This document shows, piece by piece, positions 1 to 64,000 of a stretch of DNA of 64,000 nt. Both the position numbers and the translations under genes were made by a program. Numbering within the stretch: position 1 is the first letter of the stretch; every line of letters starts with the position of its first letter. Below the pieces are notes generated by a model. That model was not told the DNA's origin and did no database searches. It worked only from the letters and a program-made list of their open reading frames with translations. Origin of the DNA: a virus; IMG/VR virus record IMGVR_UViG_3300009182_000063, positions 1 through 64,000 of that record, one strand, 5' to 3'.

Positions 1-900
1 AACACAGATTTCGGTAAAATCACTTCCGAATTCGAAAAAATTGCTAACCCCGAATCTGGCGGTGGCAAAAAATCCTACCAAGACGACAGAATGTGGAAAC
101 TAGAAGCCGATAAGGCTGGTAATGGTACAGCCACACTGCGTTTTCTACCTCGCGTAGAAGGTGACGAACTCCCATGGGTTCGTATCTTTAACCACTCCTT
201 CCAGGGTCCAACTGGTAAGTGGTATATCGAGAACTCTCTTACCACTCTTGGTGAGAAAGATCCTGTCGGTGAATTGAATTCTAAATTGTGGAATTCTGGT
301 TCTGATGCCAACAAGGAAATTGCTCGTAAACAAAAGCGTAAGTTATCTTACATCTGTAATGTTTTGATCGTTTCTGATCCAAAGCATCCAGAGAATGAAG
401 GACAAGTTCGCTTGTTTAAGTTTGGTAAGAAAATCTTTGATAAGATTATGGATAAGGCTCGCCCAACTTTTGAAGATGAGAAGCCAGTTAATGTCTTCGA
501 TCCATTCGAAGGTGCAGACTTTAAGTTGCGTATGCGTAAGGTAGATGGTTATGCTAATTATGACCAATCCACTTTTATGGATCCAACTGAGTTGGCAAGT
601 GGTGATGAAGAAAAGATGGTTGAGATTCTAAACAAATCTTACAAGTTGTCTGAGTTCTTAGATCGTAAAAACTTCAAATCTTTTGAAGAACTGACTAAAA
701 AACTGTCAGATGTGTTAGATGGTGAAGGAACACCTGTTAAGTCAGCTGCTTCTTTGTCTGAAGACGACAACTATGTTGCTCCAAAGTCAACTGCCACTAC
801 TGTAGCATCAAAGCCAGTAACAGTTTCTAAAGCAGCTGAAGTTAATGATGATGACGAAGATGTCATGTCTTACTTTCAGAAAATTGCTGACGAAGCATAA
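1..900 (+). CDS. 32: ssDNA-binding protein gp32 (5' end outside window)
   Basis: T4 gp32-type single-stranded DNA-binding protein, which coats ssDNA during phage replication, recombination and repair. The frame is open from base 1, so the true start lies upstream; 299 residues are visible. The core matches gp32 blocks: GNGTATLRFLP, a GKWYIEN motif, an ENEGQVRLFKFGKKIFDKI block and FDPFEGADFKLRM. The C-terminus is an acidic tail (DDDEDVMSYFQKIADEA), as expected for the partner-binding domain. The cysteines that bind zinc in T4 gp32 (Cys77, Cys87, Cys90) have no counterparts here: the stretch reads TTLGEKDPVGELNSKLW, and the only visible Cys is in YICNVLIV. The gene converges on the minus-strand tail operon and ends just before a shared terminator. 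Confidence 0.95.
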   Translation, partial: NTDFGKITSEFEKIANPESGGGKKSYQDDRMWKLEADKAGNGTATLRFLPRVEGDELPWVRIFNHSFQGPTGKWYIENSLTTLGEKDPVGELNSKLWNSGSDANKEIARKQKRKLSYICNVLIVSDPKHPENEGQVRLFKFGKKIFDKIMDKARPTFEDEKPVNVFDPFEGADFKLRMRKVDGYANYDQSTFMDPTELASGDEEKMVEILNKSYKLSEFLDRKNFKSFEELTKKLSDVLDGEGTPVKSAASLSEDDNYVAPKSTATTVASKPVTVSKAAEVNDDDEDVMSYFQKIADEA

Positions 901-918
901 TTAGTTTTAAACTAAAAG

Positions 919-946
919 AAAAGGGATCTTCGGATCCCTTTTTTCA
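919..946. terminator. Intrinsic terminator with UUCG loop between convergent genes
   Basis: A 10-bp perfect stem (AAAGGGATC-type arm at 919-928, complement at 933-942) closes on a TTCG tetraloop and is followed by more T. This is the classic T4-family terminator form. A-rich sequence on the left and T-rich on the right mean it could work in both directions, closing gp32 and the convergent minus-strand operon. Confidence 0.88.
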
Positions 947-3001
947 TTAGTAGCGTGCATCAATATACTTACTTACGCTTGAGTCTTGATTTCTTGGTGG
1001 AGTTCTAATATCAGTTTTCCCTCCACCATTATTGTTAATTGTTGTTGATGGAGCATTAACAACATTTGTATTGGCACCAGATTTAGCTGTCTTTAATTCT
1101 TCATTGCCTTTAGATGCAGTTTGTAAATTTTCACCACTGCTTGATGGACCAGGAGTTACTGTACTGGCCATTCCTTTCTTTAGACCCTCATTTTGTTTCT
1201 GATCTATCGCACGATCTATCAACTCAAGTTTGCTTTGAAACATTTCTTCTGAATCTGAATCGCCTGGAATTGATGGACCATCTTTTACTGTCTGTTTTTT
1301 AAATTTTTGTAAGTCATCAAGAGACATCTTTTTAATCTCATCAGGTTTGACTTCATCTTTTTTCTTGTCATCTCCGCCACCGAAGAAACCTTTGATTGAT
1401 TTGTATCCTGAGGTAAGTGCACCACCAACTTTTTCTCCGACTTTACTACCACCATAGTATCCTAAAGCACCACCAATCAGACCACCAACAGCAGTACCAA
1501 CGATAGGTACTACTGAACCAATCGCTGCTCCTGCAGCAGCACCAGCAAGAGCACCACCTGCTCCACCGACACCACCTCCAACTGCTTCACCTTTCTTAAC
1601 ATCGGTCTTATCGCTGACTTCTGCTTTCATTTTCTTGGCATCGGCTTCGCTAATCTCACCTTTGGCAACTCTAGCATCAATTGCTTGATTTTGTTCACCC
1701 TCAGCAGCATTCGCATCTTGCCATCCTGAGTATGCTTCGTACGCACCCATACCAACAGCAGCCACTGAACCAAGCAATCTTCCACCGCCACCCTTTAAGA
1801 ATCTTGCTGCTTTACTGCCTAGACTCTTTCCTCCTGCTTTTCCTGCAGCCTTACCACCTTCTTTTCCAGGTAAGTTATCTGCGATATCTAGAGCAGTGTC
1901 AACAACACTTGGACCACCAGCATCTGAACCACCACCAGCACCACCAGACTCTGACATTTTAGTCAAAGCAGCAAGTTGTTGTTTTTGTATGTCTAGGGAA
2001 AGAGCAAGTGTTTTTCCAATTTCGTGTTCAGCATTTACTTGTTCAACATTTCCTTTAATATTTTCTGCTGATACTTTTGAAGATTTTTCTTTTTCTTCTT
2101 CAATTTGTGTATGTGGAACTTCTTTCGATTTAATGTCTATAACATTATTTTCTATTTCTTTCTTAGTAGCTCTGCGAGGTTTAGTTGTAACATCTTTCGC
2201 CTCAACATCTATAACATTATCTTTTATTTCTTTCTTAGTAGCTCTGCGAGGTTTTTTCGTATCTACTGCTGGTTCTTCTTTTATTGCTGCTTGTAATCTT
2301 GTATCAACTTTAACAAGTTCACCAGTTTTTTTGTCTAGATCTTCCTGGTCTTTCTTTAGCGGAGCAAACCCAGCTGCTTTAGCATCTTCAATTTTCTCAT
2401 GCACTTTTGTTACAGCTGCTTCTTTTTCTTTGATTGTGTCGAATCTTTTCTCAGCTTCAGCTTTGGCAATTGCTCTGCCTTCAGGTGTTTTCATTCCACC
2501 AGCGAAGTTTGCTTTTCTTGCATAAATTGTTGGATCATGCTTCATAGCATCTTCAACAAATGCCTTCTTTTCTTCTTTTAATGCTTTTTTATCTTCACGC
2601 TTTTTTAATTGGTTACTAATAAAACCAGTAAATCCAGTAACACTTGTACTTTGAACTTCTTCGTGGCTCTTTCCACCAAGAAGGAACTGTCTGAGCCCAC
2701 TATTTGCTCCAGCACCCTTTGATCTTAGTTCATCATCATTTTTAATTTTATTTCCAACGGCAGCACCGAGACCATTCTTAATTGCTTCTTTAAGTGTGGC
2801 ATTTAACTTAGTTAAACTCTCAGTTACTTGTTCTTCACGTTTCTTTTTAAATTCTTCATCATTTGCTGCTTTAACATTTTGCTCAGATAACTTCTTAACA
2901 TCAAGGGATAAATTTTGAGTTGCCTGTGTATGTACCTGAAGAGCAGACGTATTTTTCTTTGTCTGCTCAGCTTGTATCTTAAGAAGTTCTTGCATTGTCA
3001 T
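947..3001 (-). CDS. Probable tape-measure / baseplate hub protein (gp29-like by position)
   Basis: A 684-residue protein that I assign by architecture and position rather than clear sequence match. The N-terminal half is charged and alpha-helical (Lys/Glu/Ala-rich, coiled-coil-like), with a Lys/Glu segment that includes a duplicated RRATKKEI...NVID motif. Residues roughly 400-560 are Gly/Ala-rich with a hydrophobic glycine-zipper stretch (GGALAGAAAGAAIGSVVPIVG and on), typical of the membrane-active part of tape measures. The C-terminus is Asn/Gly/Ser-rich. It lies directly downstream of the gp26/gp51-like frameshift pair, exactly where tape measures follow their chaperones in many tailed phages. 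Its size fits a tail of about 100 nm (T4 gp29 has 590 residues). The start at ATG 3001 lies one base after the preceding stop. It could instead be another hub protein. Confidence 0.6.
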   Translation of the reverse strand: MTMQELLKIQAEQTKKNTSALQVHTQATQNLSLDVKKLSEQNVKAANDEEFKKKREEQVTESLTKLNATLKEAIKNGLGAAVGNKIKNDDELRSKGAGANSGLRQFLLGGKSHEEVQSTSVTGFTGFISNQLKKREDKKALKEEKKAFVEDAMKHDPTIYARKANFAGGMKTPEGRAIAKAEAEKRFDTIKEKEAAVTKVHEKIEDAKAAGFAPLKKDQEDLDKKTGELVKVDTRLQAAIKEEPAVDTKKPRRATKKEIKDNVIDVEAKDVTTKPRRATKKEIENNVIDIKSKEVPHTQIEEEKEKSSKVSAENIKGNVEQVNAEHEIGKTLALSLDIQKQQLAALTKMSESGGAGGGSDAGGPSVVDTALDIADNLPGKEGGKAAGKAGGKSLGSKAARFLKGGGGRLLGSVAAVGMGAYEAYSGWQDANAAEGEQNQAIDARVAKGEISEADAKKMKAEVSDKTDVKKGEAVGGGVGGAGGALAGAAAGAAIGSVVPIVGTAVGGLIGGALGYYGGSKVGEKVGGALTSGYKSIKGFFGGGDDKKKDEVKPDEIKKMSLDDLQKFKKQTVKDGPSIPGDSDSEEMFQSKLELIDRAIDQKQNEGLKKGMASTVTPGPSSSGENLQTASKGNEELKTAKSGANTNVVNAPSTTINNNGGGKTDIRTPPRNQDSSVSKYIDARY

Positions 3002-3002
3002 G

Positions 3003-3185
3003 TTACTGTTTTCTCTCTAATCTTTGTTTTTCTTCTTCTAAGAATTCAACCAGCAAGGCAACATAAATCTCCCTTTCGAAAGGGATCATATCTTCAATCT
3101 CAGTCAGAGAATATTTGTGATATTGCATCAGGGCGAAGTTGGTTTTATAGTAATTACCCAACGACTCGTGACTGAGATTTACTAA
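3003..3185 (-). CDS. gp51-like chaperone extension, probably made by -1 frameshift from gp26
   Basis: An open frame of 60 codons that lies in the -1 frame of gp26 and starts inside its 3' end. It reads LVNLSHESLGNYYKTNFALM, then QYHKYSLTEIEDMIPFEREI, then a Glu-rich helix ending ERKQ. The DMIPFEREIYV block is what I associate with the small marine gp51-type hub assembly factors. There is no plausible start codon with a ribosome site: the only internal ATG (ATGCAATATCAC) would remove a third of it and lacks a Shine-Dalgarno. The frame joins gp26 exactly at an eight-T run, so the likely product is a 296-residue gp26-gp51 fusion. The tape-measure gene starts one base after its stop. Confidence 0.72.
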   Translation of the reverse strand, partial: LVNLSHESLGNYYKTNFALMQYHKYSLTEIEDMIPFEREIYVALLVEFLEEEKQRLERKQ

Positions 3186-3892
3186 AAAAAACTGGCTGTT
3201 CCCTCCAGAGTTGTTTTATTATGTGCTTTACAAGCAGGACAGTCGTATTCAATATCTTTTTTAAACTTTGGAATACTAACAAAGAACTCTTCAATCTTGT
3301 CGAATTGTTCTTTTGTTAAGTTTAATATAAACTCTTCAAGTTCTTGTCTTGTCTGTTCTTTGGCATAAAACATCTCATCGCCATTGTAAATTGAATCAAT
3401 ACAATCAATTATAACTTCCATAATTGCATTAATATCTTCTTCCATACCTTCTGCCTTGTTAAAGGTGTCAAGATTAGGATAGTGCATAATTACACCACAC
3501 TCATCAAAAAGATGTATTTTATTTGAGTGGGCTGGATCTTTAATAACATCAATAGTAGTTAAATCAATTCCAAGTTTTACTTTATTCTTTTCTTGATCAC
3601 AGTGCATGCAAGTAAAAATTAAGTCAACAGTTTCACCAACTGACTTGGCTCTAATTTGTGTGAACAGATAATCAATATCAAAAATTGCCAAGGAATTAAC
3701 ATTAATTTCTTCTTGAACACAATTAGATATAATTTCTTTTAGTGTGCGTACCATAACTTCAGAGTTTTCGCTCTGCTGCGCAAGTAGTAGTGCTTTTTCT
3801 TCTCTAACCAAAAATGGTCTGAATGATACTTTCTTTTCTGTAGAAGGAATCTTTACAGAGTATAGTGCGGTTTTCATCATAGGTAATGACAT
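3182..3892 (-). CDS. 26: Baseplate hub subunit / tail assembly chaperone gp26
   Basis: A 236-residue protein of the T4 gp26 'T4_baseplate' family (T4 gp26 has 208 residues), needed for hub and tail-tube assembly. It begins with a beta-rich segment (TALYSVKIPSTEKKVSFRPF) followed by REEKALLLAQQS, a hallmark of the family. Two CxxC pairs, Cys95/Cys98 (CMHC) and Cys218/Cys221 (CPAC), should form a zinc ribbon. The start at 3892 has an AAGGAG site 8 bases upstream, inside the end of gp16. The stop TAG follows a T run that looks slippery, and the -1 frame continues into a gp51-like segment, so this protein may exist in short and long forms like the G/GT chaperones of lambda. Confidence 0.85.
   Translation of the reverse strand: MSLPMMKTALYSVKIPSTEKKVSFRPFLVREEKALLLAQQSENSEVMVRTLKEIISNCVQEEINVNSLAIFDIDYLFTQIRAKSVGETVDLIFTCMHCDQEKNKVKLGIDLTTIDVIKDPAHSNKIHLFDECGVIMHYPNLDTFNKAEGMEEDINAIMEVIIDCIDSIYNGDEMFYAKEQTRQELEEFILNLTKEQFDKIEEFFVSIPKFKKDIEYDCPACKAHNKTTLEGTASFF
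3184..3206 (-). promoter_or_regulatory. Probable programmed -1 ribosomal frameshift site
   Basis: Read on the minus strand, gp26 ends AGT TTT TTT TAG. The eight consecutive T (3191-3184) contain an ideal slippery heptamer, T TTT TTT. A strong Shine-Dalgarno-like GGAGGG (3206-3201) lies 9 bases upstream of the run, a distance typical of internal stimulators of -1 shifting such as in dnaX. Slipping back one base bypasses the TAG and enters the gp51-like frame. Confidence 0.72.
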
Positions 3893-3895
3893 AGT

Positions 3896-4312
3896 TCAAT
3901 CTCCTTTATTCATTTTATCGATTAATTTGTTCAATTCACTTGTGCTACCAACAAAGATAGCATTGTTTGTTACATTTTTAGCAGTAACTTTTGGTTCATC
4001 AATTTTCTGTTTCTGTTGATGTAGATCCATCAACTGACTATTGATATCTGCCACCTGTTTCATTAAGTTTCCAACTACCTCAAATGCTCTTGGGTGTTCA
4101 GATTGTTTTGCCACCGCAAGAGCATTTGTTAAAGCATCTTCACCTTTTGTCAACAAGTTTAAAAGATTGGCTCTGGTTTTATCGTAATCAGATTCAATCT
4201 TTTGTTCTTGTGATTCTATAATTTCTCCAGTTTCGGCAACTATCAATTCACCTGTTACCTTTTCAATTGGAGTCATATTAAAGATCTCACTCAAGTTATC
4301 ATCAATTTTCAT
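3896..4312 (-). CDS. 16: Terminase small subunit gp16
   Basis: A 138-residue T4 gp16-type small terminase, which recognises DNA and stimulates the large terminase gp17 during headful packaging. The central block (YDKTRANLLNLLTKGEDALT, then AVAKQSEHPRAFEVVGNLMK) is the conserved helical oligomerisation core of the family. The longer frame from 4375 adds 21 residues that overlap the upstream gene. I choose ATG 4312 (MKIDDNLSEIF) because it lies four bases after the upstream stop and begins the family-like sequence. gp17 is not in this window. The gene is embedded in the tail operon between a membrane protein and gp26. Confidence 0.88.
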   Translation of the reverse strand: MKIDDNLSEIFNMTPIEKVTGELIVAETGEIIESQEQKIESDYDKTRANLLNLLTKGEDALTNALAVAKQSEHPRAFEVVGNLMKQVADINSQLMDLHQQKQKIDEPKVTAKNVTNNAIFVGSTSELNKLIDKMNKGD

Positions 4313-4316
4313 TTTA

Positions 4317-4958
4317 TTATATTGTACCTTCAGAGTCGATTCCATCGCTTCTAGTATTTCTAGTAGGTGGATCATCAGGGTGTAAACCTAAGTCTACTGA
4401 TGGGTTGGCAGCTGTGTTGGTAACTGGCGCAGCCATTGCTGCTGGACTAGTTGCGCCTTGGCTGAAAGGTGCTGGACTTGCTCCGAAACTACCTGCGCCT
4501 GGAGTTGGTGAACTAAAACCACCACCTGCGAATCCTCCTGTTTGAGGTGCGCTAAATGCTGGTGCGCTGCCCATTGGTGAATTGAATCCGACATTTCCTG
4601 CTCCTCCAAATCCACCTGTTGACATACCAGCTCCCATTCCTGATGGAACACCAGTCATATTGGTATTTGTAGTTTGTGTAGTTGCTGTTGGATTAGCAGC
4701 TGTTCCTGCTAATTTTTCTTGAGTGCGACCGAACGCAGCGATACCAAGAACAGCACCCATGGCGATATGGAATAAACCAGCACCTTGAAGTGTTAGTGGA
4801 TTCCACTGCACTAATTGTTGATGTGAAAGAGATTGAATTAATGCCCAAAGAATTGGGAAAATAACCATATCAAAGAAACATACTATCATGTACATCCATC
4901 CCATGGCTGGACGCCATTTCTTTTGCATCCAATCTTCGTCTTTTTTAATTTCTGCCAT
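4317..4958 (-). CDS. Holin-like membrane protein with Gly/Ala/Pro-rich tail
   Basis: A 213-residue protein. After a short charged start (MAEIKKDEDWMQKKWRPAMG) there are two or three hydrophobic segments: YMIVCFFDMVIFPILWALIQ, then a WNPLTLQGAGLFHIAMGAVLGIAAFG-like segment. This arrangement recalls the phage '3TM holin' family, small inner-membrane proteins linked to lysis. The C-terminal 120 residues are low complexity (Gly, Ala, Pro, Ser, Thr), including many GGFGGAG/FSSPTPGAG-like motifs. I start at 4958, which has AAAGGA 8 bases upstream, rather than 4991. It sits between gp54 and gp16, so it could also be a virion-associated membrane protein. No lysozyme gene is beside it. Confidence 0.6.
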   Translation of the reverse strand: MAEIKKDEDWMQKKWRPAMGWMYMIVCFFDMVIFPILWALIQSLSHQQLVQWNPLTLQGAGLFHIAMGAVLGIAAFGRTQEKLAGTAANPTATTQTTNTNMTGVPSGMGAGMSTGGFGGAGNVGFNSPMGSAPAFSAPQTGGFAGGGFSSPTPGAGSFGASPAPFSQGATSPAAMAAPVTNTAANPSVDLGLHPDDPPTRNTRSDGIDSEGTI

Positions 4959-4968
4959 TTTGGTTCCT

Positions 4969-5805
4969 TTAAGAGAAATCGTTCCAAACATCAGTTAAAA
5001 CATTTTGTGTTGTACCACGCAATGTGTTTAACCCCTCATCTCTTTTCGAGTTTATACTTGACATTAAATTCTGTTGAGCATTTGCTTGAAACGAATTAAT
5101 ATCAGAAAAGTATTCCTGTGGTATTTGTTGTATTTTGTAGATATCTGGTTGAATCGCTGCCATTTGATTTAATCCTCTACCAACAGCATCTGCTTGTTGT
5201 ATTGGCTGACCATCTGCGCCTATTTGTTGCGCTGGTTGTAAACCAGATAGCAGAGTATTTTCATTACCAACAGGCGCATCAATTGCTACGTAATTCCAAT
5301 ACTTATACTGTAGAGTTACAGACAGTTTCATAATATCTTTTCCAGCATAATCTAATTGTATTGAACCAACATTTTTTGGCCATACTTCATATAACGTAAC
5401 TTGGTATCTTGATTGATCTAAAGTGTCTTGAACAAGAATCTGCATTTGTTTACATACATACTCATCATAGTATTTAAATGTTCTTTCGTTTCCATTCTGT
5501 ATACTTGTAATCCAATTATCAAACCAAGACTTAACATGCATCTTTTGGTCTACATAAAACGATAGTGTTACTGGTTCATAATTGAACTCTGTAGGTGTTT
5601 CGCGAACCTCTCCAAAAATTCTAATTGGAGTAGCGTTGACTTGTAGTCCAGGAAGAGATGCCTGGTCACAGAATAACAGTAAAGTTTTAAATGGAGTAAT
5701 ACCATTAACTGCTCTTGCAGATGAAGGTATGTCCATAACTACCGAGAACCTATTTGTTCTGGCCATTCCCGATGACATCGACGAAACGAAGTCGCTAATT
5801 TTCAT
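4969..5805 (-). CDS. 54: Baseplate tail-tube initiator gp54
   Basis: A 278-residue protein of the gp54/tail-tube fold family. gp54 sits on the hub with gp48 and nucleates polymerisation of the gp19 tube. Diagnostic segments include an N-terminal TNRFSVVMDIP, CDQASLPGLQVNATPIRIFGE, and the tube-like EPVTLSFYVDQKMHVKSWFDNW followed by VTLYEVWPKNVGSIQLDYA and ITLQYKYWNYV-like strands. The C-terminal 90 residues are Gln/Asn-rich and probably extended. Its ATG overlaps the stop of the preceding gene (ATGA), implying translational coupling. Tube proteins of this family look alike; the position apart from gp18/gp19 supports gp54 over gp19. Confidence 0.82.
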   Translation of the reverse strand: MKISDFVSSMSSGMARTNRFSVVMDIPSSARAVNGITPFKTLLLFCDQASLPGLQVNATPIRIFGEVRETPTEFNYEPVTLSFYVDQKMHVKSWFDNWITSIQNGNERTFKYYDEYVCKQMQILVQDTLDQSRYQVTLYEVWPKNVGSIQLDYAGKDIMKLSVTLQYKYWNYVAIDAPVGNENTLLSGLQPAQQIGADGQPIQQADAVGRGLNQMAAIQPDIYKIQQIPQEYFSDINSFQANAQQNLMSSINSKRDEGLNTLRGTTQNVLTDVWNDFS

Positions 5806-6401
5806 ATCTTTTTCCTAGATTCTGACCAGACATATTCTTTAGATGCCTTAGTAAATCTCTCTACAGGTAACATCATTGCTGTTGTCCAATCATCTGCTGG
5901 TACATTTACCATTGGAGATTTTAAGTGATTTGTTAGATATCTCTTTACACATGGTTTGGCTAAATTGAATTTAGACACACCATCTATCAGTGACCATGAA
6001 TAACGCAACTTTGTTGTGGTATCCATTTTATCGTTGTTTGCGAATACCATTAATCTATCCATTAAAATTATTCTTAATCTGTGTGGAAGATAGTGCATAT
6101 TCAAACCAATAAATCCATCTTCAGTTTTCCTGAAAGGAAATACCAGAGGAAATTTGTCATAGTATGGTAACTCTTTCTTTAACTTTGGATCATACAAAAA
6201 CATGTATAATTTTCCTGGAGTTAAAGAGTTTGGACTCTTAACATTGGCTGGATCATTGTTAATGATCATTTGTGGCGTGATCCGCTTCTTGCTCAGAAGC
6301 AGTGCCTGTTGTTCAAACCATGTCTTAGACTTTTTCGCTATCGAAGGATCGTAGCGATACTTGTCAAAGATATCCTGTAACTGTGATTTATTAGTAGCCA
6401 T
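5802..6401 (-). CDS. Conserved T4-like protein of unknown function beside gp4
   Basis: A 199-residue basic, soluble protein that I recognise only as a common marine T4-like gene. It starts with a charged helix (KSQLQDIFDKYRYDPSIAKK). A central signature follows: TPGKLYMFLYDPKLKKELPY, then YDKFPLVFPF and GLNMHYLPHRLRIILMDRLM. The end is rich in Lys/Arg. In T4 the neighbour of gp4 is gp2, the DNA-end protector, but I see no gp2 motif here, so that name would rest on position alone. The gene lies between gp4 and gp54, and a late-promoter octamer lies five bases before its ATG. Confidence 0.75.
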   Translation of the reverse strand: MATNKSQLQDIFDKYRYDPSIAKKSKTWFEQQALLLSKKRITPQMIINNDPANVKSPNSLTPGKLYMFLYDPKLKKELPYYDKFPLVFPFRKTEDGFIGLNMHYLPHRLRIILMDRLMVFANNDKMDTTTKLRYSWSLIDGVSKFNLAKPCVKRYLTNHLKSPMVNVPADDWTTAMMLPVERFTKASKEYVWSESRKKI

Positions 6402-6406
6402 AAGTA

Positions 6407-6414
6407 TATTTATA
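6407..6414 (-). promoter_or_regulatory. T4-type late promoter octamer TATAAATA
   Basis: A perfect TATAAATA on the minus strand, overlapping the stop codon of gp4 (CTA TAA ATA). In T4, transcription begins about 6 bases after this octamer, which would be at or next to the ATG at 6401, so any transcript from here would be leaderless. It may be a real promoter or a chance product of the stop-codon context. Confidence 0.45.
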
Positions 6415-6844
6415 GTCCTAATTCATGTTCGGTCAGCTTTATAAACTCCCAACCTCTTTCTTTGGCATACTGTGTGGCAGCAGTCCACTTAGATTGATTT
6501 TTGATATAGGCAAATGACTCTTGAAGATAACGCTGAGTCTGCTTTCCAGGATATACAGGTGGGATTGTTTGTTTGTAAGGTTTAATCTCTACAAGGTATG
6601 TTTTTACATTTCCTGTAGTTTCTTTAACCTGTATCTTAAAATCAACAAAATAACGATGAATCTGATTATCCGTTCCACAACGATACGGAATAATGGTTTC
6701 CTCTGAGACCCACTTAATTACACTTGGATTTACATCGCACCAGTTGGCAAATCTCGTCTCCCAACTGGATCTCATAATGATATTTGTTGGATCACCAGAG
6801 TATTTTTGTGGGGTTGTAGGTGTAAACTTTCTTTTATGGAACAT
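6410..6844 (-). CDS. 4: Head completion protein gp4 (nuclease fold)
   Basis: A 144-residue gp4-type head completion protein (T4 gp4 has 150 residues), which acts at the filled capsid before tail joining. The sequence shows RSSWETRFANWCDVNPSVIK, WVSEETIIPYRC and HRYFVDFKI, then YLVEIKPYKQ. Asp68, Glu86 and Lys88 make a D...ExK pattern consistent with a TnsA-like PD-(D/E)xK nuclease. The open frame runs back to 7000, but ATG 6844 (MFHKRKF) gives the family length and avoids overlap with gp48. It is the first gene of the minus-strand operon and is transcribed divergently from gp48. Confidence 0.85.
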   Translation of the reverse strand: MFHKRKFTPTTPQKYSGDPTNIIMRSSWETRFANWCDVNPSVIKWVSEETIIPYRCGTDNQIHRYFVDFKIQVKETTGNVKTYLVEIKPYKQTIPPVYPGKQTQRYLQESFAYIKNQSKWTAATQYAKERGWEFIKLTEHELGL

Positions 6845-6849
6845 AAATA
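6842..6849 (+). promoter_or_regulatory. Late promoter octamer CATAAATA upstream of gp48
   Basis: CATAAATA fits the NATAAATA late promoter consensus of T4-like cyanophages and lies 36 bases before the gp48 start, leaving a normal leader with an AGAGAAA purine stretch. It overlaps the first codons of gp4 on the other strand, inside the divergent gp4/gp48 junction. Confidence 0.65.
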
Positions 6850-6885
6850 TACTATAACAATCTAATTCACTATTTAGAGAAAAAC

Positions 6886-8115
6886 ATGGCAGATAATTTG
6901 CAACCAAATAAACTGAATCCAACGATTGGCGCACCAAAAGACTTTTTGGCCAGTGCTTATAAAATCGATCAGTTTCAATACCCACAAGACCTATACTCAA
7001 ATAATCGAGAGTATGGTGGGAATTATGTTATTTTCTATATCAATGTGGCTGAGGATTCAAGAATATTGAAAGTTAATAATGAACCGACTGTAGATCCTTC
7101 TCTAGTTCCACCAAGATATCGTGGCGATATTGCCGCAAGCGACTATAATTATCTTCAAACAGTTGCTGGCACTGCTGGTATGGCAGTGGCAACTGGAGCA
7201 GTTGCTGGTCTCGGTGCTGGTATTCTTAATGCTGGTTCAGCAGCAACAGCTGCCGCTGCCAATGCCCATGCCACAAATGCTGCAAACAAAAGAGCAGGAA
7301 TTAGAAATGTATCTAAACAAAGTGGAACAAGAGCAGCCCTTGGAGCTGCTGCTCGTAGTGTTGTTGGTGGAACACTGAAAGGTGCTGCAGCAGTTGCGGG
7401 AACTGTTGGTGTGGCAGGCGCAATCGGTACTACGGCAGTTAGTGCCATGGTTGGTGGAAAACTTGGTCGTCAACAGAAAAGATTACAAAAAGCAATTGCA
7501 CTTCATGTTCCGAATCAATTAAGTGTTAGATATACAATGGATTGGTCGGCAGAAGATACTGCTGAATATCAAATGGGTGCCAGTGGTATAACTGATATGG
7601 TAAAAGCAGCTACTGGTGGTGGTATTGCCATGGCCACGGGAACTGTCGGTGCTATTATTGGAGCACTTGCACTAACTAAAGGTCCAGGCGCAGCAGGTCT
7701 TTCAGCTGCTTCTGGCTTGGCAGCAAATCCAAAGAAAGAAAATCTATTCAAGTCTGTTCAGTTTAGATCGTTTACTTTTGATTATAAATTCTTTCCAAGA
7801 AATTCGTCAGAAGCACAAAATGTTCTAAACATTATTCAGGAATTTAAAATGCATATGCACCCTGAATATAAAGACAGCAACAGTTTCGTGTTTATTTTTC
7901 CGTCTGAGTTTGATATTTCTTACTATAATGGTGGAACAGAAAACATGAAATTACATCGCCATACTTCTTGTGTCTTAACAGATATGAATGTAAACTATAC
8001 ACCAAATAGTATGTTTAATGCATTTGATGATGGAATGCCAACTCAAATTGATGTTCAGTTATCATTTAAAGAAATGGCTATTCTTACCAAACAACAAATT
8101 CAGGATGGATTCTAA
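6886..8115 (+). CDS. 48: Baseplate tail-tube cap gp48
   Basis: A 409-residue gp48-type protein, which caps the hub and forms the platform for gp54 and the tube. The N-terminal part carries a tube-like segment (DLYSNNREYGGNYVIFYINV). A long Ala/Gly-rich insert follows at roughly residues 75-300, with several hydrophobic GxxxG-type stretches (VAGAIGTTAVSAMVGGKLG and others). The C-terminal domain (FRSFTFDYKFFPRNSSEAQN, then MPTQIDVQLSFKEMAILTKQ) matches the end of T4 gp48 (TFTLEITMREIITLNR). The Ala/Gly insert makes it longer than T4 gp48 (364 residues). It opens the plus-strand baseplate operon. Confidence 0.85.
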   Translation: MADNLQPNKLNPTIGAPKDFLASAYKIDQFQYPQDLYSNNREYGGNYVIFYINVAEDSRILKVNNEPTVDPSLVPPRYRGDIAASDYNYLQTVAGTAGMAVATGAVAGLGAGILNAGSAATAAAANAHATNAANKRAGIRNVSKQSGTRAALGAAARSVVGGTLKGAAAVAGTVGVAGAIGTTAVSAMVGGKLGRQQKRLQKAIALHVPNQLSVRYTMDWSAEDTAEYQMGASGITDMVKAATGGGIAMATGTVGAIIGALALTKGPGAAGLSAASGLAANPKKENLFKSVQFRSFTFDYKFFPRNSSEAQNVLNIIQEFKMHMHPEYKDSNSFVFIFPSEFDISYYNGGTENMKLHRHTSCVLTDMNVNYTPNSMFNAFDDGMPTQIDVQLSFKEMAILTKQQIQDGF

Positions 8116-8615
8116 TGTACTTCGCAAGGATGCCCTTAATCTATTACGATTTCCAAGACAAAGATGGAAATCCAGTTGTAAGAGTCTTAAAAGATATTAC
8201 AACAAATGTTCGTATTATTAAACAAGAATTACAAAACATTTCCGTATATGACACATATGATATTGTTGACGACGAAACACCTGAAATAATTTCAACTAAA
8301 GTTTATGGTACTCCAAAGTATCACTGGGTTCTTATGATTATGAATGATATCTATGATTACAGAAACGACCTACCATTAAATTACAACACTCTTACACAGT
8401 ATGTTACAGACAAGTATGGTTCTGGTAATGCTTACGCAATCCATCATTGGATTAATTCTGATGAGATGATTGTAAATTCTACTTATCCAGGCGCAACTTC
8501 TGTATCAAACTTTCAGTATGAAGAAAGTGTAAACGAATCTAAACGAAGAATAAGACTTTTATCTAAACCTGTCTTAGATACTGTAGTAAGACAATATAGT
8601 GCGATGTTTGCTTAA
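8115..8615 (+). CDS. 53: Baseplate wedge protein gp53
   Basis: A 166-residue gp53 homologue (T4: 196 residues), which links wedges to each other and to the hub. The family signature is PEIISTKVYGTPKYHWVLMI followed by MNDIYDYRNDLPL, equivalent to T4 PEELANIIYGNPQLYWVLLM. The C-terminus is charged (SKRRIRLLSKPVLDTVVRQY). It starts at the TAATG overlap with gp48; a second ATG 15 bases later (MPLIYYDF) is also possible. Confidence 0.88.
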   Translation: MYFARMPLIYYDFQDKDGNPVVRVLKDITTNVRIIKQELQNISVYDTYDIVDDETPEIISTKVYGTPKYHWVLMIMNDIYDYRNDLPLNYNTLTQYVTDKYGSGNAYAIHHWINSDEMIVNSTYPGATSVSNFQYEESVNESKRRIRLLSKPVLDTVVRQYSAMFA

Positions 8616-9943
8616 TGGAAAAAGAATTTGACAATCCATCATCTGCCCAGATAAGGTTTGCAGGTGATGTAAATATTGAAAAAGTTGAGATGTACTCACT
8701 TGCGAGTGGTGCAGCGTTTGACATTAAAAACCAAGTTCTCGCAATACAAATTTATGAAGATCTGTTTAGTCCATTTATTACAGGATCAATAATTGTAAAA
8801 GATTCTTTGGACTTGATTAATAACTTACCCTTTGCTGGCCAAGAGTATGTTAATCTAAAAGTATTTACACCAACACTTGATATATCCTCACCAGAGGCTG
8901 GTGTCATTCAAGGAAATTTCTATGTATTTAAAATTTCCGATAGAGAGTACGTTGCTGAAAAATCTGTTATCTACAAGATTCACTTCATATCGACAGAAGC
9001 AGTTGTAGATTTAAACATGGCACAAAGTCGTGCCTTTGCTGGTAAAATTTCTGACATCGTTGGAATGTTAATGAAAGATCAAAATTTTATCGGAACAGAA
9101 AAAGATGTAACTGTTGAGACAACTAAAAACGAAACAAAATTTATCTCTAACTTTTGGTCTCCGATTAAGTGTATAAATTATCTCTTACAACAAGCAACAA
9201 ATCCCAATGGAAGCACGACCTATTTGTTTTTTGAAAACAGATCAGGATTTAACTTTGTTTCTTTGGATTATCTAAACGAAAAAGATGTTCATCAATCTTT
9301 TTCTTTTGGAGCTGCAACCAATGATATCAAAAAACATGGTGGTTCAACTCGTGTTCTTGACAGAGATTTTGGTAAAATTGTAGAGATTAATGTTCCGAAC
9401 TCTTTTGATTATATTGATAGAGTTAGACATGGAACATACGCTTCAAAATTAACTGTACACGATTTTACGACAAAGAGATATAAAACTACTCACTATGATT
9501 ATCTTAGAAAGTTTCTTGAAGGTAAAGAAGCGAGATTAAATAACTTTCCAATTACCACAGATACAGTTGCTGCTAGTATTAATGCCTTGGGTCTTGTAAA
9601 TGAAACATCGAATCAGTTGTTCACTGGATATGGTGTTGTTGATGCTACAAGAGCAATTCAAGATAGAATATCCCGAATGAAACAGGCTGAATCATTTAAG
9701 GTAACGATAAAAGTAAAGGGTAGAACAGATTATACAGTTGGACAAGTTGTTTACTTAGATATCAATACACCATCTCCAACTCAAACTGATGATACTCCAG
9801 AAACTATGGTTGATAAAATGTTCAGTGGAAATTACTTAGTCGCTGCAATTAACCACTATATTGATAGAGAAATGCATGAGTGTACAATGGAATTAATTAA
9901 AGATAGTTTAATATTTGATTTGACGACAGGTAAAACAGCATGA
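8615..9943 (+). CDS. 27: Baseplate hub protein gp27-like
   Basis: A 442-residue protein in the position and style of gp27, the trimeric hub ring to which the gp5 spike attaches. Visible segments are YSLASGAAFDIKNQVLAIQI, YEDLFSPFITGSIIVKDS (a tube-like domain) and later KVTIKVKGRTDYTVGQVVYL followed by MFSGNYLVAAINHYIDREMH, a strand pattern typical of hub domains in contractile injection systems. It overlaps gp53 by one base (TAATG) and gp5 by four (ATGA), so hub and spike are translationally coupled. T4 gp27 has 391 residues. Confidence 0.82.
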   Translation: MEKEFDNPSSAQIRFAGDVNIEKVEMYSLASGAAFDIKNQVLAIQIYEDLFSPFITGSIIVKDSLDLINNLPFAGQEYVNLKVFTPTLDISSPEAGVIQGNFYVFKISDREYVAEKSVIYKIHFISTEAVVDLNMAQSRAFAGKISDIVGMLMKDQNFIGTEKDVTVETTKNETKFISNFWSPIKCINYLLQQATNPNGSTTYLFFENRSGFNFVSLDYLNEKDVHQSFSFGAATNDIKKHGGSTRVLDRDFGKIVEINVPNSFDYIDRVRHGTYASKLTVHDFTTKRYKTTHYDYLRKFLEGKEARLNNFPITTDTVAASINALGLVNETSNQLFTGYGVVDATRAIQDRISRMKQAESFKVTIKVKGRTDYTVGQVVYLDINTPSPTQTDDTPETMVDKMFSGNYLVAAINHYIDREMHECTMELIKDSLIFDLTTGKTA

Positions 9944-12750
9944 TAAGTTCAAATTTTTATACAGGTGTAGTTGAAAGTAGAGATGATCCATTAAAGATTG
10001 GTCGTTGTCAAGTTCGTATTGTTGGAATTCATACTGAAGATAAAACAAAATTAGCAACAGAAGATTTGCCTTGGGCAAGTCCTGTTCAATCTATTACCTC
10101 TGCTTCTATGAATGGTATTGGCTGGACACCTGTCGGTCCAGTAAATGGAACATGGGTTCTTGTTGTGTTCACTGATAAAGATCAACAACAACCTATTATG
10201 CTTGGTACTCTTGGTGGTATTCCTCAAAGTAAAGCAGCATCTATTGCTGTTGAAGAATCTGACAGCGATATGATTGCCACTGATGGTGGTGTTCTAGTTG
10301 ATTCATCGGGAACAGAAGTAACCAATACTTCTGGTATTCCTATTACTGTTGGATCTTCTGACGCACAAGCAAAACCAACTACATCATCAACTCCTTCAAC
10401 TGAAGCAAGTCAACCAAATTTAACAGAACAGAAAACTCCAAATAAACCTGCAGATACTGTTCTTAAACAAGATATACCAACTGATCCACCAAAGGGATCA
10501 ACATCTAATCCCACTGTTGCTAAACAGAATATTCAGTATCTAATAGATGCTTGTGATAAAGTTGGATTAACAAGCAAGTATGCTAAGAGTGCTGTTCTTG
10601 GTATTTGTGGCGGAGAATCTTCTTGGTTGTGTGTTGAAGAAGGTTCATACTACACAAAAGCAAGTTCACTATCTGCAATCTTTAAGAGAACATTTCCAAC
10701 AGAAGAATCTGCTGTACCTTATACTAAGTGGGCAGGTAGTAAAGCAGATTTCTTTAGAAAAATTTATAGTCCTACAGGTAATGGTGCTTTACTTGGGCAT
10801 AAAGATGCTAATGATGGTGCTCTTTATTATGGTCGTGGTTTTAACCAGATAACAGGTAAATCTCTGTATATACAATTACAAAATTATCTAAAAGGTAAAG
10901 GTGTTGTTGTAGACTTTGTTAATAATCCAGGATCTTTAGTTTCTGACCCAGCAACTTCTGCTTTGGCCACTGCTGCTTTCTATGCGCTTAATGTTAAACA
11001 CGATCAAAATGATCCAGGATATTTCATTGCTGCTTTGAAACGAACAGGTGCTGATGCCAACGGCACTGGTTATGCAAAGAAACAAAAGTTTTATGAGTAT
11101 TTCCTTGGCACTGCAGTTGCTGTAAATTCAACTAATAAACCTGCTGCCGATGATCAGAGAGTTTATACGAAAGAAGAAGTAAAAGATCTTTCACCTGCAA
11201 AACAAGCAGCACTACTTGAAGATCGTTCTGGTAATGCTACCATGGGATTTACTGATCCAAAGGGTAAATATCCACTACGTAATCTACTAGATGAACCAGA
11301 TACTAATCGTTTGGCACGTGGTGTTATAAAAGAAACAGCCATTGAGTTTAAAGATTCTGTACGAACTAATGGAATTACTGCAGCGAATGGTGATGATTCG
11401 TGGAATCAACCTTTGGCACCGTTCGGTGGTATGTATCCATACAGTAAAGTTTTTGAATCTGAATCTGGTCACTTATTTGTTCTCGATGACACACCTGAAA
11501 ACGAAACAGTAAGTTTATATCACAAAAGTGGATCCTTTCTTGATATAGATGCTAATGGAACACAGGTAAATAAAATTATTGGTGATGGCTACACAATTTA
11601 TGACAGGAACGGATTAATATACATTACTGGTAAAGCAAACCTAACTGTTGGTAATGGTATAAACATTTATGTACAAGGTGCCGCAGATATTCAAGTAGAT
11701 GGAGCTGCAACTATTAATCTAAATAATAATGCCGATATTGGTGTTGGTGGTGATTTAAATCTTGCAGTTGGTGGTGATTTTAATCTCAAAACAGGTGGAT
11801 TGTTTAATGTTTCTGTCGGCGATAAATTTGCTGTTCAAGCAGGTGCTGAAGCAAGTATTAAGTCAGGTGCTGAGATGTTCTTGGGTTCTGATGGCACCAT
11901 GCATATTGCTTCTTCTGGAAATGTTAATGTCGATGGCGCAGAGTTTCATGGTCAAGAAGGTGCGGCAAGTTCAGCGCCAGCAGTTTCAACTGGATTAACT
12001 GCCCCTGATTTTCAAGCAGGTCGTTCTAACCAGTTTAACTATCTAACAACACCTGTTAGACCTTCGCCACCTGTTCAAGTTAAGTACGCAATCGAAGAAG
12101 AAAACAATTCTTTAGTTGAAGATTACATTAATAATCCAGACAAATATAAAAATCCTGAAGCAGCTGAAGGTGGTGTAAAAGAAAACTACGCTGGAACACC
12201 GAAAGACGATGGACAAGGTAAGAGTTTAATTGCAAGTAATACAACTGGTGATATTTACCTATTCTTACAGAAACAAGTACAGTTGGCTCAGTCTGGATAT
12301 TGGTCAGAAACAGGTATGGGTGGTAAACCTTCAAATGCTAATATTACTCGTATTTGGGCAGACCTTGGATATCCAAAATCTGGTTTATGGTTAACCGACC
12401 AAACTGCATGGTGTATGGGATTTGTTAACTGGACATTGAAACAGTGTGGGTATCGTTATGTTCAGACTGCTTCCGCAGCTGAAATAACAACAAACACTGC
12501 TCGTTGGAATGCAACCAAAATATCAAATCTAGCAGATGCTCAACCTGGAGATATTGCTTTCTGGAGTTATCGCCATGTTAACTTTGTTTATACAAATAAC
12601 AATGGTAAATTGACATTCGTCGGTGGAAACCAAGCAGATAAAGCAGCGAACAATCCTTCTGGTGGTACAGTTAATAATTCTTGGCCATCTGGATATACTG
12701 TTCCAGGAAATGGTTCTTTAGTGGCAATATACAGACCGAGTAAGACATAA
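9940..12750 (+). CDS. 5: Central spike gp5 with two peptidoglycan hydrolase domains
   Basis: A 936-residue spike/needle protein. Residues 1-105 are the OB-fold (GVVESRDDPLKIGRCQVRIV, then PVNGTWVLVVFTDKDQQQP). Residues about 190-390 look like a GH19 chitinase/endolysin domain: GGESSW with Glu226, an EEGSYYTKASSLSAIF block and YYGRGFNQITG at 296-306. Residues about 500-675 are the beta-helix (GGDLNLAVGGDFNLKTGG repeats). Residues about 760-936 form a CHAP/NlpC-P60-like amidase: TAWCMGFVNWTLKQCGY with Cys825, then PGDIAFWSYRHVNFVY with His879. T4 gp5 has one lysozyme domain of another family between OB-fold and helix. The gene overlaps gp27 upstream and the PAAR gene by one base. It would pierce and locally digest the host cell wall. 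Confidence 0.87.
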   Translation: MISSNFYTGVVESRDDPLKIGRCQVRIVGIHTEDKTKLATEDLPWASPVQSITSASMNGIGWTPVGPVNGTWVLVVFTDKDQQQPIMLGTLGGIPQSKAASIAVEESDSDMIATDGGVLVDSSGTEVTNTSGIPITVGSSDAQAKPTTSSTPSTEASQPNLTEQKTPNKPADTVLKQDIPTDPPKGSTSNPTVAKQNIQYLIDACDKVGLTSKYAKSAVLGICGGESSWLCVEEGSYYTKASSLSAIFKRTFPTEESAVPYTKWAGSKADFFRKIYSPTGNGALLGHKDANDGALYYGRGFNQITGKSLYIQLQNYLKGKGVVVDFVNNPGSLVSDPATSALATAAFYALNVKHDQNDPGYFIAALKRTGADANGTGYAKKQKFYEYFLGTAVAVNSTNKPAADDQRVYTKEEVKDLSPAKQAALLEDRSGNATMGFTDPKGKYPLRNLLDEPDTNRLARGVIKETAIEFKDSVRTNGITAANGDDSWNQPLAPFGGMYPYSKVFESESGHLFVLDDTPENETVSLYHKSGSFLDIDANGTQVNKIIGDGYTIYDRNGLIYITGKANLTVGNGINIYVQGAADIQVDGAATINLNNNADIGVGGDLNLAVGGDFNLKTGGLFNVSVGDKFAVQAGAEASIKSGAEMFLGSDGTMHIASSGNVNVDGAEFHGQEGAASSAPAVSTGLTAPDFQAGRSNQFNYLTTPVRPSPPVQVKYAIEEENNSLVEDYINNPDKYKNPEAAEGGVKENYAGTPKDDGQGKSLIASNTTGDIYLFLQKQVQLAQSGYWSETGMGGKPSNANITRIWADLGYPKSGLWLTDQTAWCMGFVNWTLKQCGYRYVQTASAAEITTNTARWNATKISNLADAQPGDIAFWSYRHVNFVYTNNNGKLTFVGGNQADKAANNPSGGTVNNSWPSGYTVPGNGSLVAIYRPSKT

Positions 12751-13052
12751 TGCCGAAAATAATGCGTAAGGGAGATTTAAGTCGGGGATCTGATGGTGGA
12801 GCAGCGACTCCTTTGACTGCCTTAAACCAAGCCACTAAATCTTACTGGGGTGGACAATTGGTCGGTTTGGTTGGAGATCAATTTCAATCTCATGTAGTTC
12901 CAATAGCAGTGGTTCACTCTGGATCACAGAGACAAATAACAGCTGGATCTTCTACCATGTTTTTTGAAGGCAAGGCAGTTGCCAGAACTGGAGATCCTAT
13001 TGCCGATGGTGATAGATGCGCCGAAGGATTAACTACAGCATTTGCTGGATAA
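12750..13052 (+). CDS. 5.4: PAAR-repeat spike tip protein (gp5.4-like)
   Basis: A 100-residue PAAR-type protein that caps the gp5 beta-helix with a sharp metal-binding tip. It shows the expected pattern: an N-terminal MRKGDLSRGSDGGAATPLTA, an internal hydrophobic strand, FFEGKAVARTGDPIADGDRC, and a Gly-rich end. His residues (HVVPIAVVHSG) and Cys90 are plausible metal ligands. The ATG overlaps the gp5 stop by one base, so spike and tip are coupled. Confidence 0.88.
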   Translation: MPKIMRKGDLSRGSDGGAATPLTALNQATKSYWGGQLVGLVGDQFQSHVVPIAVVHSGSQRQITAGSSTMFFEGKAVARTGDPIADGDRCAEGLTTAFAG

Positions 13053-13054
13053 CA

Positions 13055-13062
13055 TATAAATA
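13055..13062 (+). promoter_or_regulatory. T4-type late promoter octamer TATAAATA upstream of gp25
   Basis: A perfect TATAAATA in the 16-base gap between the PAAR gene and gp25. It ends seven bases before the gp25 ATG, so a T4-like start point would fall at the ATG and the message would be leaderless. Confidence 0.5.
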
Positions 13063-13068
13063 GTAGAT

Positions 13069-13689
13069 ATGGCAAGAAACGCAAGAACATTCTCGGATCT
13101 GGATCTAAACTTTACCCCTTCACCAATCTCTTTGGTGGTAAACACAGGTAATGGGCTGCTGACCACATCAACAACAAGCGATATTATTGTTGGAACAAAC
13201 ACCACATTCTCAGCTGCAGATTTACTTTATCGTAATATATTTGTTCTTGGAACTTTTGTTGGTAAAGTAAAAGAAACAATTGACGCAACTCATTTAAGGT
13301 TGTATCATAAGGCAAATACTACCTTTACTACAGCAAGTAGTTTTACCTATTCTAATCCAGCTGATTTGGTTAAAAGGTATGATGAGAACGCAATTAAAGC
13401 ATCTGTTAGAAACCTTATTTTAACAACAAATTATGAACGAAAATTTCACCCTGAAATTGGATCTCAGGTAAGAGGATTGATGTTCGAACCAGCAACCCCT
13501 ATGTTGGGTGCTGTTCTTGAACGAGCAATTAGACAAACAATAGACAACTTTGAGCCGAGAGTAACATTAGATCAAGTAGATTGTAAGATTAACCCAGACA
13601 ACAACAGTGTTAGTGTTTCAATTTATTTTACTATTCTAAACACTCAAACACCTCAATTTCTTAATCTAGTATTAGAGAGAACACGATAA
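13069..13689 (+). CDS. 25: Baseplate wedge protein gp25 with inserted beta domain
   Basis: A 206-residue gp25/GPW sheath-initiator protein (T4: 132 residues). The gp25 core is at residues about 100-206: YDENAIKASVRNLILTTNYE, then FHPEIGSQVRGLMFEPATPM and TIDNFEPRVTLDQVD; this contains the EPR motif of the family. Between the N-terminal FSDLDLNF and this core sits an insert of about 80 residues (GNGLLTTSTTSDIIVGTNTT... LYHKANTTFTTASSFTY) absent from T4. It resembles a module that also occurs twice in the 2186-residue protein downstream. gp25 joins wedge to sheath and nucleates the gp18 sheath. Confidence 0.88.
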   Translation: MARNARTFSDLDLNFTPSPISLVVNTGNGLLTTSTTSDIIVGTNTTFSAADLLYRNIFVLGTFVGKVKETIDATHLRLYHKANTTFTTASSFTYSNPADLVKRYDENAIKASVRNLILTTNYERKFHPEIGSQVRGLMFEPATPMLGAVLERAIRQTIDNFEPRVTLDQVDCKINPDNNSVSVSIYFTILNTQTPQFLNLVLERTR

Positions 13690-15527
13690 TGGCACTTACC
13701 AGCAACCGAATTAATGTAGCGGAATTAGATTTCGATAATATCAAAGAAAACTTAAAAAACTTTTTTCGTGGTCAAGATCAGTTTAAAGACTACGACTTTG
13801 AAGGTGCTGGATTAAGTATTCTATTAGACGTTCTTGCTTATAATACTCACTATAATAATCTGTATACAAATCTTGCTGTAAATGAGATGTTTCTTGATTC
13901 AGCAGCAAAGCGTTCCAGTGTAGTTTCTCTTGCTAAAATGCTTGGTTATGTTCCTCGCTCTGCAACTTGTGCTCGCGCAATTGTTGATGTAAAAATAATC
14001 AACCCAACATCTACACCATCAATTACAACTCTACCAACATATCAACCATTTACAACAACTGTTGATGGTATCAATTTTACCTTTTATAATGTCGGTGATT
14101 ATAGTACAAGAAATGGTGCTCTTGGATATGTTTTTTCAAATGTTACTTTGATTGAAGGTAATCCTTTAACATATAGTTATACTGTTACTGCTGGATCTAG
14201 ATATGTTATTCCAAACGCAAATGTTGATTTATCAACAGTTCGTGTAACTGTGCAAGACTCAGCAAATCTTGGTAATTTTACAACATATACTTATGCCAAT
14301 AACATAATTTCAGCAATAGATTTAAACAGTAAAGTCTTTTTTATAAAAGAGATAGAAGGAAACTTGTTTGAGATATACTTTGGTGATGGTGTTCTTGGTA
14401 CACAATTATTAAGTGGTAATGTTGTTACTATTGATTACTTTGTTTCGAATTTAGCTGCACCAAATGGTGCTCGTTTGTTTAATTATACAGGTATTTCTTT
14501 GCTTGGTGGTTCAACAAATGTGTCAACAAAACTTGTAGCAACAGGTGGCGGTGAGCCAGAGGATATTGAGAGTATTCGATACAATGCACCAAGATCATAT
14601 GCTGCTCAAAATCGTGCAGTTACTCCTGATGATTATAGATCATTAATTCTTCAAGGATTTCCTCAGGCACGATCAGTTTCTGTTTGGGGTGGTGAAGTAA
14701 ATTCTCCTCCAATTTATGGTAAAGTTTATCTTTGTATTCTACCAACTGATGCAGATAAATTAACAACTATACAAAAGACATACATTTTAAATGAGATTCT
14801 GACAAATAAAAATATGGTTTCTATTATTCCAGAAATTATAGATCCAGAATATATCAGTATAGCATTGAATGTAACTTCTAATTATGATCCAACAACAACA
14901 AAGAAAACTCCGAATCAACTACAACAGATTGTTACTGGTACAGTTGTAAGTTATAACGAAGCTGATTTGAAAAGATTTGATGGAGTGTTTAGACATTCTA
15001 AGTTATCTCGTTTAATTGACACTGCTGATGTTTCTCTTGTAAATAACACAATTACAGTTCTATTAAAAAGAAAAATTATTGTTAAATATAATATTTCTGC
15101 TCAATATGTTATAAACATGATTAATCCACTATATTCTTCTGGTCAGGCTGATGGAAGTATTTACTCAAATGGATTTTATGTTAAAGGAAGTACTGATATT
15201 AATTATCTAGATGATGATGGACTTGGTTCAATTCGTTTATATACATTAGACAGTAATTATCAAAAAAACATTGTTAATCCAAGTATTGGAACTGTTAACT
15301 ATGATACTGGATATATACAAATTAGTAATCTTTATATAACATCTCTTGTTGGTACATATTTTGAAATTTCAATGAAACCAAAATCGAATGATGTTGTATC
15401 AGCACTGCATCAGATTGCTCAAGTTGATTTGGATAATTTAACTGTAAATGTTGTTGCCGATAAATCTGCTTCTGGAGATTTAAGCGCAGGATTTAATTAT
15501 CAATTCTCTGATCTAAGACCAGCATAA
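13689..15527 (+). CDS. 6: Baseplate wedge protein gp6
   Basis: A 612-residue gp6 homologue (T4: 660 residues), the protein whose dimers form the inner baseplate ring. The N-terminus (INVAELDFDNIKENLKNFFR, then FKDYDFEGAGLSILLDVLAY and NTHYNNLYTNLAVNEMFLDS) is strongly diagnostic for marine gp6 and the baseplate J family. A central GGGEPEDIESIRYNAPRSYA motif followed by RAVTPDDYRSLIL is also typical. It starts at the TAATG overlap with gp25. Confidence 0.93.
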   Translation: MALTSNRINVAELDFDNIKENLKNFFRGQDQFKDYDFEGAGLSILLDVLAYNTHYNNLYTNLAVNEMFLDSAAKRSSVVSLAKMLGYVPRSATCARAIVDVKIINPTSTPSITTLPTYQPFTTTVDGINFTFYNVGDYSTRNGALGYVFSNVTLIEGNPLTYSYTVTAGSRYVIPNANVDLSTVRVTVQDSANLGNFTTYTYANNIISAIDLNSKVFFIKEIEGNLFEIYFGDGVLGTQLLSGNVVTIDYFVSNLAAPNGARLFNYTGISLLGGSTNVSTKLVATGGGEPEDIESIRYNAPRSYAAQNRAVTPDDYRSLILQGFPQARSVSVWGGEVNSPPIYGKVYLCILPTDADKLTTIQKTYILNEILTNKNMVSIIPEIIDPEYISIALNVTSNYDPTTTKKTPNQLQQIVTGTVVSYNEADLKRFDGVFRHSKLSRLIDTADVSLVNNTITVLLKRKIIVKYNISAQYVINMINPLYSSGQADGSIYSNGFYVKGSTDINYLDDDGLGSIRLYTLDSNYQKNIVNPSIGTVNYDTGYIQISNLYITSLVGTYFEISMKPKSNDVVSALHQIAQVDLDNLTVNVVADKSASGDLSAGFNYQFSDLRPA

Positions 15528-15528
15528 T

Positions 15529-17349
15529 ATGCGTGCTTCAACGTCATCTTTAATTTCTTCTCAAGTTCCTGAATTCGTCAGGGCAGATTATCCAACATTC
15601 GTTGCTTTTGTTGAAGCATATTATGAGTATTTGGATTCAAATGGTGTTGATTTAGAATCACTAAGAGATTTAGACACAACTCTTGACGATTTTGTTAAAT
15701 ATTTCAAGAAAGAACTGGCAGCAAATATGCCAGCCGATTTGCAAGTTGATGATAGATTTTTGCTGGAACACATCAAGAATCATTACTTAGCAAAGGGTAG
15801 TCAACAATCATTTAAATTATTATTCAAACTTCTGTATAACAAGAATGTTGAACTTGTATATCCAGGAACTCAGATGCTTAGAGCATCTGATGGTAGATGG
15901 CAACAGGATACTTCTCTATTCATTAAAGTTTCCTCTGGATCACCAACAATGATTGAAGGTAAATTTGTAGATGTTATAAAACCAAATACAAACGCATCGT
16001 TCAAACTTTTAGTTAATCGTAGACAGGATGTTGAAATTGAAGTTGATCGTATTGTTCAATTGAGTTCTGATACCTATGAAATTTTTATTGATAGAAAATA
16101 CTATGGAAATCTTGAAGTAGGTGATGTAATTAGATATGTAGATTTTTCTGGAACTATCGTTTCTACAACATCAAAAGTTTCAATTGTTTCAGGTGGAACA
16201 GGATTTAAAGCTGGTCAACTGTTTGAAATTAAAAATGGATCAGGTGTTAGATCTACATTAAAAATAACTCGTGTCAATTCAGTTGGAACTATTCTTGCCT
16301 GTGAATTTATTAAATTCGGAGTTGGATATCAAACTGATTTTACTCTTTCTATAAATTCTTCTCAAGATTATTTTGCAACTTCAACACAACCTTTACTTTC
16401 CACTGTTCTTGTAAATGATAAAAACATAACCATCACAGAAACAACAAATGGAATGGCTGAACAGGGTTATATCTCTAGGTATGACTATGCGTATACTTTT
16501 GATAATAGCAATGTTCAACAAATATACATGGATGGAACTTATGTCGGTGCAGCACTTGGAACTTTTACAACTCAGGCGATTAGTCAGATTGTATCTTCTG
16601 TAGGTAAAGTTGCTGCAGTTTTAAAAATTAATCTTGGACCTCAGGCAAATTATCCAGGATACTATACATCAAACGCAGGGTTTCTGAGCGATTCAATTTA
16701 TATTCAGGATAGTAAATACTATCAAGCGTTTTCATATGTTTTAAAAATTGATGAACGTCTTGATTCTTACAAAACTGCTGTAAGAACTATGGTGCATCCT
16801 GCAGGAACTGCGTTATTTGGCGAGTATCAAGTATCAAATTACTTTAATGTAGGTGCTGCTTTACAATCTCTCATAAAGATTTTGGCAGTAAGTTTGGCAG
16901 ATTTAGTATTAACTTCTGACACTTCAATAATTTTTGATATATCAAAGGCATTAACTGAATCAGTGTTAATGTCAGAATCACCAACTTTTGCTATATCAAA
17001 AGCATTAACGGATTCTATCAATGCTCCAACTGATGCAGTATCCGCCATAGATTTCGGTAAAGCATTAACTGATTCAGTTAGTTCATCAGAGTCAATATCC
17101 AAATTTGATATTACTAAATTACTATCCGATTCAACTGCGCCGACAGATTCTACGACTCTTGCTTCTAGTAAAGCATTAACTGAATCCGTCACTTCTTCTG
17201 ATTCTTCTTCACTACTTACCACTAAATATCTTATAGAAACACTTACTGGCTCAGATTATGGTGTAGTGTTTAAAAATCCTTACAGTCAAGGTACATATTT
17301 TGATTATACCTCGACTATTTACTCCGATGAAGTCGTTCAAACATTCTAA
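15529..17349 (+). CDS. 7: Baseplate wedge protein gp7-like with C-terminal KALTDSV repeats
   Basis: A 606-residue protein in the gp7 position. The N-terminus (QVPEFVRADYPTFVAFVEAY, then YEYLDSNG and LEHIKNHYLAKGSQQSFKLL) is the conserved start of the marine wedge protein called gp7; the middle is beta-rich. From about residue 455 to 570 the sequence is a tandem array of a degenerate 20-30-residue unit around (S/G)KALT(D/E)SV..S(E/D)S, with about five copies and variable linkers. The last residues (YSQGTYFDYTSTIYSDEVVQ) form a separate tail. The repeats suggest an extended, modular outer arm. One base separates it from gp6. Confidence 0.78.
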   Translation: MRASTSSLISSQVPEFVRADYPTFVAFVEAYYEYLDSNGVDLESLRDLDTTLDDFVKYFKKELAANMPADLQVDDRFLLEHIKNHYLAKGSQQSFKLLFKLLYNKNVELVYPGTQMLRASDGRWQQDTSLFIKVSSGSPTMIEGKFVDVIKPNTNASFKLLVNRRQDVEIEVDRIVQLSSDTYEIFIDRKYYGNLEVGDVIRYVDFSGTIVSTTSKVSIVSGGTGFKAGQLFEIKNGSGVRSTLKITRVNSVGTILACEFIKFGVGYQTDFTLSINSSQDYFATSTQPLLSTVLVNDKNITITETTNGMAEQGYISRYDYAYTFDNSNVQQIYMDGTYVGAALGTFTTQAISQIVSSVGKVAAVLKINLGPQANYPGYYTSNAGFLSDSIYIQDSKYYQAFSYVLKIDERLDSYKTAVRTMVHPAGTALFGEYQVSNYFNVGAALQSLIKILAVSLADLVLTSDTSIIFDISKALTESVLMSESPTFAISKALTDSINAPTDAVSAIDFGKALTDSVSSSESISKFDITKLLSDSTAPTDSTTLASSKALTESVTSSDSSSLLTTKYLIETLTGSDYGVVFKNPYSQGTYFDYTSTIYSDEVVQTF

Positions 17350-17390
17350 TTCGACTCATTATTTCTTAACTTATAGGAGATTTCATTAAA

Positions 17391-17846
17391 ATGAATATTC
17401 AAGAAAATTTAAAACCAACTGGGATGGTTTCCATCTCTCACTTCAATTCTAAAGGAGAACTTCTTAATCAATTTGAAGTACCAAATTTAGTAGTTACCAC
17501 AGGTAAAAACTATATTGCTTCAAGGATTAAAGATACAACTTTCGCTGCAATGACACATATGGCTGTTGGTACATCATCAACTGCAGCATCGGCAACTGAT
17601 ACAACTTTGGTGGCAGAAACTGGCACTCGTGCTACTTTGTCTGCAACAACTGTTTCTACTAACACAATTACTTATACTGCTACTTTTGCAGCTGGTAATG
17701 CAACCTCAACTTCTCCTGGTATTCAAGAAGCAGGTATTCTAAACCAATCTACTGGTGGAACATTATTGTGCCGTACAGTGTTTCCATCAGTTGCTAAAGC
17801 AGCTGGAGATTCGATTGCAATTACTTGGGTTGTAACAGTATCTTAA
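17391..17846 (+). CDS. Small beta-rich virion protein between gp7 and gp8
   Basis: A 151-residue protein with an AGGAGA site upstream. It has the pattern MVSISHFNSKGELLNQFEVP, NLVVTTGKNYIASRI, THMAVGTSST, a Thr/Ala-rich middle, then IQEAGILNQ, LLCRTVFP and ITWVVTVS. I have seen this layout in small structural proteins of tailed phages but cannot name a function. Its position inside the wedge operon makes a baseplate or fibre-attachment role likely. Confidence 0.72.
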   Translation: MNIQENLKPTGMVSISHFNSKGELLNQFEVPNLVVTTGKNYIASRIKDTTFAAMTHMAVGTSSTAASATDTTLVAETGTRATLSATTVSTNTITYTATFAAGNATSTSPGIQEAGILNQSTGGTLLCRTVFPSVAKAAGDSIAITWVVTVS

Positions 17847-17860
17847 TTTTCGGATAAAAA

Positions 17861-20800
17861 ATGGCGACATCATCTTCTCTAATAAAATCTCTTTTACATA
17901 AATCCATTGCGGAAGGTGTGTATAAAGAGATTCTGTCTAACTCATCAAGATATTACTATTTTTTAGGTAAGACGCTATCTTGGTCAGATGAAGCGTCGCC
18001 ACCTTATCCAACAGATAGTCTAGCGTACGAGAGGGACACTCGTAACAATATTATTACATTTAAACAAATTCAACAAAATGATGTGGCATTTATTGTGCCA
18101 AGAATTGATTGGAAAAGTGGAAATGTTTATGATATTTACGATGATCAATATTCAACTTCAGTTCTCGGTGTAAATATTACAGCTGGAGGAACAAATTATT
18201 TGGTTGCTCCTACAGTTACTATTGACCCACCTGATCTTCCAAATGGTATTCAAGCAACAGCTGTTGCTAATTTATATAATACTTCCATTGGTTCAATAAC
18301 TATGGTAAACAATGGCTCTGGTTATACAAATCATCCGAATGTTACCTTTACTGCTGCACAAGGTTCTGGTGCTGCAGCAGTTGGTGTTATTGGTATGTCT
18401 GCAACTGGAGCAGCATCAATCGAACAGTCTCAGTTTTATGTTATGACAGATGAGTATAATGTATACAAATGTCTAGACAATAATAATGAAGCACTTTCTA
18501 CAGCAAAACCAATCGGTTCTCAAGTTCTTCCAATATCAATGTCCGATGGTTATGTTTGGAAGTATATGTTTAACGTGCCTTTGGCTTTAAGAACAAAGTT
18601 TTTAAATGATGAGTATTTTCCAATCGTAACTGCCTTGAGCCAACAATTCTATTCAAATGGTGGAATTGAAGCAGTTAAAATAAACTCTCGCGGAACAGGT
18701 TACTCTGCGATGACATTAAATGTTGATGGTGATGGTTACTTAGCAAGCGATCCTGTTTATCTGGGATCTGTTAATTTGTTTACTCGTGGTTATGGTTATA
18801 CAGATGGAGATACAATATCCATCGTTCCTCCATATACTGCCGATGCATATTGGACAGCATCAAGTGCTGTCTTCCTTGGAAGCATCGTTTCAACATCAAC
18901 AGGTAAATTATATAATGTCGTTCAGGCTGGAACAACAGGTGTTTCTGAACCTTCTTTTAGAAGCGGAACAGTTTCTGATGGTACTTGTGCTTTAGAATTT
19001 ATCGGAGAAACTGCTAAGGCATATCCTTCTTTTAATTCCTTCACTGTTGCTGGAACAATTGCAATTACTGGAACTGCAGGTCAATTTTCCTGCGATGCTT
19101 CTTCCTTAGTAGTCGGAGATACTATAAAAGTAACTGGAACAAAAGGTGGGACTTCTACCTTTACTGGTTATCTAACAGGAAATATCTATAAGGTTTCTGC
19201 TGTTACTGGTACTTCGCCAAACGTAACTGCCTTTACACTTACAACTACAACAGGAGCTGCACTAAGCACAGTTGCTGGAACATTGACAGGATTAACTTTT
19301 TCCTCTGGAGCAATAACTGCAGTGAATACTGTTGGTGGTATTAGAGAAATTACTCTAAACTCTTTTGGTTCTGGTTACACATCAAATCCAACAATTAATT
19401 TTACTGCTCCTACTATTACCTTTACCGCAACAGCAACTTATGTTAATACTACAACAGAAGTTATAACCATAGGATCTCACTGGTTCGCAACAGGAGATAA
19501 GGTGGTTTATTCAACAGGTGGTGGAACTGCAATTACTGGGTTGGTTAATAACACTAACTACTATATTATTAAATCTTCTTCTACTGCAGTTAAGTTGGCT
19601 TCTTCTTACGCCAATGCGACTGCTGGTACTGCAATTAATTTAACTGCAGCTGGTGTTGGTACTGCCCATACTCTTGCGAATGCTTTAGATTTACCTACAG
19701 CAAGTGCTGTTCTCTCATCAACTGGTGTTGTTCAAAGAATTAAAATTACTGATTCTGGAGCAAACTTTCCAACAGCACCGACAGTAACTATCGGAACAGC
19801 TCTACCACTGTCAACTGCAGTAACACTTGGTCAACAATATTTTGTTTCTTCGAAACTATATACAGTGACAACTGCAGGAACAACTGCTGCTTCTAATCCA
19901 ACTACAACAGCTCTTGGTGATATAGTTACCAGTGGAACTGCTGCTCTTCAATGGGTAGGTTCAGCAGCTACTGGATCAGCAGTGTTAAGGTATGGTTATG
20001 GTTACTCAGGAAATCCAACGATTTCTATTACTACTACAACTGGAACTGGTTTCTCTGCATCATTTCAATCAACTAAAACTAATGCTAAACTAATTCCACA
20101 GTTAGAGAATGGTCAGCTGGTCGGTGTTCAAATTGATGATCCAGGAATTGGTTATAGTTCTGCTTCAATCAGTGTGACTGGTGATGGAACTGGTTGCAGC
20201 GTTGCTCCTGATATTTCTCTTGGTAATATTAATAGTTTACAAGCAAATAATGAACTACTCACAGTCGCAGGAACAATCAATAACATTCAAGTAGTTAGTG
20301 GTGGTTATGGTTATGGTGTCGCAACCATTGGTATAGCTGGTGACGGAACTGGCGCAACTGCAACTGCAACTGTATCAAATGGTGCTTTACAAAAGATTAC
20401 AATAACAAATCAAGGGCAAGGTTATACTTACGCAGATATTACTATTACTGGTAATGGAACTGCTGCTTCGGCAAGAGCAATCATTTCTCCCCATAATGGT
20501 CACGGAAAAGATTCCTTTGATGAGTTATATGCAAACACTTTAATGTTTTACAGTAATGTGTCAAGGGATAAGAATCAAGGATTTGATGTAAATAATGACT
20601 ATCGTCAGGTTGGTATTTTAAAGAATCCAAGATACTATAACGCAACTACAAGATATTCTGAACCACTGGGATCAGGTTGTTTTACAATTTCTGCTACTTT
20701 CAGTACAGTTAATTTTGTGAAAGATATGATTCTTACCATTCCAAGAACAGTTGATAATAATGCCGAATTAAAAAGATACTATGTTGTTTCAGTAAACAGC

Positions 20801-21016
20801 ACTGGAACATCTATGTTGGTACAATCAATTGATGGTGATACTCCACTCGTTGGTGATCAAATGACAAATATTAATAGTCAGTTTTTTAGTGTAGCTGCAG
20901 TGGGTAATCCAACTGTTGATAAATATTCTGGAGATATATTGTTTATAGACAATAAAGCTGGTTTTACACCATCTGCTCAAGAAACAGTTACACTAAGAAC
21001 TATTATAACATTCTAA
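17861..21016 (+). CDS. 8: Baseplate wedge protein gp8, greatly expanded
   Basis: A 1051-residue gp8 homologue, three times the length of T4 gp8 (334 residues). The ends match T4: N-terminal YYYFLGKTLSWSDEASPPYP (T4 has FAPPYPTDS), VAFIVPRIDWKSGNVY, SDGYVWKYMFNVPLALRTKF, and a C-terminal SGDILFIDNKAGFTPSAQET ending in RTIITF. In between lie inserted beta-rich repeats of the form GSGYTSNPTINFTAP / GGTNYLVAPTVTID / GYGYGVATIGIAGDGTGATA, probably a beta-solenoid or stacked sandwich domains. gp8 bridges gp7 and gp10 in T4; the inserts probably extend outward. Confidence 0.88.
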   Translation: MATSSSLIKSLLHKSIAEGVYKEILSNSSRYYYFLGKTLSWSDEASPPYPTDSLAYERDTRNNIITFKQIQQNDVAFIVPRIDWKSGNVYDIYDDQYSTSVLGVNITAGGTNYLVAPTVTIDPPDLPNGIQATAVANLYNTSIGSITMVNNGSGYTNHPNVTFTAAQGSGAAAVGVIGMSATGAASIEQSQFYVMTDEYNVYKCLDNNNEALSTAKPIGSQVLPISMSDGYVWKYMFNVPLALRTKFLNDEYFPIVTALSQQFYSNGGIEAVKINSRGTGYSAMTLNVDGDGYLASDPVYLGSVNLFTRGYGYTDGDTISIVPPYTADAYWTASSAVFLGSIVSTSTGKLYNVVQAGTTGVSEPSFRSGTVSDGTCALEFIGETAKAYPSFNSFTVAGTIAITGTAGQFSCDASSLVVGDTIKVTGTKGGTSTFTGYLTGNIYKVSAVTGTSPNVTAFTLTTTTGAALSTVAGTLTGLTFSSGAITAVNTVGGIREITLNSFGSGYTSNPTINFTAPTITFTATATYVNTTTEVITIGSHWFATGDKVVYSTGGGTAITGLVNNTNYYIIKSSSTAVKLASSYANATAGTAINLTAAGVGTAHTLANALDLPTASAVLSSTGVVQRIKITDSGANFPTAPTVTIGTALPLSTAVTLGQQYFVSSKLYTVTTAGTTAASNPTTTALGDIVTSGTAALQWVGSAATGSAVLRYGYGYSGNPTISITTTTGTGFSASFQSTKTNAKLIPQLENGQLVGVQIDDPGIGYSSASISVTGDGTGCSVAPDISLGNINSLQANNELLTVAGTINNIQVVSGGYGYGVATIGIAGDGTGATATATVSNGALQKITITNQGQGYTYADITITGNGTAASARAIISPHNGHGKDSFDELYANTLMFYSNVSRDKNQGFDVNNDYRQVGILKNPRYYNATTRYSEPLGSGCFTISATFSTVNFVKDMILTIPRTVDNNAELKRYYVVSVNSTGTSMLVQSIDGDTPLVGDQMTNINSQFFSVAAVGNPTVDKYSGDILFIDNKAGFTPSAQETVTLRTIITF

Positions 21017-21048
21017 CTAAATAGTTAAGATTATAGAGAAGAGTAAAA

Positions 21049-24000
21049 ATGCTAGATTTCAATACCGAACCATACAATGATGACTACAGCGAAGATAGTA
21101 AATTCTATCGCATTTTGTTTCGCCCATCATTTGCGGTCCAAGCCAGAGAATTAACCCAACTACAGACTATTCTACAAAATCAGATTAGTCGTCAAGGTGG
21201 AGCACTTTATAAACAAGGTTCAATGGTTATTCCTGGTCAAGTATCAATAGATACAAACGCCAAATATGTCAAATTAGTTGCTGTATACAGTGGCGCATCT
21301 ACTGAATCTTATATTACCTCTACAGCGTCAACTGGTAAATTTATTACTGGATCTAGTGGTGTCCAGGCTCAAATTATTAAAGTTGTTTCCGCAACTACAT
21401 CAGATCCAACAACAATCTATGTTCGTTATCGTTCTTCAGACACTACTGCTGGGACGCAAAAAGTATTTGCCGATGGTGAAGTAATAACTTTTGACGATGG
21501 TAGCGGAACAACTCAAGCAGCTGCTTCTTCTGCAACTGGAACTGGTTCTTTGGCAACTGTACAGCGTGGTGTTTACTACGTAAATGGTTTCTTTGTTCTT
21601 TGTGCAGATGCTCATAGTGCAGCTGATCAAACAATTGATCTAGACAAATATACAAATACACCATCGTATCGTGTTGGTTTAAGTATTCTAGAAACAACAA
21701 TTACACCAGAAGATGATACAACATTACTGGATAATGCGCAGACTTCATATAACTATGCTGCTCCAGGTGCTCATCGTTATCATATAGATTTAGTTCTTAC
21801 TAAACTTCCACTTACCAGTGTTGATGATCAAAATTTTATTGAACTGTTAAAAGTTAGCAGTGGTACTATTATTCGTATCGTTAACAAAACAGAATATTCA
21901 GAATTAGAAAAAGAACTGGCTCGTCGTACTTATGACGAATCTGGAAACTATACAGTTCGCCCATTCAATGTTGATGTTCGTGAGGCAAGAAATAATAGTC
22001 GTGGAACTTGGACAACAACACCTACCTCTTATTTGATTGGTGATGTTATTTTATATAGCGGAAAAACTTACACCGCAAAAAATACTGCAACTTCTGCTTC
22101 CTCTGTTCCACCGACTCATACTACTGGAACTGTTTTTGATGGATCAGGAAATACTGGTGTTAAGTGGGAATACACACCATATCCAGTATATAATCGTGGT
22201 ATCAGTTTAACTGGTTCCGATGATCAGCTTGCCATTGCTCTTGATCCAGGTAAAGCATATGTTCAGGGACATGAGATTGAAAAAGTTTCAACTGAATATG
22301 TTTATGTCAATAAGTGTAGAGATTCTTCTCATCAAGTTCAAGTTATAAATGCTTTCTTACCAGCGACAGTTGGTAACTATGTTCTTGTTAACTCAGTAAA
22401 TGCTGCACCTTTTGTAGATACTTTTGTTCAGGTTGCACTATACAATCAATTTACAACAACTGGCGTTGCTTCTCCTGTTCCTGGAACTGGTGTTGGCACT
22501 CAAGTTGGTACTGCTCGTGTTCGTTTTATTGAGTTAGACAGTGGGACTCAGTATAAAATTGGATTGTTTGATATTCAGATGTTTTCTGGATACGACTTCA
22601 AACGCAATGTAAAATCTTTTTACTATAACAATCCAGCTGGTGGTGCTGTTGTTGACTTCTCTGCTGATATTGCTCCAGTGGCAACTCGTTTAGTCGGTGC
22701 TGCTACAGCATCTGCTTCTACAACGATCACTGGTACTGGTACTTCTTTTCAAACTGATTTGCTTGTTGGTGATTATATTTCTCTCGGTGGAACATATCGT
22801 CGTGTAACTGCTATCGCATCACAGAACTCTATAACTGTTGACCAATCAACATCAGTAACTGGTGTTACTATTGATAGAGTTTCTACACAAATTCTTGAAC
22901 CAGAAAATGAATCATTAATCTTTAGATTGCCTTACTATGCAATCAAATCACTAAGATCTTCTGATTCTACAAACAGAACTACATACTACGCATATCAGAA
23001 ATTTACAGCAACAGCTGGTGCAACAGGAAGTGGTGGTACTGGATATTGTACACTAACAGTTTCCGCTGCTTCTGGAACAATGGCTCCATCTGCTCAAACA
23101 AATAATTATCAATTAGTTGATAGTACAACTGGTAGTACGATTTCCTATGTTTCTGCTTCAATCTCTGGTTCTTCTGCTACTTTTACTTTATCAAATACTT
23201 ACGCTTCAAGAGCATTTACGGTAATTGGTACTGTTGTAAAAACTCTTTCTTCAAGTACCGAAAAAACTAAAACTCTGACAACTGCCACTGTGACTTTTAC
23301 AACTCAAGCAGCTGCTCAAGCACTGGCATTAAGTCTTGGAAAAGCCGATGGATATAGAGTTACCAGCGTATTAATGGATGCTGGTTCTTTTGCATCAGCA
23401 GCTGGAACATATACTCTTGATATCAGTGATCGATATAACTTCAATGATGGCCAAACTTCATCATTCTATGGTCTTGCTAAGTTAGAATTAAAACCTTCCT
23501 ACACTGTACCAAGTGGTCCAGTTCAGGTTACCTTTGAGTATTTTACTCATGGTATTGGAGATTACTTCTCTGTTAATTCTTATGCTGATGTTGACTATAA
23601 AAAGATTCCTTTCTTTAACTCTATATCTTTAAGAGATTCTATTGACTTCCGTCCAAGAGTTGATGATACTGGTGTAACATTCTCTGGATCAGGTGGTTCT
23701 ACTTCTTTGATTCCTAAGCGTGGTCAAGAAATTCAAACAGACTTTATTTACTATTTGGCAAGAACAGATAAGATTGCCATTGATGTTAATGGTAAGTTTT
23801 TCCAGATTGCAGGAAATCCATCATTAAATCCAGGAGATCCACCTGAGCCAAAACAAGGTATGGTTCTTTACACATTAAATCTTGAACCATATACATTCAG
23901 TACAACTTCTAACAGTGTTGCAGTTACTAAAGTCGAAAACAAGCGTTATACAATGCGTGACATTGGAACTCTTGAGAGAAGAATTACTAATCTTGAATAC

Positions 24001-27000
24001 TACACTTCGTTGTCTTTATTAGAACAACAAACTGAAGCATTGACAATTACTGACTCAACAACTGGTTTAAATCGTTTCAAGAATGGTTTTGTTGTAGACA
24101 ATTTCAGTGGACATAATGTTGGTGATGTTACCAGCGTAGATTATTACTGTTCTATTGATATGGGTGCAAATGAGTTGCGTGCGTTTTATTCAATGAAACA
24201 TATCGGATTGATTGAAAAAGTTTCAACTGATGCTGCTCGTTCTTCTTCAAATTATAAACTAACTGGTGAGTTGATTACTCTTCCAATAATTGCAACACCT
24301 GCTCTTATTACACAACCATATGCATCTCGTTTGGAAAATATTAATCCATTCGCTATTTTTACTTTCCTTGGTCAAGTTAATTTAAACCCACCAAATGATA
24401 CTTGGTTTGAAACTGATCGTCGTCCAGATATTGTTCAAAACCAAGAAGGCGATTTCAATACTATCGCAACACTGGCTGAAAAAGCAGGTGTTCTTGGAAC
24501 TGTTTGGAACGCATGGCAAACTCAATGGACAGGCGAACCAGTAACATCTACTCAAACATATGTCGGTGACCAACGTGGACTTGGAACTGTAGGTTGGAGA
24601 GATGGTCTCGCTGCCAATACTCCTGCTGATCAATTGAATGCAATGTTCGGAGATGTTCAAGGACAAGGTTGGGCACATCGTGTTGTTACGGCACAAACTT
24701 CAGCTGTTACTTCTGGTCTATCAAGAACTGGTATTAATACTCAGGTCGTTGCTAAAATTGACACACAGTTGGTTGAAGATCGTGTTCTTTCAACTGCTGT
24801 TATTCCTTATATTCGTTCAAGAAATATTCTTATTCAAGCAACAGGATTAAAACCAAACACAACATTCTACCCATTCTTTGATAATGTTAATGTTGCTGCC
24901 TACTGTACTCCTGCAACTAAGATTACCTTTACTGGTGCTGTAAATTTTGATTCTACATCAAATGTTGGAGCCAATACAACTCAAACTGCTCGTTTAATTA
25001 ATGGTGATTCTCAGAGTTGTTTAAGTAGCGGAGATGTAATAACTGGTGCTTCTTCTGGAGCAACTGCTATTTGTGTTGGATCTGAACAGGTATTAAATAC
25101 AAGCGGTGTTGTATCAACAAGAAACCTTTATGTTGTTAACATCAAGGGAACTTTTACAAATGGTGAATCAATTTCTGGTTCAATCAGTGGAGTAACTGCA
25201 GTAATTTCTGCAATTGAAACTACTCAGACTGCTGGCGGTTCTCTTGGAACTGATGTCAACGGTAAAGTTCAATTATTGTTTGCTGTTCCAAATAGCGACA
25301 CCGCAAGATTCCGTATTGGTCAGCGTCAATTCACTCTTACAGACTCTACAACTAATGATGCAACTTTTACTTCTAGAGGTAATGGACAGTATTTTGCTCA
25401 AGGTGTTCTTGAAACTAAACAAGCGACATATATGTCTACCAGAAATGGTATCCTTGTTCAGAATCAAGTTGACCCACAGTTTAAAACAATCACACAAACA
25501 TCATCTCGTGTAGTTTCTGATACTGGTTGGTATGATCCACTTGCTCAAACCTTTATGGTAAATTCAAGAGGTGGTGCATTCTTGACAGCAGTTGATTTAT
25601 TCTTTGCTACCAAGGATAGAAGTATTCCTGTTCATATTGAGATTAGAGAAGTTGTTAATGGTAATCCAGGAAAAACAATTCTACCCTTCTCTCAGGTTGC
25701 ATTGAATCCTGAGCAGGTAAATATTTCAACAAGTACTGTTACACTTCCTGATGGAACTATCGTTCCAAGTTATGACACAGCAACTACCTTTACTTTCCCA
25801 TCTCCTGTTTATGTTCAGGATGCCACTGAGTATGCTTTAGTTGTTGCTTCTGATTCTAATGGATATAAAACATGGATCTCTAACATGGGAGATGCTATTC
25901 CAGGATCAAACAGAACTATTTCTGACCAACCATATGCTGGTGTGTTATTTAAATCGCAGAACGGATCTACTTGGACTGCTGATCAAGATCAAGACTTGAA
26001 GTTTACAATTTATCGTGCTCAGTTTGATGTAAATGCAGTGGGAACTGTTCAATTTGTTAATACTATTATTCCAAAGGTAACTCTTGATAAGGATCCCTTT
26101 GAGACAAATATTGGATCAGCTTTTGTTCGTGTCTTCCATAGAAACCATGGACTTTCAACAAACTCATATGTAACAATTTCTAACTCTGATACTACAAAGA
26201 TTTATGGATCTACTCCAACATCTGGAACTATAACATGTTCAACAGGTAGTGTAACTGTTACTGGTTCGTCAACTGTGTTTAATACAGATATTGGAACAAC
26301 GACAGTTGGCCAAGGTGCTGTTCTTTATACTAATGAAGCAACTCCAAGATATATTGGTGTAGTTGCATCAGTAGCAAGTAATACTTCTTTAACTTTAGTT
26401 GCAAATGCTGCGATCACTTTGAGTTCAGCAACTACTTTTACAATCGCACCTTCGATTAATGGTATACCAGTTACAGAGATTTATAAGTTATCAACTGTAA
26501 CAACAGTGACTGATAACGATTCTTATGTATTGACAACAACTACAACTGGTAAGAAATTTGGTTACGCAGGTGGTCAAACTGCAACTGCCATTGGAAATTA
26601 TCAGTATAATGCTTTACAACCAATCGCGCAAGTTCAAACTTTTGCTGATACAAATGCTTTGTTCTCTCTTAAGACAACAACTGGTAAATCAATAAATGGT
26701 TCAGAAACTCCGTATACACTAGACTCTAGTTTCTCTGGTGCAGTTGCAAATGATACCAATTATTTCTCAGCACCAAGAGTTGTTGCATCTCAACAGAATG
26801 AAAACACTTTAATGAGTGGAAATAAATCAGTTACCATTCAATGTCAAATGACAACTACGAATGATGCGGTTTCTCCAGTTCTTGATTCTAAAAGAATGGG
26901 ACTTGTTGCTATTAGTAATACATTGAACGCACCAAGCGAAACAGTTATTAATTACGGTAGTTTGGATCAAATTACTTTGACTTCAGCAAATACTAATATT

Positions 27001-27609
27001 GCTTTTACAAGCACTGGTATAGCATCAGCTGATGGTCCAACTAAAGCACTATTGGCAACTCTACAGGTTGGTAAATATATTACCATTTCTGGTTCTGGTA
27101 CTGCCACAAACAACGGAACATATTTAATTACTGGTGTTGCTTCTGATGGCGCAACAGTGACAATCGCTAACACAAATGGTTCGACAATTGTTTCTGCAGG
27201 AACTGCAATTACCATAGTGTTTAGAAACTCTTACATTGATGAGATTTCTCCGTCGGGTAGCTCTACTCACAGTAAGTACGTTACTAAACAGATTAGTTTG
27301 GCAACACCAGCTACTTCAATGAAGATTCGTCTTTCAATAAATTCACCAACAGCATCTAATGTTGCAGTTTATTATAGAACTTCTCCAGTTGGATCTAAGA
27401 ACTCTTATGGAACAATTAATTATATTCTTGCAACTCAAGATGGTGTGTTCCCTAAAGTTCAATATGGTGATAATTCCTTCAAAGATGTTGACTATACAAT
27501 AACTGGTTTGACTGCTTTTGATTCCTTTAATGTTAAGTTGGTATTTACTTCAACCAACACATCGGAAGTTACTAGAGTTAAAGACCTTAGAGTTATAGCA
27601 ACAACATAA
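21049..27609 (+). CDS. Giant DUF4815-like baseplate/fibre protein
   Basis: A 2186-residue protein. The N-terminus, LDFNTEPYNDDYSEDSKFYR then ILFRPSFAVQARELTQLQTI and LQNQISRQGGALYKQGSMVI, is the hallmark of DUF4815 phage tail proteins common in marine T4-like phages. The rest is beta-rich and Thr/Ser/Gly-rich, with few Cys. Two modules, at about residues 549-605 and 1725-1800 (VTGSSTVFNTDI, TGTGTSFQTDLLVGDYI), resemble each other and the insert in gp25. It replaces the gp9/gp10/gp11-12 position of T4, so it probably connects long fibres to the baseplate rim. The start at 21049 follows a GAAGAG site. Confidence 0.82.
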   Translation: MLDFNTEPYNDDYSEDSKFYRILFRPSFAVQARELTQLQTILQNQISRQGGALYKQGSMVIPGQVSIDTNAKYVKLVAVYSGASTESYITSTASTGKFITGSSGVQAQIIKVVSATTSDPTTIYVRYRSSDTTAGTQKVFADGEVITFDDGSGTTQAAASSATGTGSLATVQRGVYYVNGFFVLCADAHSAADQTIDLDKYTNTPSYRVGLSILETTITPEDDTTLLDNAQTSYNYAAPGAHRYHIDLVLTKLPLTSVDDQNFIELLKVSSGTIIRIVNKTEYSELEKELARRTYDESGNYTVRPFNVDVREARNNSRGTWTTTPTSYLIGDVILYSGKTYTAKNTATSASSVPPTHTTGTVFDGSGNTGVKWEYTPYPVYNRGISLTGSDDQLAIALDPGKAYVQGHEIEKVSTEYVYVNKCRDSSHQVQVINAFLPATVGNYVLVNSVNAAPFVDTFVQVALYNQFTTTGVASPVPGTGVGTQVGTARVRFIELDSGTQYKIGLFDIQMFSGYDFKRNVKSFYYNNPAGGAVVDFSADIAPVATRLVGAATASASTTITGTGTSFQTDLLVGDYISLGGTYRRVTAIASQNSITVDQSTSVTGVTIDRVSTQILEPENESLIFRLPYYAIKSLRSSDSTNRTTYYAYQKFTATAGATGSGGTGYCTLTVSAASGTMAPSAQTNNYQLVDSTTGSTISYVSASISGSSATFTLSNTYASRAFTVIGTVVKTLSSSTEKTKTLTTATVTFTTQAAAQALALSLGKADGYRVTSVLMDAGSFASAAGTYTLDISDRYNFNDGQTSSFYGLAKLELKPSYTVPSGPVQVTFEYFTHGIGDYFSVNSYADVDYKKIPFFNSISLRDSIDFRPRVDDTGVTFSGSGGSTSLIPKRGQEIQTDFIYYLARTDKIAIDVNGKFFQIAGNPSLNPGDPPEPKQGMVLYTLNLEPYTFSTTSNSVAVTKVENKRYTMRDIGTLERRITNLEYYTSLSLLEQQTEALTITDSTTGLNRFKNGFVVDNFSGHNVGDVTSVDYYCSIDMGANELRAFYSMKHIGLIEKVSTDAARSSSNYKLTGELITLPIIATPALITQPYASRLENINPFAIFTFLGQVNLNPPNDTWFETDRRPDIVQNQEGDFNTIATLAEKAGVLGTVWNAWQTQWTGEPVTSTQTYVGDQRGLGTVGWRDGLAANTPADQLNAMFGDVQGQGWAHRVVTAQTSAVTSGLSRTGINTQVVAKIDTQLVEDRVLSTAVIPYIRSRNILIQATGLKPNTTFYPFFDNVNVAAYCTPATKITFTGAVNFDSTSNVGANTTQTARLINGDSQSCLSSGDVITGASSGATAICVGSEQVLNTSGVVSTRNLYVVNIKGTFTNGESISGSISGVTAVISAIETTQTAGGSLGTDVNGKVQLLFAVPNSDTARFRIGQRQFTLTDSTTNDATFTSRGNGQYFAQGVLETKQATYMSTRNGILVQNQVDPQFKTITQTSSRVVSDTGWYDPLAQTFMVNSRGGAFLTAVDLFFATKDRSIPVHIEIREVVNGNPGKTILPFSQVALNPEQVNISTSTVTLPDGTIVPSYDTATTFTFPSPVYVQDATEYALVVASDSNGYKTWISNMGDAIPGSNRTISDQPYAGVLFKSQNGSTWTADQDQDLKFTIYRAQFDVNAVGTVQFVNTIIPKVTLDKDPFETNIGSAFVRVFHRNHGLSTNSYVTISNSDTTKIYGSTPTSGTITCSTGSVTVTGSSTVFNTDIGTTTVGQGAVLYTNEATPRYIGVVASVASNTSLTLVANAAITLSSATTFTIAPSINGIPVTEIYKLSTVTTVTDNDSYVLTTTTTGKKFGYAGGQTATAIGNYQYNALQPIAQVQTFADTNALFSLKTTTGKSINGSETPYTLDSSFSGAVANDTNYFSAPRVVASQQNENTLMSGNKSVTIQCQMTTTNDAVSPVLDSKRMGLVAISNTLNAPSETVINYGSLDQITLTSANTNIAFTSTGIASADGPTKALLATLQVGKYITISGSGTATNNGTYLITGVASDGATVTIANTNGSTIVSAGTAITIVFRNSYIDEISPSGSSTHSKYVTKQISLATPATSMKIRLSINSPTASNVAVYYRTSPVGSKNSYGTINYILATQDGVFPKVQYGDNSFKDVDYTITGLTAFDSFNVKLVFTSTNTSEVTRVKDLRVIATT

Positions 27610-27839
27610 TGGAAAATATATTACAGGTTGAAGGAAATCCATCTCTAGTACGAGACTTGGCATCTAACGCAATTATTAATACGAATATATCAGAGTTTGA
27701 AACCTATCTTAGAAATAGAGATATTATGTCTGCTAGAGTTAATCAATTACAGACTCAGAACGAAAAGATAAATAGACTTGAAAATGATATCAACGACATA
27801 AAAACTATGTTACAACTGTTGATCAATAAGGAAAATTAA
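27609..27839 (+). CDS. Small coiled-coil protein
   Basis: A 76-residue protein, overlapping both neighbours by one base (TAATG at each end). The C-terminal half (RVNQLQTQNEKINRLENDIN, DIKTMLQLLI) has heptad spacing of Leu/Ile/Met and should form a short coiled coil. The N-terminus (VEGNPSLVRDLASNAIINTN) is a motif I associate with small proteins of marine myophage tail operons. It is probably an adaptor or assembly factor for the flanking tail proteins. Confidence 0.7.
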   Translation: MENILQVEGNPSLVRDLASNAIINTNISEFETYLRNRDIMSARVNQLQTQNEKINRLENDINDIKTMLQLLINKEN

Positions 27840-29137
27840 TGGCATCTATCACGCTACGCACTGTTAAAGGAAGTCCTCTTACCAATCAAGAGATGGACGA
27901 CAACCTTAATAATATCAATGCTCAATTAAATCTTACTTTACCTGCAGCGTCATATACCGCAGCCGATGTGCTAACGAAACTTAAAACAGTTGACGGAGTT
28001 GGTTCTGGTTTAGATGCAGATTTGTTGGATGGTTATAATTCAGCAACAACTGCAACGGCAAACACAATTGTTCTTAGAGATGCCAATACAGATATTGCCG
28101 CAGGAGTGGTTCGTGCCACAACAGTAATTGCCAATGTAACAGGTAATGTCACAGGTAATGTAACAGGAACTCTTACTGGAAATGCAACCAATGTTTCTGG
28201 CACTGTTGCTATTAATAATGGTGGCACTGGTGGTAGTGATGCAACTTCTGCTCGCTCAAACCTTGGACTTGGATCAATGGCAACTCAGAATAATTCTGGT
28301 GTTACTATTGTCGGTGGAACTATTACTGGTTTAACAACTGCATTACCAATTGCATCTGGCGGTACAGGCGCAACATCAGCAACTGCAGTAAGAACAAACC
28401 TTGGTCTTGCCATTGGTACTGATGTTCAGCCTTTCTCAAACGAATTAACAGGTATCGCAGCAGCAACTAACACTGGTATCTATGTTCGTATTGGTGCTGC
28501 TTCAGTTACACAAAGATCAGTAGTTACTAATGGAAATGGTATAGTTGTTACAAATGGCAGCGGAGTCGGTGGTAATATTTCAGTTGACTTACCTAGTTCT
28601 GGTTCAGTAACACTTTCATCTCTACAACTTAATGCTGGTTTAACTGTTGGAACAACAGGAACTTTCTCTGGCGCTGTTACACTTCCATCTATTTCAAAAT
28701 CTGGTGGTAATGGTTCAGGTGATATTGGCCAAGACGGAAATCGTTTCGGAACAATTTTTGGAACAGCTTCTACTGCTAAGTATGCCGACTTGGCAGAAAA
28801 ATATCTTGCCGACGATACCTATGAAACAGGAACTGTTATTGTAGTTGGTGGCGAAAAAGAAGTTACTCAATCTTTCTTTGGAGACAAAGCAATCGGTGTT
28901 GTTTCTGCTGCTCCTGCTTACTGTATGAATGATGAGTTGAAAGACGGAACAAAGATAGCACTAAAAGGTCGTGTCCCAGTTAAAGTTGTTGGAGCAATTA
29001 CCAAAGGCAAAAGTATTACTGCTGGTGATAATGGAACTGCTGTTCAATGTGAACATCACTTCTATGGAGCGTTTGGCGTGGCTCTTGAATCCAGCGATAC
29101 TGAAACTGTTAAATTAATTGAATGTGTGATTTTATAA
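27839..29137 (+). CDS. Tail fibre protein with repeat shaft and conserved C-terminal head
   Basis: A 432-residue fibre. The N-terminus (ITLRTVKGSPLTNQEMDDNL followed by NNIN) is a baseplate-attachment motif found in many marine fibres. A shaft with TGNVTGNVTGTLTGNA and two NNGGTGGSDATSARSNLGLG / ASGGTGATSATAVRTNLGLA repeats follows. The C-terminal domain (AKYADLAEKYLADDTYETGT, VIVVGGEKEV, then KGRVPVKVVGAITKGKSITA) resembles the peptidase-G2-like heads seen on cyanophage fibres. It is the last ordinary structural gene before the radical SAM cassette, and its stop overlaps an ATG (TAATG at 29135-29139) that opens only a 12-codon frame. Confidence 0.8.
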   Translation: MASITLRTVKGSPLTNQEMDDNLNNINAQLNLTLPAASYTAADVLTKLKTVDGVGSGLDADLLDGYNSATTATANTIVLRDANTDIAAGVVRATTVIANVTGNVTGNVTGTLTGNATNVSGTVAINNGGTGGSDATSARSNLGLGSMATQNNSGVTIVGGTITGLTTALPIASGGTGATSATAVRTNLGLAIGTDVQPFSNELTGIAAATNTGIYVRIGAASVTQRSVVTNGNGIVVTNGSGVGGNISVDLPSSGSVTLSSLQLNAGLTVGTTGTFSGAVTLPSISKSGGNGSGDIGQDGNRFGTIFGTASTAKYADLAEKYLADDTYETGTVIVVGGEKEVTQSFFGDKAIGVVSAAPAYCMNDELKDGTKIALKGRVPVKVVGAITKGKSITAGDNGTAVQCEHHFYGAFGVALESSDTETVKLIECVIL

Positions 29138-29146
29138 TGTTTTTTG

Positions 29147-30223
29147 ATGCATGTACAGCCGATAACATTCTATAAGACAGCAGCTGTCTCTAGTATACTC
29201 AAACCAAAAGATTTAGTAGTCTATCTAAAGACAACTGAAACTTGCCAACTCAACTGCAAACACTGTTTCACTAATGGTGTCAACGGCAGAAAAGTTTACT
29301 TCAATCCCCAAGCAACAATAGACTGGTTTCACAAACTCCATGCGGAATGTGAAACATTTGGATCAGGCGCAATTATATTTCATGGTGGAGAACCTTTTCT
29401 TGCACCACTTGAAGATATGTATAAAGTTTGGGAAGAAGTATCACCCCTTTGGCCAAATCTTGGTTGGTCATGTTCAACGAATCTCTGTTTCGCACTGACA
29501 GAGGAACATTTAAAATTCTTCTCAACTGTATTAAAGAATGGTTTCTGCACCAGCTGGGACAAGAACATTCGTTTTGAAAATGATAAACAAGAAGCACTTT
29601 GGAGAAAGAACCTTAGAACTCTTGTTGATCTTGGTCACAATATAACTTTGAACATTAGTCTAAACAAAGACTTGATGAAAATGGATACTCTTGAGTTGGT
29701 TACTTGGTTAAACACTCTTGGTGTAAACTATGTTCAGTTTGAGCGACTTACCCATGATGGAAGCGCAAATATAAACACTGACATCTTTCCCGAGAATAAA
29801 GAGATAGATGATTGGTTTCTTAGAATGCATGAAACTTATCAATCAGTAAAGCCAGAGTACCATGATGTTTTGTTGGAAGGTGTATATTCCTCTGTCCTAA
29901 AAGGTGTTCATGGTGGTGTTCGTTGCAGAGACTGTGAGCAAAAGATCTTTACAATCAATGGCGATGGAACAATATCAGGTTGCCCAAATTCCGCTGTTGG
30001 TAACAGTTTTGGGGATATTGGGCAGTCTATAAATAGTTTATTAAGTGCTCCAGGAAGAATAAATAATATTACATGTGAGGTAGCTCGCGATCCTCGTTGT
30101 TACACCTGTAATGTTTTTGACATCTGTAATAGCGACTGTCACCAATTGAGTTGGCAAGGCGATGTTTGTGCAGCACCAAGAACACTAATGCAAAGGTTAA
30201 AACATGACAACAGCTGGAACTAA
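29147..30223 (+). CDS. Radical SAM/SPASM enzyme 1 (peptide-modifying type)
   Basis: A 358-residue radical SAM enzyme. Cys33, Cys37 and Cys40 (CQLNCKHC) form the CxxxCxxC motif that binds the SAM-cleaving 4Fe-4S cluster; FHGGEPFLAP is the GGE motif that contacts SAM. The C-terminal third carries many Cys in a SPASM-like arrangement (CRDCEQKIFTINGDGTISGC, later CYTCNVFDICNSDCH), which holds auxiliary clusters in RiPP- and sulfatase-maturing enzymes. I take ATG 29147; the in-frame TTG just before it is possible, and the ribosome site is weak. The 3' end overlaps the putative substrate gene by 20 bases, a strong hint of functional pairing. Confidence 0.88.
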   Translation: MHVQPITFYKTAAVSSILKPKDLVVYLKTTETCQLNCKHCFTNGVNGRKVYFNPQATIDWFHKLHAECETFGSGAIIFHGGEPFLAPLEDMYKVWEEVSPLWPNLGWSCSTNLCFALTEEHLKFFSTVLKNGFCTSWDKNIRFENDKQEALWRKNLRTLVDLGHNITLNISLNKDLMKMDTLELVTWLNTLGVNYVQFERLTHDGSANINTDIFPENKEIDDWFLRMHETYQSVKPEYHDVLLEGVYSSVLKGVHGGVRCRDCEQKIFTINGDGTISGCPNSAVGNSFGDIGQSINSLLSAPGRINNITCEVARDPRCYTCNVFDICNSDCHQLSWQGDVCAAPRTLMQRLKHDNSWN

Positions 30224-30722
30224 TATAACAAAGGCAAACATCGTTGCCTCAATGGAAGCAGTTAGAAATACCTACAACTCAGGTATTGTTTGGGGTAGCA
30301 ATGCTCAACCATTTCAATCAGATATTACTGGTGGATCCACTTCTGGATATTCTACTCAATCTTTTGCTGGTGATATTTCCGACACAAACATAACTGCATC
30401 TACAATAACAAATAACTTTAGATCCTATGCTACCCTGCTATCGAGGATTCGTAATGTTCGTTTATTGAAGTGGTATCAGATTCAAGGCGATGTAAGAAAT
30501 AGATTAGATTACGATGCCACAAATCTTACAAACTTAAATTCAAATTACCAGTGGAATGCTGATAACAGCGTTAACTCTGGAGAAACTGTTAATGCTGGAA
30601 ATCTTGATGCCTTTGTAAACTATCTGTCAGCTAACATTAGTTCATACAGACAAACAACAGTGACAGTTGAAGAATTCTACTGCCATAGTAACTGCCATAG
30701 TAACTGCCACGGAAGTATTTGA
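30204..30722 (+). CDS. Candidate modified substrate with CHSN-CHSN-CHGS C-terminus
   Basis: A 172-residue protein. Residues 1-150 look like a small alpha-helical virion protein (SRIRNVRLLKWYQIQGDVRN, a Ser/Thr/Asn-rich N-terminus). The C-terminus is YCHSNCHSNCHGSI: three CHxx units with Cys160, Cys164 and Cys168 at CX3C spacing and a His after each. The first two units are identical at DNA level (TGCCATAGTAAC twice, 30681-30704). The rest of the protein has no Cys. A long leader-like body ending in a short Cys/His repeat, overlapped on both sides by radical SAM-cassette genes, is the layout of a RiPP-type precursor. It may also be a metal-binding virion tip. Function is inferred. Confidence 0.75.
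   Translation: MTTAGTNITKANIVASMEAVRNTYNSGIVWGSNAQPFQSDITGGSTSGYSTQSFAGDISDTNITASTITNNFRSYATLLSRIRNVRLLKWYQIQGDVRNRLDYDATNLTNLNSNYQWNADNSVNSGETVNAGNLDAFVNYLSANISSYRQTTVTVEEFYCHSNCHSNCHGSI
30681..30716 (+). repeat. Three 12-base units encoding CHSN, CHSN, CHGS
   Basis: Two perfect tandem copies of TGCCATAGTAAC (30681-30692, 30693-30704) and a diverged third, TGCCACGGAAGT (30705-30716), encode the Cys/His repeat at the end of the candidate substrate. The identity of the first two copies suggests recent slippage or duplication. Confidence 0.9.
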
Positions 30723-31483
30723 TGTATACTGTACCATTTGATTCTGATACTTTGAAGAAAATTATAGTTGGAGAAATAACTTCTCCTGATATTGATTATG
30801 TTCAATCAAAGATCAAGGGTAAAAACTTCATAACATATCTCAGCAATCTCAAGTATGAGAATCTTAATATCGATTTCTCAGATGTATCGCTTGATGAAAG
30901 AATAGAATTAGTTTCTGAGTATATTAGACACAATTCAACTTGTCACATTGAGCAGTTGGAAGCAACAGTTATTAAAGCACTGTTTCACTACAGAGGATAT
31001 GAGTTATCTCTGGTTGACCAATCAGAAGATGACAAACCATTTTTACACAAGTCTATATTATCGAATGATGAAATACAAGAGTTCGTTAAGATTGATATCA
31101 AATTAATTAAACAACTTGCAGATTTACTTGATGGTGTTCTTTTGTATGCAATTAAAAATCTAAACGATTACAAAGAAGAACTTGGCGATTTTGTAACGAC
31201 CAATGTTATTGTAGAGAAACAAGAAGTTGGAAAAACTTTTGTAAACTTCTTTGATAATCCAACATTTAATTGTCACTACTATGGAGCGATCCCTAAATTT
31301 GATGACATCAAGTATTTTGACCATTACTTTGACAGACCAATTTACTCTGGTAGAACATTGATTAGTTACATAACAGTACCACAGTGTGTTATATTTCCAC
31401 TATTGAAAATGATTATAGATGTAAAATTTACACCTGAACAATTAAACTCAATATTCAAAGAAGCCGATGCTACACTTATTTAA
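30722..31483 (+). CDS. Unknown protein of the radical SAM cassette (253 aa)
   Basis: A 253-residue acidic protein with no motif I recognise. The start at ATG 30722 overlaps the substrate stop (TGATG). It is mostly helical (LDERIELVSEYIRHNSTCHI, EQLEATVIKALFHYRGYELS), has a mid-protein segment rich in Lys/Ile and a C-terminal part with NFFDNPTFNCHYYG. There is no obvious membrane segment or RiPP recognition element, although such small domains are hard to see by eye. Being immediately downstream of the putative precursor, it may be an escort, recognition or assembly factor. Confidence 0.7.
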   Translation: MYTVPFDSDTLKKIIVGEITSPDIDYVQSKIKGKNFITYLSNLKYENLNIDFSDVSLDERIELVSEYIRHNSTCHIEQLEATVIKALFHYRGYELSLVDQSEDDKPFLHKSILSNDEIQEFVKIDIKLIKQLADLLDGVLLYAIKNLNDYKEELGDFVTTNVIVEKQEVGKTFVNFFDNPTFNCHYYGAIPKFDDIKYFDHYFDRPIYSGRTLISYITVPQCVIFPLLKMIIDVKFTPEQLNSIFKEADATLI

Positions 31484-32333
31484 TTCTTGCTATGTATATC
31501 CGTACATATTGTTTGATCCAACAAATAATTATTTGGTGGTAGGTGAAGACCATCTGAATCATCAGATAATTTCAAATAGTTTTTTCTACAATAATTCTAC
31601 ACCAAGAGAACCTTTTGCCAGATTAGATTCTTTTGAAACCTTTGCTGGATGTAACTTGCTAGATGCAACTGTCAACAACAAAGATAGATTTTTGATTTAT
31701 ACCGATGATGATAATTTCATTAAATTCTTCACGGCAAAAATGAAAACTCAAGTGGCAAACTTGAGCGAAGACTTCTTTCTTACAACGGCAAAGTTGTTTG
31801 CAGTTAAATTAAAAACAAGGGCAAAGTTACTTGCAACTGATGACGCAAAACTAGAATTAAATAATCTTGCCGATAAATTCTTGGCACTAACTTCAATACC
31901 AGAAGTTGATGCTTTCTCACTCACACGTGCATGGGTCACTGCCAATGCTGGTATTGAGTGGAAATTTGCCAATGGTATTCTTGATAATATTCATGACATT
32001 GTTAATCGTAATGTGTACTCGTACTTTGATGAAGCAAAGGCACTTTATCTTTCCAGAAAACAAGGTGGCTGGGCTCTTGAAGAAACCAATCAGAAATATA
32101 AAACTTGTGCATCTATTGAAGATCTTTATTCGCAGATGCGTAAAGAGATTATGATATTCACGGATTCTCTAATTTTACAGTACTACTACGATAGAGAAAT
32201 GTTTAAGGATCCAAAGTTCTTACTACTACTTGCATCCAATAAAGACATGGGTGATAAGATTGACCTTTGGTTGATTAGATGGTTTATGAAAATGTCTCAA
32301 GAACAAATTAAAGAATTGGACATAGTAGCATGA
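31467..32333 (+). CDS. Unknown cassette protein A, paralogue of the next gene
   Basis: A 288-residue protein whose start lies 17 bases inside the preceding gene. Its N-terminus, MLHLFNSCYVYPYILFDP, parallels MIYLFDNCYLSTKNIIVE of the next gene, and both have a later strand-plus-acidic motif (FLIYTDDDNFIKFF versus TIIYCDVDYFQYVY). Both therefore look like one alpha/beta family, duplicated. It also has a helical Lys/Leu-rich middle and ends with a charged helix (KMSQEQIKELDIVA). The conserved early Cys and Asp cluster might be catalytic. I cannot name the family. Confidence 0.7.
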   Translation: MLHLFNSCYVYPYILFDPTNNYLVVGEDHLNHQIISNSFFYNNSTPREPFARLDSFETFAGCNLLDATVNNKDRFLIYTDDDNFIKFFTAKMKTQVANLSEDFFLTTAKLFAVKLKTRAKLLATDDAKLELNNLADKFLALTSIPEVDAFSLTRAWVTANAGIEWKFANGILDNIHDIVNRNVYSYFDEAKALYLSRKQGGWALEETNQKYKTCASIEDLYSQMRKEIMIFTDSLILQYYYDREMFKDPKFLLLLASNKDMGDKIDLWLIRWFMKMSQEQIKELDIVA

Positions 32334-33283
32334 TATATCTTTTCGATAACTGTTATCTGTCAACAAAAAACATAATAGTTGAAACTGCCAAGCAAGTATG
32401 GATCGGTTCTTTTGAGAATTTTGATGAGAAGTCTCTTGACATTTACAAAACATATACCGATATTACTCCAAAGAAATTAGACGACTTGTTTGCAGATATT
32501 CATAAGAATTTCTCAGATAAGAAAACTATTATATACTGTGATGTTGATTATTTCCAGTATGTATATTCTATTTTCTTCAATGGTATTTTCAGTAAGGCAA
32601 CTGTTCTTGAGTTGTATCAATACGATGCTCTCAAGGAAAACTATGGTCTTGCCGATACATATGGTCTGGTTGTAACTGGGCTCAGAGATATTAATCGTGT
32701 TACTTTGCCAGAAGAATTAAATTGGACCAGTGGTTCTTCAAAGTTCTCTGCTGATCTTGATACTCAAAGAGTTGAGATAGCATTTGCCAATGCGATTCAA
32801 GGTAACAAAAAGTCTTTGGCATTTTGTGTTGACAGAATTGATCAAATGTATGATGGCACTCCAGGATTCTGGTCTAAGTTTGCAGAGCAAACTCTCCCTG
32901 GAATTATGTCCGATGAAGAATATACTATCGAGCATTTATTGGACACCGAGTATATGGAAACATACCTTGATCAATTTAAGGTAAACGAGTTCCTTCCAAA
33001 CAAGATTGTTCCAATCATCAATGATAAGTTTGGATATGATTATCATAAGCATTTCTTCACTGTTTTAAATAATGATGAAAACTATGAGGAATTCTTAAAA
33101 CCTATACTAAAGATGAGCAAGAAACAGTTTATCGAGAAACGAATCCTAGATCCAAAGATTGCGGTAAATTACAACTTCATCTTTCCAAACATTTCCAACT
33201 TTGATTCTGTGAATCCAATTTTCTGGAATGCGATATTAAAGAACCAAGACAATATAGAATGGCTCAAAAAGTATAAAGTGTAA
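32330..33283 (+). CDS. Unknown cassette protein B, paralogue of the previous gene
   Basis: A 317-residue protein joined to its paralogue by an ATGA overlap and to the next gene by TAATG. It shares the LF.xCY start and IIYCDVDYF motif with protein A but diverges after that. The C-terminal part (LKMSKKQFIEKRILDPKIAV followed by NYNFIFPNISNFDSVN) is charged and aromatic. No signal peptide or membrane segment is visible. The tight coupling to a radical SAM gene suggests it acts with it, for example as a substrate carrier or a partner enzyme; this is inference from context only. Confidence 0.7.
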   Translation: MIYLFDNCYLSTKNIIVETAKQVWIGSFENFDEKSLDIYKTYTDITPKKLDDLFADIHKNFSDKKTIIYCDVDYFQYVYSIFFNGIFSKATVLELYQYDALKENYGLADTYGLVVTGLRDINRVTLPEELNWTSGSSKFSADLDTQRVEIAFANAIQGNKKSLAFCVDRIDQMYDGTPGFWSKFAEQTLPGIMSDEEYTIEHLLDTEYMETYLDQFKVNEFLPNKIVPIINDKFGYDYHKHFFTVLNNDENYEEFLKPILKMSKKQFIEKRILDPKIAVNYNFIFPNISNFDSVNPIFWNAILKNQDNIEWLKKYKV

Positions 33284-34335
33284 TGGAATTAATAATTAAA
33301 CCAACTGAACTTTGTAATTTTAAATGTACCTTTTGCTCATCAACTAAACTTGTAGAAGATAGTGCCAGCACTCTTGACTTACAGCATGTTTTTGATTTTC
33401 TAAAGAGATTTCCAAATACAAATACAATAATTGTCAATGGTGGAGATCCACTAATGATGAAACCAGAGTATTACTTTAATATTCTTGCGTACATTGAAGA
33501 ACACAAACTCCCAACAACTCTTGGATTCACAACTAACCTTTGGGCATTCTACAAGAAACCAGAGATGTGGACTCCGCTGTTTAGACACCCAAGAGTTGGT
33601 GTTACTACAAGTTTTCAGTATGGGTTCGGTCGCAAGATTAATGAAAACAGAGTTTATACTGAAGCCGACTTTTGGAAAGTCAGTGATTTGTTTCTCAAAG
33701 AAGTTGGTTATCGTCCAGGGTTTATTGCTGTTATCTCTGAAGAGAATGAACATCATGCAATTAAACATGTTGAACTTGCCAAGAAAATGGATGTTCAGTG
33801 TAAGTTAAACTATGCCATGGCTTCTGGCGAACAGGATAAACCATATCGCCTAAGTAAGATATATGAAGCATACCTAGAAGTGTATGAGAGAGACCTTTGG
33901 CACTGGGAATTTAACACAAAGCAGATGATGAGTCGTTTGAATAACATTGCCAATGTTTGTCCTCAAGCAAGAAACTGCGATGATCATATAAGAGCATTGA
34001 ACCCAGAGGGAGATTACTACTCCTGTGGTTCTATGGGTGATGACAGAGAATATCCAATTAACTTTGTAAAGGAAGTTAAAGAAGGTGGTTTCTCTACTCC
34101 ACTTCAAGATGCTCCAGAATTATATTCGCTGAAAGATGAGTGTATTGGTTGCCCAATGTTTGCGATTTGTAATGGGTGTAAGAAAACAATTAAAGATTTA
34201 AAGAAACATGATATGGTTGAAGAGCACTGCTCACATATGAAGCAGTTGGCTCCAAGAATTATTAAGATAAACAGTGAAATAGATTATGTCGAAGCAACTC
34301 AAAGAATCCATCAAATTCTCGTTCCTGAATATTGA
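33283..34335 (+). CDS. Radical SAM/SPASM enzyme 2
   Basis: A 350-residue radical SAM enzyme. Cys11, Cys15 and Cys18 (CNFKCTFC) form the cluster motif very near the N-terminus, and IIVNGGDPLMM is the SAM-contact GGD/GGE equivalent. The C-terminus has SPASM-like cysteines: CPQARNCDDHIRALNPEGDY, YSCGSMGDD, CIGCPMFAICNGC and a last HC. The layout resembles anaerobic sulfatase-maturing and RiPP-maturing enzymes. It is only weakly similar to enzyme 1 outside the motifs, so the two probably catalyse different steps or act on different residues. It overlaps the following B12-type enzyme by 50 bases. Confidence 0.87.
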   Translation: MELIIKPTELCNFKCTFCSSTKLVEDSASTLDLQHVFDFLKRFPNTNTIIVNGGDPLMMKPEYYFNILAYIEEHKLPTTLGFTTNLWAFYKKPEMWTPLFRHPRVGVTTSFQYGFGRKINENRVYTEADFWKVSDLFLKEVGYRPGFIAVISEENEHHAIKHVELAKKMDVQCKLNYAMASGEQDKPYRLSKIYEAYLEVYERDLWHWEFNTKQMMSRLNNIANVCPQARNCDDHIRALNPEGDYYSCGSMGDDREYPINFVKEVKEGGFSTPLQDAPELYSLKDECIGCPMFAICNGCKKTIKDLKKHDMVEEHCSHMKQLAPRIIKINSEIDYVEATQRIHQILVPEY

Positions 34336-36178
34336 TCTTCGTGTACCGATTCAAAGGTTACCAATTAATTGGTTGAACTTTAAGAATTACTACACGAAAC
34401 ATGGTAAATATTCAGACCGAGTAGTTTGGCAGAAACCAATTCTCAATCTAGAAGGTTGGACATTTGAACAGATTGTGACTTACTATGACGAGCAGGATTC
34501 TGACATCTATGCTTTCTCTAGTTATCTCTGGAGTCACATGGCTATTATGGCAGTTGCTCAAGAATTAAAAAAGCGTAATCCAAACAGAATTATTTTACTT
34601 GGTGGTCCACATCTTAATATTACTCATAATAATCTAGGATGGTTCATTAAGAATAAGTTTATCGATGCGATTTGCGAACCTACAAGTTATGGTGAGTGGT
34701 TCATTACTGATATTTTGAATCAGTTTGTAGAGGGTGATATAAACTACAAAGAAGTTTCCTTTGCGATCTATAAAAGTGGACGTGGCACAAGTCCTAATAA
34801 GATTGGGTTTGACTTTCCTGCAAGTTTAATTGCTGGCAATGAAGATATACTGTTTGAGTGCAAGAACATAGCACTTGACAGAAATGTACCTTTGGTTTTA
34901 CCAATTGAGTTAACTCGTGGTTGTCCCTATGAGTGTGTCTTTTGCGAGTGGGGTGGTGGTATTGGTGGTAAGGTTATTCGTAAACCACTAGATATGATCA
35001 AGGAAGATCTAGACTGGATACCGCAGATCGGTATTGAGCAAGTTCAAATTCTTGATGCAAATTACGGAATATATCTGGAAGATGAGGATGTTTCCAAATA
35101 TATAGAAACGATCAAAGATTATTCAGGTTTACCAAACCATGTAGAGATATATGGAATGACAAAGTCCAAGCAAGAAAGACGCTGGGCAACCATTGAACCA
35201 CTGGCACGAGCAAAGGTAGTTGAGCGATACAAGTTAAGTTTACAAACACTGAACAATGAAGTGTTAAAGAATATTAAACGAACAGATATTCCTCGCGAAA
35301 AAGACTTTGAGTTTGCTCAGTATCTGTTTGATACCTATGGTATTCGTTCTGACTTTGAATTTATGATGGGACTGCCTGGATATACCAGACAAGACTTCTA
35401 TGATGAAGTAGATATACAGTACGAGTATGGTTATAACCTTGAGAGATATCTTTGGTTATTCCTACCAGACTCACCTGCCTACTCACCTGACTATATCAAA
35501 GAACATAATATTAAAACTGAAAAGATATGTATCGGTAAGTCAAGAATGAATAGTTATGCTTTTGATGACGTAAATCTTTTCGGTGATTATCATATTTCCT
35601 CTGATCCAGCTTTTACCTCAGATGTTGAGTTTGTTGTTGAAGCCAATGGGTTTACAAGAAAAGACTTTACTGAGTTCTTTTTTATGAATTACTGGATCGT
35701 GAACAATATTGTTGAAGTTACCTTTACCGATGATATTATAAAGCATAATGTAAATACTGGTAAACTTAAAACTCCATCTTTGGTGTTTAAGAAAATCTAC
35801 GAAAAGATAAGTGAGCCAACAGAAAATAAATATGTGTTGGCAATGCAAGACTTAAATGCTCAGATGTATGATTTAATTGCTGGAAACAGAAAAGAAGTTG
35901 CAGACTACAAAGAATTTAATCTACCTAATACAACAGTATCAGTGGATTTTAAATATATTTACAAGTCTTGTATATATGTTTTTGAACAGGAATATATTGA
36001 TTTTCTTTGTTCAGTCGGTGAGGAGTTGGGACTTGAGATTCCAAACGATATCGTTGAACAATTTACAACTGTTCTAAATAAGTACAGAGAATCTATTTCT
36101 CCAAAGTATGATAAGACCTATCAGATAAGAACCTACTACGAAAATTTTATTAATGAGAAATATACAACAGTTACTTGA
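34286..36178 (+). CDS. B12-binding-type radical SAM enzyme
   Basis: A 630-residue enzyme with an N-terminal Rossmann-like domain (residues about 60-150: FSSYLWSHMAIMAVAQELKK, then RIILLGGPHLN) like the cobalamin-binding part of class B radical SAM enzymes, but without the DxHxxG histidine motif. The radical SAM core follows, with Cys213, Cys217 and Cys220 in ELTRGCPYECVFCEWGGG, then IEQVQILDANYGIY and a typical YKLSLQTLNNEVLKNIKRTD strand. The C-terminal 200 residues are helical and unassigned. Such enzymes often methylate unactivated carbons in peptides or lipids. It starts 50 bases inside enzyme 2; a later start is possible but would trim the fold. Confidence 0.83.
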   Translation: MSKQLKESIKFSFLNIDLRVPIQRLPINWLNFKNYYTKHGKYSDRVVWQKPILNLEGWTFEQIVTYYDEQDSDIYAFSSYLWSHMAIMAVAQELKKRNPNRIILLGGPHLNITHNNLGWFIKNKFIDAICEPTSYGEWFITDILNQFVEGDINYKEVSFAIYKSGRGTSPNKIGFDFPASLIAGNEDILFECKNIALDRNVPLVLPIELTRGCPYECVFCEWGGGIGGKVIRKPLDMIKEDLDWIPQIGIEQVQILDANYGIYLEDEDVSKYIETIKDYSGLPNHVEIYGMTKSKQERRWATIEPLARAKVVERYKLSLQTLNNEVLKNIKRTDIPREKDFEFAQYLFDTYGIRSDFEFMMGLPGYTRQDFYDEVDIQYEYGYNLERYLWLFLPDSPAYSPDYIKEHNIKTEKICIGKSRMNSYAFDDVNLFGDYHISSDPAFTSDVEFVVEANGFTRKDFTEFFFMNYWIVNNIVEVTFTDDIIKHNVNTGKLKTPSLVFKKIYEKISEPTENKYVLAMQDLNAQMYDLIAGNRKEVADYKEFNLPNTTVSVDFKYIYKSCIYVFEQEYIDFLCSVGEELGLEIPNDIVEQFTTVLNKYRESISPKYDKTYQIRTYYENFINEKYTTVT

Positions 36179-36866
36179 ACACGTAAATAGAATTCCCCAT
36201 CTGCCATTAAATTTTAACTATGACGCAGAAAGAATTGAACGTGAAGTTCGTGAGTGTCCCTTTCCGCTTATGCCCTATGAAGCAACCATGCAAGAAAATC
36301 ATGGACATGAAAAGAGTAAGTGGAACAACTTGTCACTGTTCAGCTACAATGGTGAAATCTTTTGCGATCGTTTAGAAGGTGCTGGTCCAGGAGAACTAGA
36401 AAGAATTTGGGGCAAAGTTCAACAGACTGGATTGTCTGAGTATATGCCCTATACCTATGAGGTTCTTGAACACCTTGGTGGTGGTAAAGCACTGGCAAGG
36501 ATTGAAGAAATACTTCCTGGAACTGTGATGGGTTGGCATAATCATGTGTTTGAATTGTTTCATCCAGAAACAATGATGATTGTTCAGTTGCCCATAACTA
36601 TACCTCAAAAATTTAAATACTCTGTGATGGCAAACAAAGATTACAGAGGAATGGACTTTGGACTTTATACACCAAAGGTATATGAGTCTACTTACAATCC
36701 AGGAACACCAGTTATTTTTAATGCGTATCACTATCATAATGTGTTTAACTTTGACAAAACAGGTGTTCGTTTAACGATTCGTTTCTTTGCTGATTTAAGA
36801 GATGATAGAGTATATGATTTAGTACAGGATGCAGTGAATAATTATAAGGGAGATTACATTGAATAA
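36153..36866 (+). CDS. Asp/Asn-hydroxylase-like oxygenase 1
   Basis: A 237-residue protein resembling the aspartyl/asparaginyl beta-hydroxylase branch of Fe(II)/2-oxoglutarate oxygenases. Sequence supports this: WNNLSLFSY near the start, LARIEEILPGTVMGWHNHV with His129 and His131, IVQLPITIPQKF, then NPGTPVIFNAYHYHNVFN with His193 and His195, and RLTIRFFADLRDD, whose Arg could bind 2-oxoglutarate. Family members hold iron with two histidines. It overlaps the B12-type enzyme by 26 bases and its paralogue by 8. It probably hydroxylates a peptide or amino acid; the substrate is unknown. Confidence 0.72.
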   Translation: MRNIQQLLEHVNRIPHLPLNFNYDAERIEREVRECPFPLMPYEATMQENHGHEKSKWNNLSLFSYNGEIFCDRLEGAGPGELERIWGKVQQTGLSEYMPYTYEVLEHLGGGKALARIEEILPGTVMGWHNHVFELFHPETMMIVQLPITIPQKFKYSVMANKDYRGMDFGLYTPKVYESTYNPGTPVIFNAYHYHNVFNFDKTGVRLTIRFFADLRDDRVYDLVQDAVNNYKGDYIE

Positions 36867-37557
36867 TATTGCACATCTTCCTCTTGGTATAGATTTTGAT
36901 CATAAAAAAATTCTAACAGAGATAGAGAATTTACCTCATTCGCTACGCAAATATCGTAGTGCACTATCAAATGGTAAAACCATGGAAATTCATGATGAGG
37001 AAAGATGGGATTCGTTGGCACTTTATAGCATTGACGGAAAATCTGAATCTAATCCTGCAGAACCATGGACAGGGGACTTTATTAAAACTGAAGCACTTTA
37101 TATGTGTCCTTACTTGGACAGTGTTTTACACTCTGTCGGTGGTGGTAAATTACTTGGAAGAATTGAGATATTTAACAAGAATGGATCTGCTGGCTGGCAC
37201 AGTCATGTTATGGAAGCGGGACAACCAGAGTGGATCTCTGTTTGGAATCTTCCACTTATTATGCCCAAGGAATCTAAGTTTAGTGTGCTTTCCTACATGG
37301 ATTACAGAGGTTCAGATTACAACAAACCGATTAAAATATATGAGCAGTGGTATGAACCTGGAAAGATGTACTGTTTAAACAGTTATCACTATCATAATGC
37401 CTTTAATTATGGTGATATGTCAATGATTATGATTCGATTCTATGTTGATACAAGAGACGAAAAAGTTAAAGAAATATTACAAAAAGCCATGGATAACTAC
37501 ACTGGAGAGTACATTCAGTCTTATGAAGAGTATATAATCTCCACTGCAGTTACCTAA
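36859..37557 (+). CDS. Asp/Asn-hydroxylase-like oxygenase 2, TTG start
   Basis: A 232-residue paralogue of the preceding oxygenase. Matching elements are RWDSLALYSIDG, LGRIEIFNKNGSAGWHSHVM with His114 and His116, VWNLPLIMPKESKFSVLSYM, then EPGKMYCLNSYHYHNAFN with His177 and His179, and MIMIRFYVDTRDEK. Identity is moderate, so the duplication is not recent. I keep the TTG at 36859 as start because a strong AAGGGAG site lies six bases upstream and no nearby ATG exists. It is the last gene of the cassette; a late promoter variant follows before the next fibre. Confidence 0.72.
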   Translation: MNNIAHLPLGIDFDHKKILTEIENLPHSLRKYRSALSNGKTMEIHDEERWDSLALYSIDGKSESNPAEPWTGDFIKTEALYMCPYLDSVLHSVGGGKLLGRIEIFNKNGSAGWHSHVMEAGQPEWISVWNLPLIMPKESKFSVLSYMDYRGSDYNKPIKIYEQWYEPGKMYCLNSYHYHNAFNYGDMSMIMIRFYVDTRDEKVKEILQKAMDNYTGEYIQSYEEYIISTAVT

Positions 37558-37559
37558 AT

Positions 37560-37567
37560 AATAAATA
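37560..37567 (+). promoter_or_regulatory. Late promoter octamer AATAAATA
   Basis: AATAAATA fits the cyanophage-type NATAAATA late consensus, differing from T4 TATAAATA in the first base. It lies just after the oxygenase stop and 21 bases before the next ATG, with AGGAA as ribosome site. It would allow the fibre array to be transcribed apart from the cassette. Confidence 0.55.
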
Positions 37568-37588
37568 TAGCTGATAATAGGAACGTAA

Positions 37589-38215
37589 ATGACCACAGCA
37601 CTCACTACCAGAGTTTCCACCAACGCAACATTTGCTCCCACAGTAAAGGGATCGCCGATTTCAAGCGCAGAAATTGATAACAACTTTATCAGTTTGGCCA
37701 CAAACAAACTAGAAATTGCCAATAACCTTGCTGATTTACAGGATCCACCAACAGCAGCTACTAACCTTAGTGTTGGAACTTCTTCTCAGGCGCAGTTTGG
37801 ATCGCTTGGTGTTGGTACTACAGGTTCTGCAACAACTGGTGAGATTAGAGCAACCAATCAAATTACTTCTTACTACTCTGATGCTCGTTTAAAAACAAAC
37901 ATCAAAACAATCCCCAATGCTTTAGAAAAAGTAATGCAAATTACAGGTGTTACCTACACAGGTAACAAACTGGCAGAATCTTTTGGGTTTGATCCAAACC
38001 AAAAACAAGTCGGTGTTCTTTCTCACGAAATTGAGGCAGTACTGCCTGAAGCAGTGAAGTCGGCACCCTTTGATATTATGCTTTTTGAACACACTGAGAT
38101 GTCAAAATCTGGTCAAAATTTTAAAACTGTTCAATACGAGAAGCTGGTTCCTCTTCTTATAGAGGCAATAAAAGAACTAAATATAGAAGTAAAGAAATTA
38201 AAGGAGATTAAATAA
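37589..38215 (+). CDS. Short tail fibre with S74 self-cleaving chaperone domain
   Basis: A 208-residue fibre. The N-terminus (FAPTVKGSPISSAEIDNNFI) is a variant of the attachment motif also seen in the fibre at 27839. The C-terminal 110 residues are an intramolecular chaperone of the peptidase S74 type: YYSDARLKTNIKTIPNALEK, a GVLSHEIEAVLPEAVKS block, VQYEKLVPLLIEAIKELN and a Lys-rich coiled coil. Ser-Asp in SDARLK marks the usual self-cleavage site. The domain folds the trimer and is then released. It opens the adhesin array and overlaps the next gene by one base. Confidence 0.85.
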   Translation: MTTALTTRVSTNATFAPTVKGSPISSAEIDNNFISLATNKLEIANNLADLQDPPTAATNLSVGTSSQAQFGSLGVGTTGSATTGEIRATNQITSYYSDARLKTNIKTIPNALEKVMQITGVTYTGNKLAESFGFDPNQKQVGVLSHEIEAVLPEAVKSAPFDIMLFEHTEMSKSGQNFKTVQYEKLVPLLIEAIKELNIEVKKLKEIK

Positions 38216-38412
38216 TGGCAACAGATGGCTCCCTACTAGGGCAGAAAGCGGTAACGCTACCCTCTGACACCACTGCGAACAGACCAACTGCTGTTCAAGG
38301 TATGTTTAGATTTAATACATCACTAAATCAACTAGAGTACTATGATGGTACAGCCTGGACTCAGCTTGATGCTGGTGGTACAGCTGTTGCGTTATCAGTT
38401 GCGCTGGGTTAA
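38215..38412 (+). CDS. Small fibre-tip-like protein
   Basis: A 65-residue protein with the motif RPTAVQGMFRFNTSLNQLEY followed by YDGTAWTQL. The same RP..G..(R/G)FNT..(N/A).(L/I)E.Y(D/N)G.AW pattern occurs in the proteins at 51968 and inside the 929-residue fibre at 55970. It is a small beta domain widespread in phage fibres. It overlaps the preceding gene by one base (TAATG), so it may be made with the S74 fibre as its partner or tip. Confidence 0.72.
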   Translation: MATDGSLLGQKAVTLPSDTTANRPTAVQGMFRFNTSLNQLEYYDGTAWTQLDAGGTAVALSVALG

Positions 38413-38423
38413 AGGAAAACTAA

Positions 38424-38750
38424 ATGGCAAATACATTCACTCGATATGTCGCTAAAGGTGTAGGAACTTCTGCTTCTACTCTGCTAACAGCTGGCGCATC
38501 TACTCAAACTACTGTTATTGGTTTAACAGTGGCAAACACTACATCCTCACCGATCAGCGTTAGCGTACTTGTTACTGCTTCTGCCGTTGACTACTATATT
38601 GTTAGTCAGGCAACTGTTCCTGTCGGCGGATCCTTGGCATTATTTGGAGGAGACGGTAAACTTGTGTTAAACACCAGTGATGCATTTAAAGTTCTTTCCA
38701 GTGTAGCTTCTTCGGCAGATGCCATTGTATCAGTGCTGCAAATTACATAA
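38424..38750 (+). CDS. Small beta-sandwich virion protein
   Basis: A 108-residue protein with an AAAGGA ribosome site. It reads ANTFTRYVAKGVGTSASTLL, TAGASTQTTVIGLTVANTTS, then a hydrophobic strand series and KLVLNTSDAFKVLSSVASSA. This pattern occurs in many cyanophage-type virion proteins next to fibres, but no function is known to me. It has no Cys. Confidence 0.7.
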   Translation: MANTFTRYVAKGVGTSASTLLTAGASTQTTVIGLTVANTTSSPISVSVLVTASAVDYYIVSQATVPVGGSLALFGGDGKLVLNTSDAFKVLSSVASSADAIVSVLQIT

Positions 38751-38760
38751 GGAGTAGACC

Positions 38761-40050
38761 ATGGCTTACCTTGGTAATACACCAACTTCGCAAAGTTTTA
38801 CTTCCAATATAGATTACTACAGTGGAACAGGTTCAGCTACAGCGTTTACACTGTCACGTTCAGTGGCCACGATCAATGATATTTTGGTTGTTGTTGATAA
38901 CGTGGTTCAACGACCAACTGATGCTTATACACTGAGCGGAAGTGTTATCACCTTTACTTCTGCTCCACTGAGCGGAACTAACAATATCTATGTTCGTTAT
39001 ATGGCAACAACTACTCAGGTTGTTGCTCCTGCCGCAAACAGCGTTTCCTATTCTTCTTTGACCTCAGATATGCAAAGTAATATCTATGGGTTCAAGAATC
39101 GTATTATGAATGGTGGTATGGGTATTTGGCAAAGAGGTACTAGTTTTACTGTCGCTGGTTCTACTTTTGCATATACTGCAGATCGCTGGGTTGTATATTC
39201 TGCAAATAGTTCAACTACGGTATCAAGAAATTCAAGCATTCCAACTGGTACTGGATTTCCATATAGCGCACAAGTACAGCGCACTGCTTCAAACACAGGA
39301 ACAAGTGCTGTATTTTTCCAACAAATAATTGAATCAAATAATATGCTTGATCTAGCAGGTCAAACAATAACATTAACATTCTGGGCAAAAGCAGGTGCCA
39401 ATTTTTCATCAGGAAGCACTGGTGTATACATTAATACAGGAACTGTTGCTGATCAAGGAACCGCAGCTTCTCTTGGTAGTTGGACTGGATACACTTCTGC
39501 TGCTACATATACTTTTACGCCAACAACAACTTGGACAAAATATACTGTAACTGCTAATTTAAGTTCAATTGCTTTAGAATTATCAACATTATTTTTCTAT
39601 AACCCAACAGGTACTGCTGGAGCAGATGATTCTCTTTATATCACTGGTCTTCAGTTAGAAAAAGGCGCAACAGCAACTAACTTTGATTACAGACCTTATG
39701 GTGCTGAAAAACTTTTGTGTATGAGATATTATGAAAAAACATATCAAGATGATGAAGCACCTAATAGAGTTAATCCAAATACAGCTAATGCATTAACTGG
39801 TGTTGCAACAAGTACTACTAACATTGCTTGTCATTGGAAATTTTCAGTACCTAAGAGAACATCAGCAACAGTACAATATTATTCTTGGAATGGAACTGGT
39901 GCTGGTAAGTGGGCAAATTTAAGTAATACTGATGTTACAGTTTCAACACCGTGGGGTGCTGGTTATACTGGATTTGCTAGACTCGATAGTACGGGTCTTA
40001 CTGCTGGTGCTTTTTATTGGGGCTTTGCGGCTGCAGATGCGGAGTTATAA
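38761..40050 (+). CDS. Adhesin/fibre 1 of the -AEL class
   Basis: A 429-residue fibre with a strong AAGGAG site. The N-terminus (TPTSQSFTSNIDYYSGTGSA, then SRSVATINDILVVVDNVVQR and YTLSGSVITFTSAP) is a phage attachment domain. Next comes the adhesin core FKNRIMNGGMGIWQRGTSFT, common to seven fibres here. A carbohydrate-binding-like beta-sandwich (TITLTFWAKAG, then FLYITGLQLEKGATATNFDY-like) and a variable tip follow. It ends ADAEL, where the GCGGAGTTATAA coding the end also serves as ribosome site for the next small gene. Confidence 0.85.
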   Translation: MAYLGNTPTSQSFTSNIDYYSGTGSATAFTLSRSVATINDILVVVDNVVQRPTDAYTLSGSVITFTSAPLSGTNNIYVRYMATTTQVVAPAANSVSYSSLTSDMQSNIYGFKNRIMNGGMGIWQRGTSFTVAGSTFAYTADRWVVYSANSSTTVSRNSSIPTGTGFPYSAQVQRTASNTGTSAVFFQQIIESNNMLDLAGQTITLTFWAKAGANFSSGSTGVYINTGTVADQGTAASLGSWTGYTSAATYTFTPTTTWTKYTVTANLSSIALELSTLFFYNPTGTAGADDSLYITGLQLEKGATATNFDYRPYGAEKLLCMRYYEKTYQDDEAPNRVNPNTANALTGVATSTTNIACHWKFSVPKRTSATVQYYSWNGTGAGKWANLSNTDVTVSTPWGAGYTGFARLDSTGLTAGAFYWGFAAADAEL

Positions 40051-40052
40051 AA

Positions 40053-40214
40053 ATGTATAAATTATCAACACCTTGGAATGGTAAGTCTCTAGTTATTATT
40101 AGACTTAGTGACAATGCTTGTATTCCTATTGACAATAATAACAGAGATTATAGGGAATACCTTAAATGGCTTGCTGAAGGTAATACACCACTCCCAGCAG
40201 ATACGGAGAAATAA
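40053..40214 (+). CDS. MYKL-type fibre partner ORF 1 (53 aa)
   Basis: MYKLSTPWNGKSLVIIRLSD, then NACIPIDNNNRDYREYLKWL and AEGNTPLPADTEK. It is the first of seven small genes with the core (A/C)xIP.D..N.DY..YL.W...GN.P.PAD, a peptide that follows fibre genes in many phages. It begins three bases after the fibre stop and overlaps the next fibre by one base. It probably helps to fold or assemble its fibre. Confidence 0.82.
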   Translation: MYKLSTPWNGKSLVIIRLSDNACIPIDNNNRDYREYLKWLAEGNTPLPADTEK

Positions 40215-41386
40215 TGGCAGTTACACAACTTGGTTCCAATGGACTTGCCGATAGCGCAATAACAACTACAAAGATTGCGTCAAGTGCAGTGGCAACTGCT
40301 TCACATGCTGATGCCAGTATTACTCCAGCCAAGATGGCAAACTCTGGTAGAGAGTTGGGTATGCGCAATATGTTTATCAATGGCAACTTTGATATTTGGC
40401 AACGTGGAACATCCTACACATATCCAGGTGGTATTTGGCTTTATGGTCATGCTGATCGTTGGGGTGGTCACTTTGATGCTAGCATTGCTGGATCTTGGTC
40501 AAGAAGTACCAATGTGCCGAATAGTAATTCTACATACTCAATGCGTGTTGCTGGACAAACAAGTGGATCTTCTGCGTATCTAGATCAAAGAGTTGAGGCT
40601 GTTAATGGTAGAGCAGCACTTGCCGCTGGTTCCATAACTGTAAGTGGTTGGATTAAACGAACAGGAAATGCTGCTTCTTCAGTTTCTTTAAATTTAATTA
40701 CACCAACTGCTCTTGATAACTACGCATCCTATAATTCGCTCGGTGCTATTTTCACTGCAAATAATACTATCAGTGGTAATGGTACTGCATCTGCCAGCAC
40801 TTTAACACTTACAACAGCAGATACATGGTACTACTTTACTTTGACTGATACCAGCTGGGCATCGAGAACTGGTGTTGCCAATGGTGCTCAGGTTTTCTTT
40901 TCTTTTGGTGGACTATCAACTACTGGCAGCTACTACGAAGTTTCTCAGATGCAACTAGAAGCTGGTCCAACAGCAACTCCTTTTGAGTATCGTTCATATG
41001 GTGCTGAGTTGGTACTATGTCAGAGGTATTATTCAAAATCTTATAACGACAATGTTGTTCCAGGCACAGCAACACAAGTTGGAATGGAAGTTGCTGGATT
41101 TCAAGGTGCTTCTGGACTTGGTGGTGCTTATGGAAATGTTAAATTTCCTGTTAAAATGAGAACAACTCCAGGAACAATTAATATTTGGGATGGCGCAGGA
41201 ACAGCAAATACACATTCATACACATATGGTGGTGCTGGTTCAGCGCAAGGAATTTCTAATGGAGGTAGTTGGTGGGGTTCTGGTACACCATTTAATACAA
41301 GTCATAGTGGTTTTTTTATGCGGCCAACAGGCAGCCAAGCAAGTGCTTGGAATTATGTTCACTATACGGCTGATGCGGAGTTATAA
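40214..41386 (+). CDS. Adhesin/fibre 2 of the -AEL class
   Basis: A 390-residue fibre. Its start (AVTQLGSNGLADSAITTTKI, later ASITPAKMANSGRELGMRNM) is shared with fibre 3 at 41583 (LADGTVGTADIQDTSITPAK). The core is FINGNFDIWQRGTSYTYPGG, followed by a lectin-like sandwich (GRAALAAGSITVSGWIKRTG, SYYEVSQMQLEAGPTATPFE) and a Gly/Ser/Trp-rich tip (GISNGGSWWGSGTPFNTSHS). It ends VHYTADAEL with the SD-bearing GCGGAGTTATAA. Confidence 0.85.
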   Translation: MAVTQLGSNGLADSAITTTKIASSAVATASHADASITPAKMANSGRELGMRNMFINGNFDIWQRGTSYTYPGGIWLYGHADRWGGHFDASIAGSWSRSTNVPNSNSTYSMRVAGQTSGSSAYLDQRVEAVNGRAALAAGSITVSGWIKRTGNAASSVSLNLITPTALDNYASYNSLGAIFTANNTISGNGTASASTLTLTTADTWYYFTLTDTSWASRTGVANGAQVFFSFGGLSTTGSYYEVSQMQLEAGPTATPFEYRSYGAELVLCQRYYSKSYNDNVVPGTATQVGMEVAGFQGASGLGGAYGNVKFPVKMRTTPGTINIWDGAGTANTHSYTYGGAGSAQGISNGGSWWGSGTPFNTSHSGFFMRPTGSQASAWNYVHYTADAEL

Positions 41387-41581
41387 ATGTATAAATTAAT
41401 AGGATATTATGATTACGATAACCACTTAAATAAAGTTGGTGAACTTAAAGTGGAAAAAAATGCTGTTCTCAGATTAAGAGACACCGCATATGTGTACTTC
41501 AATGAAGATAGTAAAGATTATCAAGCATACCTAACATGGGTCGAAGCAGGCAACGATCCTGAACCAGCGGACGAGGAATAA
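41387..41581 (+). CDS. MYKL-type fibre partner ORF 2 (64 aa)
   Basis: MYKLIGYYDYDNHLNKVGEL, then RLRDTAYVYFNEDSKDYQAY and LTWVEAGNDPEPADEE. It belongs to the same family as the 53-residue gene before it but has a longer N-terminal part. It starts immediately after the fibre stop, driven by the GGAG inside the fibre's last codons, and is followed by fibre 3 after one base. Confidence 0.82.
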   Translation: MYKLIGYYDYDNHLNKVGELKVEKNAVLRLRDTAYVYFNEDSKDYQAYLTWVEAGNDPEPADEE

Positions 41582-41582
41582 T

Positions 41583-42608
41583 ATGGCAATCTCAACAATA
41601 GGTACTAATGCTCTTGCCGATGGTACAGTTGGCACTGCTGATATTCAAGACACAAGTATCACTCCAGCAAAGATGGCAAATAGTGGTGCAGAGTTTGGAA
41701 TGCGCAATCGCCTTATCAATGGTGCGATTGGAATTTGGCAGAGAGGCACTTCTTTTACAAGTAGCGGTGTTTCAACATATACAGCCGATAGATTTTATGG
41801 TAATGCATCTTCAGGAACAATAACACGTTCTACTGATGTTCCAGCGGGATTTACATATTCATTTAGCAATGCTGCTTCGTCTACCGCATATCCTGGAATT
41901 ACTCAACGCATTGAGTCTGTCAATATTGCAGACTGCGCTAGTCAGGCAATAACTGTTTCATTTTATGTAAAACAAACTTCTGGTACTTCTAGTGCGCTTA
42001 ATATTAATTTGGCTTATCCAACTGCAGTGGACAATTATACATCTAGCACAACTATTGTTGAAACAAATGTTGTCGCCACCATGCCTGCATCATGGACTCG
42101 TTACACATTTACATACACATTACCTTCTAATGTTACAAATGGAATGTCAATTGTTTTATTCATACCGTCTGCTTCGGTAACAGCAACATTCTTAATTACA
42201 GGAATACAACTAGAAAAAGGCAGTACCGCAACACCCTTTGAGTATCGTCCTTACGGTACTGAGTTGGCTTTGTGTCAGAGGTATTATTGGAAAACAACTG
42301 GTGGTTATGGAATTCCTTCAGTAGGAGCTGGAATGGCATATAATTCTTATACAGCAAGAATTCACATACAAAATCCTGTTCAAATGAGAGCTTCTCCTTC
42401 TTATAGTTTTTCAGGAAATTTATACATATTGCAAAGTAATGCGAACGGAATATTATTGAATGCTTTAGCTACAACTTATGCTGGATTATTATCATCAATG
42501 ATTGATGTTAATGTTAGCGGCACTGGTTATTTTAATGCTGGATATGCAACTCTCCTTTGTGTAGATAATTCAGGTAGTTATTATTTTGCTGGTTCTGCGG
42601 AGTTATAA
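41583..42608 (+). CDS. Adhesin/fibre 3 of the -AEL class
   Basis: A 341-residue fibre with the same attachment module as fibre 2 (ITPAKMANSGAEFGMRNRLI). The core reads NGAIGIWQRGTSFTSSGVST. The beta-sandwich includes SQAITVSFYVKQTSGTSSAL and FLITGIQLEKGSTATPFEYR. The tip is a distinct Tyr/Ser-rich sequence ending YYFAGSAEL. Sharing the base but not the tip with fibre 2 points to modular exchange of receptor-binding ends. Confidence 0.85.
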   Translation: MAISTIGTNALADGTVGTADIQDTSITPAKMANSGAEFGMRNRLINGAIGIWQRGTSFTSSGVSTYTADRFYGNASSGTITRSTDVPAGFTYSFSNAASSTAYPGITQRIESVNIADCASQAITVSFYVKQTSGTSSALNINLAYPTAVDNYTSSTTIVETNVVATMPASWTRYTFTYTLPSNVTNGMSIVLFIPSASVTATFLITGIQLEKGSTATPFEYRPYGTELALCQRYYWKTTGGYGIPSVGAGMAYNSYTARIHIQNPVQMRASPSYSFSGNLYILQSNANGILLNALATTYAGLLSSMIDVNVSGTGYFNAGYATLLCVDNSGSYYFAGSAEL

Positions 42609-42609
42609 A

Positions 42610-42765
42610 ATGACATATAAATTATATAAAGATTTTTTGGGAAATGAATGTTGTGTTGTATTAGATGGAAAAATGTCCATTCCATTTGACCCAGCTAACA
42701 CTGATTACCAAGCATACCTAGCATGGGTTGCAGAAGGTAATGAACCACTTCCTGCCGACGAATAA
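42610..42765 (+). CDS. MYKL-type fibre partner ORF 3 (51 aa)
   Basis: A short gene: MTYKLYKDFLGNECCVVLDG, then KMSIPFDPANTDYQAYLAWV and AEGNEPLPADE. The core IPFDP.N.DY.AYLAW..EGN.PLPAD places it in the same family as the other small partners. Its ATG is seven bases after the GGAG supplied by the end of fibre 3. Confidence 0.82.
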   Translation: MTYKLYKDFLGNECCVVLDGKMSIPFDPANTDYQAYLAWVAEGNEPLPADE

Positions 42766-42768
42766 ATA
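42761..42768 (+). promoter_or_regulatory. Late promoter octamer AATAAATA at partner ORF 3 stop
   Basis: AATAAATA (NATAAATA consensus) overlaps the stop codon of the small gene and lies 25 bases before the ATG of the next fibre, a normal leader length. Confidence 0.5.
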
Positions 42769-42793
42769 CTAAAGAAACCTAAAGAGACTATCA

Positions 42794-44155
42794 ATGGCAT
42801 ATATTGGCTCAAGTCCAACCTCTACAGCATTCGTTACGGATTCCTTTAATGGTAATGCGTCAACCACAGTATTCACAATGTCTGTGGCACCTGCCAATCC
42901 TTCCTCTGCGCTTGTTGCTATCTCAGGTGTTCTTCAGGATCCAACAACCTATGCTGTTAGCGGAACATCACTGACATTCTCTTCAGCACCACCACTTGGT
43001 ACTGGTAATATTTCTGTTCGTTATCTAGGCATACCTGCTTCTGGTATAACAACAACAGCGTACCGAACTCTTACTGAGTTCACTGCCACTGCTGGTCAAA
43101 CAACTTTCTCACCACCATCTTACACTGTTGGATACATTAATGTGTATCGCAATGGGTCACGACTTGGCACTGCTGACTTTACAGCAACCAATGGAACTTC
43201 TGTTGTGCTGAACAACGCAGCAGGTGTCAGCGATTTAGTTGCCATTGAATCTTTCTATATAACTTCAGTTACTAATGCGTTACCACAAACTGGTGGTGTA
43301 ATTAATGCACCTTCAGGTGCTGTTGCGCTACAAGTTCAAAGCAATAGTGCTGTTGGTATATATCAAGACTCAAGTGCCAATGTGGGTATTGGTACTGCTT
43401 CACCTTTACAGAAACTTCATGTTGCAAGTGCTGCAAGTGCAGGTAATGTTTATCAATTAATTGATAGTAGTGCAACCACCAATGGATATAATGCTGCCAC
43501 TCTATATAAGAACTCAGATCGTATGTTTAGGGTCGGTGCTCTTGGTGGTGTTCAAGGATTTACTGGTGGATACTTTGTTATCTATGATGAAACTGCTGGC
43601 GCATGGCGCATGGTTATTGATAACAGTGGTCGAATGCTTGTTGGATTGAATTCAGCAAATGCTAGTGGTTCAAACTTTCAAGTTTCCCAAGGTGTTACAT
43701 TCCCAGCTACTCAATCTGCATCTGCTGATGCGAATACGCTAGATGATTATGAAGAAGGTACATGGACACCATTTTGGAGTCCTGCGACAACTAATTTTGG
43801 TTCTATAACATATGCAGCAGACACTGGTGGAAGATACACAAAAATAGGAAGAATGGTATATGTTCAGTTTTTTATTCAAGTATCTGCTTATTCTGGTGGA
43901 AGCGGGTTTTTAAGACTGCAAGGATTTCCATTCAATACAGATGGTGTGTCAAATCAAAATCAAGGAGTTACTGTTCATTTGGCAGGGTCATGGGGAACTA
44001 ATACAATTAACAGTTTAGACCTTGGTGGTACATCAGCTAATGCTAAATATCGTACTGCTGCAAATGGTACTCTTGATAATGGTAATTTAAATGTAACTGA
44101 TATGGCAACTAATTGTTTCGTGAGAGCATGTTTTTGCTATCAAACATCAACTTAA
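42794..44155 (+). CDS. Fibre with YIGSSPT attachment domain (453 aa)
   Basis: A 453-residue fibre. The N-terminal 190 residues (AYIGSSPTSTAFVTDSFNGN, then SALVAISGVLQDPTTYAVSG, GTGNISVRYLGIPASGITTT and TVGYINVYRNGSRLG) are nearly identical to those of the fibre at 44477. A NVGIGTASPLQKLHVASAAS segment leads to the shaft, and the C-terminal region (LDDYEEGTWTPFWSPATTNF and YTKIGRMVYVQFFIQVSAYS) is a typical phage 'YEEGTWTP' tip domain. It does not end in -AEL and its downstream partner is of a different family. Confidence 0.85.
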   Translation: MAYIGSSPTSTAFVTDSFNGNASTTVFTMSVAPANPSSALVAISGVLQDPTTYAVSGTSLTFSSAPPLGTGNISVRYLGIPASGITTTAYRTLTEFTATAGQTTFSPPSYTVGYINVYRNGSRLGTADFTATNGTSVVLNNAAGVSDLVAIESFYITSVTNALPQTGGVINAPSGAVALQVQSNSAVGIYQDSSANVGIGTASPLQKLHVASAASAGNVYQLIDSSATTNGYNAATLYKNSDRMFRVGALGGVQGFTGGYFVIYDETAGAWRMVIDNSGRMLVGLNSANASGSNFQVSQGVTFPATQSASADANTLDDYEEGTWTPFWSPATTNFGSITYAADTGGRYTKIGRMVYVQFFIQVSAYSGGSGFLRLQGFPFNTDGVSNQNQGVTVHLAGSWGTNTINSLDLGGTSANAKYRTAANGTLDNGNLNVTDMATNCFVRACFCYQTST

Positions 44156-44159
44156 ATTA

Positions 44160-44179
44160 ACTAATCTGGATTGATTAGT
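44160..44179 (+). other. Seven-base inverted repeat between fibre and next gene
   Basis: ACTAATC (44160-44166) and GATTAGT (44173-44179) form a perfect stem around a six-base loop. No T run follows, so it is not a standard terminator. It may slow transcription or occlude or define the start of the next small gene. Confidence 0.4.
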
Positions 44180-44200
44180 CGGACACAAAAGGAAAATGAA

Positions 44201-44452
44201 ATGAGTTTAACAAAAGAACAAGCAATTGATAAAATCGAAATTGTGGAAAATGGTATTCTACAAGTTCGTGAAATAACACGCATCATGGAAGATGGTAAGC
44301 AATTATCTTCTTCCTATCATCGCTGGTCATTCGCTCCAGGTAGCGATGTTTCATCAATGCCAGCAAATGTTCAAGCGATTGCTGCAGCTGCATGGACTAC
44401 AGAAGTCATCGCTGCCTATGAAGCACAGGTTGCTGAACAAGCACCTAAATAA
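44201..44452 (+). CDS. Small fibre partner, distinct family (83 aa)
   Basis: An 83-residue protein: SLTKEQAIDKIEIVENGILQ, then VREITRIMEDGKQLSSSYHR, WSFAPGSDVSSMPANVQAIA and a helical Ala-rich end. The open frame extends upstream to 44171, but ATG 44201 has AAAGGA eight bases before it. The 'VREITRIMEDG' and 'YHRW..PG.D' motifs are common in small proteins after phage fibres; the role is unknown. It lies between two fibres with the same attachment domain. Confidence 0.75.
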   Translation: MSLTKEQAIDKIEIVENGILQVREITRIMEDGKQLSSSYHRWSFAPGSDVSSMPANVQAIAAAAWTTEVIAAYEAQVAEQAPK

Positions 44453-44476
44453 TAGAGAATAATAAAGAGACCATAA

Positions 44477-46165
44477 ATGTCATATATTGGATCAAGTCCG
44501 ACTACCGCTGCATTCGTAACTGATTCTTTCAGCGGAAATGCTTCAACCACAGCATTTACAATGTCGGTTGCTCCAGCAAACACTTCATCGGCACTTGTTG
44601 CTATCTCTGGTGTTCTTCAGGATCCAACAACATACGCAGTTAATGGAACAACACTTACCTTTTCATCGGCACCTCCGCTGGGCACTGGTAATATTTCCAT
44701 TCGTTACCTTGGCATACCTGCTTCTGGTGTAACAACCACTGCTTATCGTACAGTGACTGAGTTCACTGCTACACAAAACCAAACAACTTTCTCAACTCCA
44801 TCCTATACTGTTGGTTACATTAATGTATACCGCAATGGTATTCGTTTGGCCAGCGGAGACTACACAGCATCAAGCGGAACTTCTGTTATACTAAACAACT
44901 CTTGCTCACTAAGCGATCTAGTAACTGTTGAGTCGCTATCAGTTAGTTCTGTGAGCAATGCGATTCCGCAAACTGGTGGTATCATTAACTCGCCATCTGG
45001 TGCGACACCACTACAAGTTCAAAGTAATAATATTCTTGGACTGTATCAAGATGCCAGTGCCAATATTGGTATCGGCACTGCTTCACCATCGTCAAAATTG
45101 CATGTTGCTGGTGGTGCTGGTTCTACTATTAGAAATACAGCATCTTCTGGATCATCGTGGTTTGTTGGTAGTAATGTAGATTCATATATTTTACATAATG
45201 AATCAAATACACCAATGGTACTTACAACTAATGCCACAGAACGTATGCGTATCACTGCTGCTGGTAATGTTGGAATTAATTCCGCTGCACCTGGCAGAAG
45301 ATTTGTAACTAATTCACCTTCTGCAATGAAATTATCCACTGCGCAAGGTGGATTATTTGCTGACGTAGGAAATGATGGTGGTGTATTAATTGGTAGTGAT
45401 TTCGCTGTTGGTAGTATTCAAGGTTGTAACGCAGCAGGAACATCTGCCAAGAATTTAATGCTTCAACCAGAAGGTGGTGGTGTATTAATTGGTACAACTA
45501 CATTATCTGGTAAATTCACTGTGGTTGGTGGTCGTTCATTCTTTGCCGCTTCCAGTGAAGTTTATGCTGTTGGTGCTAGATATTCTGAAAGTGGTGGAAC
45601 AGTATATTTTGGTGCGACAGATGCAACCTCCACACCTGGAGTTCAGATATCTTCTGCTGGCGGTGGTGCTCTTGTATCAATTCTCGCTACTGGTCAAATT
45701 GGCATGGGTGCCGCAAGTCCAGGTACAGGAAACACTCTAAAGGTATTTGGAATCGGTACTGATAATGCAGTTCAGTTTGGAAATGCTTCTTCTGGTGTTT
45801 ACTTACCATATGCATCACCAACATCATGGTCTTCATATTCAGACGCAAGATTAAAAGATATTGTTGGTGATTACGAAAATCCACTGGATCATATTTTACA
45901 ACTTAATCCTGTTAAGTATACTTTTAAATCTGATGAAAATAAAAAAGTTCACATAGGTCTTTTGGCGCAAAATGTTTTAGAAGTTATTCCTGAGATTGTT
46001 GACGAGAATACTTTACCAGATGATAGCGTTGATAAAACTAAGTATCTTGCTTTAAGATACACTGATATTATTCCAGTATTAATTGGCGCAATCAAAGAAC
46101 TCAAAGCAGACCTTGACGCAACCAAAGCAGAATTAGCTGCTCTTAAAACTAAGGTAGGTAACTAA
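44477..46165 (+). CDS. Fibre with YIGSSPT attachment domain and S74 chaperone
   Basis: A 562-residue fibre. Residues 1-190 duplicate the base of the fibre at 42794. The shaft has NIGIGTASPSSKLHVAGGAG, ATERMRITAAGNVGINSAAP and similar collagen-free repeats. The C-terminal S74 intramolecular chaperone shows SYSDARLKDIVGDYENPLDH, ILQLNPVKYTFKSDENKKVH, IGLLAQNVLEVIPEIV and a coiled coil. It has no small partner of its own, consistent with carrying its own chaperone. It overlaps the next fibre by one base (TAATG). Confidence 0.86.
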   Translation: MSYIGSSPTTAAFVTDSFSGNASTTAFTMSVAPANTSSALVAISGVLQDPTTYAVNGTTLTFSSAPPLGTGNISIRYLGIPASGVTTTAYRTVTEFTATQNQTTFSTPSYTVGYINVYRNGIRLASGDYTASSGTSVILNNSCSLSDLVTVESLSVSSVSNAIPQTGGIINSPSGATPLQVQSNNILGLYQDASANIGIGTASPSSKLHVAGGAGSTIRNTASSGSSWFVGSNVDSYILHNESNTPMVLTTNATERMRITAAGNVGINSAAPGRRFVTNSPSAMKLSTAQGGLFADVGNDGGVLIGSDFAVGSIQGCNAAGTSAKNLMLQPEGGGVLIGTTTLSGKFTVVGGRSFFAASSEVYAVGARYSESGGTVYFGATDATSTPGVQISSAGGGALVSILATGQIGMGAASPGTGNTLKVFGIGTDNAVQFGNASSGVYLPYASPTSWSSYSDARLKDIVGDYENPLDHILQLNPVKYTFKSDENKKVHIGLLAQNVLEVIPEIVDENTLPDDSVDKTKYLALRYTDIIPVLIGAIKELKADLDATKAELAALKTKVGN

Positions 46166-47286
46166 TGACACAAGCAGTTGTTACAGCGCAAAATGGTGGA
46201 GCAGATTACTCTGGCACCTTTCGTAACAAAATAATCAATGGTGACATGCGTATTGATCAGCGCAATGCTGGTGCAAGTATTTCAGCTGGTTTAAGCACTT
46301 TCACTGTTGATAGATGGCCAGTGTATGCTTCGGTAGCAAGCAAAGGAACAGCAGGTCAAAACCTCAACGCAGTTACACCACCAACTGGTTTTTCAAATTA
46401 TCTTGGATTTCAAACTGGTGGCAGTGCATATAGTGTAACAAGTAGCGACCTGTTCTTTTTCTATCAAAACATTGAAGGATATAACACTTCTGAATTAAAT
46501 TATGGAACTGCAAATGCTAAAACAGTTACAGTATCCTTTTGGGTAAATAGTTCATTAACTGGAACATTTGGTGCGCTATTAACAAACAGTGCATACAATA
46601 GAGCATATGGATTTACTTATACTATTTCTGCTGCCAATACTTGGACATATATTTCTGTTCCAGTTCCTGGAGATACAAGCGGAACATGGGTCGGTGGTAC
46701 CAATGGTATAGGAATGACATTAAGAATTAATCTTGGTTGTGGTTCTAGTTCTAATGTGACAGCTGGTTCTTGGCAATCTGCTTCTGCTTCTGGTGTAACA
46801 GGAACAGTTAGCGTTTTAGGAACAGCCAATGCTACTTTCTACTTTACTGGTGTTCAGTTAGAAGTCGGAACTCAAGCAACACCCTTTGAGCGTCGTCCTT
46901 ACGGTATGGAGTTGGCACAGTGCCAAAGATATTACTATAGAACACCAGCGCAAGGAGATGGTGCTCAACACTACAACATAATGGGTCGTATAACAGGATT
47001 AAATCAAAGTGTTTTCACTTCAAATTTACCTGTTAGTATGAGGACATATCCTGCAATATCATTAACTCCAGCATATAATACTGGATCGGGGTGGCAAACT
47101 AATTTAGCAGGAGTCTCCAATGCAGCTTGGACAAGTGCTCCTACTCAGTTGTCTCCAGAGTTAAATAAGTTTTGTTTTTATGTTGGTACAGCAACATGGT
47201 CTGGTACATATGTAGGTACATCTGTTCAACCATATACACCTACTGGTGTCGCTGCCAACTACATAGAATTAAATGCGGAGTTATAA
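46165..47286 (+). CDS. Adhesin/fibre 4 of the -AEL class
   Basis: A 373-residue fibre. It begins TQAVVTAQNGGADYSGTFRN and KIINGDMRIDQRNAGASISA, nearly the same as fibre 5 at 47518, also at DNA level. The sandwich part has KTVTVSFWVNSSLTGTFGAL, SAANTWTYISVPVPGDTSGT and FTGVQLEVGTQATPFERRPY. The variable tip ends IELNAEL with GCGGAGTTATAA. It is the first of a tandem pair (fibres 4 and 5) with common bases. Confidence 0.85.
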   Translation: MTQAVVTAQNGGADYSGTFRNKIINGDMRIDQRNAGASISAGLSTFTVDRWPVYASVASKGTAGQNLNAVTPPTGFSNYLGFQTGGSAYSVTSSDLFFFYQNIEGYNTSELNYGTANAKTVTVSFWVNSSLTGTFGALLTNSAYNRAYGFTYTISAANTWTYISVPVPGDTSGTWVGGTNGIGMTLRINLGCGSSSNVTAGSWQSASASGVTGTVSVLGTANATFYFTGVQLEVGTQATPFERRPYGMELAQCQRYYYRTPAQGDGAQHYNIMGRITGLNQSVFTSNLPVSMRTYPAISLTPAYNTGSGWQTNLAGVSNAAWTSAPTQLSPELNKFCFYVGTATWSGTYVGTSVQPYTPTGVAANYIELNAEL

Positions 47287-47287
47287 A

Positions 47288-47521
47288 GTGAATACATATA
47301 AAATTCAATTAGAACCAGATAGAGCTGATGGTGGTGTTAGACAACCATGTGCTGTTTTGCGTTCCGATGGTTGGAGTATTCCACTACATCCAGACAATAC
47401 TGACTTTCAAACTTTTGTAAAAGAATTAACAGTTGACTTTACAATACTTCAGGATGCTGATGGTAAGCAAGCTGATCAAGGAACTATCAAAGCAATATTA
47501 AAGATTAGGAATAATCAATGA
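47288..47521 (+). CDS. MYKL-type fibre partner ORF 4, GTG start (77 aa)
   Basis: A diverged family member: (GTG)NTYKIQLEPDRADGGVRQP, then CAVLRSDGWSIPLHPDNTDF and QTFVKELTVDFTILQDADGK. I choose GTG 47288, because it is the standard seven bases after the fibre-encoded GGAG; the frame upstream belongs to the fibre. The C-terminal half (about 30 residues) is an extension absent from partners 1-3. It overlaps fibre 5 by four bases (ATGA). Confidence 0.78.
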   Translation: MNTYKIQLEPDRADGGVRQPCAVLRSDGWSIPLHPDNTDFQTFVKELTVDFTILQDADGKQADQGTIKAILKIRNNQ

Positions 47522-48636
47522 CACAATCAGCTGTTATAGCCCAGCAAGGTGCATCAGATTACTCTGGCACCTTCAGAAATAAAATAATCAATGGCGATAT
47601 GCGTATCGACCAAAGGAATGCTGGCGCATCTGTAACTAACACAAGTGATGCAATTTACTGTATTGATAGATGGCAGATGTATGGCTATCCTCAAAACACA
47701 AGTGCTATTTCTGCGCAGCAAGTTTCCACCCCAACACTTTCTGGATATACTAATTCGGTAAAAATAACTTCACTTGCTGCAGCAACTGTTGGTTCTTTAT
47801 CGTATACAAGTTTATGTCAACAAATTGAAGGATATAATATTCATGATTTGGCATGGGGAACAGCTTCTGCTAAAACAGTTACACTATCTTTCTGGGTTTA
47901 CTCATCAATAACAGGTGTGTTTGGTGGGTCTTTACAAAATAGTGCAAGAAATCGTTGTTATCCATTCACTTATACTATTTCTTCTGCTAATACTTGGACT
48001 TATATTTCTTTAAGTATTCCTGGTTGTACTGATGGAACATGGTTAGTAAATAATGCAGTTGGTATTCAACTTGCATTTCAACTAGGAATAGGTTCAACAT
48101 ATTCTGGAACTGCTGGTTCTTGGTCTACCAGTAATCTTTGGGGTGCAACTGGCGCAACCAATATTATAACAACCAATGGCGCAACATGGTATGTTACTGG
48201 TGTTCAGTTAGAAACTGGATCATCGGCAACTGCGTTTGAGCGTCGTCCTTTTGGTTTAGAATTATCGCTGTGTCAACGATATTACATAAAATCATATAAC
48301 ATAGAAACTGCTCCAGGAACAAATCAAAGTGGTGCTGGTATAGGTAACACATCATATAGAAACCAAGATTATAGTAGTACTAGATCAACATTTTCTTCTC
48401 CTGTTTATTTTCCAGTACAAATGAGAGCAACGCCCACTGTAACAATATATTCTCTCCCTGGGACTTCTGGAAATTATAGCATTGGATCTCAACCACAATT
48501 GAATGATGGTACTGGTTCTGCTGCAGCAACAACAATTTACTCTACAGGAACAAGAGGGTTTGCTGGAGTTGAAACTGGCGGTATTACTGCTGGGCAATTT
48601 TTTAATTTCCACTATACTGCAGTGTCGGAGTTATAA
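47518..48636 (+). CDS. Adhesin/fibre 5 of the -AEL class
   Basis: A 372-residue paralogue of fibre 4. TQSAVIAQQGASDYSGTFRN and KIINGDMRIDQRNAGASVTN form the shared base; KTVTLSFWVYSSITGVFGGS and YVTGVQLETGSSATAFERRP continue the sandwich. The last 100 residues (receptor-binding tip) differ fully from fibre 4. It ends FHYTAVSEL, a variant of -AEL with TCG in place of GCG, still keeping CGGAGTTATAA. Confidence 0.85.
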   Translation: MTQSAVIAQQGASDYSGTFRNKIINGDMRIDQRNAGASVTNTSDAIYCIDRWQMYGYPQNTSAISAQQVSTPTLSGYTNSVKITSLAAATVGSLSYTSLCQQIEGYNIHDLAWGTASAKTVTLSFWVYSSITGVFGGSLQNSARNRCYPFTYTISSANTWTYISLSIPGCTDGTWLVNNAVGIQLAFQLGIGSTYSGTAGSWSTSNLWGATGATNIITTNGATWYVTGVQLETGSSATAFERRPFGLELSLCQRYYIKSYNIETAPGTNQSGAGIGNTSYRNQDYSSTRSTFSSPVYFPVQMRATPTVTIYSLPGTSGNYSIGSQPQLNDGTGSAAATTIYSTGTRGFAGVETGGITAGQFFNFHYTAVSEL

Positions 48637-48637
48637 C

Positions 48638-48934
48638 ATGTATAAATTAATAGAAATAACAAAAGAAGACGGATCAAAATATAAAGTTACTGATTCTGTT
48701 CAAAGAATATCTGATTTAGCATTTATTCCTTTCGATCCATCTAATAGAGACTTTCAAGAATTCATCAGACTGCTTCATGAGTCAAGAGTAAATAAAGCAA
48801 CTGGTAAAGCAGACAATGGATTTAAACTTTTCAATGCCGATGATGACACAGAAGTTGATATAGATATACTGAAGCAGTTAGAACAAAAATATTTCTTAGG
48901 TCCACGTGAGTGGGTCAATGCTCAACAATTTTAA
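48638..48934 (+). CDS. MYKL-type fibre partner ORF 5 (98 aa)
   Basis: MYKLIEITKEDGSKYKVTDS, then VQRISDLAFIPFDPSNRDFQ, EFIRLLHESRVNKATGKADN and a charged end (PREWVNAQQF). The first 55 residues are the family core; the rest is an extension with an acidic patch (DADDDTEVDID). It starts seven bases after the GGAG in the end of fibre 5. The longer open frame upstream is a shadow of the fibre. Confidence 0.8.
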   Translation: MYKLIEITKEDGSKYKVTDSVQRISDLAFIPFDPSNRDFQEFIRLLHESRVNKATGKADNGFKLFNADDDTEVDIDILKQLEQKYFLGPREWVNAQQF

Positions 48935-48946
48935 AGGAAAAAAGAT

Positions 48947-49126
48947 ATGGCAATTTTAAAAGTTCAACCAGCAATGAACGCTGGTCCATTCTTTGAGAAT
49001 ATTCAAACTATTAGCACCAGCTACACAATTAGTGCTAATAGCAACGCAGTTTCCGCTGGTCCAGTGACAATTGCCTCAGGCATTACTGTTACTATTCCAT
49101 CGGGCAGTCGTTGGATTATTCTATAA
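48947..49126 (+). CDS. Small fibre-associated peptide (59 aa)
   Basis: A short gene with AAAGGA eight bases upstream: MAILKVQPAMNAGPFFENIQ, then TISTSYTISANSNAVSAGPV, TIASGITVTIPSGSRWIIL. The ISANSNAVSAGPVTI and VTIPSGSRW(I/V)IL motifs recur in many marine phage fibres, where they form the C-terminal beta cap. Here they stand alone as a gene, perhaps the remnant or detachable tip of a fibre. Its stop is part of a late promoter octamer. Confidence 0.78.
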   Translation: MAILKVQPAMNAGPFFENIQTISTSYTISANSNAVSAGPVTIASGITVTIPSGSRWIIL

Positions 49127-49129
49127 ATA
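49122..49129 (+). promoter_or_regulatory. T4-type late promoter octamer TATAAATA
   Basis: A perfect TATAAATA overlapping the stop codon of the 59-residue gene, 23 bases before the next ATG (49153). The spacing suits a T4-type late start point with a short leader holding AAGGAT. Confidence 0.7.
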
Positions 49130-49152
49130 GAAAAAGATAAGGATAAACTATA

Positions 49153-49683
49153 ATGGCTGTGACTATCAATGCCACCACAACGCAAGGTTTACTGGTAACA
49201 CCAGATAACAGTGGACTACTTCAATTTCAATTGAATGGTGTTAATCTACCACAACCAACTGTTATGCCATGTTTCAGTGTTACTAGATCCGCTGATCAAA
49301 GTGTTACTCAAAATGCATACACAAGAATAAACTGGGATGTAAAAAACTTTGACACAAATAATAATTTTGATGCATCTACAAATTATAGATATACTCCAAC
49401 TGTAGCTGGATATTATATATTTCACTGTGGGTTTTTCAATAATCCAGGTGGAGCGGGACAGTTTGTTACAGCAGTTAGAAAGAATGGTGGCAATCAATCC
49501 CCAGTTGGAAATTTGGTGATTGGTGGTACAGCAGTCGGTGGCGGTACAATGGTATCAACGACTGTTTTACTATTTGCAAATGGAAGTACTGATTATTTTG
49601 ATACTGCAATTTATGCATCAACTGCATCGCCAACTATCCAAGCATCTTCTACATTCTATGGTTATTTTGTGAGAGGTGTATAA
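49153..49683 (+). CDS. C1q-like adhesin 1
   Basis: A 176-residue protein that looks like a C1q/TNF-type jelly roll. Support: PCFSVTRSADQSVTQNAYTR, INWDVKNFDTNNNFDASTNY, RYTPTVAGYYIFHCGF, AVRKNGGNQ and VLLFANGSTDYFDTAIYAST, matching the C1q pattern FS..., FD....F.....F.P..aG.Y, kNG, LN.GD. The N-terminus (AVTINATTTQGLLVTPDNSG) is a short attachment segment shared with the gene at 49862. C1q-like domains trimerise and bind surface ligands. Confidence 0.75.
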   Translation: MAVTINATTTQGLLVTPDNSGLLQFQLNGVNLPQPTVMPCFSVTRSADQSVTQNAYTRINWDVKNFDTNNNFDASTNYRYTPTVAGYYIFHCGFFNNPGGAGQFVTAVRKNGGNQSPVGNLVIGGTAVGGGTMVSTTVLLFANGSTDYFDTAIYASTASPTIQASSTFYGYFVRGV

Positions 49684-49862
49684 TGACATTATACCAAAAA
49701 ATTATTAGACTATACCCAGAACTTGAGACATATGATTTTGCTTTTGGTGCTATTCGTTTAGAAAACAACTCTGATGGTGATGGTGAGTTCATTGCCAAGT
49801 GGGAACACCCAACTTTAAAACAACCAACTCGTGCGCAATTAAATGCGGTTAAGGATAAGTAA
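49683..49862 (+). CDS. Small partner of C1q-like adhesin 1 (59 aa)
   Basis: MTLYQKIIRLYPELETYDFA, then FGAIRLENNSDGDGEFIAKW and EHPTLKQPTRAQLNAVKDK. It is a clear paralogue of the gene at 50415 (same NDSDG.G...I..W.HPTL..PT..QL.AVK pattern) and belongs to the widespread phage family of small fibre-associated proteins with that motif. One-base overlaps join it to the adhesins on both sides. Confidence 0.8.
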   Translation: MTLYQKIIRLYPELETYDFAFGAIRLENNSDGDGEFIAKWEHPTLKQPTRAQLNAVKDK

Positions 49863-50413
49863 TGGCTGTAACTTTTAATGCTACAACAACTCAGGGAATG
49901 ATTGTTACTCCAGATAACAGCGGAACATTTCAGTTTCAGTCTAATGGCGCAAACATCGCAACACTCACTGCTGCTCCTGCGTTTAGTGCTTATTCATCAT
50001 CGACTCAAATTGTTTCTTCTGGGGTAACCACAAAAGTAATTTTTGGTACAGAGTCATATGACACCAACTCTAATTACGACACCACATTATCTAGATTTAC
50101 ACCAACTGTAGCGGGTTATTACCAAATGAATGTTTCAATTGCAACGGCTGCAGATACTAGTATTTCCAGTTCTAGATTTTATATAGCAAAGAACGGCTCT
50201 GGTCAATATGTCCCCTCAATTGAAAATACAGGATTGACTGGTACTGGATATTACACACCAGCATTTGCTGCTCTAGTTTATGCAAATGGAACAACTGATT
50301 ATTTTGAAGTTTATGGTTTTGTTGAAGGTACTGGGACAAACAGATACTTTTTTTCTTCTAGTACTGGAATACACGCAACAGTATTTCAAGGTATATTGGT
50401 AAGGAGCGCATAA
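49862..50413 (+). CDS. C1q-like adhesin 2
   Basis: A 183-residue paralogue of the adhesin at 49153. AVTFNATTTQGMIVTPDNSG is the shared base. The jelly roll reads APAFSAYSSSTQIVSSGVTT, KVIFGTESYDTNSNYDTTLS, RFTPTVAGYYQMNVSI, IAKNGSGQ and LVYANGTTDYFEVYGFVEGT. The ligand-binding surface differs from adhesin 1, while the scaffold is kept, as expected for duplicated receptor-binding proteins. Confidence 0.77.
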   Translation: MAVTFNATTTQGMIVTPDNSGTFQFQSNGANIATLTAAPAFSAYSSSTQIVSSGVTTKVIFGTESYDTNSNYDTTLSRFTPTVAGYYQMNVSIATAADTSISSSRFYIAKNGSGQYVPSIENTGLTGTGYYTPAFAALVYANGTTDYFEVYGFVEGTGTNRYFFSSSTGIHATVFQGILVRSA

Positions 50414-50414
50414 C

Positions 50415-50597
50415 ATGACATTGCCAGAAAAAATTAAAGCACTTTATCCAGAATTAGTAGATGCTGATTTTATGGGACGAAACGCAACCATACATCTTCA
50501 AAACGATTCAGACGGAAAAGGCGACTACATCGCTGAGTGGAAACACCCTACCTTGGCCAAGCCAACACAAGAACAATTAGATGCAGTTAAGGAATAA
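50415..50597 (+). CDS. Small partner of C1q-like adhesin 2 (60 aa)
   Basis: MTLPEKIKALYPELVDADFM, then GRNATIHLQNDSDGKGDYIA and EWKHPTLAKPTQEQLDAVKE. It is the paralogue of the gene at 49683. The order adhesin-partner-adhesin-partner shows the pair was duplicated as one unit. It begins two bases after the adhesin stop, with AAGGAG inside the adhesin's last codons. Confidence 0.82.
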   Translation: MTLPEKIKALYPELVDADFMGRNATIHLQNDSDGKGDYIAEWKHPTLAKPTQEQLDAVKE

Positions 50598-50600
50598 TAA

Positions 50601-51731
50601 ATGCTAGTACTAAGCGGTAATGACAATGTTGTAACTGTTCCAGCACTATCTGGTAGTACTGGTGGTACAACAACTGGTCTGTACTATCCAACAAGCAATC
50701 AAGTAGCACTGGCCACTAATGGTTCAGAAGCAATACGCATCGATAACAATCAAAATGTATTGGTTGGGTCTGGAAGCAGTAATCCATTCAATAGCAAATT
50801 TTATCTAACTGGAACACCCACTGCAAATGCACCTATTGCTAGTTTTTATAGTCAAGGTAATTCAAGCACAGCAGGTATTGGTTTATATAACGATTCAGCA
50901 AGCGTTGGAATTTGGTCATCCTCTGGAAATTTAATATTTAGAACAAATGGAAATTTAGCGTCTGGCTCAGAAACAATGCGTATCGACTCCTCAGGTTTTG
51001 TTGGTATCGGCACAAATTCTCCATCTAGTTATGGAAAATTATCAGTTACTGGAACAACATCATTGGGTGTTGATCAAACCAGTTTCATATCTGTACTCGG
51101 TGGTGGTGGAACTGCAAGACTTGAAGGAAATGGTTCTGATACAAACATTAATGTTTCCTTATCTACAAAAGGTACTGGTGCACATTATTTTTGGCGTGGT
51201 GGTTATGGTGGAAGTATTACAGCACTTTTTGATGGTAGTGGTAAAGTAGGAATCGGTACAACAAACACCACTGCCAGTGTTCACTTATTTAACTCAAGTT
51301 CCGCTGGTTTTAGAATGACTGGTGGTATTGCTGATAGTGATATCTGGCAAAGACAAGTTGTTCAGTTCGTGAATGTATTTACTTGGGCAACTGTTCTTTC
51401 CATAACTCCATCCACTGCAGGTAATACTTGGATGCGTGGGTATGTGAAGGCAAGTATTTCTGGACACAACTCTGGTAACTATAATGCAGCTTTAATTGAT
51501 GCCATTTGGTATCTAGATTTAAATGGCGGTTCTGGTGCAACTTCAGCGCAGGTTTCTGCAGGTACGGCAACTGGAGGTGGTACTCCTGGATTTAGAGTAA
51601 ATATGTCTGGTAATGTGTGGCAGATTCAAGTGCAGGCTCCTGTTACAGCACAACGATATGATGGCTGCGTTGCTCTTGAAATTGTACTATCACATGGTGC
51701 TGGTACTACCGCAACATTCACTATCGCTTAA
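50601..51731 (+). CDS. Fibre with shaft repeats and C-terminal sandwich (376 aa)
   Basis: A 376-residue fibre with an AAGGA site. It starts GNDNVVTVPALSGSTGGTTT and GLYYPTSNQVALATNGSEAI, leading into shaft units such as RIDNNQNVLVGSGSSNPF, ETMRIDSSGFVGIGTNSPSS and GSGKVGIGTTNTTASVHLFN. The last 140 residues (VVQFVNVFTWATVLSITPST, then VALEIVLSHGAGTTATFTIA) form a separate beta domain. It lacks -AEL and is followed by a tail-assembly-chaperone-like gene. Confidence 0.82.
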   Translation: MLVLSGNDNVVTVPALSGSTGGTTTGLYYPTSNQVALATNGSEAIRIDNNQNVLVGSGSSNPFNSKFYLTGTPTANAPIASFYSQGNSSTAGIGLYNDSASVGIWSSSGNLIFRTNGNLASGSETMRIDSSGFVGIGTNSPSSYGKLSVTGTTSLGVDQTSFISVLGGGGTARLEGNGSDTNINVSLSTKGTGAHYFWRGGYGGSITALFDGSGKVGIGTTNTTASVHLFNSSSAGFRMTGGIADSDIWQRQVVQFVNVFTWATVLSITPSTAGNTWMRGYVKASISGHNSGNYNAALIDAIWYLDLNGGSGATSAQVSAGTATGGGTPGFRVNMSGNVWQIQVQAPVTAQRYDGCVALEIVLSHGAGTTATFTIA

Positions 51732-51738
51732 GGAAATT

Positions 51739-51948
51739 ATGGAATATAATTTATCCCCAGAACAAGTCCTATTCAGTAAGTGGATGGATATTCGTCGACA
51801 AAGAAATCGTTTGTTGGCAGAAACAGATTGGTGGGCAGTATCTGACAGAGTTATGTCTGACGATGAAAAACAATATCGTCAGGATCTAAGAGATTTGCCA
51901 AGCAAGTTTAATACTCCTGAAGATGTAGTGTTTCCTGAAAACCCTTAA
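51739..51948 (+). CDS. Phage tail assembly chaperone-like protein (69 aa)
   Basis: EYNLSPEQVLFSKWMDIRRQ, then RNRLLAETDWWAVSDRVMSD and DEKQYRQDLRDLPSKFNTPE. The R..RN.LLA.TDW...SD and YRQ.LRDLP motifs identify the Phage_tail_APC family (PF16778), small chaperones encoded after fibres. I start at 51739, which has AAGGA just upstream; the longer frame to 51613 is a fibre shadow. Confidence 0.85.
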   Translation: MEYNLSPEQVLFSKWMDIRRQRNRLLAETDWWAVSDRVMSDDEKQYRQDLRDLPSKFNTPEDVVFPENP

Positions 51949-51967
51949 TATAAAGTAGAGAAAATAA

Positions 51968-52582
51968 ATGGCAATCATACTAGACGGATCACTGGGAGAA
52001 TCCAATGCTTCTTGGACAACTTCAGGTCGCCCATCAAGTCCATCAGCTGGGCAGATGGGTTTCAATACGACACTGGGTGCCATTGAAACATATAATGGCA
52101 GTGCTTGGTATCAGGCAGGTAGAGCAGGGAATGTAATACAGGTAGTTCAATATTCTACTGGTTCAAGTTATTCAGTCACCTCTACAACTTTTACAGCTAC
52201 TGGATGGACGGGATCAATTACTCCACAGTTTTCAACTAGTAAAATTCTAGTTAGTATTAGTGCTGGTCAATGGAGAATTACTACAAATGCCCTTCAAGAA
52301 GGATGGGCTCAATTGTGGAGAAGTATTGGTGGTGGGGCATATTCAGCACTAGGTCAAACTGGTGGAGCTGCTGGTGGTAGTGGTGATATCCACGAGATTC
52401 TAATACCGCCTGCTAATAATCCATTTGCAGTTTCTCATAGTGTTTTGTATTTAGATAGTCCAAATACAACTTCTCAAGTAACTTACCAACCATATGCTAA
52501 AACTAATAGTAGTGGTACGACAATTTATTATAACATGTCCAGCCCTGTTATGCTTATGACTTTAATGGAGATTGCAGCATGA
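51968..52582 (+). CDS. Small adhesin with GFNT tip domain (204 aa)
   Basis: A 204-residue protein. The N-terminus (ILDGSLGESNASWTTSGRPS, then SPSAGQMGFNTTLGAIETYN, GSAW) carries the RP..G.(M)GFNT..(A/L).E.YNGSAW motif seen also at 38215 and in the fibre at 55970. The rest is a beta-sandwich (SVTSTTFTATGWTGSITPQF, WAQLWRSIGGGAYSALGQTG) typical of small phage adhesins. It overlaps its partner gene by four bases. Confidence 0.78.
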   Translation: MAIILDGSLGESNASWTTSGRPSSPSAGQMGFNTTLGAIETYNGSAWYQAGRAGNVIQVVQYSTGSSYSVTSTTFTATGWTGSITPQFSTSKILVSISAGQWRITTNALQEGWAQLWRSIGGGAYSALGQTGGAAGGSGDIHEILIPPANNPFAVSHSVLYLDSPNTTSQVTYQPYAKTNSSGTTIYYNMSSPVMLMTLMEIAA

Positions 52583-52842
52583 TTCTTAAACATGAAGCGA
52601 TTTATGCAACACATCCTAATGTGGTTAATATCCGTGGCGATGTTGCGTATGACCAAAACGAAAATATCGTTGAATATGATGAGGCAGTTGTTCAAGCACA
52701 TATCGACGCAAATGAATATAAAGAACTTCGCCGAGCAGAATATCCATCCTACGCAGATCAATTTGATACAATTTTCCATGACGGAATTGATGCGTGGAAA
52801 GCAAAGATTCAAGCAGTGAAAACTAAATATCCAAAAGGATAA
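52579..52842 (+). CDS. Small fibre partner, cyanophage type (87 aa)
   Basis: MILKHEAIYATHPNVVNIRG, then DVAYDQNENIVEYDEAVVQA, HIDANEYKELRRAEYPSYAD and QFDTIFHDGIDAWKAKIQAV ending KTKYPKG. The R..EYPSYADQ.D.I.H.G.D.W...I..VK.KYP pattern is a well-known small protein after cyanophage-type fibres. It starts at an ATGA overlap with the adhesin. Confidence 0.85.
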   Translation: MILKHEAIYATHPNVVNIRGDVAYDQNENIVEYDEAVVQAHIDANEYKELRRAEYPSYADQFDTIFHDGIDAWKAKIQAVKTKYPKG

Positions 52843-52845
52843 TAA

Positions 52846-53913
52846 ATGGCATACGGTAATCTAGCAGTTGACACAATAACAACAAGTACGGGACAAATCA
52901 TTGGTGCTTCTTCATCAGCCACGATGAAGAATCGTATCATCAATGGTGATATGCGTATTGATCAAAGATATGCTGGCTCTGCAACTGCCAACAGTATTAA
53001 TTCATATACTGTTGATAGATGGGAAGTGTGGCAAACTACAACTGGAAAACTTGTGGCACAACAAGTTACTGATGCGCCAACTGGTTTTATAAATTCGTTG
53101 AAAGTCACATCACAATCAGCATATTCAATGTCTACTGGTGAATTGTTTAGAATATTACAATTTATTGAGGGTTATAATGTCGCCGATTTCGCCTATGGAA
53201 CTGCCTCTGCTGTAACAGTTACATTATCATTTTGGGCTAAATCGTCTTTAACTGGAACATTCGGTGGCGCATATGGTAGAAATGATGGTCTAAGAACTTA
53301 CCCATTCGTTTATACAATAAATCAAGCAAATACTTGGGAATATAAAACTATTGTAATTCCTGGCGATACATCAGGAACATACGCTAAAGATAATACTGCA
53401 GCAATTGCTTTACAATTTTGTTTAGGTATTGGTACTGCTGCTATTGGCGGAACTGCATTTACATGGGGTACTTCAGCAGTTGGTGCTTCTGTGGTAGGAA
53501 CATCAGTTGTCGGTACATCTGGTGCTACATATCAAATAACTGGTGTTCAGTTAGAAGTTGGTTCAACTGCAACTACTTTTGACTATCGTCACTATGGTCA
53601 AGAGTTACAGTTGTGTCAACGCTACTATCAGTCTCTAGGAAATGTTGGTCTATCATCTTATAATGCTTCAGGAGTAATTGGGTTTGTTTTTCCAACTGCA
53701 ATGAGAGCAACACCAACAATTACATGGAGTTATAACGGCACAAGTAATGCAATTTATAGATTTGCCGATGCTGTAGTATCAACACTATCATCGCCTACTG
53801 TAATTGCTACTAATACTGGAATGCAAACTATGTACGCTTTTAGTCCAGCAAGTTGGGCAGGGGCATCTGGATATGGATATCAAGCAGCATTTGTTCTTAA
53901 TGCGGAGTTATAA
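52846..53913 (+). CDS. Adhesin/fibre 6 of the -AEL class
   Basis: A 355-residue fibre whose base AYGNLAVDTITTSTGQIIGA is shared with fibre 7 at 54122. The core is MKNRIINGDMRIDQRYAGSA; the sandwich has VTVTLSFWAKSSLTGTFGGA, NQANTWEYKTIVIPGDTSGT and YQITGVQLEVGSTATTFDYR. Parts of the sandwich match fibres 4 and 5 more than fibre 7, showing mosaic origin. It ends FVLNAEL with GCGGAGTTATAA. Confidence 0.85.
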   Translation: MAYGNLAVDTITTSTGQIIGASSSATMKNRIINGDMRIDQRYAGSATANSINSYTVDRWEVWQTTTGKLVAQQVTDAPTGFINSLKVTSQSAYSMSTGELFRILQFIEGYNVADFAYGTASAVTVTLSFWAKSSLTGTFGGAYGRNDGLRTYPFVYTINQANTWEYKTIVIPGDTSGTYAKDNTAAIALQFCLGIGTAAIGGTAFTWGTSAVGASVVGTSVVGTSGATYQITGVQLEVGSTATTFDYRHYGQELQLCQRYYQSLGNVGLSSYNASGVIGFVFPTAMRATPTITWSYNGTSNAIYRFADAVVSTLSSPTVIATNTGMQTMYAFSPASWAGASGYGYQAAFVLNAEL

Positions 53914-53914
53914 A

Positions 53915-54112
53915 ATGACAAATTATGTTTCAGGTCCAATGTATAAAATAGTTTTAGGTAGAATTGAAAAAAATATCTGTGGTATTATTAGATTAACAGA
54001 TGATGCGTTTATTCCAATGGATCCAGCAAACAGAGATTATGCAGAGTATTTAAAGTGGATCGACGCAGGAAATGTGCCACAGTTACCTGACCTTCCTCAA
54101 GAAAACACATAG
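53915..54112 (+). CDS. MYKL-type fibre partner ORF 6 (65 aa)
   Basis: MTNYVSGPMYKIVLGRIEKN, then ICGIIRLTDDAFIPMDPANR and DYAEYLKWIDAGNVPQLPDL. The core AFIPMDPANRDY.EYLKW..AGN is that of the family. It begins seven bases after the GGAG at the end of fibre 6; an internal ATG (MYKIV, 53939) is an alternative start. Confidence 0.82.
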   Translation: MTNYVSGPMYKIVLGRIEKNICGIIRLTDDAFIPMDPANRDYAEYLKWIDAGNVPQLPDLPQENT

Positions 54113-54121
54113 GAATAATAA

Positions 54122-55102
54122 ATGGCATACGGTAATTTAGCAGTTGATACGATAACAACCAGCACTGGTCAAGTGGTCGGTGCATCTTCTGCTTCTAGCA
54201 TGAAGAATCGTCTTATCAATGGCGCCATGACATTTTGGCAGCGTGGTACAAGTTCATCTTCGACAGGTTATCTTGCTGATCGTTGGAATTTCTATGCTGA
54301 CTCATCAAGAACTTTTGCTCGTTCAACTGATGTACCATCTGGATTTCAATATTCTTCTTCCTTGACTGGAACAGGTAGCACTGGACTTACACAATACATT
54401 GAGTCTGTTAACTGTGCCGATCTTGGTGCGCAAACAATCACTGTTTCTTTTTGGTTGAAACAAACTTCAGGCGCAGGTACTAACGCAATCGCACTAAACC
54501 TTTACTACGCAAGCACTACAGATGCTACCTATTCAACTAGAATCGGCACTCAGCAACAATTCAATACAACTTCTTCATGGCAACAATATAGTGCTACTTT
54601 CACAGCACTTCCATCTTCTGTTGCCAATGGTATTCAGGTAACAATAGTAACAACAAGTGGATCGGCAGTGACTTTCCTTGTTACTGGTGTTCAGGTAGAA
54701 CTCGGTGCTTCGCCAACTTCCTATGAGTACAGACACTATGGACAAGAGTTGAGATTATGTCTAAGATACTATGAGATTATGAATGATCAATATTATCCAC
54801 TACATATTCCTTATGGATATTCACTATATGCTGCTGGATATTGGAGATTTTTAGAACCAAAAAGAGCAACACCAACAGTATCAGATGCAAGAAGTGTAAC
54901 TGGTACAACATTTGCTAGTGCTGTTGATCAATTTGGTCAAGGATCTTTTACACCGACCAGCATGCAAATTGATAGTCCTACACAATATGGTTGTCGCATT
55001 GCTTTAATTTTTACTGGTTCTCTTGGAACAGCAGGAACTACCCATGGTGATATGATTAATATACAAAAATCTGGTTTCTTCCAAGCAAGTGCGGAGTTAT
55101 AA
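54122..55102 (+). CDS. Adhesin/fibre 7 of the -AEL class
   Basis: A 326-residue fibre with the base AYGNLAVDTITTSTGQVVGA and the core MKNRLINGAMTFWQRGTSSS. Its sandwich (AQTITVSFWLKQTSGAGTNA, FLVTGVQVELGASPTSYEYR) is closer to fibre 3 than to fibre 6, although the base is that of fibre 6, again a mosaic. The tip ends FFQASAEL with GCGGAGTTATAA, and the next ATG overlaps the stop by one base. Confidence 0.85.
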   Translation: MAYGNLAVDTITTSTGQVVGASSASSMKNRLINGAMTFWQRGTSSSSTGYLADRWNFYADSSRTFARSTDVPSGFQYSSSLTGTGSTGLTQYIESVNCADLGAQTITVSFWLKQTSGAGTNAIALNLYYASTTDATYSTRIGTQQQFNTTSSWQQYSATFTALPSSVANGIQVTIVTTSGSAVTFLVTGVQVELGASPTSYEYRHYGQELRLCLRYYEIMNDQYYPLHIPYGYSLYAAGYWRFLEPKRATPTVSDARSVTGTTFASAVDQFGQGSFTPTSMQIDSPTQYGCRIALIFTGSLGTAGTTHGDMINIQKSGFFQASAEL

Positions 55103-55287
55103 TGTACAAATTTTACAAAAAGATGGATAGTACAATTGATGATACTGGTATCATTCGTATGTTCAATTCGTGGAATGAACCAACACCGAACCCTGCTTAT
55201 GTTCCCTTTGATCCAAAGAACAGAGACTATCAAGAGTATCTTAAGTGGCTTGCCATTGGAAATACACCACTTCCTGCTGATGATTAA
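55102..55287 (+). CDS. MYKL-type fibre partner ORF 7 (61 aa)
   Basis: MYKFYKKMDSTIDDTGIIRM, then FNSWNEPTPNPAYVPFDPKN and RDYQEYLKWLAIGNTPLPAD. It is the last member of the array, with the canonical YVPFDPKNRDYQEYLKWLA.GNTPLPAD core. It is followed by a strong terminator, so this gene closes the transcription unit of the fibre array. Confidence 0.84.
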   Translation: MYKFYKKMDSTIDDTGIIRMFNSWNEPTPNPAYVPFDPKNRDYQEYLKWLAIGNTPLPADD

Positions 55288-55292
55288 TTAGA

Positions 55293-55314
55293 GACCCCAC
55301 TGCGGTGGGGTTTT
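55293..55314 (+). terminator. Intrinsic terminator closing the fibre array
   Basis: ACCCCAC (55294-55300) and GTGGGGT (55305-55311) pair perfectly around a TGCG loop and are followed by TTT and more T-rich sequence. The high GC content of the stem stands out against the AT-rich surroundings. Confidence 0.9.
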
Positions 55315-55334
55315 ATCTTTGCATTCTCCAGTTT

Positions 55335-55342
55335 TATAAATA
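55335..55342 (+). promoter_or_regulatory. T4-type late promoter octamer TATAAATA
   Basis: A perfect TATAAATA, 25 bases before the ATG at 55368 and directly after a terminator. This terminator-promoter pair starts a new late transcription unit and is the clearest promoter in the window. Confidence 0.85.
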
Positions 55343-55367
55343 TAGATATAACAGTCTGAGGATATTG

Positions 55368-55703
55368 ATGGCGACAATAAGTAATTTAGTGGTTGATCAA
55401 GGTACTACCTTTAGTAGCATCATTTCGCTCACAAATCAAGATGGAACAGCAATGAATTTGACAAGTTACACTGTTAAGTCGCAGTTCCGTAAGTCGTATC
55501 AATCTTCATCAGCAACAAATTTTACAGCATCTGTTTTTAATGCCACAGCTGGACAGATTAGATTACAACTTAGTCCGACAGATACTTCTGGTCTTCAAGC
55601 AGGTAGATACTTGTACGATATTGAGTTAACTTCACCGACAGGCGAGAAATCTCGTGCGTTGGAAGGGTTAGTTATACTTACTCCAGAAATTACTAAGACA
55701 TGA
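55368..55703 (+). CDS. Small Ig-like virion protein (111 aa)
   Basis: A 111-residue protein: ATISNLVVDQGTTFSSIISL, then TNQDGTAMNLTSYTVKSQFR, NATAGQIRLQLSPTDTSGLQ and AGRYLYDIELTSPTGEKSRA with LEGLVILTPEIT. This is the BppU-like small beta-sandwich fold often found beside baseplate and fibre genes. I use ATG 55368 (GAGGA five bases upstream), since the frame upstream runs through the terminator and promoter. Confidence 0.8.
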   Translation: MATISNLVVDQGTTFSSIISLTNQDGTAMNLTSYTVKSQFRKSYQSSSATNFTASVFNATAGQIRLQLSPTDTSGLQAGRYLYDIELTSPTGEKSRALEGLVILTPEITKT

Positions 55704-55951
55704 GTGATATAACAGCAACTGTAATTACTGGTTCAAATATCAATGCGTCAATTGATGTGCAATCGATACCAACTGTATATGCGGTTGGTATCCAAGGTCT
55801 ATCCGCAACACAAATTGGCATTGCTGGAATAGCTGATGTTGATGCGCTTGGTGCCAGCGATGGATCAGTTTTGGTTTATAAAGCAGCAACAAATAAATGG
55901 ACAGCAACCACAGTACTAGACTCTCAAGATGTAACTGGTGGACAATATTAA
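55700..55951 (+). CDS. Small structural protein (83 aa)
   Basis: SDITATVITGSNINASIDVQ, then SIPTVYAVGIQGLSATQIGI, AGIADVDALGASDGSVLVYK and AATNKWTATTVLDSQDVTGG. The GSVLVYKAATNKW(T) motif is common in phage fibre N-termini, where it links shafts to the virion. It overlaps the previous gene by four bases (ATGA). It may be a connector for the giant fibre that follows. Confidence 0.77.
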   Translation: MSDITATVITGSNINASIDVQSIPTVYAVGIQGLSATQIGIAGIADVDALGASDGSVLVYKAATNKWTATTVLDSQDVTGGQY

Positions 55952-55969
55952 TATTCGGAGAAATAAAAG

Positions 55970-58759
55970 ATGGCATCAATAATTAGAATAAAGCGTTCAC
56001 CAAGTGCTGGTAATCCAACAACACTGGGTGCTGGTGAATTAGCGTATTCTGCGCTGACAGGCACCCAATCGAATGGTGGTGATCGTTTATATATTGGTTT
56101 CGGTACGGAGACCTCAGGTGATGCAGCTAACCACTATATTATCGGTGGTAAATATTTCACTGACATGTTGGATCATGTCACTGGTACACTGACAGCAAGT
56201 TCTGCTATTCTTGTAGATTCAAATAGTAAAATTGATGTTCTTAAAACAACGAATTTACAAATTGGTGGTTCAGGTGTAACGAACTATATTCAATCTACTG
56301 ATACCAATGGTAATATTGTTTTAGATCCAAATGGCACTGGTTATGTTTCAATTATTGGAACTAATGCTTTAGTAATTCCATCGGGAACAACTGCTCAACA
56401 AGCACCTTCAGTTACTGGTGCTATTCGTTTCAATAGTGATAACACTGCCTTTGAGGGTTATAATGGCAGTGCTTGGACATCTCTTGGTGGCGTTCGTTCT
56501 GTTGATGGTTTAACATATATTCGTGCTGAATCTTCTTCTGGTGCATCTAATGACGAATTAGAATTCTTTGCTGCAGCAGCAGATAATACAACTTCCACAA
56601 AGTACCTTGGTTTAAACAGAACTCGTTTAGCAGTTCTTCCAACAACTACTTCAACAAGCACTTCTACTGGTGCTTTAGTTGTTAGTGGTGGCGCAGGTAT
56701 CGCAGAAAACTTATGGGTCGGTGGTACTACTAACCTTGCTGGTGCATTAACTTATGGTGGTGTCACTTTAAGTAATGCTGTCACTGGTACAGGTAATATG
56801 GTATTAAGTGCTTCTCCAACATTCACTGGTACTATTGTTGCTCCTAACGCAAATAGTATTTCTGTTGGAACTCCTGCTCTGGGTACGCTAACTGGCGCTG
56901 CGACATTTACTACATCAACTAGCGTAACTGACGGAATCGCAATCTTGAACCAAGTACTAAGCAAACTCGTTCCTGCTCAACCAAACAGTTTCCCTAATGC
57001 AGTTTCTCTAACAGTAAGTGGTACGGCTTCTTATCGTATTGCTGTTGTTCAAGCATCTCAAACACTTAATAGTAACACTGGTCTTCAGGTTGCCGCTGGT
57101 TCTACTGTCTCAACGCTAAGAGCAGCGACTTTCTCAACTAATACTTTCTCAACGATGGGTCCAGGCGACTCTGGTACAGTTAGTGTTTATAGAAATACTT
57201 CACTGGCAACTAGCCATGTGATGACTGTTGGTAATACGACAGCCACTGTTGTTACTGCAACTGTTACTGCTACTACTAATACTAGCGCAACAGTTACTAT
57301 TTCTGCTGTTACTGGTGTTGTTCAGGCTGGTCATAAATTCTTGGCATCTGGTACTGGTTTTGGTGGTTTAACTTCTGGTTCTTACTACTATGTTCAGTCA
57401 ATTGCTGGAACTCAAGCAGTGTTAAAATTATACGATAACACAACTGGTGTTATTGGAGCAAACTTTGCTGCAACATCTACTGCCACTGGCACTGTAACAT
57501 TCACTGCTTCTAGTGATGCGGGTACTTATACTGCAAACAATACTTCTTTAGTAATTGCCAACAATATTGCTTACCCAACTGGCACTCCAGGATTCTGGGA
57601 AACAGTTGATATTTCAGCAAGCGGAACTTCTGTTCCAGCTGGTTGGAACACTGTTCAAATTCAACATAGTGGCGCAAGTAATACTGGTACCACTGCTTGG
57701 TACTATGACTCAAGTGCTCCAGGAACTCCTGTTGTTACTCCAACTGCTATTACTGCGCCAGTATCTCCTACTTACAAATATAGTAGTACTATTCCTCACT
57801 ATGATGGAAGTGCTGCCAACGCATTTACACTATCAGCAACTGCTACTCGTTTGAGTGGTGACTGCTATCCAACTTCTGACACTTTCGCGACTGGTACTGC
57901 TGGTGGCGCATTTGCTGCTCCTGCTTCAGTAACATACTCTGGCGCAAGTGTAACAACTCCTCTGGCAGCTAACTTATATGTTGCTTCTGGTAGCGCAACT
58001 ATTCCTACTACTTCACAGATTATTACTGGTTTCGGTTCTAGTGCAACTGGTCCAACACTAACTGTGGCAAACAGTTATGCCAACGGATCTTCAGCGTTTA
58101 CTACACTACTCGCAGCCACTGTTCTTTATAAGTCAACTACAACTGGTTCTACCACTGTTCTTGACGAAGGTAGTATCTTCTTTAACAGTGCTGTTGGTGG
58201 TTCAACAACTGCTGGTTATCGTGTTCCAAATCCAGGATCTGCTGATACTCCTGCTTTCACTGCTGGTCAGACTGCATTTAATAGCCAGTCTGGAACTTTA
58301 CAAACCTACGATGCTAAAGTCGTAGCGAACATACTTAAATATGATGTAACAAATTACTCCACTGGATATTTACCAGCTGGTCCTAATTTCTCGTCTCATG
58401 GTGCTAGTCAGTATTTCACTTTTGTGTTTATTAGAACTGGCGTATCCAAATTTAATATTACATATACCACTTCGACTGGAATTGCTGGTATGTGGGTTGC
58501 GATGCCAGGAACTGGCGGAACAAGCGGAACAACTTCTACACTGAATAAGTGGCTGAACCTTGCTATCGATAACTCGTTGGCGGATGGTGCTGCTCTCGGT
58601 GGAAACTTAGCCATTGCTACTACTGGCACTGTTTCTCAGAATGCTTCTTTCGGCACTTTAAGTTCTACTAATTCAACTAATAATGAAATTTGGGTCAGAA
58701 TCAAGTTAACAAGTGCACAATCAATCAGTGCCTTATATCTTGGTGCCTCTACAGTCTAA
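55970..58759 (+). CDS. Large tail fibre (929 aa)
   Basis: A 929-residue fibre. The N-terminus (IIRIKRSPSAGNPTTLGAGE, LAYSALTGTQSNGGDRLYIG, then IIGGKYFTDMLDHVTGTLTA) is the conserved attachment domain of cyanophage-type long fibres. It contains the GAIRFNSDNTAFEGYNGSAW module and TSTGALVVSGGAGIAENLWV / GGTTNLAGALTYGG shaft units. The last 550 residues are Thr/Ser/Gly-rich beta sequence with TTATVVTATVTATTNTSATV-like stretches. It has no -AEL end and no small partner. Confidence 0.85.
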   Translation: MASIIRIKRSPSAGNPTTLGAGELAYSALTGTQSNGGDRLYIGFGTETSGDAANHYIIGGKYFTDMLDHVTGTLTASSAILVDSNSKIDVLKTTNLQIGGSGVTNYIQSTDTNGNIVLDPNGTGYVSIIGTNALVIPSGTTAQQAPSVTGAIRFNSDNTAFEGYNGSAWTSLGGVRSVDGLTYIRAESSSGASNDELEFFAAAADNTTSTKYLGLNRTRLAVLPTTTSTSTSTGALVVSGGAGIAENLWVGGTTNLAGALTYGGVTLSNAVTGTGNMVLSASPTFTGTIVAPNANSISVGTPALGTLTGAATFTTSTSVTDGIAILNQVLSKLVPAQPNSFPNAVSLTVSGTASYRIAVVQASQTLNSNTGLQVAAGSTVSTLRAATFSTNTFSTMGPGDSGTVSVYRNTSLATSHVMTVGNTTATVVTATVTATTNTSATVTISAVTGVVQAGHKFLASGTGFGGLTSGSYYYVQSIAGTQAVLKLYDNTTGVIGANFAATSTATGTVTFTASSDAGTYTANNTSLVIANNIAYPTGTPGFWETVDISASGTSVPAGWNTVQIQHSGASNTGTTAWYYDSSAPGTPVVTPTAITAPVSPTYKYSSTIPHYDGSAANAFTLSATATRLSGDCYPTSDTFATGTAGGAFAAPASVTYSGASVTTPLAANLYVASGSATIPTTSQIITGFGSSATGPTLTVANSYANGSSAFTTLLAATVLYKSTTTGSTTVLDEGSIFFNSAVGGSTTAGYRVPNPGSADTPAFTAGQTAFNSQSGTLQTYDAKVVANILKYDVTNYSTGYLPAGPNFSSHGASQYFTFVFIRTGVSKFNITYTTSTGIAGMWVAMPGTGGTSGTTSTLNKWLNLAIDNSLADGAALGGNLAIATTGTVSQNASFGTLSSTNSTNNEIWVRIKLTSAQSISALYLGASTV

Positions 58760-58783
58760 TTAAAATAATAATAGGAATAACAA

Positions 58784-61700
58784 ATGGCAATTTCAGACTC
58801 AATCAAAACAGACTTACTTTATAAGAAGCTGTTTGGTGTTACCAAGACTGACACGGCAGCAAATAAAAGTCCATCAAACGAAGCTACTGCAAGCCCATTC
58901 TTAAATCGTGGTGATAAAACTTGGACTCAGGCAAGTTTAATTCCAACTACTGCAGCTGCTGTTACTGGTGTTGTTCAAGCATATACAACTACTTCTAAAA
59001 TAGAAACTACTGGAGATGCCACTACAACTAAAATTGGTGGAACTGCATATCCTACTTGGAACACTGGTTTAACTGATTGGATTCCACCCGAATTTGATAC
59101 AGCCAACGTATCTAACACTTATCGTGTTCAAGTTTACTATGGTTTAACAGGTGTTTCTAATCCTGCTTCTACTGGTGGTACTCAGATTTTTGCTGACGGA
59201 TCTGGTGGTACTGGCGAATGGTATTTTGATTATCAGTCTGGTGTTCTAAACTTTATCGGTGGTACTCTACCGAGTGGTATGACATCATCAAGTGTAATCT
59301 ATATCTACGGATATCGTTACATTGGTACCAAAGGTTTTGCTGGCTCCACTGTTCCAGTTAACGCACTTAGAACTGCTTATACAACTACTGCCACTGCAGC
59401 TGGTACAACTACTCTAACTGCAACAAGCACTCAGAATCAATTCTTCACTGGTACAACAACTCAAACTGTTGTTCTTCCTGTTGCCAGCACTCTGGTTCTT
59501 GGTGATCGATACTATATTCAAAATAACAGTACTGGTATCGTAACTGTTCAATCATCTGGGGCAAATACTGTTCTGGCAATTGCCGCTGGAACATCGGCAG
59601 AATTTACTTGTATTCTTGCTTCTGGTACTACCGCTGCATCATGGGATGCAGATTATGTTGGCTTCGCTGCAATCAGCGGTACTGGTGCTGTTATTCTAGC
59701 CACTGGTGCAACACTTAACCAACCATCGTTTGCTGGTCCAAGTTTTTCTTCTATCTCAAACAGTGGTGTACTAACACTACCAAATGGTAGTAATGATACT
59801 TTAGTTGCTAGAAATACAACTGATACTCTTACTAATAAAACACTTACTAGCCCAGTATTAACAACTCCAACATTGGGTGTTGCTTCTGCCACTAGTATTA
59901 ACAAGGTAGCAATTACTGCTCCAGCAACAGGTTCTACTTTAACCATTGCTGATGGTAAAACACTTACTGCTTCTAATACATTAACCTTCACTGGCACTGA
60001 TTCTTCTTCAGTAGCATTCGGTGCTGGTGGTACTGTTCTTTATTCTGGTGGTGCTCTTGGAACACCATCTTCAGCTACCTTAACTAACGCTACTGGTCTT
60101 CCAGTTGCAACTGGTATCTCTGGTCTTGGAACTGGTGTTGCCACTGCTCTTGCTGTAAATATTGGTTCTGCTGGTGCTTTTGTTACATTCAATGGCGCAT
60201 TAGGAACTCCTTCTTCTGGAACACTTACTAATGCCACTGGTCTTCCAGTTGCAACTGGTATCTCTGGTCTTGGCACTGGTATTGCTACATTCTTGGCAAC
60301 TCCAAACTCAGCAAACTTTGCTGCTGCTTTGACTGATGAAACTGGTTCTAGTACTATTGTATTTTCGAACAGTCCAACTCTTGTAACACCTACTCTTGGT
60401 GCTGCAACAATAACCAGCATCACTGGTTCTACTGGTAACTTTGTTGTCACTGCTGCAGCTGGTAATAATAGTATTTCTCTTACTCCAACAGGCACTGGTA
60501 CTGTTGATGTTAATAGTAAGAGAATTACTTCTGTTGCTGATCCTACTCAAGCACAAGACGCTGCAACTAAAGCATATGTTGACTCTGTAAAAACTGGTTT
60601 AGATCCTAAAGATTCAGTTCGTGCTGCAACTACTGCTGCATTAACTGTTACATATTCTAATGGCACTTCTGGTGTTGGAGCCACTCTTACCAATGCTGGC
60701 GCACAAGCTGCAATTACTCTTGATGGTATTACTCTTGTTTCTGGAGATCGTGTCCTTGTTAAAGATCAAGCCACTGCTTTACAGAATGGTATTTACTCTG
60801 TAACTACTGTTGGTAGCGTTTCTACTAACTGGGTATTGACTCGTACAGTTGATGCTGACCAAGCATCCGAAGTTACTACTGGCGCATTTACTTTTGTTGA
60901 AGAAGGTACTGCTAACGGTAGCAATGGTTTTGTGTGTACAACTATTATGCCGATTACTATCGGCACTACTTCAATCAGCTGGGTTCAGTTCTCTGGTGCT
61001 GGACAAGTTATTGCTGGTGCTGGTTTAACTAAAACTGGTAATACACTTGACGTAGTTGGTACCACTAATAGAATTTTAGTTAATGCTGACTCTATCGACA
61101 TTTCTGCAAGTTATGTTGGTCAGTCTTCAATTACTACTCTTGGTACTATCGGTACTGGTACTTGGAATGGTTCATTAATTGGTGCTACTTATGGTGGTAC
61201 TGGTGTAAACAACGGATCGAATACTATCACTCTTGGTGGTAATATTTCTACTTCTGGCGCAGTTACTCACGCTGGTTCGTTTACTCAAACATTTACTGCT
61301 ACTGGTAATACTTCTGTTACTCTGCCAACTACTGGTACTCTAGCAACACTTGCTGGTTCTGAAGCATTAACAAATAAAACAGTTAATGGTTTAACAATTT
61401 CATCTACAACTGGTACTTTAACTCTTGTAAACGGATCTACATTAGCAACTGCTGGTGCTTACAGTACAACTCTTACTGCTACTGGTGCTACTAACGTAAC
61501 ATTACCAACTACTGGCACTCTTGCTACTTTAGCTGGAACAGAAACTCTTACTAACAAAACAATTAACTTAGCGAACAATACGCTAACTGCAACTTCTGCT
61601 CAACTGGCTACTGCTATTTCTGACGAAACTGGTACTGGTGTTTTAGTATTCGGTACTGCTCCAACGATTTCTTTACCAGTTATCGATAACATTAAGATGG

Positions 61701-62497
61701 GTTACAGTACAACTGTAACTGCAGCTGGTACTACTACTCTAACTGCTTCAAGTAACTATCGTCAATTCTTTACTGGTACAACTACTCAAACTATTCAGCT
61801 ACCAGTAACCAGCACTTTAGTTGTTGGTATGGCTTATGAGATTGAGAATAATTCAACAGGATTATTAACAGTTAACTCTTCAGGTGGTAATGCAGTAGGA
61901 ACAATTCCTGCAGGTGTTAGTGCCCATGTGATTTGTATTGGAACAACACTAACTACTGCTGCAGATTGGGACTGGGATTATATCTCTTTCAATGCAATCA
62001 CTGGTACTGGTTCTGCTGTTCTTGCCACTAGCCCAACTCTTGTTACACCAGTATTAGGTGTTGCAACTGCCACTAGTATTAATGGTTTAACAGTAACAAC
62101 TACAACTGGCATTTTAACTCTTGCAAATAGTTCTACTTTAGCAACTTCTGGTGCTAATAGTATTACATTAACTTCTACTGGTTCAACCAACGTAACATTA
62201 CCAACTACTGGCACTCTTGCTACTTTAGCTGGTTCTGAAACATTCACTAACAAGACTTTAACAACACCAACTATTAATGGTGCATCACTATCAGGAACAT
62301 TCTCTGGTGCTCACACTATGTCTGGTGTTGCAACATTCTCCAATACGACTGATGCAACTAGCACTTCTGCTGCTGCTGTTATTTTGTCTGGTGGTTTTGC
62401 TGTTGCAAAAACAATCTATGTTGGACTAAATATCACAGGTGCTGGTGCAGCAACTTCAACTTTGGATGGATTCCAGATTGATGGTGGTACTTACTAA
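58784..62497 (+). CDS. Giant tail fibre with internal duplications (1237 aa)
   Basis: A 1237-residue fibre. AISDSIKTDLLYKKLFGVTK, then GDKTWTQASLIPTTAAAVTG and FDYQSGVLNFIGGTLPSG form the attachment part. Residues about 200-310 and 970-1090 are copies of one module (FFTGTTTQTVVLPVASTLVL versus FFTGTTTQTIQLPVTSTLVV). Two 48-residue units around SSGTLTNATGLPVATGISGL are nearly identical in DNA (144-base offset, about 60057 and 60200). Shaft elements like LPTTGTLATLAGSEALTNKT occur several times. A middle block (QDAATKAYVDSVKTGLDPKD) is typical of phage tail fibres. Confidence 0.85.
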   Translation: MAISDSIKTDLLYKKLFGVTKTDTAANKSPSNEATASPFLNRGDKTWTQASLIPTTAAAVTGVVQAYTTTSKIETTGDATTTKIGGTAYPTWNTGLTDWIPPEFDTANVSNTYRVQVYYGLTGVSNPASTGGTQIFADGSGGTGEWYFDYQSGVLNFIGGTLPSGMTSSSVIYIYGYRYIGTKGFAGSTVPVNALRTAYTTTATAAGTTTLTATSTQNQFFTGTTTQTVVLPVASTLVLGDRYYIQNNSTGIVTVQSSGANTVLAIAAGTSAEFTCILASGTTAASWDADYVGFAAISGTGAVILATGATLNQPSFAGPSFSSISNSGVLTLPNGSNDTLVARNTTDTLTNKTLTSPVLTTPTLGVASATSINKVAITAPATGSTLTIADGKTLTASNTLTFTGTDSSSVAFGAGGTVLYSGGALGTPSSATLTNATGLPVATGISGLGTGVATALAVNIGSAGAFVTFNGALGTPSSGTLTNATGLPVATGISGLGTGIATFLATPNSANFAAALTDETGSSTIVFSNSPTLVTPTLGAATITSITGSTGNFVVTAAAGNNSISLTPTGTGTVDVNSKRITSVADPTQAQDAATKAYVDSVKTGLDPKDSVRAATTAALTVTYSNGTSGVGATLTNAGAQAAITLDGITLVSGDRVLVKDQATALQNGIYSVTTVGSVSTNWVLTRTVDADQASEVTTGAFTFVEEGTANGSNGFVCTTIMPITIGTTSISWVQFSGAGQVIAGAGLTKTGNTLDVVGTTNRILVNADSIDISASYVGQSSITTLGTIGTGTWNGSLIGATYGGTGVNNGSNTITLGGNISTSGAVTHAGSFTQTFTATGNTSVTLPTTGTLATLAGSEALTNKTVNGLTISSTTGTLTLVNGSTLATAGAYSTTLTATGATNVTLPTTGTLATLAGTETLTNKTINLANNTLTATSAQLATAISDETGTGVLVFGTAPTISLPVIDNIKMGYSTTVTAAGTTTLTASSNYRQFFTGTTTQTIQLPVTSTLVVGMAYEIENNSTGLLTVNSSGGNAVGTIPAGVSAHVICIGTTLTTAADWDWDYISFNAITGTGSAVLATSPTLVTPVLGVATATSINGLTVTTTTGILTLANSSTLATSGANSITLTSTGSTNVTLPTTGTLATLAGSETFTNKTLTTPTINGASLSGTFSGAHTMSGVATFSNTTDATSTSAAAVILSGGFAVAKTIYVGLNITGAGAATSTLDGFQIDGGTY
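60057..60345 (+). repeat. Two 144-base units in the giant fibre gene
   Basis: The stretch TGGTCTTCCAGTTGCAACTG and its continuation at 60094 recurs at 60238, an exact 144-base (48-codon) offset, with only a few silent or conservative changes. In-frame duplication extends the fibre shaft. Confidence 0.85.
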
Positions 62498-62518
62498 AAT
62501 GAACTAAATACATGAGTC

Positions 62519-62548
62519 GCTGGGATTCTTATCTCAGCTTTAACCTTT
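62519..62548 (+). terminator. Possible hairpin between giant fibre and next gene
   Basis: GCTGGGAT (62519-62526) and ATCTCAGC (62531-62538) can pair with one G-U wobble around TCTT, followed by TTTAACCTTTTT. The T run is interrupted, so termination would be partial at best. Confidence 0.45.
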
Positions 62549-62560
62549 TTAGGAATATGA

Positions 62561-62992
62561 ATGAGTAATCAAGTTCTACTCAAGAAATCATCAGTTGGCG
62601 CAAGAGTCCCTCAGACAACTGACTTGGCATATGGCGAAGTCGCATTAAATTATGCTGATGGATTACTGTATTTCAAAGATTCCTCGAACGTCATTCGGTC
62701 TTTTGCTTCCTTAAATGCGACAGCAACTGAAACAAATAAAACATTAACATCACCTACTATTAATAGTGGTGCATTGTCTGGCACTTTTACAGGTGCTCCA
62801 ACTCTTTCTGATACAACAGCTTCTACATCTAGCACTACTGGTTCATTAAAACTTGGTGGTGGATTGGGTGTTGTTGGTAACATTTATGTTGGCTCAGCAA
62901 GCAAAGTAGGTTTCGTAAACGCAAGTAACGTAAGCGCAGTATATCAAGTATATAATTCTACTACAAATAGTTTAGATACAATTTTTGGATAA
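62561..62992 (+). CDS. Short fibre-like protein (143 aa)
   Basis: A 143-residue protein: SNQVLLKKSSVGARVPQTTD, then LAYGEVALNYADGLLYFKDS, SNVIRSFASL, LSGTFTGAPTLSDTTASTSS and GSLKLGGGLGVVGNIYVGSA. The LLKKSSV.ARVP...DLAYGE.ALNYADG.LYFKD..N.I motif is a common N-terminal domain of marine phage fibres. Here it is followed by only one shaft unit, so it may be a connector or a shortened fibre. AGGAA lies six bases before the ATG. Confidence 0.8.
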   Translation: MSNQVLLKKSSVGARVPQTTDLAYGEVALNYADGLLYFKDSSNVIRSFASLNATATETNKTLTSPTINSGALSGTFTGAPTLSDTTASTSSTTGSLKLGGGLGVVGNIYVGSASKVGFVNASNVSAVYQVYNSTTNSLDTIFG

Positions 62993-62998
62993 CAAATT

Positions 62999-64000
62999 AT
63001 GGCACCAGCAGCAGGCGTAACCCTTACTTCAGTTCCTACCAGTATCACAAAAGGCTCTACAGGAACATTTAATACCAGCTCAACTGGTTCATTAGCAAAT
63101 GGTACCCTGTACTGGGTCATCAACAATGGCACCACCACCAACAGCAATTTCTCTGCGGTCACTGGATCATACACAGCCACAGGCGGCACTGGTTCATTCT
63201 CAATTGTCACCGTAACAGATGGCATTTCACAAGCTGATTTGACTTTTACTGTTAGTATATGGACTGGAGCAGGCGGTACTGGGCTACTTAAAACCACCAG
63301 TAGTACAGTAAATTTGGCCAGCCCCTCAAGATATTGGGTAGGAGGCACAGGTGACTGGGATGGAGTTTCCACTGCAAATTGGTCAACCACATCTGGTGGT
63401 TCTTCTGGTGCGTCTGTTCCGACGACGGGCGACAAGGTGTTTTTTGATGCCAACTCTGGTGGTGGTACGGTCACAATCACCTACAACTATACAGGTGTCA
63501 CCCCACAGTGTGCCAACTTAACCTGCACAGGTTTTACGGGTACATTAGGCGGTAGTTATGTTTTACAAGTCTATGGAAATGTCACACTATCATCGGGCGG
63601 TAATTATACTGGTTTATCTTTATTTGTAGCAAGTGGAACTTGCACTCTGACATCTGTTGGAAAATCAATACAGGACTTGTATGTTGTTGACCCAGGAGCA
63701 ACAGTTACTCTTGCCGATGCTGCAAACCTAACAGTAGATGGTTATCTCGAAATCTACGGAACTTTTACCACAAATAATTTTAGTGTAACTTCTGGTTTTG
63801 TCGATATTTACGACACAACAGGAACATTAAACATGGGGTCAAGCACGTTTACTGTCAATGGTGGGGGATGGTATGCGGATCCTCTTTCAACCATAAATGC
63901 TGGCACATCTACTATCAATATTTCAGGTAGTCCAAGTTTTCCTTGTGAATTTTACGGTGGCGGCAAAACCTATTACAATTTAAACATAGGCAGCTCGCTC
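62999..64000 (+). CDS. Adhesin-like protein, 3' end outside window
   Basis: An open frame from ATG 62999 with no stop before the window end (334 codons visible). It starts MAPAAGVTLTSVPTSITKGS and contains RYWVGGTGDWDGVSTANWST followed by VPTTGDKVFFDANSGGGTVT, a motif of beta-helix adhesins and autotransporter-like proteins, then TLGGSYVLQVYGNVTLSSGG-type strand repeats. The first 500 bases use ACC, GGC and GTC codons far more than the neighbours, suggesting a more recent arrival from a different genome. It begins seven bases after the preceding gene. Confidence 0.8.
   Translation, partial: MAPAAGVTLTSVPTSITKGSTGTFNTSSTGSLANGTLYWVINNGTTTNSNFSAVTGSYTATGGTGSFSIVTVTDGISQADLTFTVSIWTGAGGTGLLKTTSSTVNLASPSRYWVGGTGDWDGVSTANWSTTSGGSSGASVPTTGDKVFFDANSGGGTVTITYNYTGVTPQCANLTCTGFTGTLGGSYVLQVYGNVTLSSGGNYTGLSLFVASGTCTLTSVGKSIQDLYVVDPGATVTLADAANLTVDGYLEIYGTFTTNNFSVTSGFVDIYDTTGTLNMGSSTFTVNGGGWYADPLSTINAGTSTINISGSPSFPCEFYGGGKTYYNLNIGSSL

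Follow-up and report, generated by a model that had tools for sequence, protein, structure and literature searches.

Genes 26 and 51 of T4-like phages as a probable frameshifted pair of tail assembly chaperones

In the 64,000-nucleotide stretch of viral DNA analysed here (the window), gp26 is very probably a short tail assembly chaperone, from which a -1 slip on T_TTT_TTT gives a longer form, gp26-51, in the manner of the lambda G/GT pair. The direct basis of this frameshift reading is sequence, conservation, synonymous-site selection, homology and predicted fold. A broader statement is favoured with less assurance: most T4-like lineages probably have no free 'gp51', only a frameshifted tail of gp26 with a fixed slip site, synonymously selected upstream pairing and stems that vary between lineages, while the T4 branch swapped the slipping gene for short (26) and long (51) copies on opposite strands.

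The proposed mechanism is as follows. The gp26 protein would be the short and abundant form of the chaperone. Pairing between GGAGGG and 16S rRNA, and probably a downstream RNA stem as well, would delay ribosomes, a minority of which would shift back by one base on T_TTT_TTT and translate 60 further codons, yielding a predicted gp26-51 fusion of 296 aa. If lambda G/GT is the guide, the gp26 part common to both forms would coat the tape measure protein encoded by the following gene, with the added tail recruiting the tail tube subunit. T4 and its close relatives would instead encode the two forms separately, in the paralogues 26 (short) and 51 (long).

The junction and its neighbours

The gp26-gp51 junction lies on the minus strand of the window (the initial annotation gave no strand), and its parts are listed in Table 1. 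The initial annotation had described gp26 as ending at an eight-T run, with GGAGGG nine bases upstream and a 60-codon gp51-like extension in the -1 frame, and all of these are present: read 5' to 3' on the minus strand, the 3' end of gp26 is CTG GAG GGA ACA GCC AGT TTT TTT TAG. gp26 passes the curated cut-off of PF12322, the T4 gp26 family, by a wide margin (200.4 bits vs 24.5), and is the only PF12322 gene in the viral record of 64,570 bases, itself possibly a fragment. The -1 frame tail, 62 codons long when counted from the heptamer and 60 after the slip, is matched in a profile search by phrog_634, 'baseplate hub assembly catalyst' (gp51). A second match of the tail is to positions 231-277, at the C-terminal end of the gp26 profile (phrog_150, 1.6e-07), an indication that some phrog_150 members hold both parts in one frame.

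Table 1. Features of the gp26-gp51 locus (window coordinates)
Feature	Position	Strand	Evidence and remarks
gp26 ORF, the short, G-like form of the tail assembly chaperone (very probable)	3182..3892	-	236 aa; PF12322 4e-59, phrog_150 1.1e-62
Shine-Dalgarno-like GGAGGG	3201..3206	-	sequence; 9 nt spacer, then heptamer
Slippery heptamer T_TTT_TTT	3185..3191	-	sequence; stop TAG 3184-3182 directly after; eight T altogether
-1 frame tail, T-like, elsewhere annotated gp51	3003..3191	-	translation; phrog_634 7.6e-27; TAA stop 3005-3003
Possible downstream stem	3096..3179	-	AATCTCAGTCA (3179-3169) pairs with TGACTGAGATT (3106-3096), 11 bp, begins 5 nt after heptamer
Probable tape measure ORF	947..3001	-	684 aa; position and length, partial matches only

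The 684-aa ORF, whose start is one base away from the tail stop, is the probable tape measure, a weak identification: phrog_794 matches it only in part (7.1e-09, over 369-530), and BLAST gave no clear relation to the annotated tape measure of HTVC008M. Among the 78 clusters of relatives described below, a long ORF begins at most 20 nt from the tail stop in 58; partial matches are again the basis for calling it a tape measure. In S-RSM4 (L017:3899-6708) the annotation names a 2OG-Fe(II) oxygenase family protein for the gene that follows the tail in the tape measure position. On the other side of the window locus, a terminase small subunit gene (3896-4375, minus strand; phrog_445 1.1e-39) directly precedes gp26, among tail genes, and a GTA_holin_3TM-like gene (4317-4991, minus strand; PF11351 2.1e-06) lies between it and the tail tube gene.

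Frame, slip site and flanking signals among relatives

Relatives were drawn from viral contigs by peptide patterns excluding the junction, and named phages were added. The resulting 113 sequences (window included) comprise 108 with a gp26 profile match, of which four are truncated and one lacks a tail match, leaving 103 usable loci. In all 103 the tail stands in the -1 frame relative to gp26. A decayed in-frame fusion, or a sequencing error in a gp26-gp51 gene, might be suspected given the in-frame long form of T4, but it is contradicted by this identical frame relation across many phages and assemblies and is hardly credible. An in-frame T_TTT_TTY occurs at the junction in 102 of the 103 loci, the window being one of them; in these the short ORF carries a -1 heptamer at its 3' end and the tail follows in the -1 frame, as in G/GT. 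The site differs from the slippery heptamer of lambda, which is G_GGA_AAG. The T run, Shine-Dalgarno distance and frame, which the initial annotation had named as features to check for conservation, thus recur among the relatives, and the arrangement spans cyanophages, Pelagibacter and Methylophilales phages, Straboviridae such as KVP40 and Aeh1, and others.

The 28 regions taken from annotated records divide into 19 of the slip type, two from Ackermannviridae with no clean heptamer and seven with an in-frame long gene. The slip type is found in S-WAM1, HTVC008M, P-SSM2, S-RSM4, ACG-2014f, pf16, KVP40, phiN3, ACP17, Aeh1, S13, Marzo, VmeM-32, Melnitz-3, Desulfovibrio phage 7757, RHph_N34, XG4, P-HM1 and Syn1, with heptamer variants in RHph_N34 (T_TTT_TTG) and XG4 (T_TTT_TTA). 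The in-frame long gene occurs in T4, RB43, Aeromonas 31, SFHK24, phiP4-3, CPt10 and IME13; in Campylobacter phage CPt10 (L124:1934-2668) it adjoins a terminase gene. The sole locus of the 103 with no heptamer is that of Klebsiella phage FKP10 (Ackermannviridae), where the tail is still in the -1 frame. The second member of this family, phage 1.244.A, has tail-like sequence in the -1 frame, no clean heptamer, and TAATG at the junction. Coupled initiation or another slip site may operate in these two phages.

The 102 heptamer-carrying loci collapse to 78 clusters at 80% identity. Elsewhere in gp26 an in-frame heptamer occurs at none of 14,820 codon positions in these clusters. The first Phe codon of the site is TTT in 78/78 (expected 0.64 per cluster; log10 P -17.7) and the preceding codon ends in T in 78/78 (expected 0.57 per cluster; log10 P -21.5), where P is conditional on the encoded residues and on codon usage nearby, and takes as independent the clusters, themselves drawn from heptamer-carrying loci. 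The frame-0 stop falls at most 13 nt from the heptamer start in 76 of the 78. Run length bears on whether a mixed mRNA arises because RNA polymerase, rather than the ribosome, slips at this site. In favour of this, the window is one of 21 clusters with eight T, but 53 of the 78 have six T only, a short run for transcriptional slippage, and the upstream pairing and downstream folds described next suit the ribosome; polymerase slippage is thus very unlikely.

Stimulators of bacterial -1 frameshifting that pair with rRNA lie about 9-14 nt before the site. In the 78 clusters, predicted anti-Shine-Dalgarno pairing 5-20 nt upstream averages -5.89 kcal/mol, against -4.67 in controls with unchanged amino acids and codons resampled from the gene itself, and none of 2000 control means was as low as observed. 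The strongest pairing windows for the 16S tail are at -17 to -8. The bare Shine-Dalgarno core is not enriched (69/78 clusters vs 86%). An upstream rRNA-pairing element is thus favoured beyond what amino acids and codon use require; in the window its spacer is 9 nt.

Downstream stems in bacterial -1 frameshifting begin 5-8 nt after the heptamer. The window folds at -33 kcal/mol over 3186-3060 (z -3.61); the same 11 pairs recur in L034, and L002-L006 fold similarly. Across the clusters, the RNA that follows the heptamer folds more stably than its synonymous shuffles do (mean z -1.44, sem 0.16), as compared with -0.38 to -0.76 for three control windows in gp26. Helices of at least 9 bp that start at most 10 nt from the site are found in 34/78 clusters vs 357/1560 shuffles, an excess not seen in the control windows. 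No enrichment is seen for helices whose start is exactly 4-8 nt beyond the heptamer (18/78 vs 99/390), which leaves a family-wide fixed stem position unsupported. A single stem common to all lineages is ruled out: at least 9 of the 11 window-type pairs are found in 6/76 clusters, and the P-SSM2 type in 7/76. P-SSM2-like phages have a different stem, and in L077 one of its G-U pairs is swapped for U-A.

The tail could also be made as a separate small protein, gp51 as in cyanophage annotation, translated from a start codon of its own or by ribosomes that reinitiate past the gp26 stop. An ATG does occur among codons 1-15 of the -1 frame in 26/78 clusters, KVP40 has TAATG at the gp26 stop, P-SSM2 has an ATG 2 nt past it, and the gp51 of annotators starts there or further in. 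Independent or coupled initiation beside slippage is therefore possible in those 26 clusters. However, 52/78 clusters have no ATG in these codons and 39/78 no ATG, GTG or TTG, and in 37/78 none of the three is found there or upstream in the open frame. The heptamer is retained even where an ATG exists, the GGAGGG of P-SSM2 is 24 nt from its ATG, and the T4 homologue is an in-frame fusion. A separate tail protein as the general explanation is accordingly improbable, though less so than polymerase slippage. The initial annotation had the tail lacking a start of its own: this holds for ATG in the window, where the first ATG is 21 codons after the heptamer start (with a TTG at codon 10), and for all three codons in the 37 clusters, but is less certain for the 26 with a nearby ATG.

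T4 genes 26 and 51 and the fold of gp26

T4 carries genes 26 and 51 on opposite strands, and no slip site was found at either end. Both proteins match PF12322 along the whole profile (gp26 8.8e-64, gp51 3.9e-52), while the phrog_634 tail is present in gp51 (1.2e-23) and absent from gp26. Judged by these matches, T4 has a short paralogue, gp26, and a long one, gp51, the latter being the in-frame long form. In each of ten viral contigs with a T4-type gp51, a profile search finds a divergent gp26 paralogue adjoining it. RB43 (L025:2501-3794) differs from the divergent pair of T4: its long gp51-like gene is followed in tandem by an ORF that matches the gp26 type weakly (E 0.0028).

In the tree, the eight long copies form one group (100/99), and the short and long copies of the T4 branch fall together (98/97), opposite all 19 slip-type rows. 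The simplest reading is that a single duplication in the T4 branch gave a short and a long gene, which seem to have replaced slippage. Because the short copy of RB43 is a long branch and the tree has no known root, we infer the direction from slippage to duplication rather than read it from the tree. If this is true, the ratio of the two forms in the T4 branch is no longer set by the ribosome.

The AlphaFold2 model of window gp26 (pLDDT 87.7) has, over residues 1-94, its best solved match in the HK97 tail assembly chaperone 2ob9 (Z 7.7, 84 residues), a value in the middling range of the tool's own scale. It is followed by 3fgx (Z 7.7), 3klu (7.1) and 5ir0 (5.3), which we take to be chaperone relatives, and then by a drop to 2.3. 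Foldseek also ranked 2ob9 first, at an E of only 0.63. As modelled, the N-terminal domain is tail-assembly-chaperone-like. Differences from lambda are that gp26 has more elements beyond these first ~90 chaperone-like residues, and that its profile found no chaperone among PDB chain sequences (best E 0.14). The model of a T4-type gp51 has an order of elements much like that of gp26, plus C-terminal helices; against the PDB it matched no chaperone (best Z 5.0, C1QBP), and the fold argument therefore rests on the window gp26.

The initial annotation had proposed a lambda G/GT-type mechanism in a T4-like phage, with gp26 and gp51 as the T4-lineage version of the G/GT pair. This reading is supported by the -1 heptamer survey, the chaperone-like domain of the gp26 model and the short and long paralogues of T4.

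Known systems and significance

The window locus resembles lambda gpG/gpGT, as outlined in a 2016 review (PMC5009743), in its short protein, predicted -1 slip near the 3' end with a tail fused in the -1 frame, and probable tape measure as the next gene. A passage of that review describes G-T frameshifting as widely conserved 'except T4', and the short and long paralogues indicate why T4 looked like an exception. T4 gp26 and gp51, given as hub assembly chaperones in the part of PMC3004832 that concerns them, share family PF12322 with the window gp26, and T4 gp51 carries the same tail, but in T4 they are two opposite-strand genes with no slip site.

Tail assembly chaperones of T4-like phages were identified by Vladimirov, Gautam & Davidson (Virology 2022, 566:9-15), according to the passages that cite this work in PMC10885494 and PMC12846349. 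As there cited, some T4-like phages have one short and one long fused gene (PMC10885494) and the short gene has poly-T signals (PMC12846349). Short and long forms, two genes in some phages and poly-T signals all agree with the present results. By these citing accounts, the core idea is therefore already published; the window phage is a new member and the principle is not new. Set beside that work by the descriptions in the citing papers only, the additions made here are the phage group concerned, a survey of this size, and tests of the signals upstream and downstream of the slip site. The chaperone locus of Vandenendeviridae and Andersonviridae, which are other phage families, is described in PMC12846349 as having a GTTTTT signal, a poly-T -1 site before the tape measure that is likewise conserved over many genomes.

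A very common marine phage gene appears to be routinely misannotated, the gp51 ORF being missing (as in the S-WAM1, Aeh1, S13 and VmeM-32 records) or arbitrarily started in many entries. T4 gp26 and gp51, termed hub assembly factors of unclear action in that part of PMC3004832, gain a role that can be tested: if the reading is true, gp51, an essential hub factor of T4 long unexplained, would be a GT-like linker of tape measure and tube. Overall, a single regulatory device persists in most lineages, and in one it seems to have given way to gene duplication.

Follow-up and report, generated by a model that had tools for sequence, protein, structure and literature searches.

A radical SAM gene cassette among phage tail fiber genes, linked to a protein with a C-terminal Cys-His tag

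What would a tailed phage do with three radical SAM (rSAM) enzymes encoded among its tail fiber genes? The question is raised by a locus in the window, by which we mean the whole stretch of DNA analyzed (64,000 nucleotides, positions 1 to 64,000 of IMG/VR record IMGVR_UViG_3300009182_000063, a viral contig of 64,570 bases from a T4-like phage). We found the same enzyme block always beside one small protein whose terminal Cys-His tag hardly varies, and this suggests a tail protein tip that is built chemically for host contact.

The cassette consists of nine overlapping open reading frames (ORFs), all on the plus strand at positions 29147 to 37557 (Table 1). Three encode rSAM enzymes (two SPASM type, one B12 type), two encode Asp/Asn-hydroxylase-like proteins, one encodes the tagged protein, and three encode proteins without known function; families were assigned from Pfam, NCBIfam, and PHROG searches. 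Successive overlaps calculated from the ORF ends were 20, 4, 17, 4, 1, 50, 26, and 8 bases. T4-like baseplate wedge and hub genes lie upstream, and tail fiber genes flank the cassette on both sides (Pfam, PHROG); relatives in the position of the upstream fiber end in Peptidase_G2 or S74 chaperone domains. This gene set and its tail context are shown directly. Farther 3′ of the cassette, small proteins of 60 to 82 amino acids (aa) with similar ends (DYxxYLxWxxxGNxPxPAD) alternate with repeated tail fiber genes.

An earlier sequence-only reading had described nine genes on one strand, nearly all overlapping, between two tail fibers; order and coordinates were confirmed, as were the position between fibers (tail fiber PHROGs, Peptidase_S74), the two SPASM-type rSAMs and one B12-type rSAM, and the single protein with a terminal Cys/His repeat. 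Its second overlap of 1 base holds only if the third gene starts at ATG 30722; with TTG 30719, the overlap is 4 bases. The claim of two tandem hydroxylase-like oxygenases rests on a weak Pfam match for the 36153 product and, for the 36859 product, only on its clustering with 36153. Among the three proteins called unknown, the 30719 product belongs to phrog_20767, and those of 31467 and 32330 fall into no database family.

Table 1. Features of the cassette, its surroundings, and related loci
Feature	Location	Strand	Evidence
Upstream tail fiber	27839..29137	+	tail fiber PHROGs
R2, rSAM/SPASM enzyme	29147..30223	+	phrog_1802, 2e-55; CxxxCxxC motif
Tagged protein (CH protein), substrate candidate	30204..30722	+	phrog_35144 family; ends YCHSNCHSNCHGSI
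Tag of the 30204 product	residues 160-172 = bases 30681-30719	+	C-terminal CH repeat
P254, conserved, directly downstream of tagged gene	30719..31483	+	phrog_20767, 1.9e-29
LFNY-type protein	31467..32333	+	family recurs in cassettes
Second LFNY-type protein	32330..33283	+	N-terminal pattern as in 31467
R1, rSAM/SPASM enzyme, cassette core	33283..34335	+	Radical_SAM, 8.7e-9; phrog_1802, E about 1e-55
B12-dependent rSAM, predicted C-methyltransferase	34286..36178	+	B12-binding and rSAM domains; KedN5 family, 5.6e-35
Asp/Asn-hydroxylase-like oxygenase	36153..36866	+	PF05118, 4.3e-4, just under curated cutoff
Second hydroxylase-like protein	36859..37557	+	sequence clustering with 36153
Downstream tail fiber end, endosialidase chaperone domain	37589..38215	+	Peptidase_S74, 1.6e-14
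Small proteins between fiber genes	40017-40214, 41387-41581, 55102-55287; also 47273-47521, 50415-50597		
Second-class tagged proteins	L058, L086, L110, L118, L160, L164, and others		
S74-ending neighbors (Bdellovibrionota)	L294 5654-6691; L295 17955-19142; L297 9628-10920		

The enzymes themselves resemble tailoring enzymes to different degrees. R1 and R2 both combine an rSAM domain with a SPASM-like C terminus, and the best curated rSAM match of each is the dynobactin maturase DynA (R1, 1.3e-14, 53.9 bits; R2, 3.4e-8, 32.9 bits; cutoff, 450). The 34286 product has PDB relatives in TokK (2.8e-27) and CysS (1.2e-23) and, with both domains and methyltransferase relatives, meets the criteria for a methylcobalamin-dependent rSAM methyltransferase, an activity that remains a prediction. 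No meaningful match to the 36859 product was found in Pfam, NCBIfam, or PHROG. The AlphaFold model of P254 is confident (pLDDT, 86.5), and its fold has no relative in PDB. The two LFNY-type proteins align with each other at low identity; the first has no relative in Pfam, PHROG, or PDB, and the second belongs to no Pfam, NCBIfam, or PHROG family. Pfam showed no RRE domain in the window proteins, with no sensitive RRE profile search made for P254 or the LFNY-type proteins. In the cassette of Burkholderia phage SURPRISE13 (L001, 6855-8032), two adjoining genes are annotated as dihydrofolate reductase, the first of which is a clear DHFR (Pfam, 1.3e-46).

The triple CH repeat that ends the tagged protein is present a single time in the window and in none of 100 window shuffles, and this absence led us to reject a chance origin. 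In relatives, the consensus is a C-terminal CHxSCHxSCHxS, usually followed by RGRR, with variants CHSSCHSSHSSRNRR and CHYSCFTSSCHFSRGRR; R[GSNA]RR follows the third CHxS in 154 of 162 distinct tagged proteins. It should be kept in mind that the Cys and His positions of this 162-protein set are partly fixed by the search pattern. In an alignment of 76 proteins, tag columns were 79% identical, compared with 30% for the body. AlphaFold predicted a confident domain (mean pLDDT, 83.8) with a loose tag; the fold has no PDB relative, and in BFVD its clear matches are limited to other phage members and three larger proteins of Myoviridae sp. ctijX18. The latter (A0A8S5USV2, A0A8S5USJ7, and A0A8S5USJ8; 504 to 660 aa) have predicted folds resembling the tagged domain. 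None of 77 tagged proteins contained a Pfam family or a known leader-type domain. A second class of tagged proteins, of about 127 to 140 aa and often in tandem pairs, has only the C-terminal 56 columns in common with the main class. With a conserved core at its C terminus and modifying enzymes encoded next to it, the tagged protein meets that criterion for a RiPP cluster.

The link between tag and enzymes runs in both directions. Relatives of R1 were found in 323 IMG/VR stretches, the best 80 of which were fetched for study, and at 50 to 61% identity in jumbo phages of Burkholderia glumae, Pseudomonas aeruginosa, Agrobacterium, and Sinorhizobium. Each of these jumbo phage relatives sits in a multi-rSAM cassette, where a small protein adjoining an R2-type rSAM ends in CHSSCHTSCHGSRGRR, CHTSCHASCHSSRSRR, CHSSCHASCHNSRSRR, or CHTSCHTSCHSARGRR. 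R2 was present in 75 of 85 R1-anchored loci, and its gene usually comes immediately before that of the tagged protein. Among the 68 R1-anchored loci holding a P254 gene, 66 encode the tagged protein, and in the remaining two (L010 and L043) the contig ends there; two isolate phages (L001 and L002) have no recognizable P254 yet encode the tagged protein, so that it was found in every judgeable locus (68/68). Conversely, when IMG/VR was scanned with the exact tag pattern alone, 110 of the 120 stretches to which the scan was limited contained the rSAM family of the cassette. In four of the ten others no tagged protein is seen, and the rest are mostly short or cut. Gene order was nearly invariant: tail fiber, JmjC-type cupin, R2, tagged protein, P254, and LFNY, then R4, B12-rSAM, 2-oxoglutarate (2OG) enzymes, and R1, followed by R3, cl5, and tail genes.

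These data show that the cassette extends well beyond this one locus: the same block is present in numerous large tailed phages and in a small number of predatory bacteria. The conserved order, the invariant tag, and the two-way linkage are observed directly, and they make a strong case for the tagged protein as the substrate, with action of the enzymes on the tag inferred. The sequence-only reading had proposed the Cys/His tail of the 30204 product as the target of the enzymes, and had named regular occurrence of the rSAM genes without the CHxx protein as its refutation; the 68 tagged loci did not refute it, and the linkage supports it, with the modification itself still an inference.

If the enzymes act directly on the tag, enzyme content and tag letters would be predicted to vary together. 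A Trp-halogenase family gene (E, 5e-76) was found in all seven complete main-class loci with Tyr in the tag and in 3 of 52 loci without it (3 loci from 2 phages; Fisher P = 9e-6, uncorrected for relatedness); it was absent from both Tyr-bearing tandem-class loci. A Trp-halogenase gene lies within the cassette, mostly beside CHYS tags, in L037, L042, L046, L047, L071, L076, and L077. In the window's clade, whose tags end in CHGSI or CHGSL, R3, R4, cl5, cl6, and the cupin are absent near the cassette, and R3 and cl5 are absent throughout the full contigs tested. Because this is one clade, the pattern counts as a single contrast. The Arg tail is matched more closely by R3, R4, and cl5 than by the JmjC cupin, but only through that one-clade contrast. 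A role of the cupin as an Arg-specific enzyme was weakened by two RNRR-tagged contigs without a detectable cupin. The co-variation may thus reflect direct action on the tag, but it rests on few independent lineages and is no proof.

Is the tagged protein part of the virion? Its gene lies within the tail fiber region and so meets that criterion for a structural protein. In phage Atu_ph07, virion proteins identified by proteomics are grouped in CDS 31-76, 170-215, and 284-329 (PMC6102473), and CDS 170, the first gene of the second cluster, encodes the tagged protein; gp198 (portal) and gp204 (prohead core) fit the same CDS numbering. However, the three clusters comprise exactly 46 genes each, and the CDS 170 boundary may therefore not mark a detected protein. 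We consider virion location likely, inferred from the tail context and this cluster start rather than from peptide data for the protein itself; for the window's own phage, it is likewise an inference.

When 84,980 species genomes were scanned for the exact tag, 88 matches were obtained, mostly attributable to chance; the tagged protein together with the rSAM family was found only in phage-like contigs and nine Bdellovibrionota-type genomes, and the tag was present in 8 of 291 sampled Bdellovibrionota genomes. On long contigs, the genes flanking these cassettes include rpsT, pyruvate kinase, and oxidase-like genes (assigned by visual inspection), and such flanks make the copies look chromosomal rather than prophage. 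The homology of these cassettes is shown: tagged proteins of phages and Bdellovibrionota align over 186 columns (hhalign, 99.9%). Several of the bacterial cassettes adjoin a protein with a terminal Peptidase_S74 domain, with a pilin N-methylation motif as well in 2 of 3 tested. Beside these neighbors is a protein of roughly 200 aa ending in ..VNGRHWVKVK or similar. Bdellovibrio bacteriovorus contacts its prey with S74 fibers (PMC10769870). In a midpoint-rooted R1 tree, the window's clade joins Bdellovibrionota and two other phages, apart from most phages; from this tree, a single origin of the Bdellovibrionota copies is possible but not demonstrated.

The data support well a dedicated RiPP-like cassette for which a substrate candidate has been identified; its chemistry and role are inferred. 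On balance we favor, with less assurance, a RiPP-like system whose target is the tag on a virion protein used for host contact; modification, chemistry, and host contact are all inferred, and no modified peptide has been seen. In this model, R2 and R1, helped by P254 and the LFNY-type proteins, would act on the C-terminal CHxSCHxSCHxS tag, and accessory enzymes that differ among phages (B12-rSAM, 2OG and JmjC hydroxylases, extra rSAMs, sometimes a flavin halogenase) would decorate it further. The folded domain would stay attached as anchor and enzyme recognition part, and the modified tag would be presented for host contact by a tail-associated virion component or, in Bdellovibrionota, by a surface fiber. 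RiPP-like modification at the tail, as proposed earlier, is thus supported as a reading, with the modification and the virion location of the 30204 product inferred; whether thioether cross-links, methyl or hydroxyl groups, or a metal site are added remains inference. A bolder reading, on which we would not commit either way, is that unrelated phages and some Bdellovibrionota share a mobile multi-rSAM cassette, a novel viral posttranslational chemistry in which a modified Cys-His tip attacks the envelope of another bacterium.

Three other explanations were considered. The first is a released RiPP product, in which the domain is a large leader and the tag a core cleaved off as a toxin, signal, or metal chelator. 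In its favor are the large N-terminal part with a short invariant C-terminal core, the resemblance of the rSAM, B12-rSAM, and oxygenase set to RiPP pathways, and the chromosomal Bdellovibrionota copies. However, no protease or transporter is among the recurrent cassette families, the tagged proteins lack a known leader-type domain, and both the placement between fibers and the Atu_ph07 cluster start favor a virion part. Genes for leader removal and export are not encoded in every RiPP pathway. We regard this explanation as unlikely. Also unlikely is an unmodified tag that serves for metal binding or sorting, with the enzymes modifying another tail part, such as the neighboring fibers, or the host surface. 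CH repeats could bind metal unmodified (an inference without binding data), and fibers are constant neighbors, but the enzymes follow the tagged protein rather than any one fiber, and tag letters co-vary with enzyme content. Least tenable is that the rSAMs serve as auxiliary metabolic genes, in Fe-S or cofactor metabolism, and lie near a tail protein by accident, as multiple rSAM genes in other phages have been treated (PMC2853527, PMC5332604, PMC7150976), because their two-way linkage to one invariant tag spans unrelated phages and Bdellovibrionota, and the closest curated rSAM families are peptide maturases.

The preferred reading, modification of the tag, would mean that RiPP-type chemistry is present on virions, something new to phage biology, that a phylum of predatory bacteria relies on the same set of genes, and that there is a natural tag whose residues seem to co-vary with the enzymes present. 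Since the cassette rSAMs have one plausible substrate, the question is directly testable in cultured phages, and the family occurs in Atu_ph07, the Burkholderia jumbo phages, and pPa_SNUABM_DT01. The sequence-only reading knew of no description of such a phage system, and neither the tag nor the system was found described in the open PMC literature searched; novelty is provisional, as bioRxiv and subscription papers were outside this scope. A literature text query with the tag letters returned only noise.

Among known systems, the cassette phages have multiple rSAM genes in common with CP220/CPt10, 332-Vera, and T4-like marine genomes, and many-rSAM phages are mentioned in several papers (PMC2853527, PMC5332604, PMC7029224, PMC12390700, PMC8066314, PMC5468394). 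In those phages, the genes were called unusual or treated as metabolic (PMC2853527, PMC12390700, PMC5332604), without a named tag or substrate. The rSAM genes of 332-Vera lie inside a structural cluster (PMC12390700), and Ralstonia phage phiRP31 has both virion mass spectrometry and rSAM genes (PMC5468394). No link to the cassette was established for Campylobacter phage CP220 (11 rSAMs) from the annotation of its first 50 kb. The mosaic adhesive trimer (MAT) fibers of Bdellovibrio are S74-chaperoned prey-contact fibers, and the likeness lies in cassettes beside pilin-S74 chimeras; MATs, however, have signal peptides, the tagged protein is no fiber by sequence, and the MAT paper does not mention rSAM genes (PMC10769870).

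Closer likenesses are found among peptide maturation systems. The polytheonamide pathway applies rSAM, a B12-rSAM C-methyltransferase, and a 2OG-type hydroxylase to the C-terminal region of a precursor whose N-terminal part is large. The enzyme set and C-terminal target of such proteusins are similar to ours, but the tagged protein has no known leader-type domain (the Nitrile-hydratase-like/Nif11-like criterion is not met), its tag has only 12 to 16 residues, and the cassette lies in a phage tail setting without a recurrent protease or exporter. Dynobactin and darobactin maturation (DynA, DarE) supplies the best curated match of R1 and R2, but at scores far under the cutoff and with a different precursor and gene set. 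The His-Xaa-Ser (Hxs) system, like the cassette, places H-x-S-containing C-terminal repeats beside paired rSAMs. R1 matches HxsC only weakly (1.4e-7, 30.7 bits; cutoff, 267.9), so that the HxsB/HxsC criterion is not met, and in contrast to Hxs, the cassette tag is a period-four CHxS repeat with Cys.

Follow-up and report, generated by a model that had tools for sequence, protein, structure and literature searches.

Fibre and partner gene cassettes in a viral genome: last fibre codons tuned as a ribosome site, and tips apparently exchanged together with part of the downstream gene

In the window, by which we mean the whole stretch of 64,000 nucleotides that was analysed, from a water-borne phage, seven host-recognition fibre genes end in nearly the same few codons and each is followed at once by a small partner gene, which raises the question of what keeps these codons constant: the peptide they encode, the ribosome site they provide for the next gene, or a role as the place at which fibre tips recombine. 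The seven fibres ending in -(A/S)EL, each with its small partner, were found as the original prediction had placed them:

38761..40050, plus strand: fibre 1, ends ADAEL; final codons CGGAGTTATAA; phrog_4492, E 1.4e-50
40040..40050, plus strand: CGGAGTTATAA element, end codons of fibre 1 that are also the Shine-Dalgarno (SD) site of partner 1
40053..40214, plus strand: partner 1, 53 aa; GGAG 8 nt upstream; phrog_20370, E 3.4e-14
40214..41386, plus strand: fibre 2, ends ADAEL
41387..41581, plus strand: partner 2, 64 aa; GGAG 6 nt upstream
41583..42608, plus strand: fibre 3, ends GSAEL
42610..42765, plus strand: partner 3, 51 aa; GGAG 7 nt upstream
46165..47286, plus strand: fibre 4, ends LNAEL; the predicted model has a core like a carbohydrate-binding module
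47288..47521, plus strand: partner 4, 77 aa; divergent; starts on GTG; GGAG 7 nt upstream; no PHROG match
47518..48636, plus strand: fibre 5, ends AVSEL (TCG GAG)
48638..48934, plus strand: partner 5, 98 aa; GGAG 7 nt upstream
52846..53913, plus strand: fibre 6, ends LNAEL
53915..54112, plus strand: partner 6, 65 aa; GGAG 7 nt upstream
54122..55102, plus strand: fibre 7, ends ASAEL; phrog_4492, E 6.6e-44
55102..55287, plus strand: partner 7, 61 aa; GGAG 5 nt upstream; model with a beta-hairpin, a strand and a helix

The element of fibre 1 also terminates the fibres at 41386, 42608, 47286, 48636, 53913 and 55102, the codon before GAG being GCG in six of the seven and TCG in the one at 48636, and GGAG stands 5-8 nt ahead of every partner start, just as had been claimed. 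With at most one mismatch the 11-mer occurs eight times in the window, against a mean of 0.71 in shuffled sequences and with none of 100 shuffles reaching eight. In all seven cassettes the partner starts within a few nucleotides of the upstream stop and has an SD site; the ATG of partner 7 (55102) even consists of the last A of the fibre 7 stop followed by TG. The MYKL-type beginning ascribed to the partners fits them somewhat more loosely than stated: the one at 47288 reads VNTYKI on its GTG, and two others read MTYKL and MTNYVSGPMYKI. Searched by megablast among phages, the window region had no match, and a phage lysozyme probe found nothing in the viral record itself.

As for the proteins, all three window fibres scanned of the seven match phrog_4492 (tail fiber protein; E 6.6e-44 to 1.4e-50), the profile match covering the fibre C-terminal region. 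The fibre model (pLDDT 83) resembles in Foldseek the carbohydrate-binding modules 1k42 CBM4-2 (E 8.1e-5, prob 1.00, TM 0.61 by target) and 6r3m CBM11 (E 1.1e-5, TM 0.51), by which the core is predicted to be a CBM4-like jelly-roll, a putative sugar-binding module; the -EL tail comes directly after the last strand of the model. The partner, of 50-100 aa, is built of two halves, a beta-hairpin that varies and a strand-helix part that is conserved, its model (pLDDT 89) showing a hairpin at 2-6/12-19, a strand at 32-35 and a helix at 41-51. Six of the seven window partners match phrog_20370, whose function is unknown, all except the one at 47288. None of 85 partner members matches Pfam (E 0.01) and none of them NCBIfam, and no named chaperone family is matched; Foldseek gave no match to the fold with E under 4.6, the VIA comparison, on Foldseek's list alone, reached at best Z 3.0 with chemokines, and in BFVD the partner meets uncharacterised phage proteins, every match above E 0.001. 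The best PDB sequence match, at E 0.036, was rejected, as it covers only a short part of an autophagy protein and looks like chance. A literature search found neither the partner family nor the joints described below under any name, which does not by itself prove them unpublished.

In the accessible part of PMC9608196, Mu Tfa and Pam3 gp25 have a variable N-terminal beta part and a conserved C-terminal helical part. Our partners are like these Tfa-type chaperones in that a small gene right after the fibre encodes a protein of the same N/C layout; they are unlike them in size (51-98 aa in the window, 162 aa in Pam3 gp25) and in having one predicted helix only and no Pfam, NCBIfam or PDB match. 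Most likely the partner works like a Tfa-type fibre chaperone, though it has no match in any named family. As a Tfa-like chaperone or cap, it would handle its own fibre tip with the hairpin half, and the conserved half may do a common job such as oligomerisation. The known fibre tip proteins include gp38 of the type found in phage S16, and the partner could instead be of this kind, an adhesin or a structural protein of the tip, being small, variable, directly behind the fibre and often exchanged with the tip; such gp38 tips are mentioned in the accessible text of PMC9608196. We consider this unlikely, though far from negligible, as the partner varies most in a short hairpin while its strand-helix body is conserved, a layout like that given there for Pam3 gp25 and Mu Tfa, and the seven window partners show no glycine-rich region.

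To look beyond the window, 160 relatives were taken as fibres picked independently of their C-terminal ends (428 fibre profile matches, with 13 open-ended fibres and 99 duplicates dropped), and partner-side relatives were collected with one partner-like peptide as the query. Loci selected by the pattern were excluded when codons and endings were counted and kept in the pair comparisons (tips, joints, tip-partner); the counts of EL and the test on the leucine codon and stop were also split without them. A partner lies at most 450 nt downstream, in the place where a chaperone gene directly behind its fibre is expected, in 143 of the 160 fibres (97/101 plus 46/59); the one-to-one match proposed from the window is accordingly strong, but not strict.

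Fibre tips are clearly swapped between phages. In 64 of 67 core-similar fibre pairs the tips are unrelated, at random identity, and the pairs L103/L239 and L021/L295 have their tips in common and lose similarity in both flanks, the latter pair sharing the tip with the partner hairpin and differing in the partner C-termini. The joints, taken as ends of BLAST alignments rather than as breakpoints of a recombination model and in pairs that share members, fall on the left at most 30 nt from C-x-RYY in 156 of 183 cases, and on the right, for downstream DNA at least 84% identical, in the second half of the partner in 44 of 54 pairs, most commonly 23 nt upstream of the D in DY..Y and typically at IPFDPAN; the 54 pairs represent 67 cassettes in 25 clusters. 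Because of these positions, the exchanged unit is taken to be the tip, the AEL/SD junction and the variable beta-hairpin of the partner. Among 48 pairs that share tip DNA and have partners, the similarity continues into the partner in 25, stops at the junction in 7 and inside the tip in 16. The joint is conserved at the level of DNA: third-position GC at the partner joint is 0.51 against 0.27 in the hairpin half, higher in 169 of 185 genes, and this excess holds amino acid by amino acid. Over all pairs, the similarity of tips and that of partner proteins are correlated with only r=0.04, so that a strict match of tip and partner is no general rule.

The constant AEL/SD patch had itself been proposed as a point where tips can recombine, and some pairs agree with its being the usual right-hand joint, such as L029/L346 and L002/L084, where downstream DNA is 85% identical from -13 and -16 behind unrelated tips; at a looser cut of at least 80%, the similarity begins at the patch in 28 of 91 pairs. 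At 84% or more, however, this is seen in 3 of the 54 pairs against the 44 in the second half of the partner, some recent swaps differ at the very patch, as L182/L323 (core 94%) do with GCGGAGTTATAA vs GCTGAACTTTAA, and the leucine codon and the stop follow no side, showing no signal of descent with either partner or core. Such a role of the patch is therefore mostly unsupported and, in our estimate, improbable. Tips and partner hairpins are rather exchanged often as one block, with its left joint in the C-x-RYY codons at the end of the fibre core and its right joint in the IPFDPANTDYQ codons in mid-partner, and the AEL/SD junction normally lies inside it.

What then does the ribosome site explain? 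Among the 160 relatives the next start lies at -1 to +4 in 117 and at -4 in 27; L277 and one row of L290 have no readable start, and L054, with its start at -11, was excluded from the counts of GGAG at tight and distant junctions. Tight junctions have GGAG in 104 of 117 cases and distant ones in none of 13 (Fisher p=4e-11), which becomes 97/107 and 0/10 among the rows with a partner and 44/50 and 0/3 in the partner-selected set, while GGA is retained in 113 of the 117. Interior (A/S)E dipeptides carry GGAG in 5 of 90 cases, and distant starts have an SD-like run within the spacer. The alanine of the AEL end is GCG in 74 of 85 fibres of the first sample against 0.11 of interior alanine codons. 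In the -4 overlap class, all 13 rows with GGAG carry another ATG in frame, at -1 or +2, and 6 of the 14 other rows have one within five codons; in named phage records 9 of 13 junctions combine GGAG with a start 0-4 nt past the stop, and the isolated phages MEP401 and Luutsna-1 are examples with the gene pair. The tuning of the last fibre codons as an SD site is thus supported: since hardly any gap separates the two genes, the SD site of the partner falls within these codons and the choice of G-GAG is fixed. With the partner start farther off, the fibre codons are not GGAG, yet the peptide is unchanged. The overlap as such is ordinary phage gene packing, and further junctions in the window also place the SD site in the end of the upstream gene. 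As in the translational coupling of neighbour genes treated in the accessible part of PMC12548453, the start is a few nucleotides from the stop and has an SD site, and this tight spacing may couple translation of fibre and partner; nothing goes beyond that usual layout, the cassettes being distinct in that the codon pair recurs across a gene family whose tips are unrelated.

The prediction had gone further, in that conservation of the AEL peptide would be due, at least in part, to its DNA serving as the SD site of the partner, and this half of the SD reading is not supported. The C-terminal end of the fibres is near-invariant, -(A/S/I)EL, and -EL is present in 118 of 119 fibres with GGAG and equally in 39 of 41 without it and in 12 of 13 with a distant next start. 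It is kept also in 12 fibres with at least 450 nt of downstream DNA and no partner by profile, L020 among them having a partner-like gene by eye and three another small gene type. In its favour are the abundance of GGAG at tight junctions, the preference for GCG, and the fact that GGAG requires an NNG codon at the third-last residue, where isoleucine is ruled out; for this reason the SD site may favour A/S at that position only. For E-L the explanation is largely refuted, and as a whole we regard it as quite improbable. The -EL tail may instead be kept for closure of the tip or docking of the partner.

Taken together, the best explanation is probably that these are two-gene receptor-binding cassettes with an SD-tuned junction, an exchange of tip plus partner hairpin and a Tfa-like partner, in which the fibre would have a core that is conserved and resembles a sugar-binding module, then a hypervariable tip at the C-terminal side, and the -(A/S/I)EL end. 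That no tip is exchanged and the edges merely reflect fast mutation under changing constraint, as the conserved core and partner second half against variable tips across the whole sample might suggest, is highly improbable, since L008/L035 agree at 99.3% over 293 nt of the core and only at random level in their tips, L002/L266 are 98.8% identical downstream from +80 with unrelated tips, common tips sit between dissimilar flanks, and identity drops abruptly at the joints in close relatives.

In Mu S-U and P1, constant and variable fibre segments are invertible, and T4-like gp37/gp38 form tip mosaics. The present cassettes are like them in having a constant stem and an exchangeable tip that moves with a downstream helper gene, and unlike them in that several cassettes stand in a single run of genes and the joint splits the helper gene itself. 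In Alteromonas phages A5/V22, by the accessible part of PMC10579305, the fibre and its cognate chaperone, a helical body with a beta-hairpin as here, form a host-recognition module common to distant phage families; what those families share is the complete module, while in our cassettes both genes have a joint within them, at C-x-RYY and at IPFDPANTDYQ. More tentatively, and with somewhat less than even confidence, aquatic phages of several families might use one plug-in tip format, the edges of which are C-x-RYY and ATCCCATTTGACCCAGCCAACACAGACTACCAA-like codons conserved at the DNA level, so that the tip, the -EL end, the overlapping ribosome site and the partner hairpin would move together by recombination, with the stems and the C-terminal half of the partner staying with the recipient.

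Three constraints on the same 12 bases are thereby separated, the ribosome site explaining codon choice and not the peptide, the proposed recombination patch is replaced by two measurable joints, and phrog_20370 gains a probable role. If the joints hold, tips of uncultured phages could be read from metagenomes as discrete units, helper hairpins included, and it becomes testable what limits fibre-tip exchange, which is an old question.

Fibres of other types had been expected to have other partners, and this holds for the two junctions inspected in the window. The fibre at 49862-50413 ends VRSA, and the next gene begins MTLPEKIKALYPEL; the fibre at 51968-52582 ends EIAA and is followed by a gene beginning MILKHEAIYATHP.

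The virus record is 64,570 bases long, and its fibre genes follow one another between 38 and 55 kb. The seven fibre ends in CGGAGTTATAA all lie exactly where the original prediction put them, each followed by a small partner gene whose start is 5, 6, 7 or 8 nt downstream of GGAG. Terminal E and L are invariant in the seven fibres, and the adjoining tip region aligns poorly. All three window fibres scanned match phrog_4492 (tail fiber family), and six of the seven partners match phrog_20370 (function unknown). Immediately before the fibres, within the tail gene run, a stretch at 29144-37557 shows, by eye only, CxxxCxxC-type, radical SAM-like motifs in the genes at 29144, 33283 and 34286 and two HxH-type proteins at 36153 and 36859. 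In the region 49153-50597, MTLYQK/MTLPEKIKALYPEL genes come directly after C1q-like fibres; such a pair in MW202796 (locus L356) is annotated as c1q head plus xkdw protein.

Relatives were collected from viral contigs in two profile scans that made no use of the fibre ends, each giving 80 loci among the best matches listed. In these loci a fibre-core profile, its C-terminal region removed, picked out 160 distinct closed fibres. Among these matches 157/160 end in EL (100/101 and 57/59 in two sets), and a profile-found partner lies within 450 nt downstream in 97/101 and 46/59. The predicted pairing of such fibres with a partner thus stands for most of them, though not as a strict rule, since other next genes occur: another fibre-like gene in L074, L288, L303, L325, L339 and one fibre of L278, and a holin-like gene in L028. 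A partner-like gene overlooked by the profile is present in L020, and further exceptions are contig ends. The partner's slot holds an HNH-like gene in L041, starting 1 nt past the stop of an AEL-ended fibre, and a second small partner type (IDRGNGEFTSM type) after EL-ended fibres in L286, L345 and L347. Loci L156 and L277 are not independent of the window, as both come from contig IMGVR_UViG_3300009151_000120, which is 99.9% identical to window 28761-47287 and represents the same phage in another sample.

Relative to the fibre stop, the start of the next gene falls between -1 and +4 for 117 of the 160 fibres (tight), on -4 for 27 and no closer than +8 for 13 (distant); in the remaining three it is elsewhere or unreadable. 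The prediction that the last fibre codons serve as the partner's Shine-Dalgarno (SD) site is supported: GGAG, the product of the two codons preceding the last Leu, occurs among the matches listed at 104/117 tight and 0/13 distant junctions (Fisher 4e-11), or at 97/107 and 0/10 where a partner is present. For all 13 distant starts, the 16 nt immediately upstream contain 3 to 7 consecutive bases of the SD consensus. In the -4 class, 13/13 GGAG-bearing fibres offer a further in-frame ATG, located at -1 or +2, for which GGAG is at a usable distance, and without GGAG a second ATG lies at most five codons away in 6/14. The proposed synonymous-codon comparison points the same way, as interior (A/S)E dipeptides of the same genes are written GGAG in only 5/90, unlike the tight fibre ends; the GAG share of Glu codons there is 0.345. 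The pattern is repeated in the partner-selected set (44/50 tight, 0/3 distant). On these counts the fibre's last codons are tuned as an SD site. The arrangement itself is ordinary and not special to the cassettes (fibre plus partner), for in the window an SD lies inside the upstream gene at many tight junctions of any kind, and close gene spacing with an SD is described as translational coupling in PMC12548453.

SD within the upstream gene, examples in the window
50413: after VRSA
52582: after EIAA
40214: after ADTEK

In 12 named phage records, 13 junctions were read, and nine have GGAG with the start 0-4 nt past the stop; Kyanoviridae, Autographiviridae and Zobellviridae are represented among these nine.

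Junctions in named phage records
P-TIM68, MW202481, MW202796, S-B28, MEP401, Venkman, S-B05, Melnitz, Luutsna-1: the nine GGAG junctions
RB11-B, one junction: ends DADY
RB11-B, the other junction: ends DAEL, distant start with AAGGAG ahead
ACP17: ends ARLQ
S-H34: ends DAEL, next gene distant and of a different type

That the peptide is kept because of the SD site was not borne out. Among the matches listed, EL ends 39/41 fibres without GGAG as well as 118/119 with it, and for 12 EL fibres the profile found no partner in the downstream sequence, although this is 450 nt or longer in each; EL is therefore not explained by the SD site. The AlphaFold model of fibre 46165-47286 (pLDDT 83) shows A-E-L as a three-residue tail beyond the last strand (366-370), and EL may help to close the tip or to dock the partner.

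Protein similarities over 298 cassettes, the window's own included, are almost uncorrelated between core and tip and between tip and partner (r 0.04 in both), with 0.16 between core and partner. The window's cassettes were excluded from the joint, tip-sharing and DNA-level core-pair counts; pattern-selected loci were included in the pair analyses, and splits without such loci were also made. Tips are at random identity in 64 of the 67 pairs whose core DNA is at least 84% identical, and in 16 of these 64 the partner is above the random 95th percentile. In the strongest case, L008/L035, the cores are 99.3% identical over 293 nt and the tips unrelated, and such a combination would not be expected from mutation alone. 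Shared tips often bring the partner's first half along: in 48 shared-tip pairs both cassettes have a partner, and the similarity reaches at least +50 in 25 of them, stops at the junction in 7 and stops within the tip in 16. For example, L021 and L295 have tip and partner hairpin in common, with partner C-terminal halves of two different kinds.

Joints were taken as BLAST ends, and pairs share members. The left joint is no more than 30 nt from where C-x-RYY, and with it the core, ends in 156/183 pairs, and in 54/62 when the loci are restricted to those retrieved without the RYY pattern. The right joint was counted wherever two cassettes are 84% identical or better across 150 nt or more of their downstream DNA (54 pairs; 67 cassettes, 25 clusters). 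Tip recombination had been predicted at the AEL patch, the last fibre codons, but similarity begins there in only 3/54, compared with 44 at or past +50, in the second half of the partner, 5 at -7 to +49 and 2 running through. With an 80% cut (n=91) the patch accounts for 28, the second half for 53, -7 to +49 for 7 and running through for 3. AEL-patch joints thus exist, yet they are older or rarer. At loci chosen by neither partner nor pattern, the right joint is in the second half in 8/10 and at the AEL patch in 2/10. Over the 54 pairs, the most frequent position of the right joint lies 23 nt upstream of the D in DY..Y, where IPFDPAN begins.

At this mid-partner patch, C-ending codons are strongly favoured compared with the remainder of the same genes. 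Third-position GC over 185 partner genes is 0.51 in the IPFDPANTDYQ codons, 0.27 before and 0.41 after, and exceeds that of the first half in 169/185 (p 4e-29). By amino acid, patch against comparison, GAC is 0.81 vs 0.44, AAC 0.81 vs 0.42, TAC 0.75 vs 0.30, GCC 0.55 vs 0.15 and ATC 0.58 vs 0.16; the signal is weaker in the seven window partners. This bias fits homogenisation by recombination, and it may also come from another DNA- or RNA-level constraint.

In its predicted structure, the fibre core is similar to carbohydrate-binding modules (1k42, E 8e-5; 6r3m, E 1e-5). The partner model (pLDDT 89) consists of a hairpin (2-6/12-19) followed by strand 32-35 and helix 41-51, and the IPFDPAN joint is located between hairpin and helix, so that exchange there would swap the hairpin and retain the helix. 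The partner is probably Tfa-like in mode, a putative fibre-folding helper, but it is not classed as a Tfa member, since searches of Pfam, NCBIfam and PDB gave no match. The partners of L182 and L323 have a common insertion (GYEAQFNSQTHQIDWVKTS) beyond the conserved helix.
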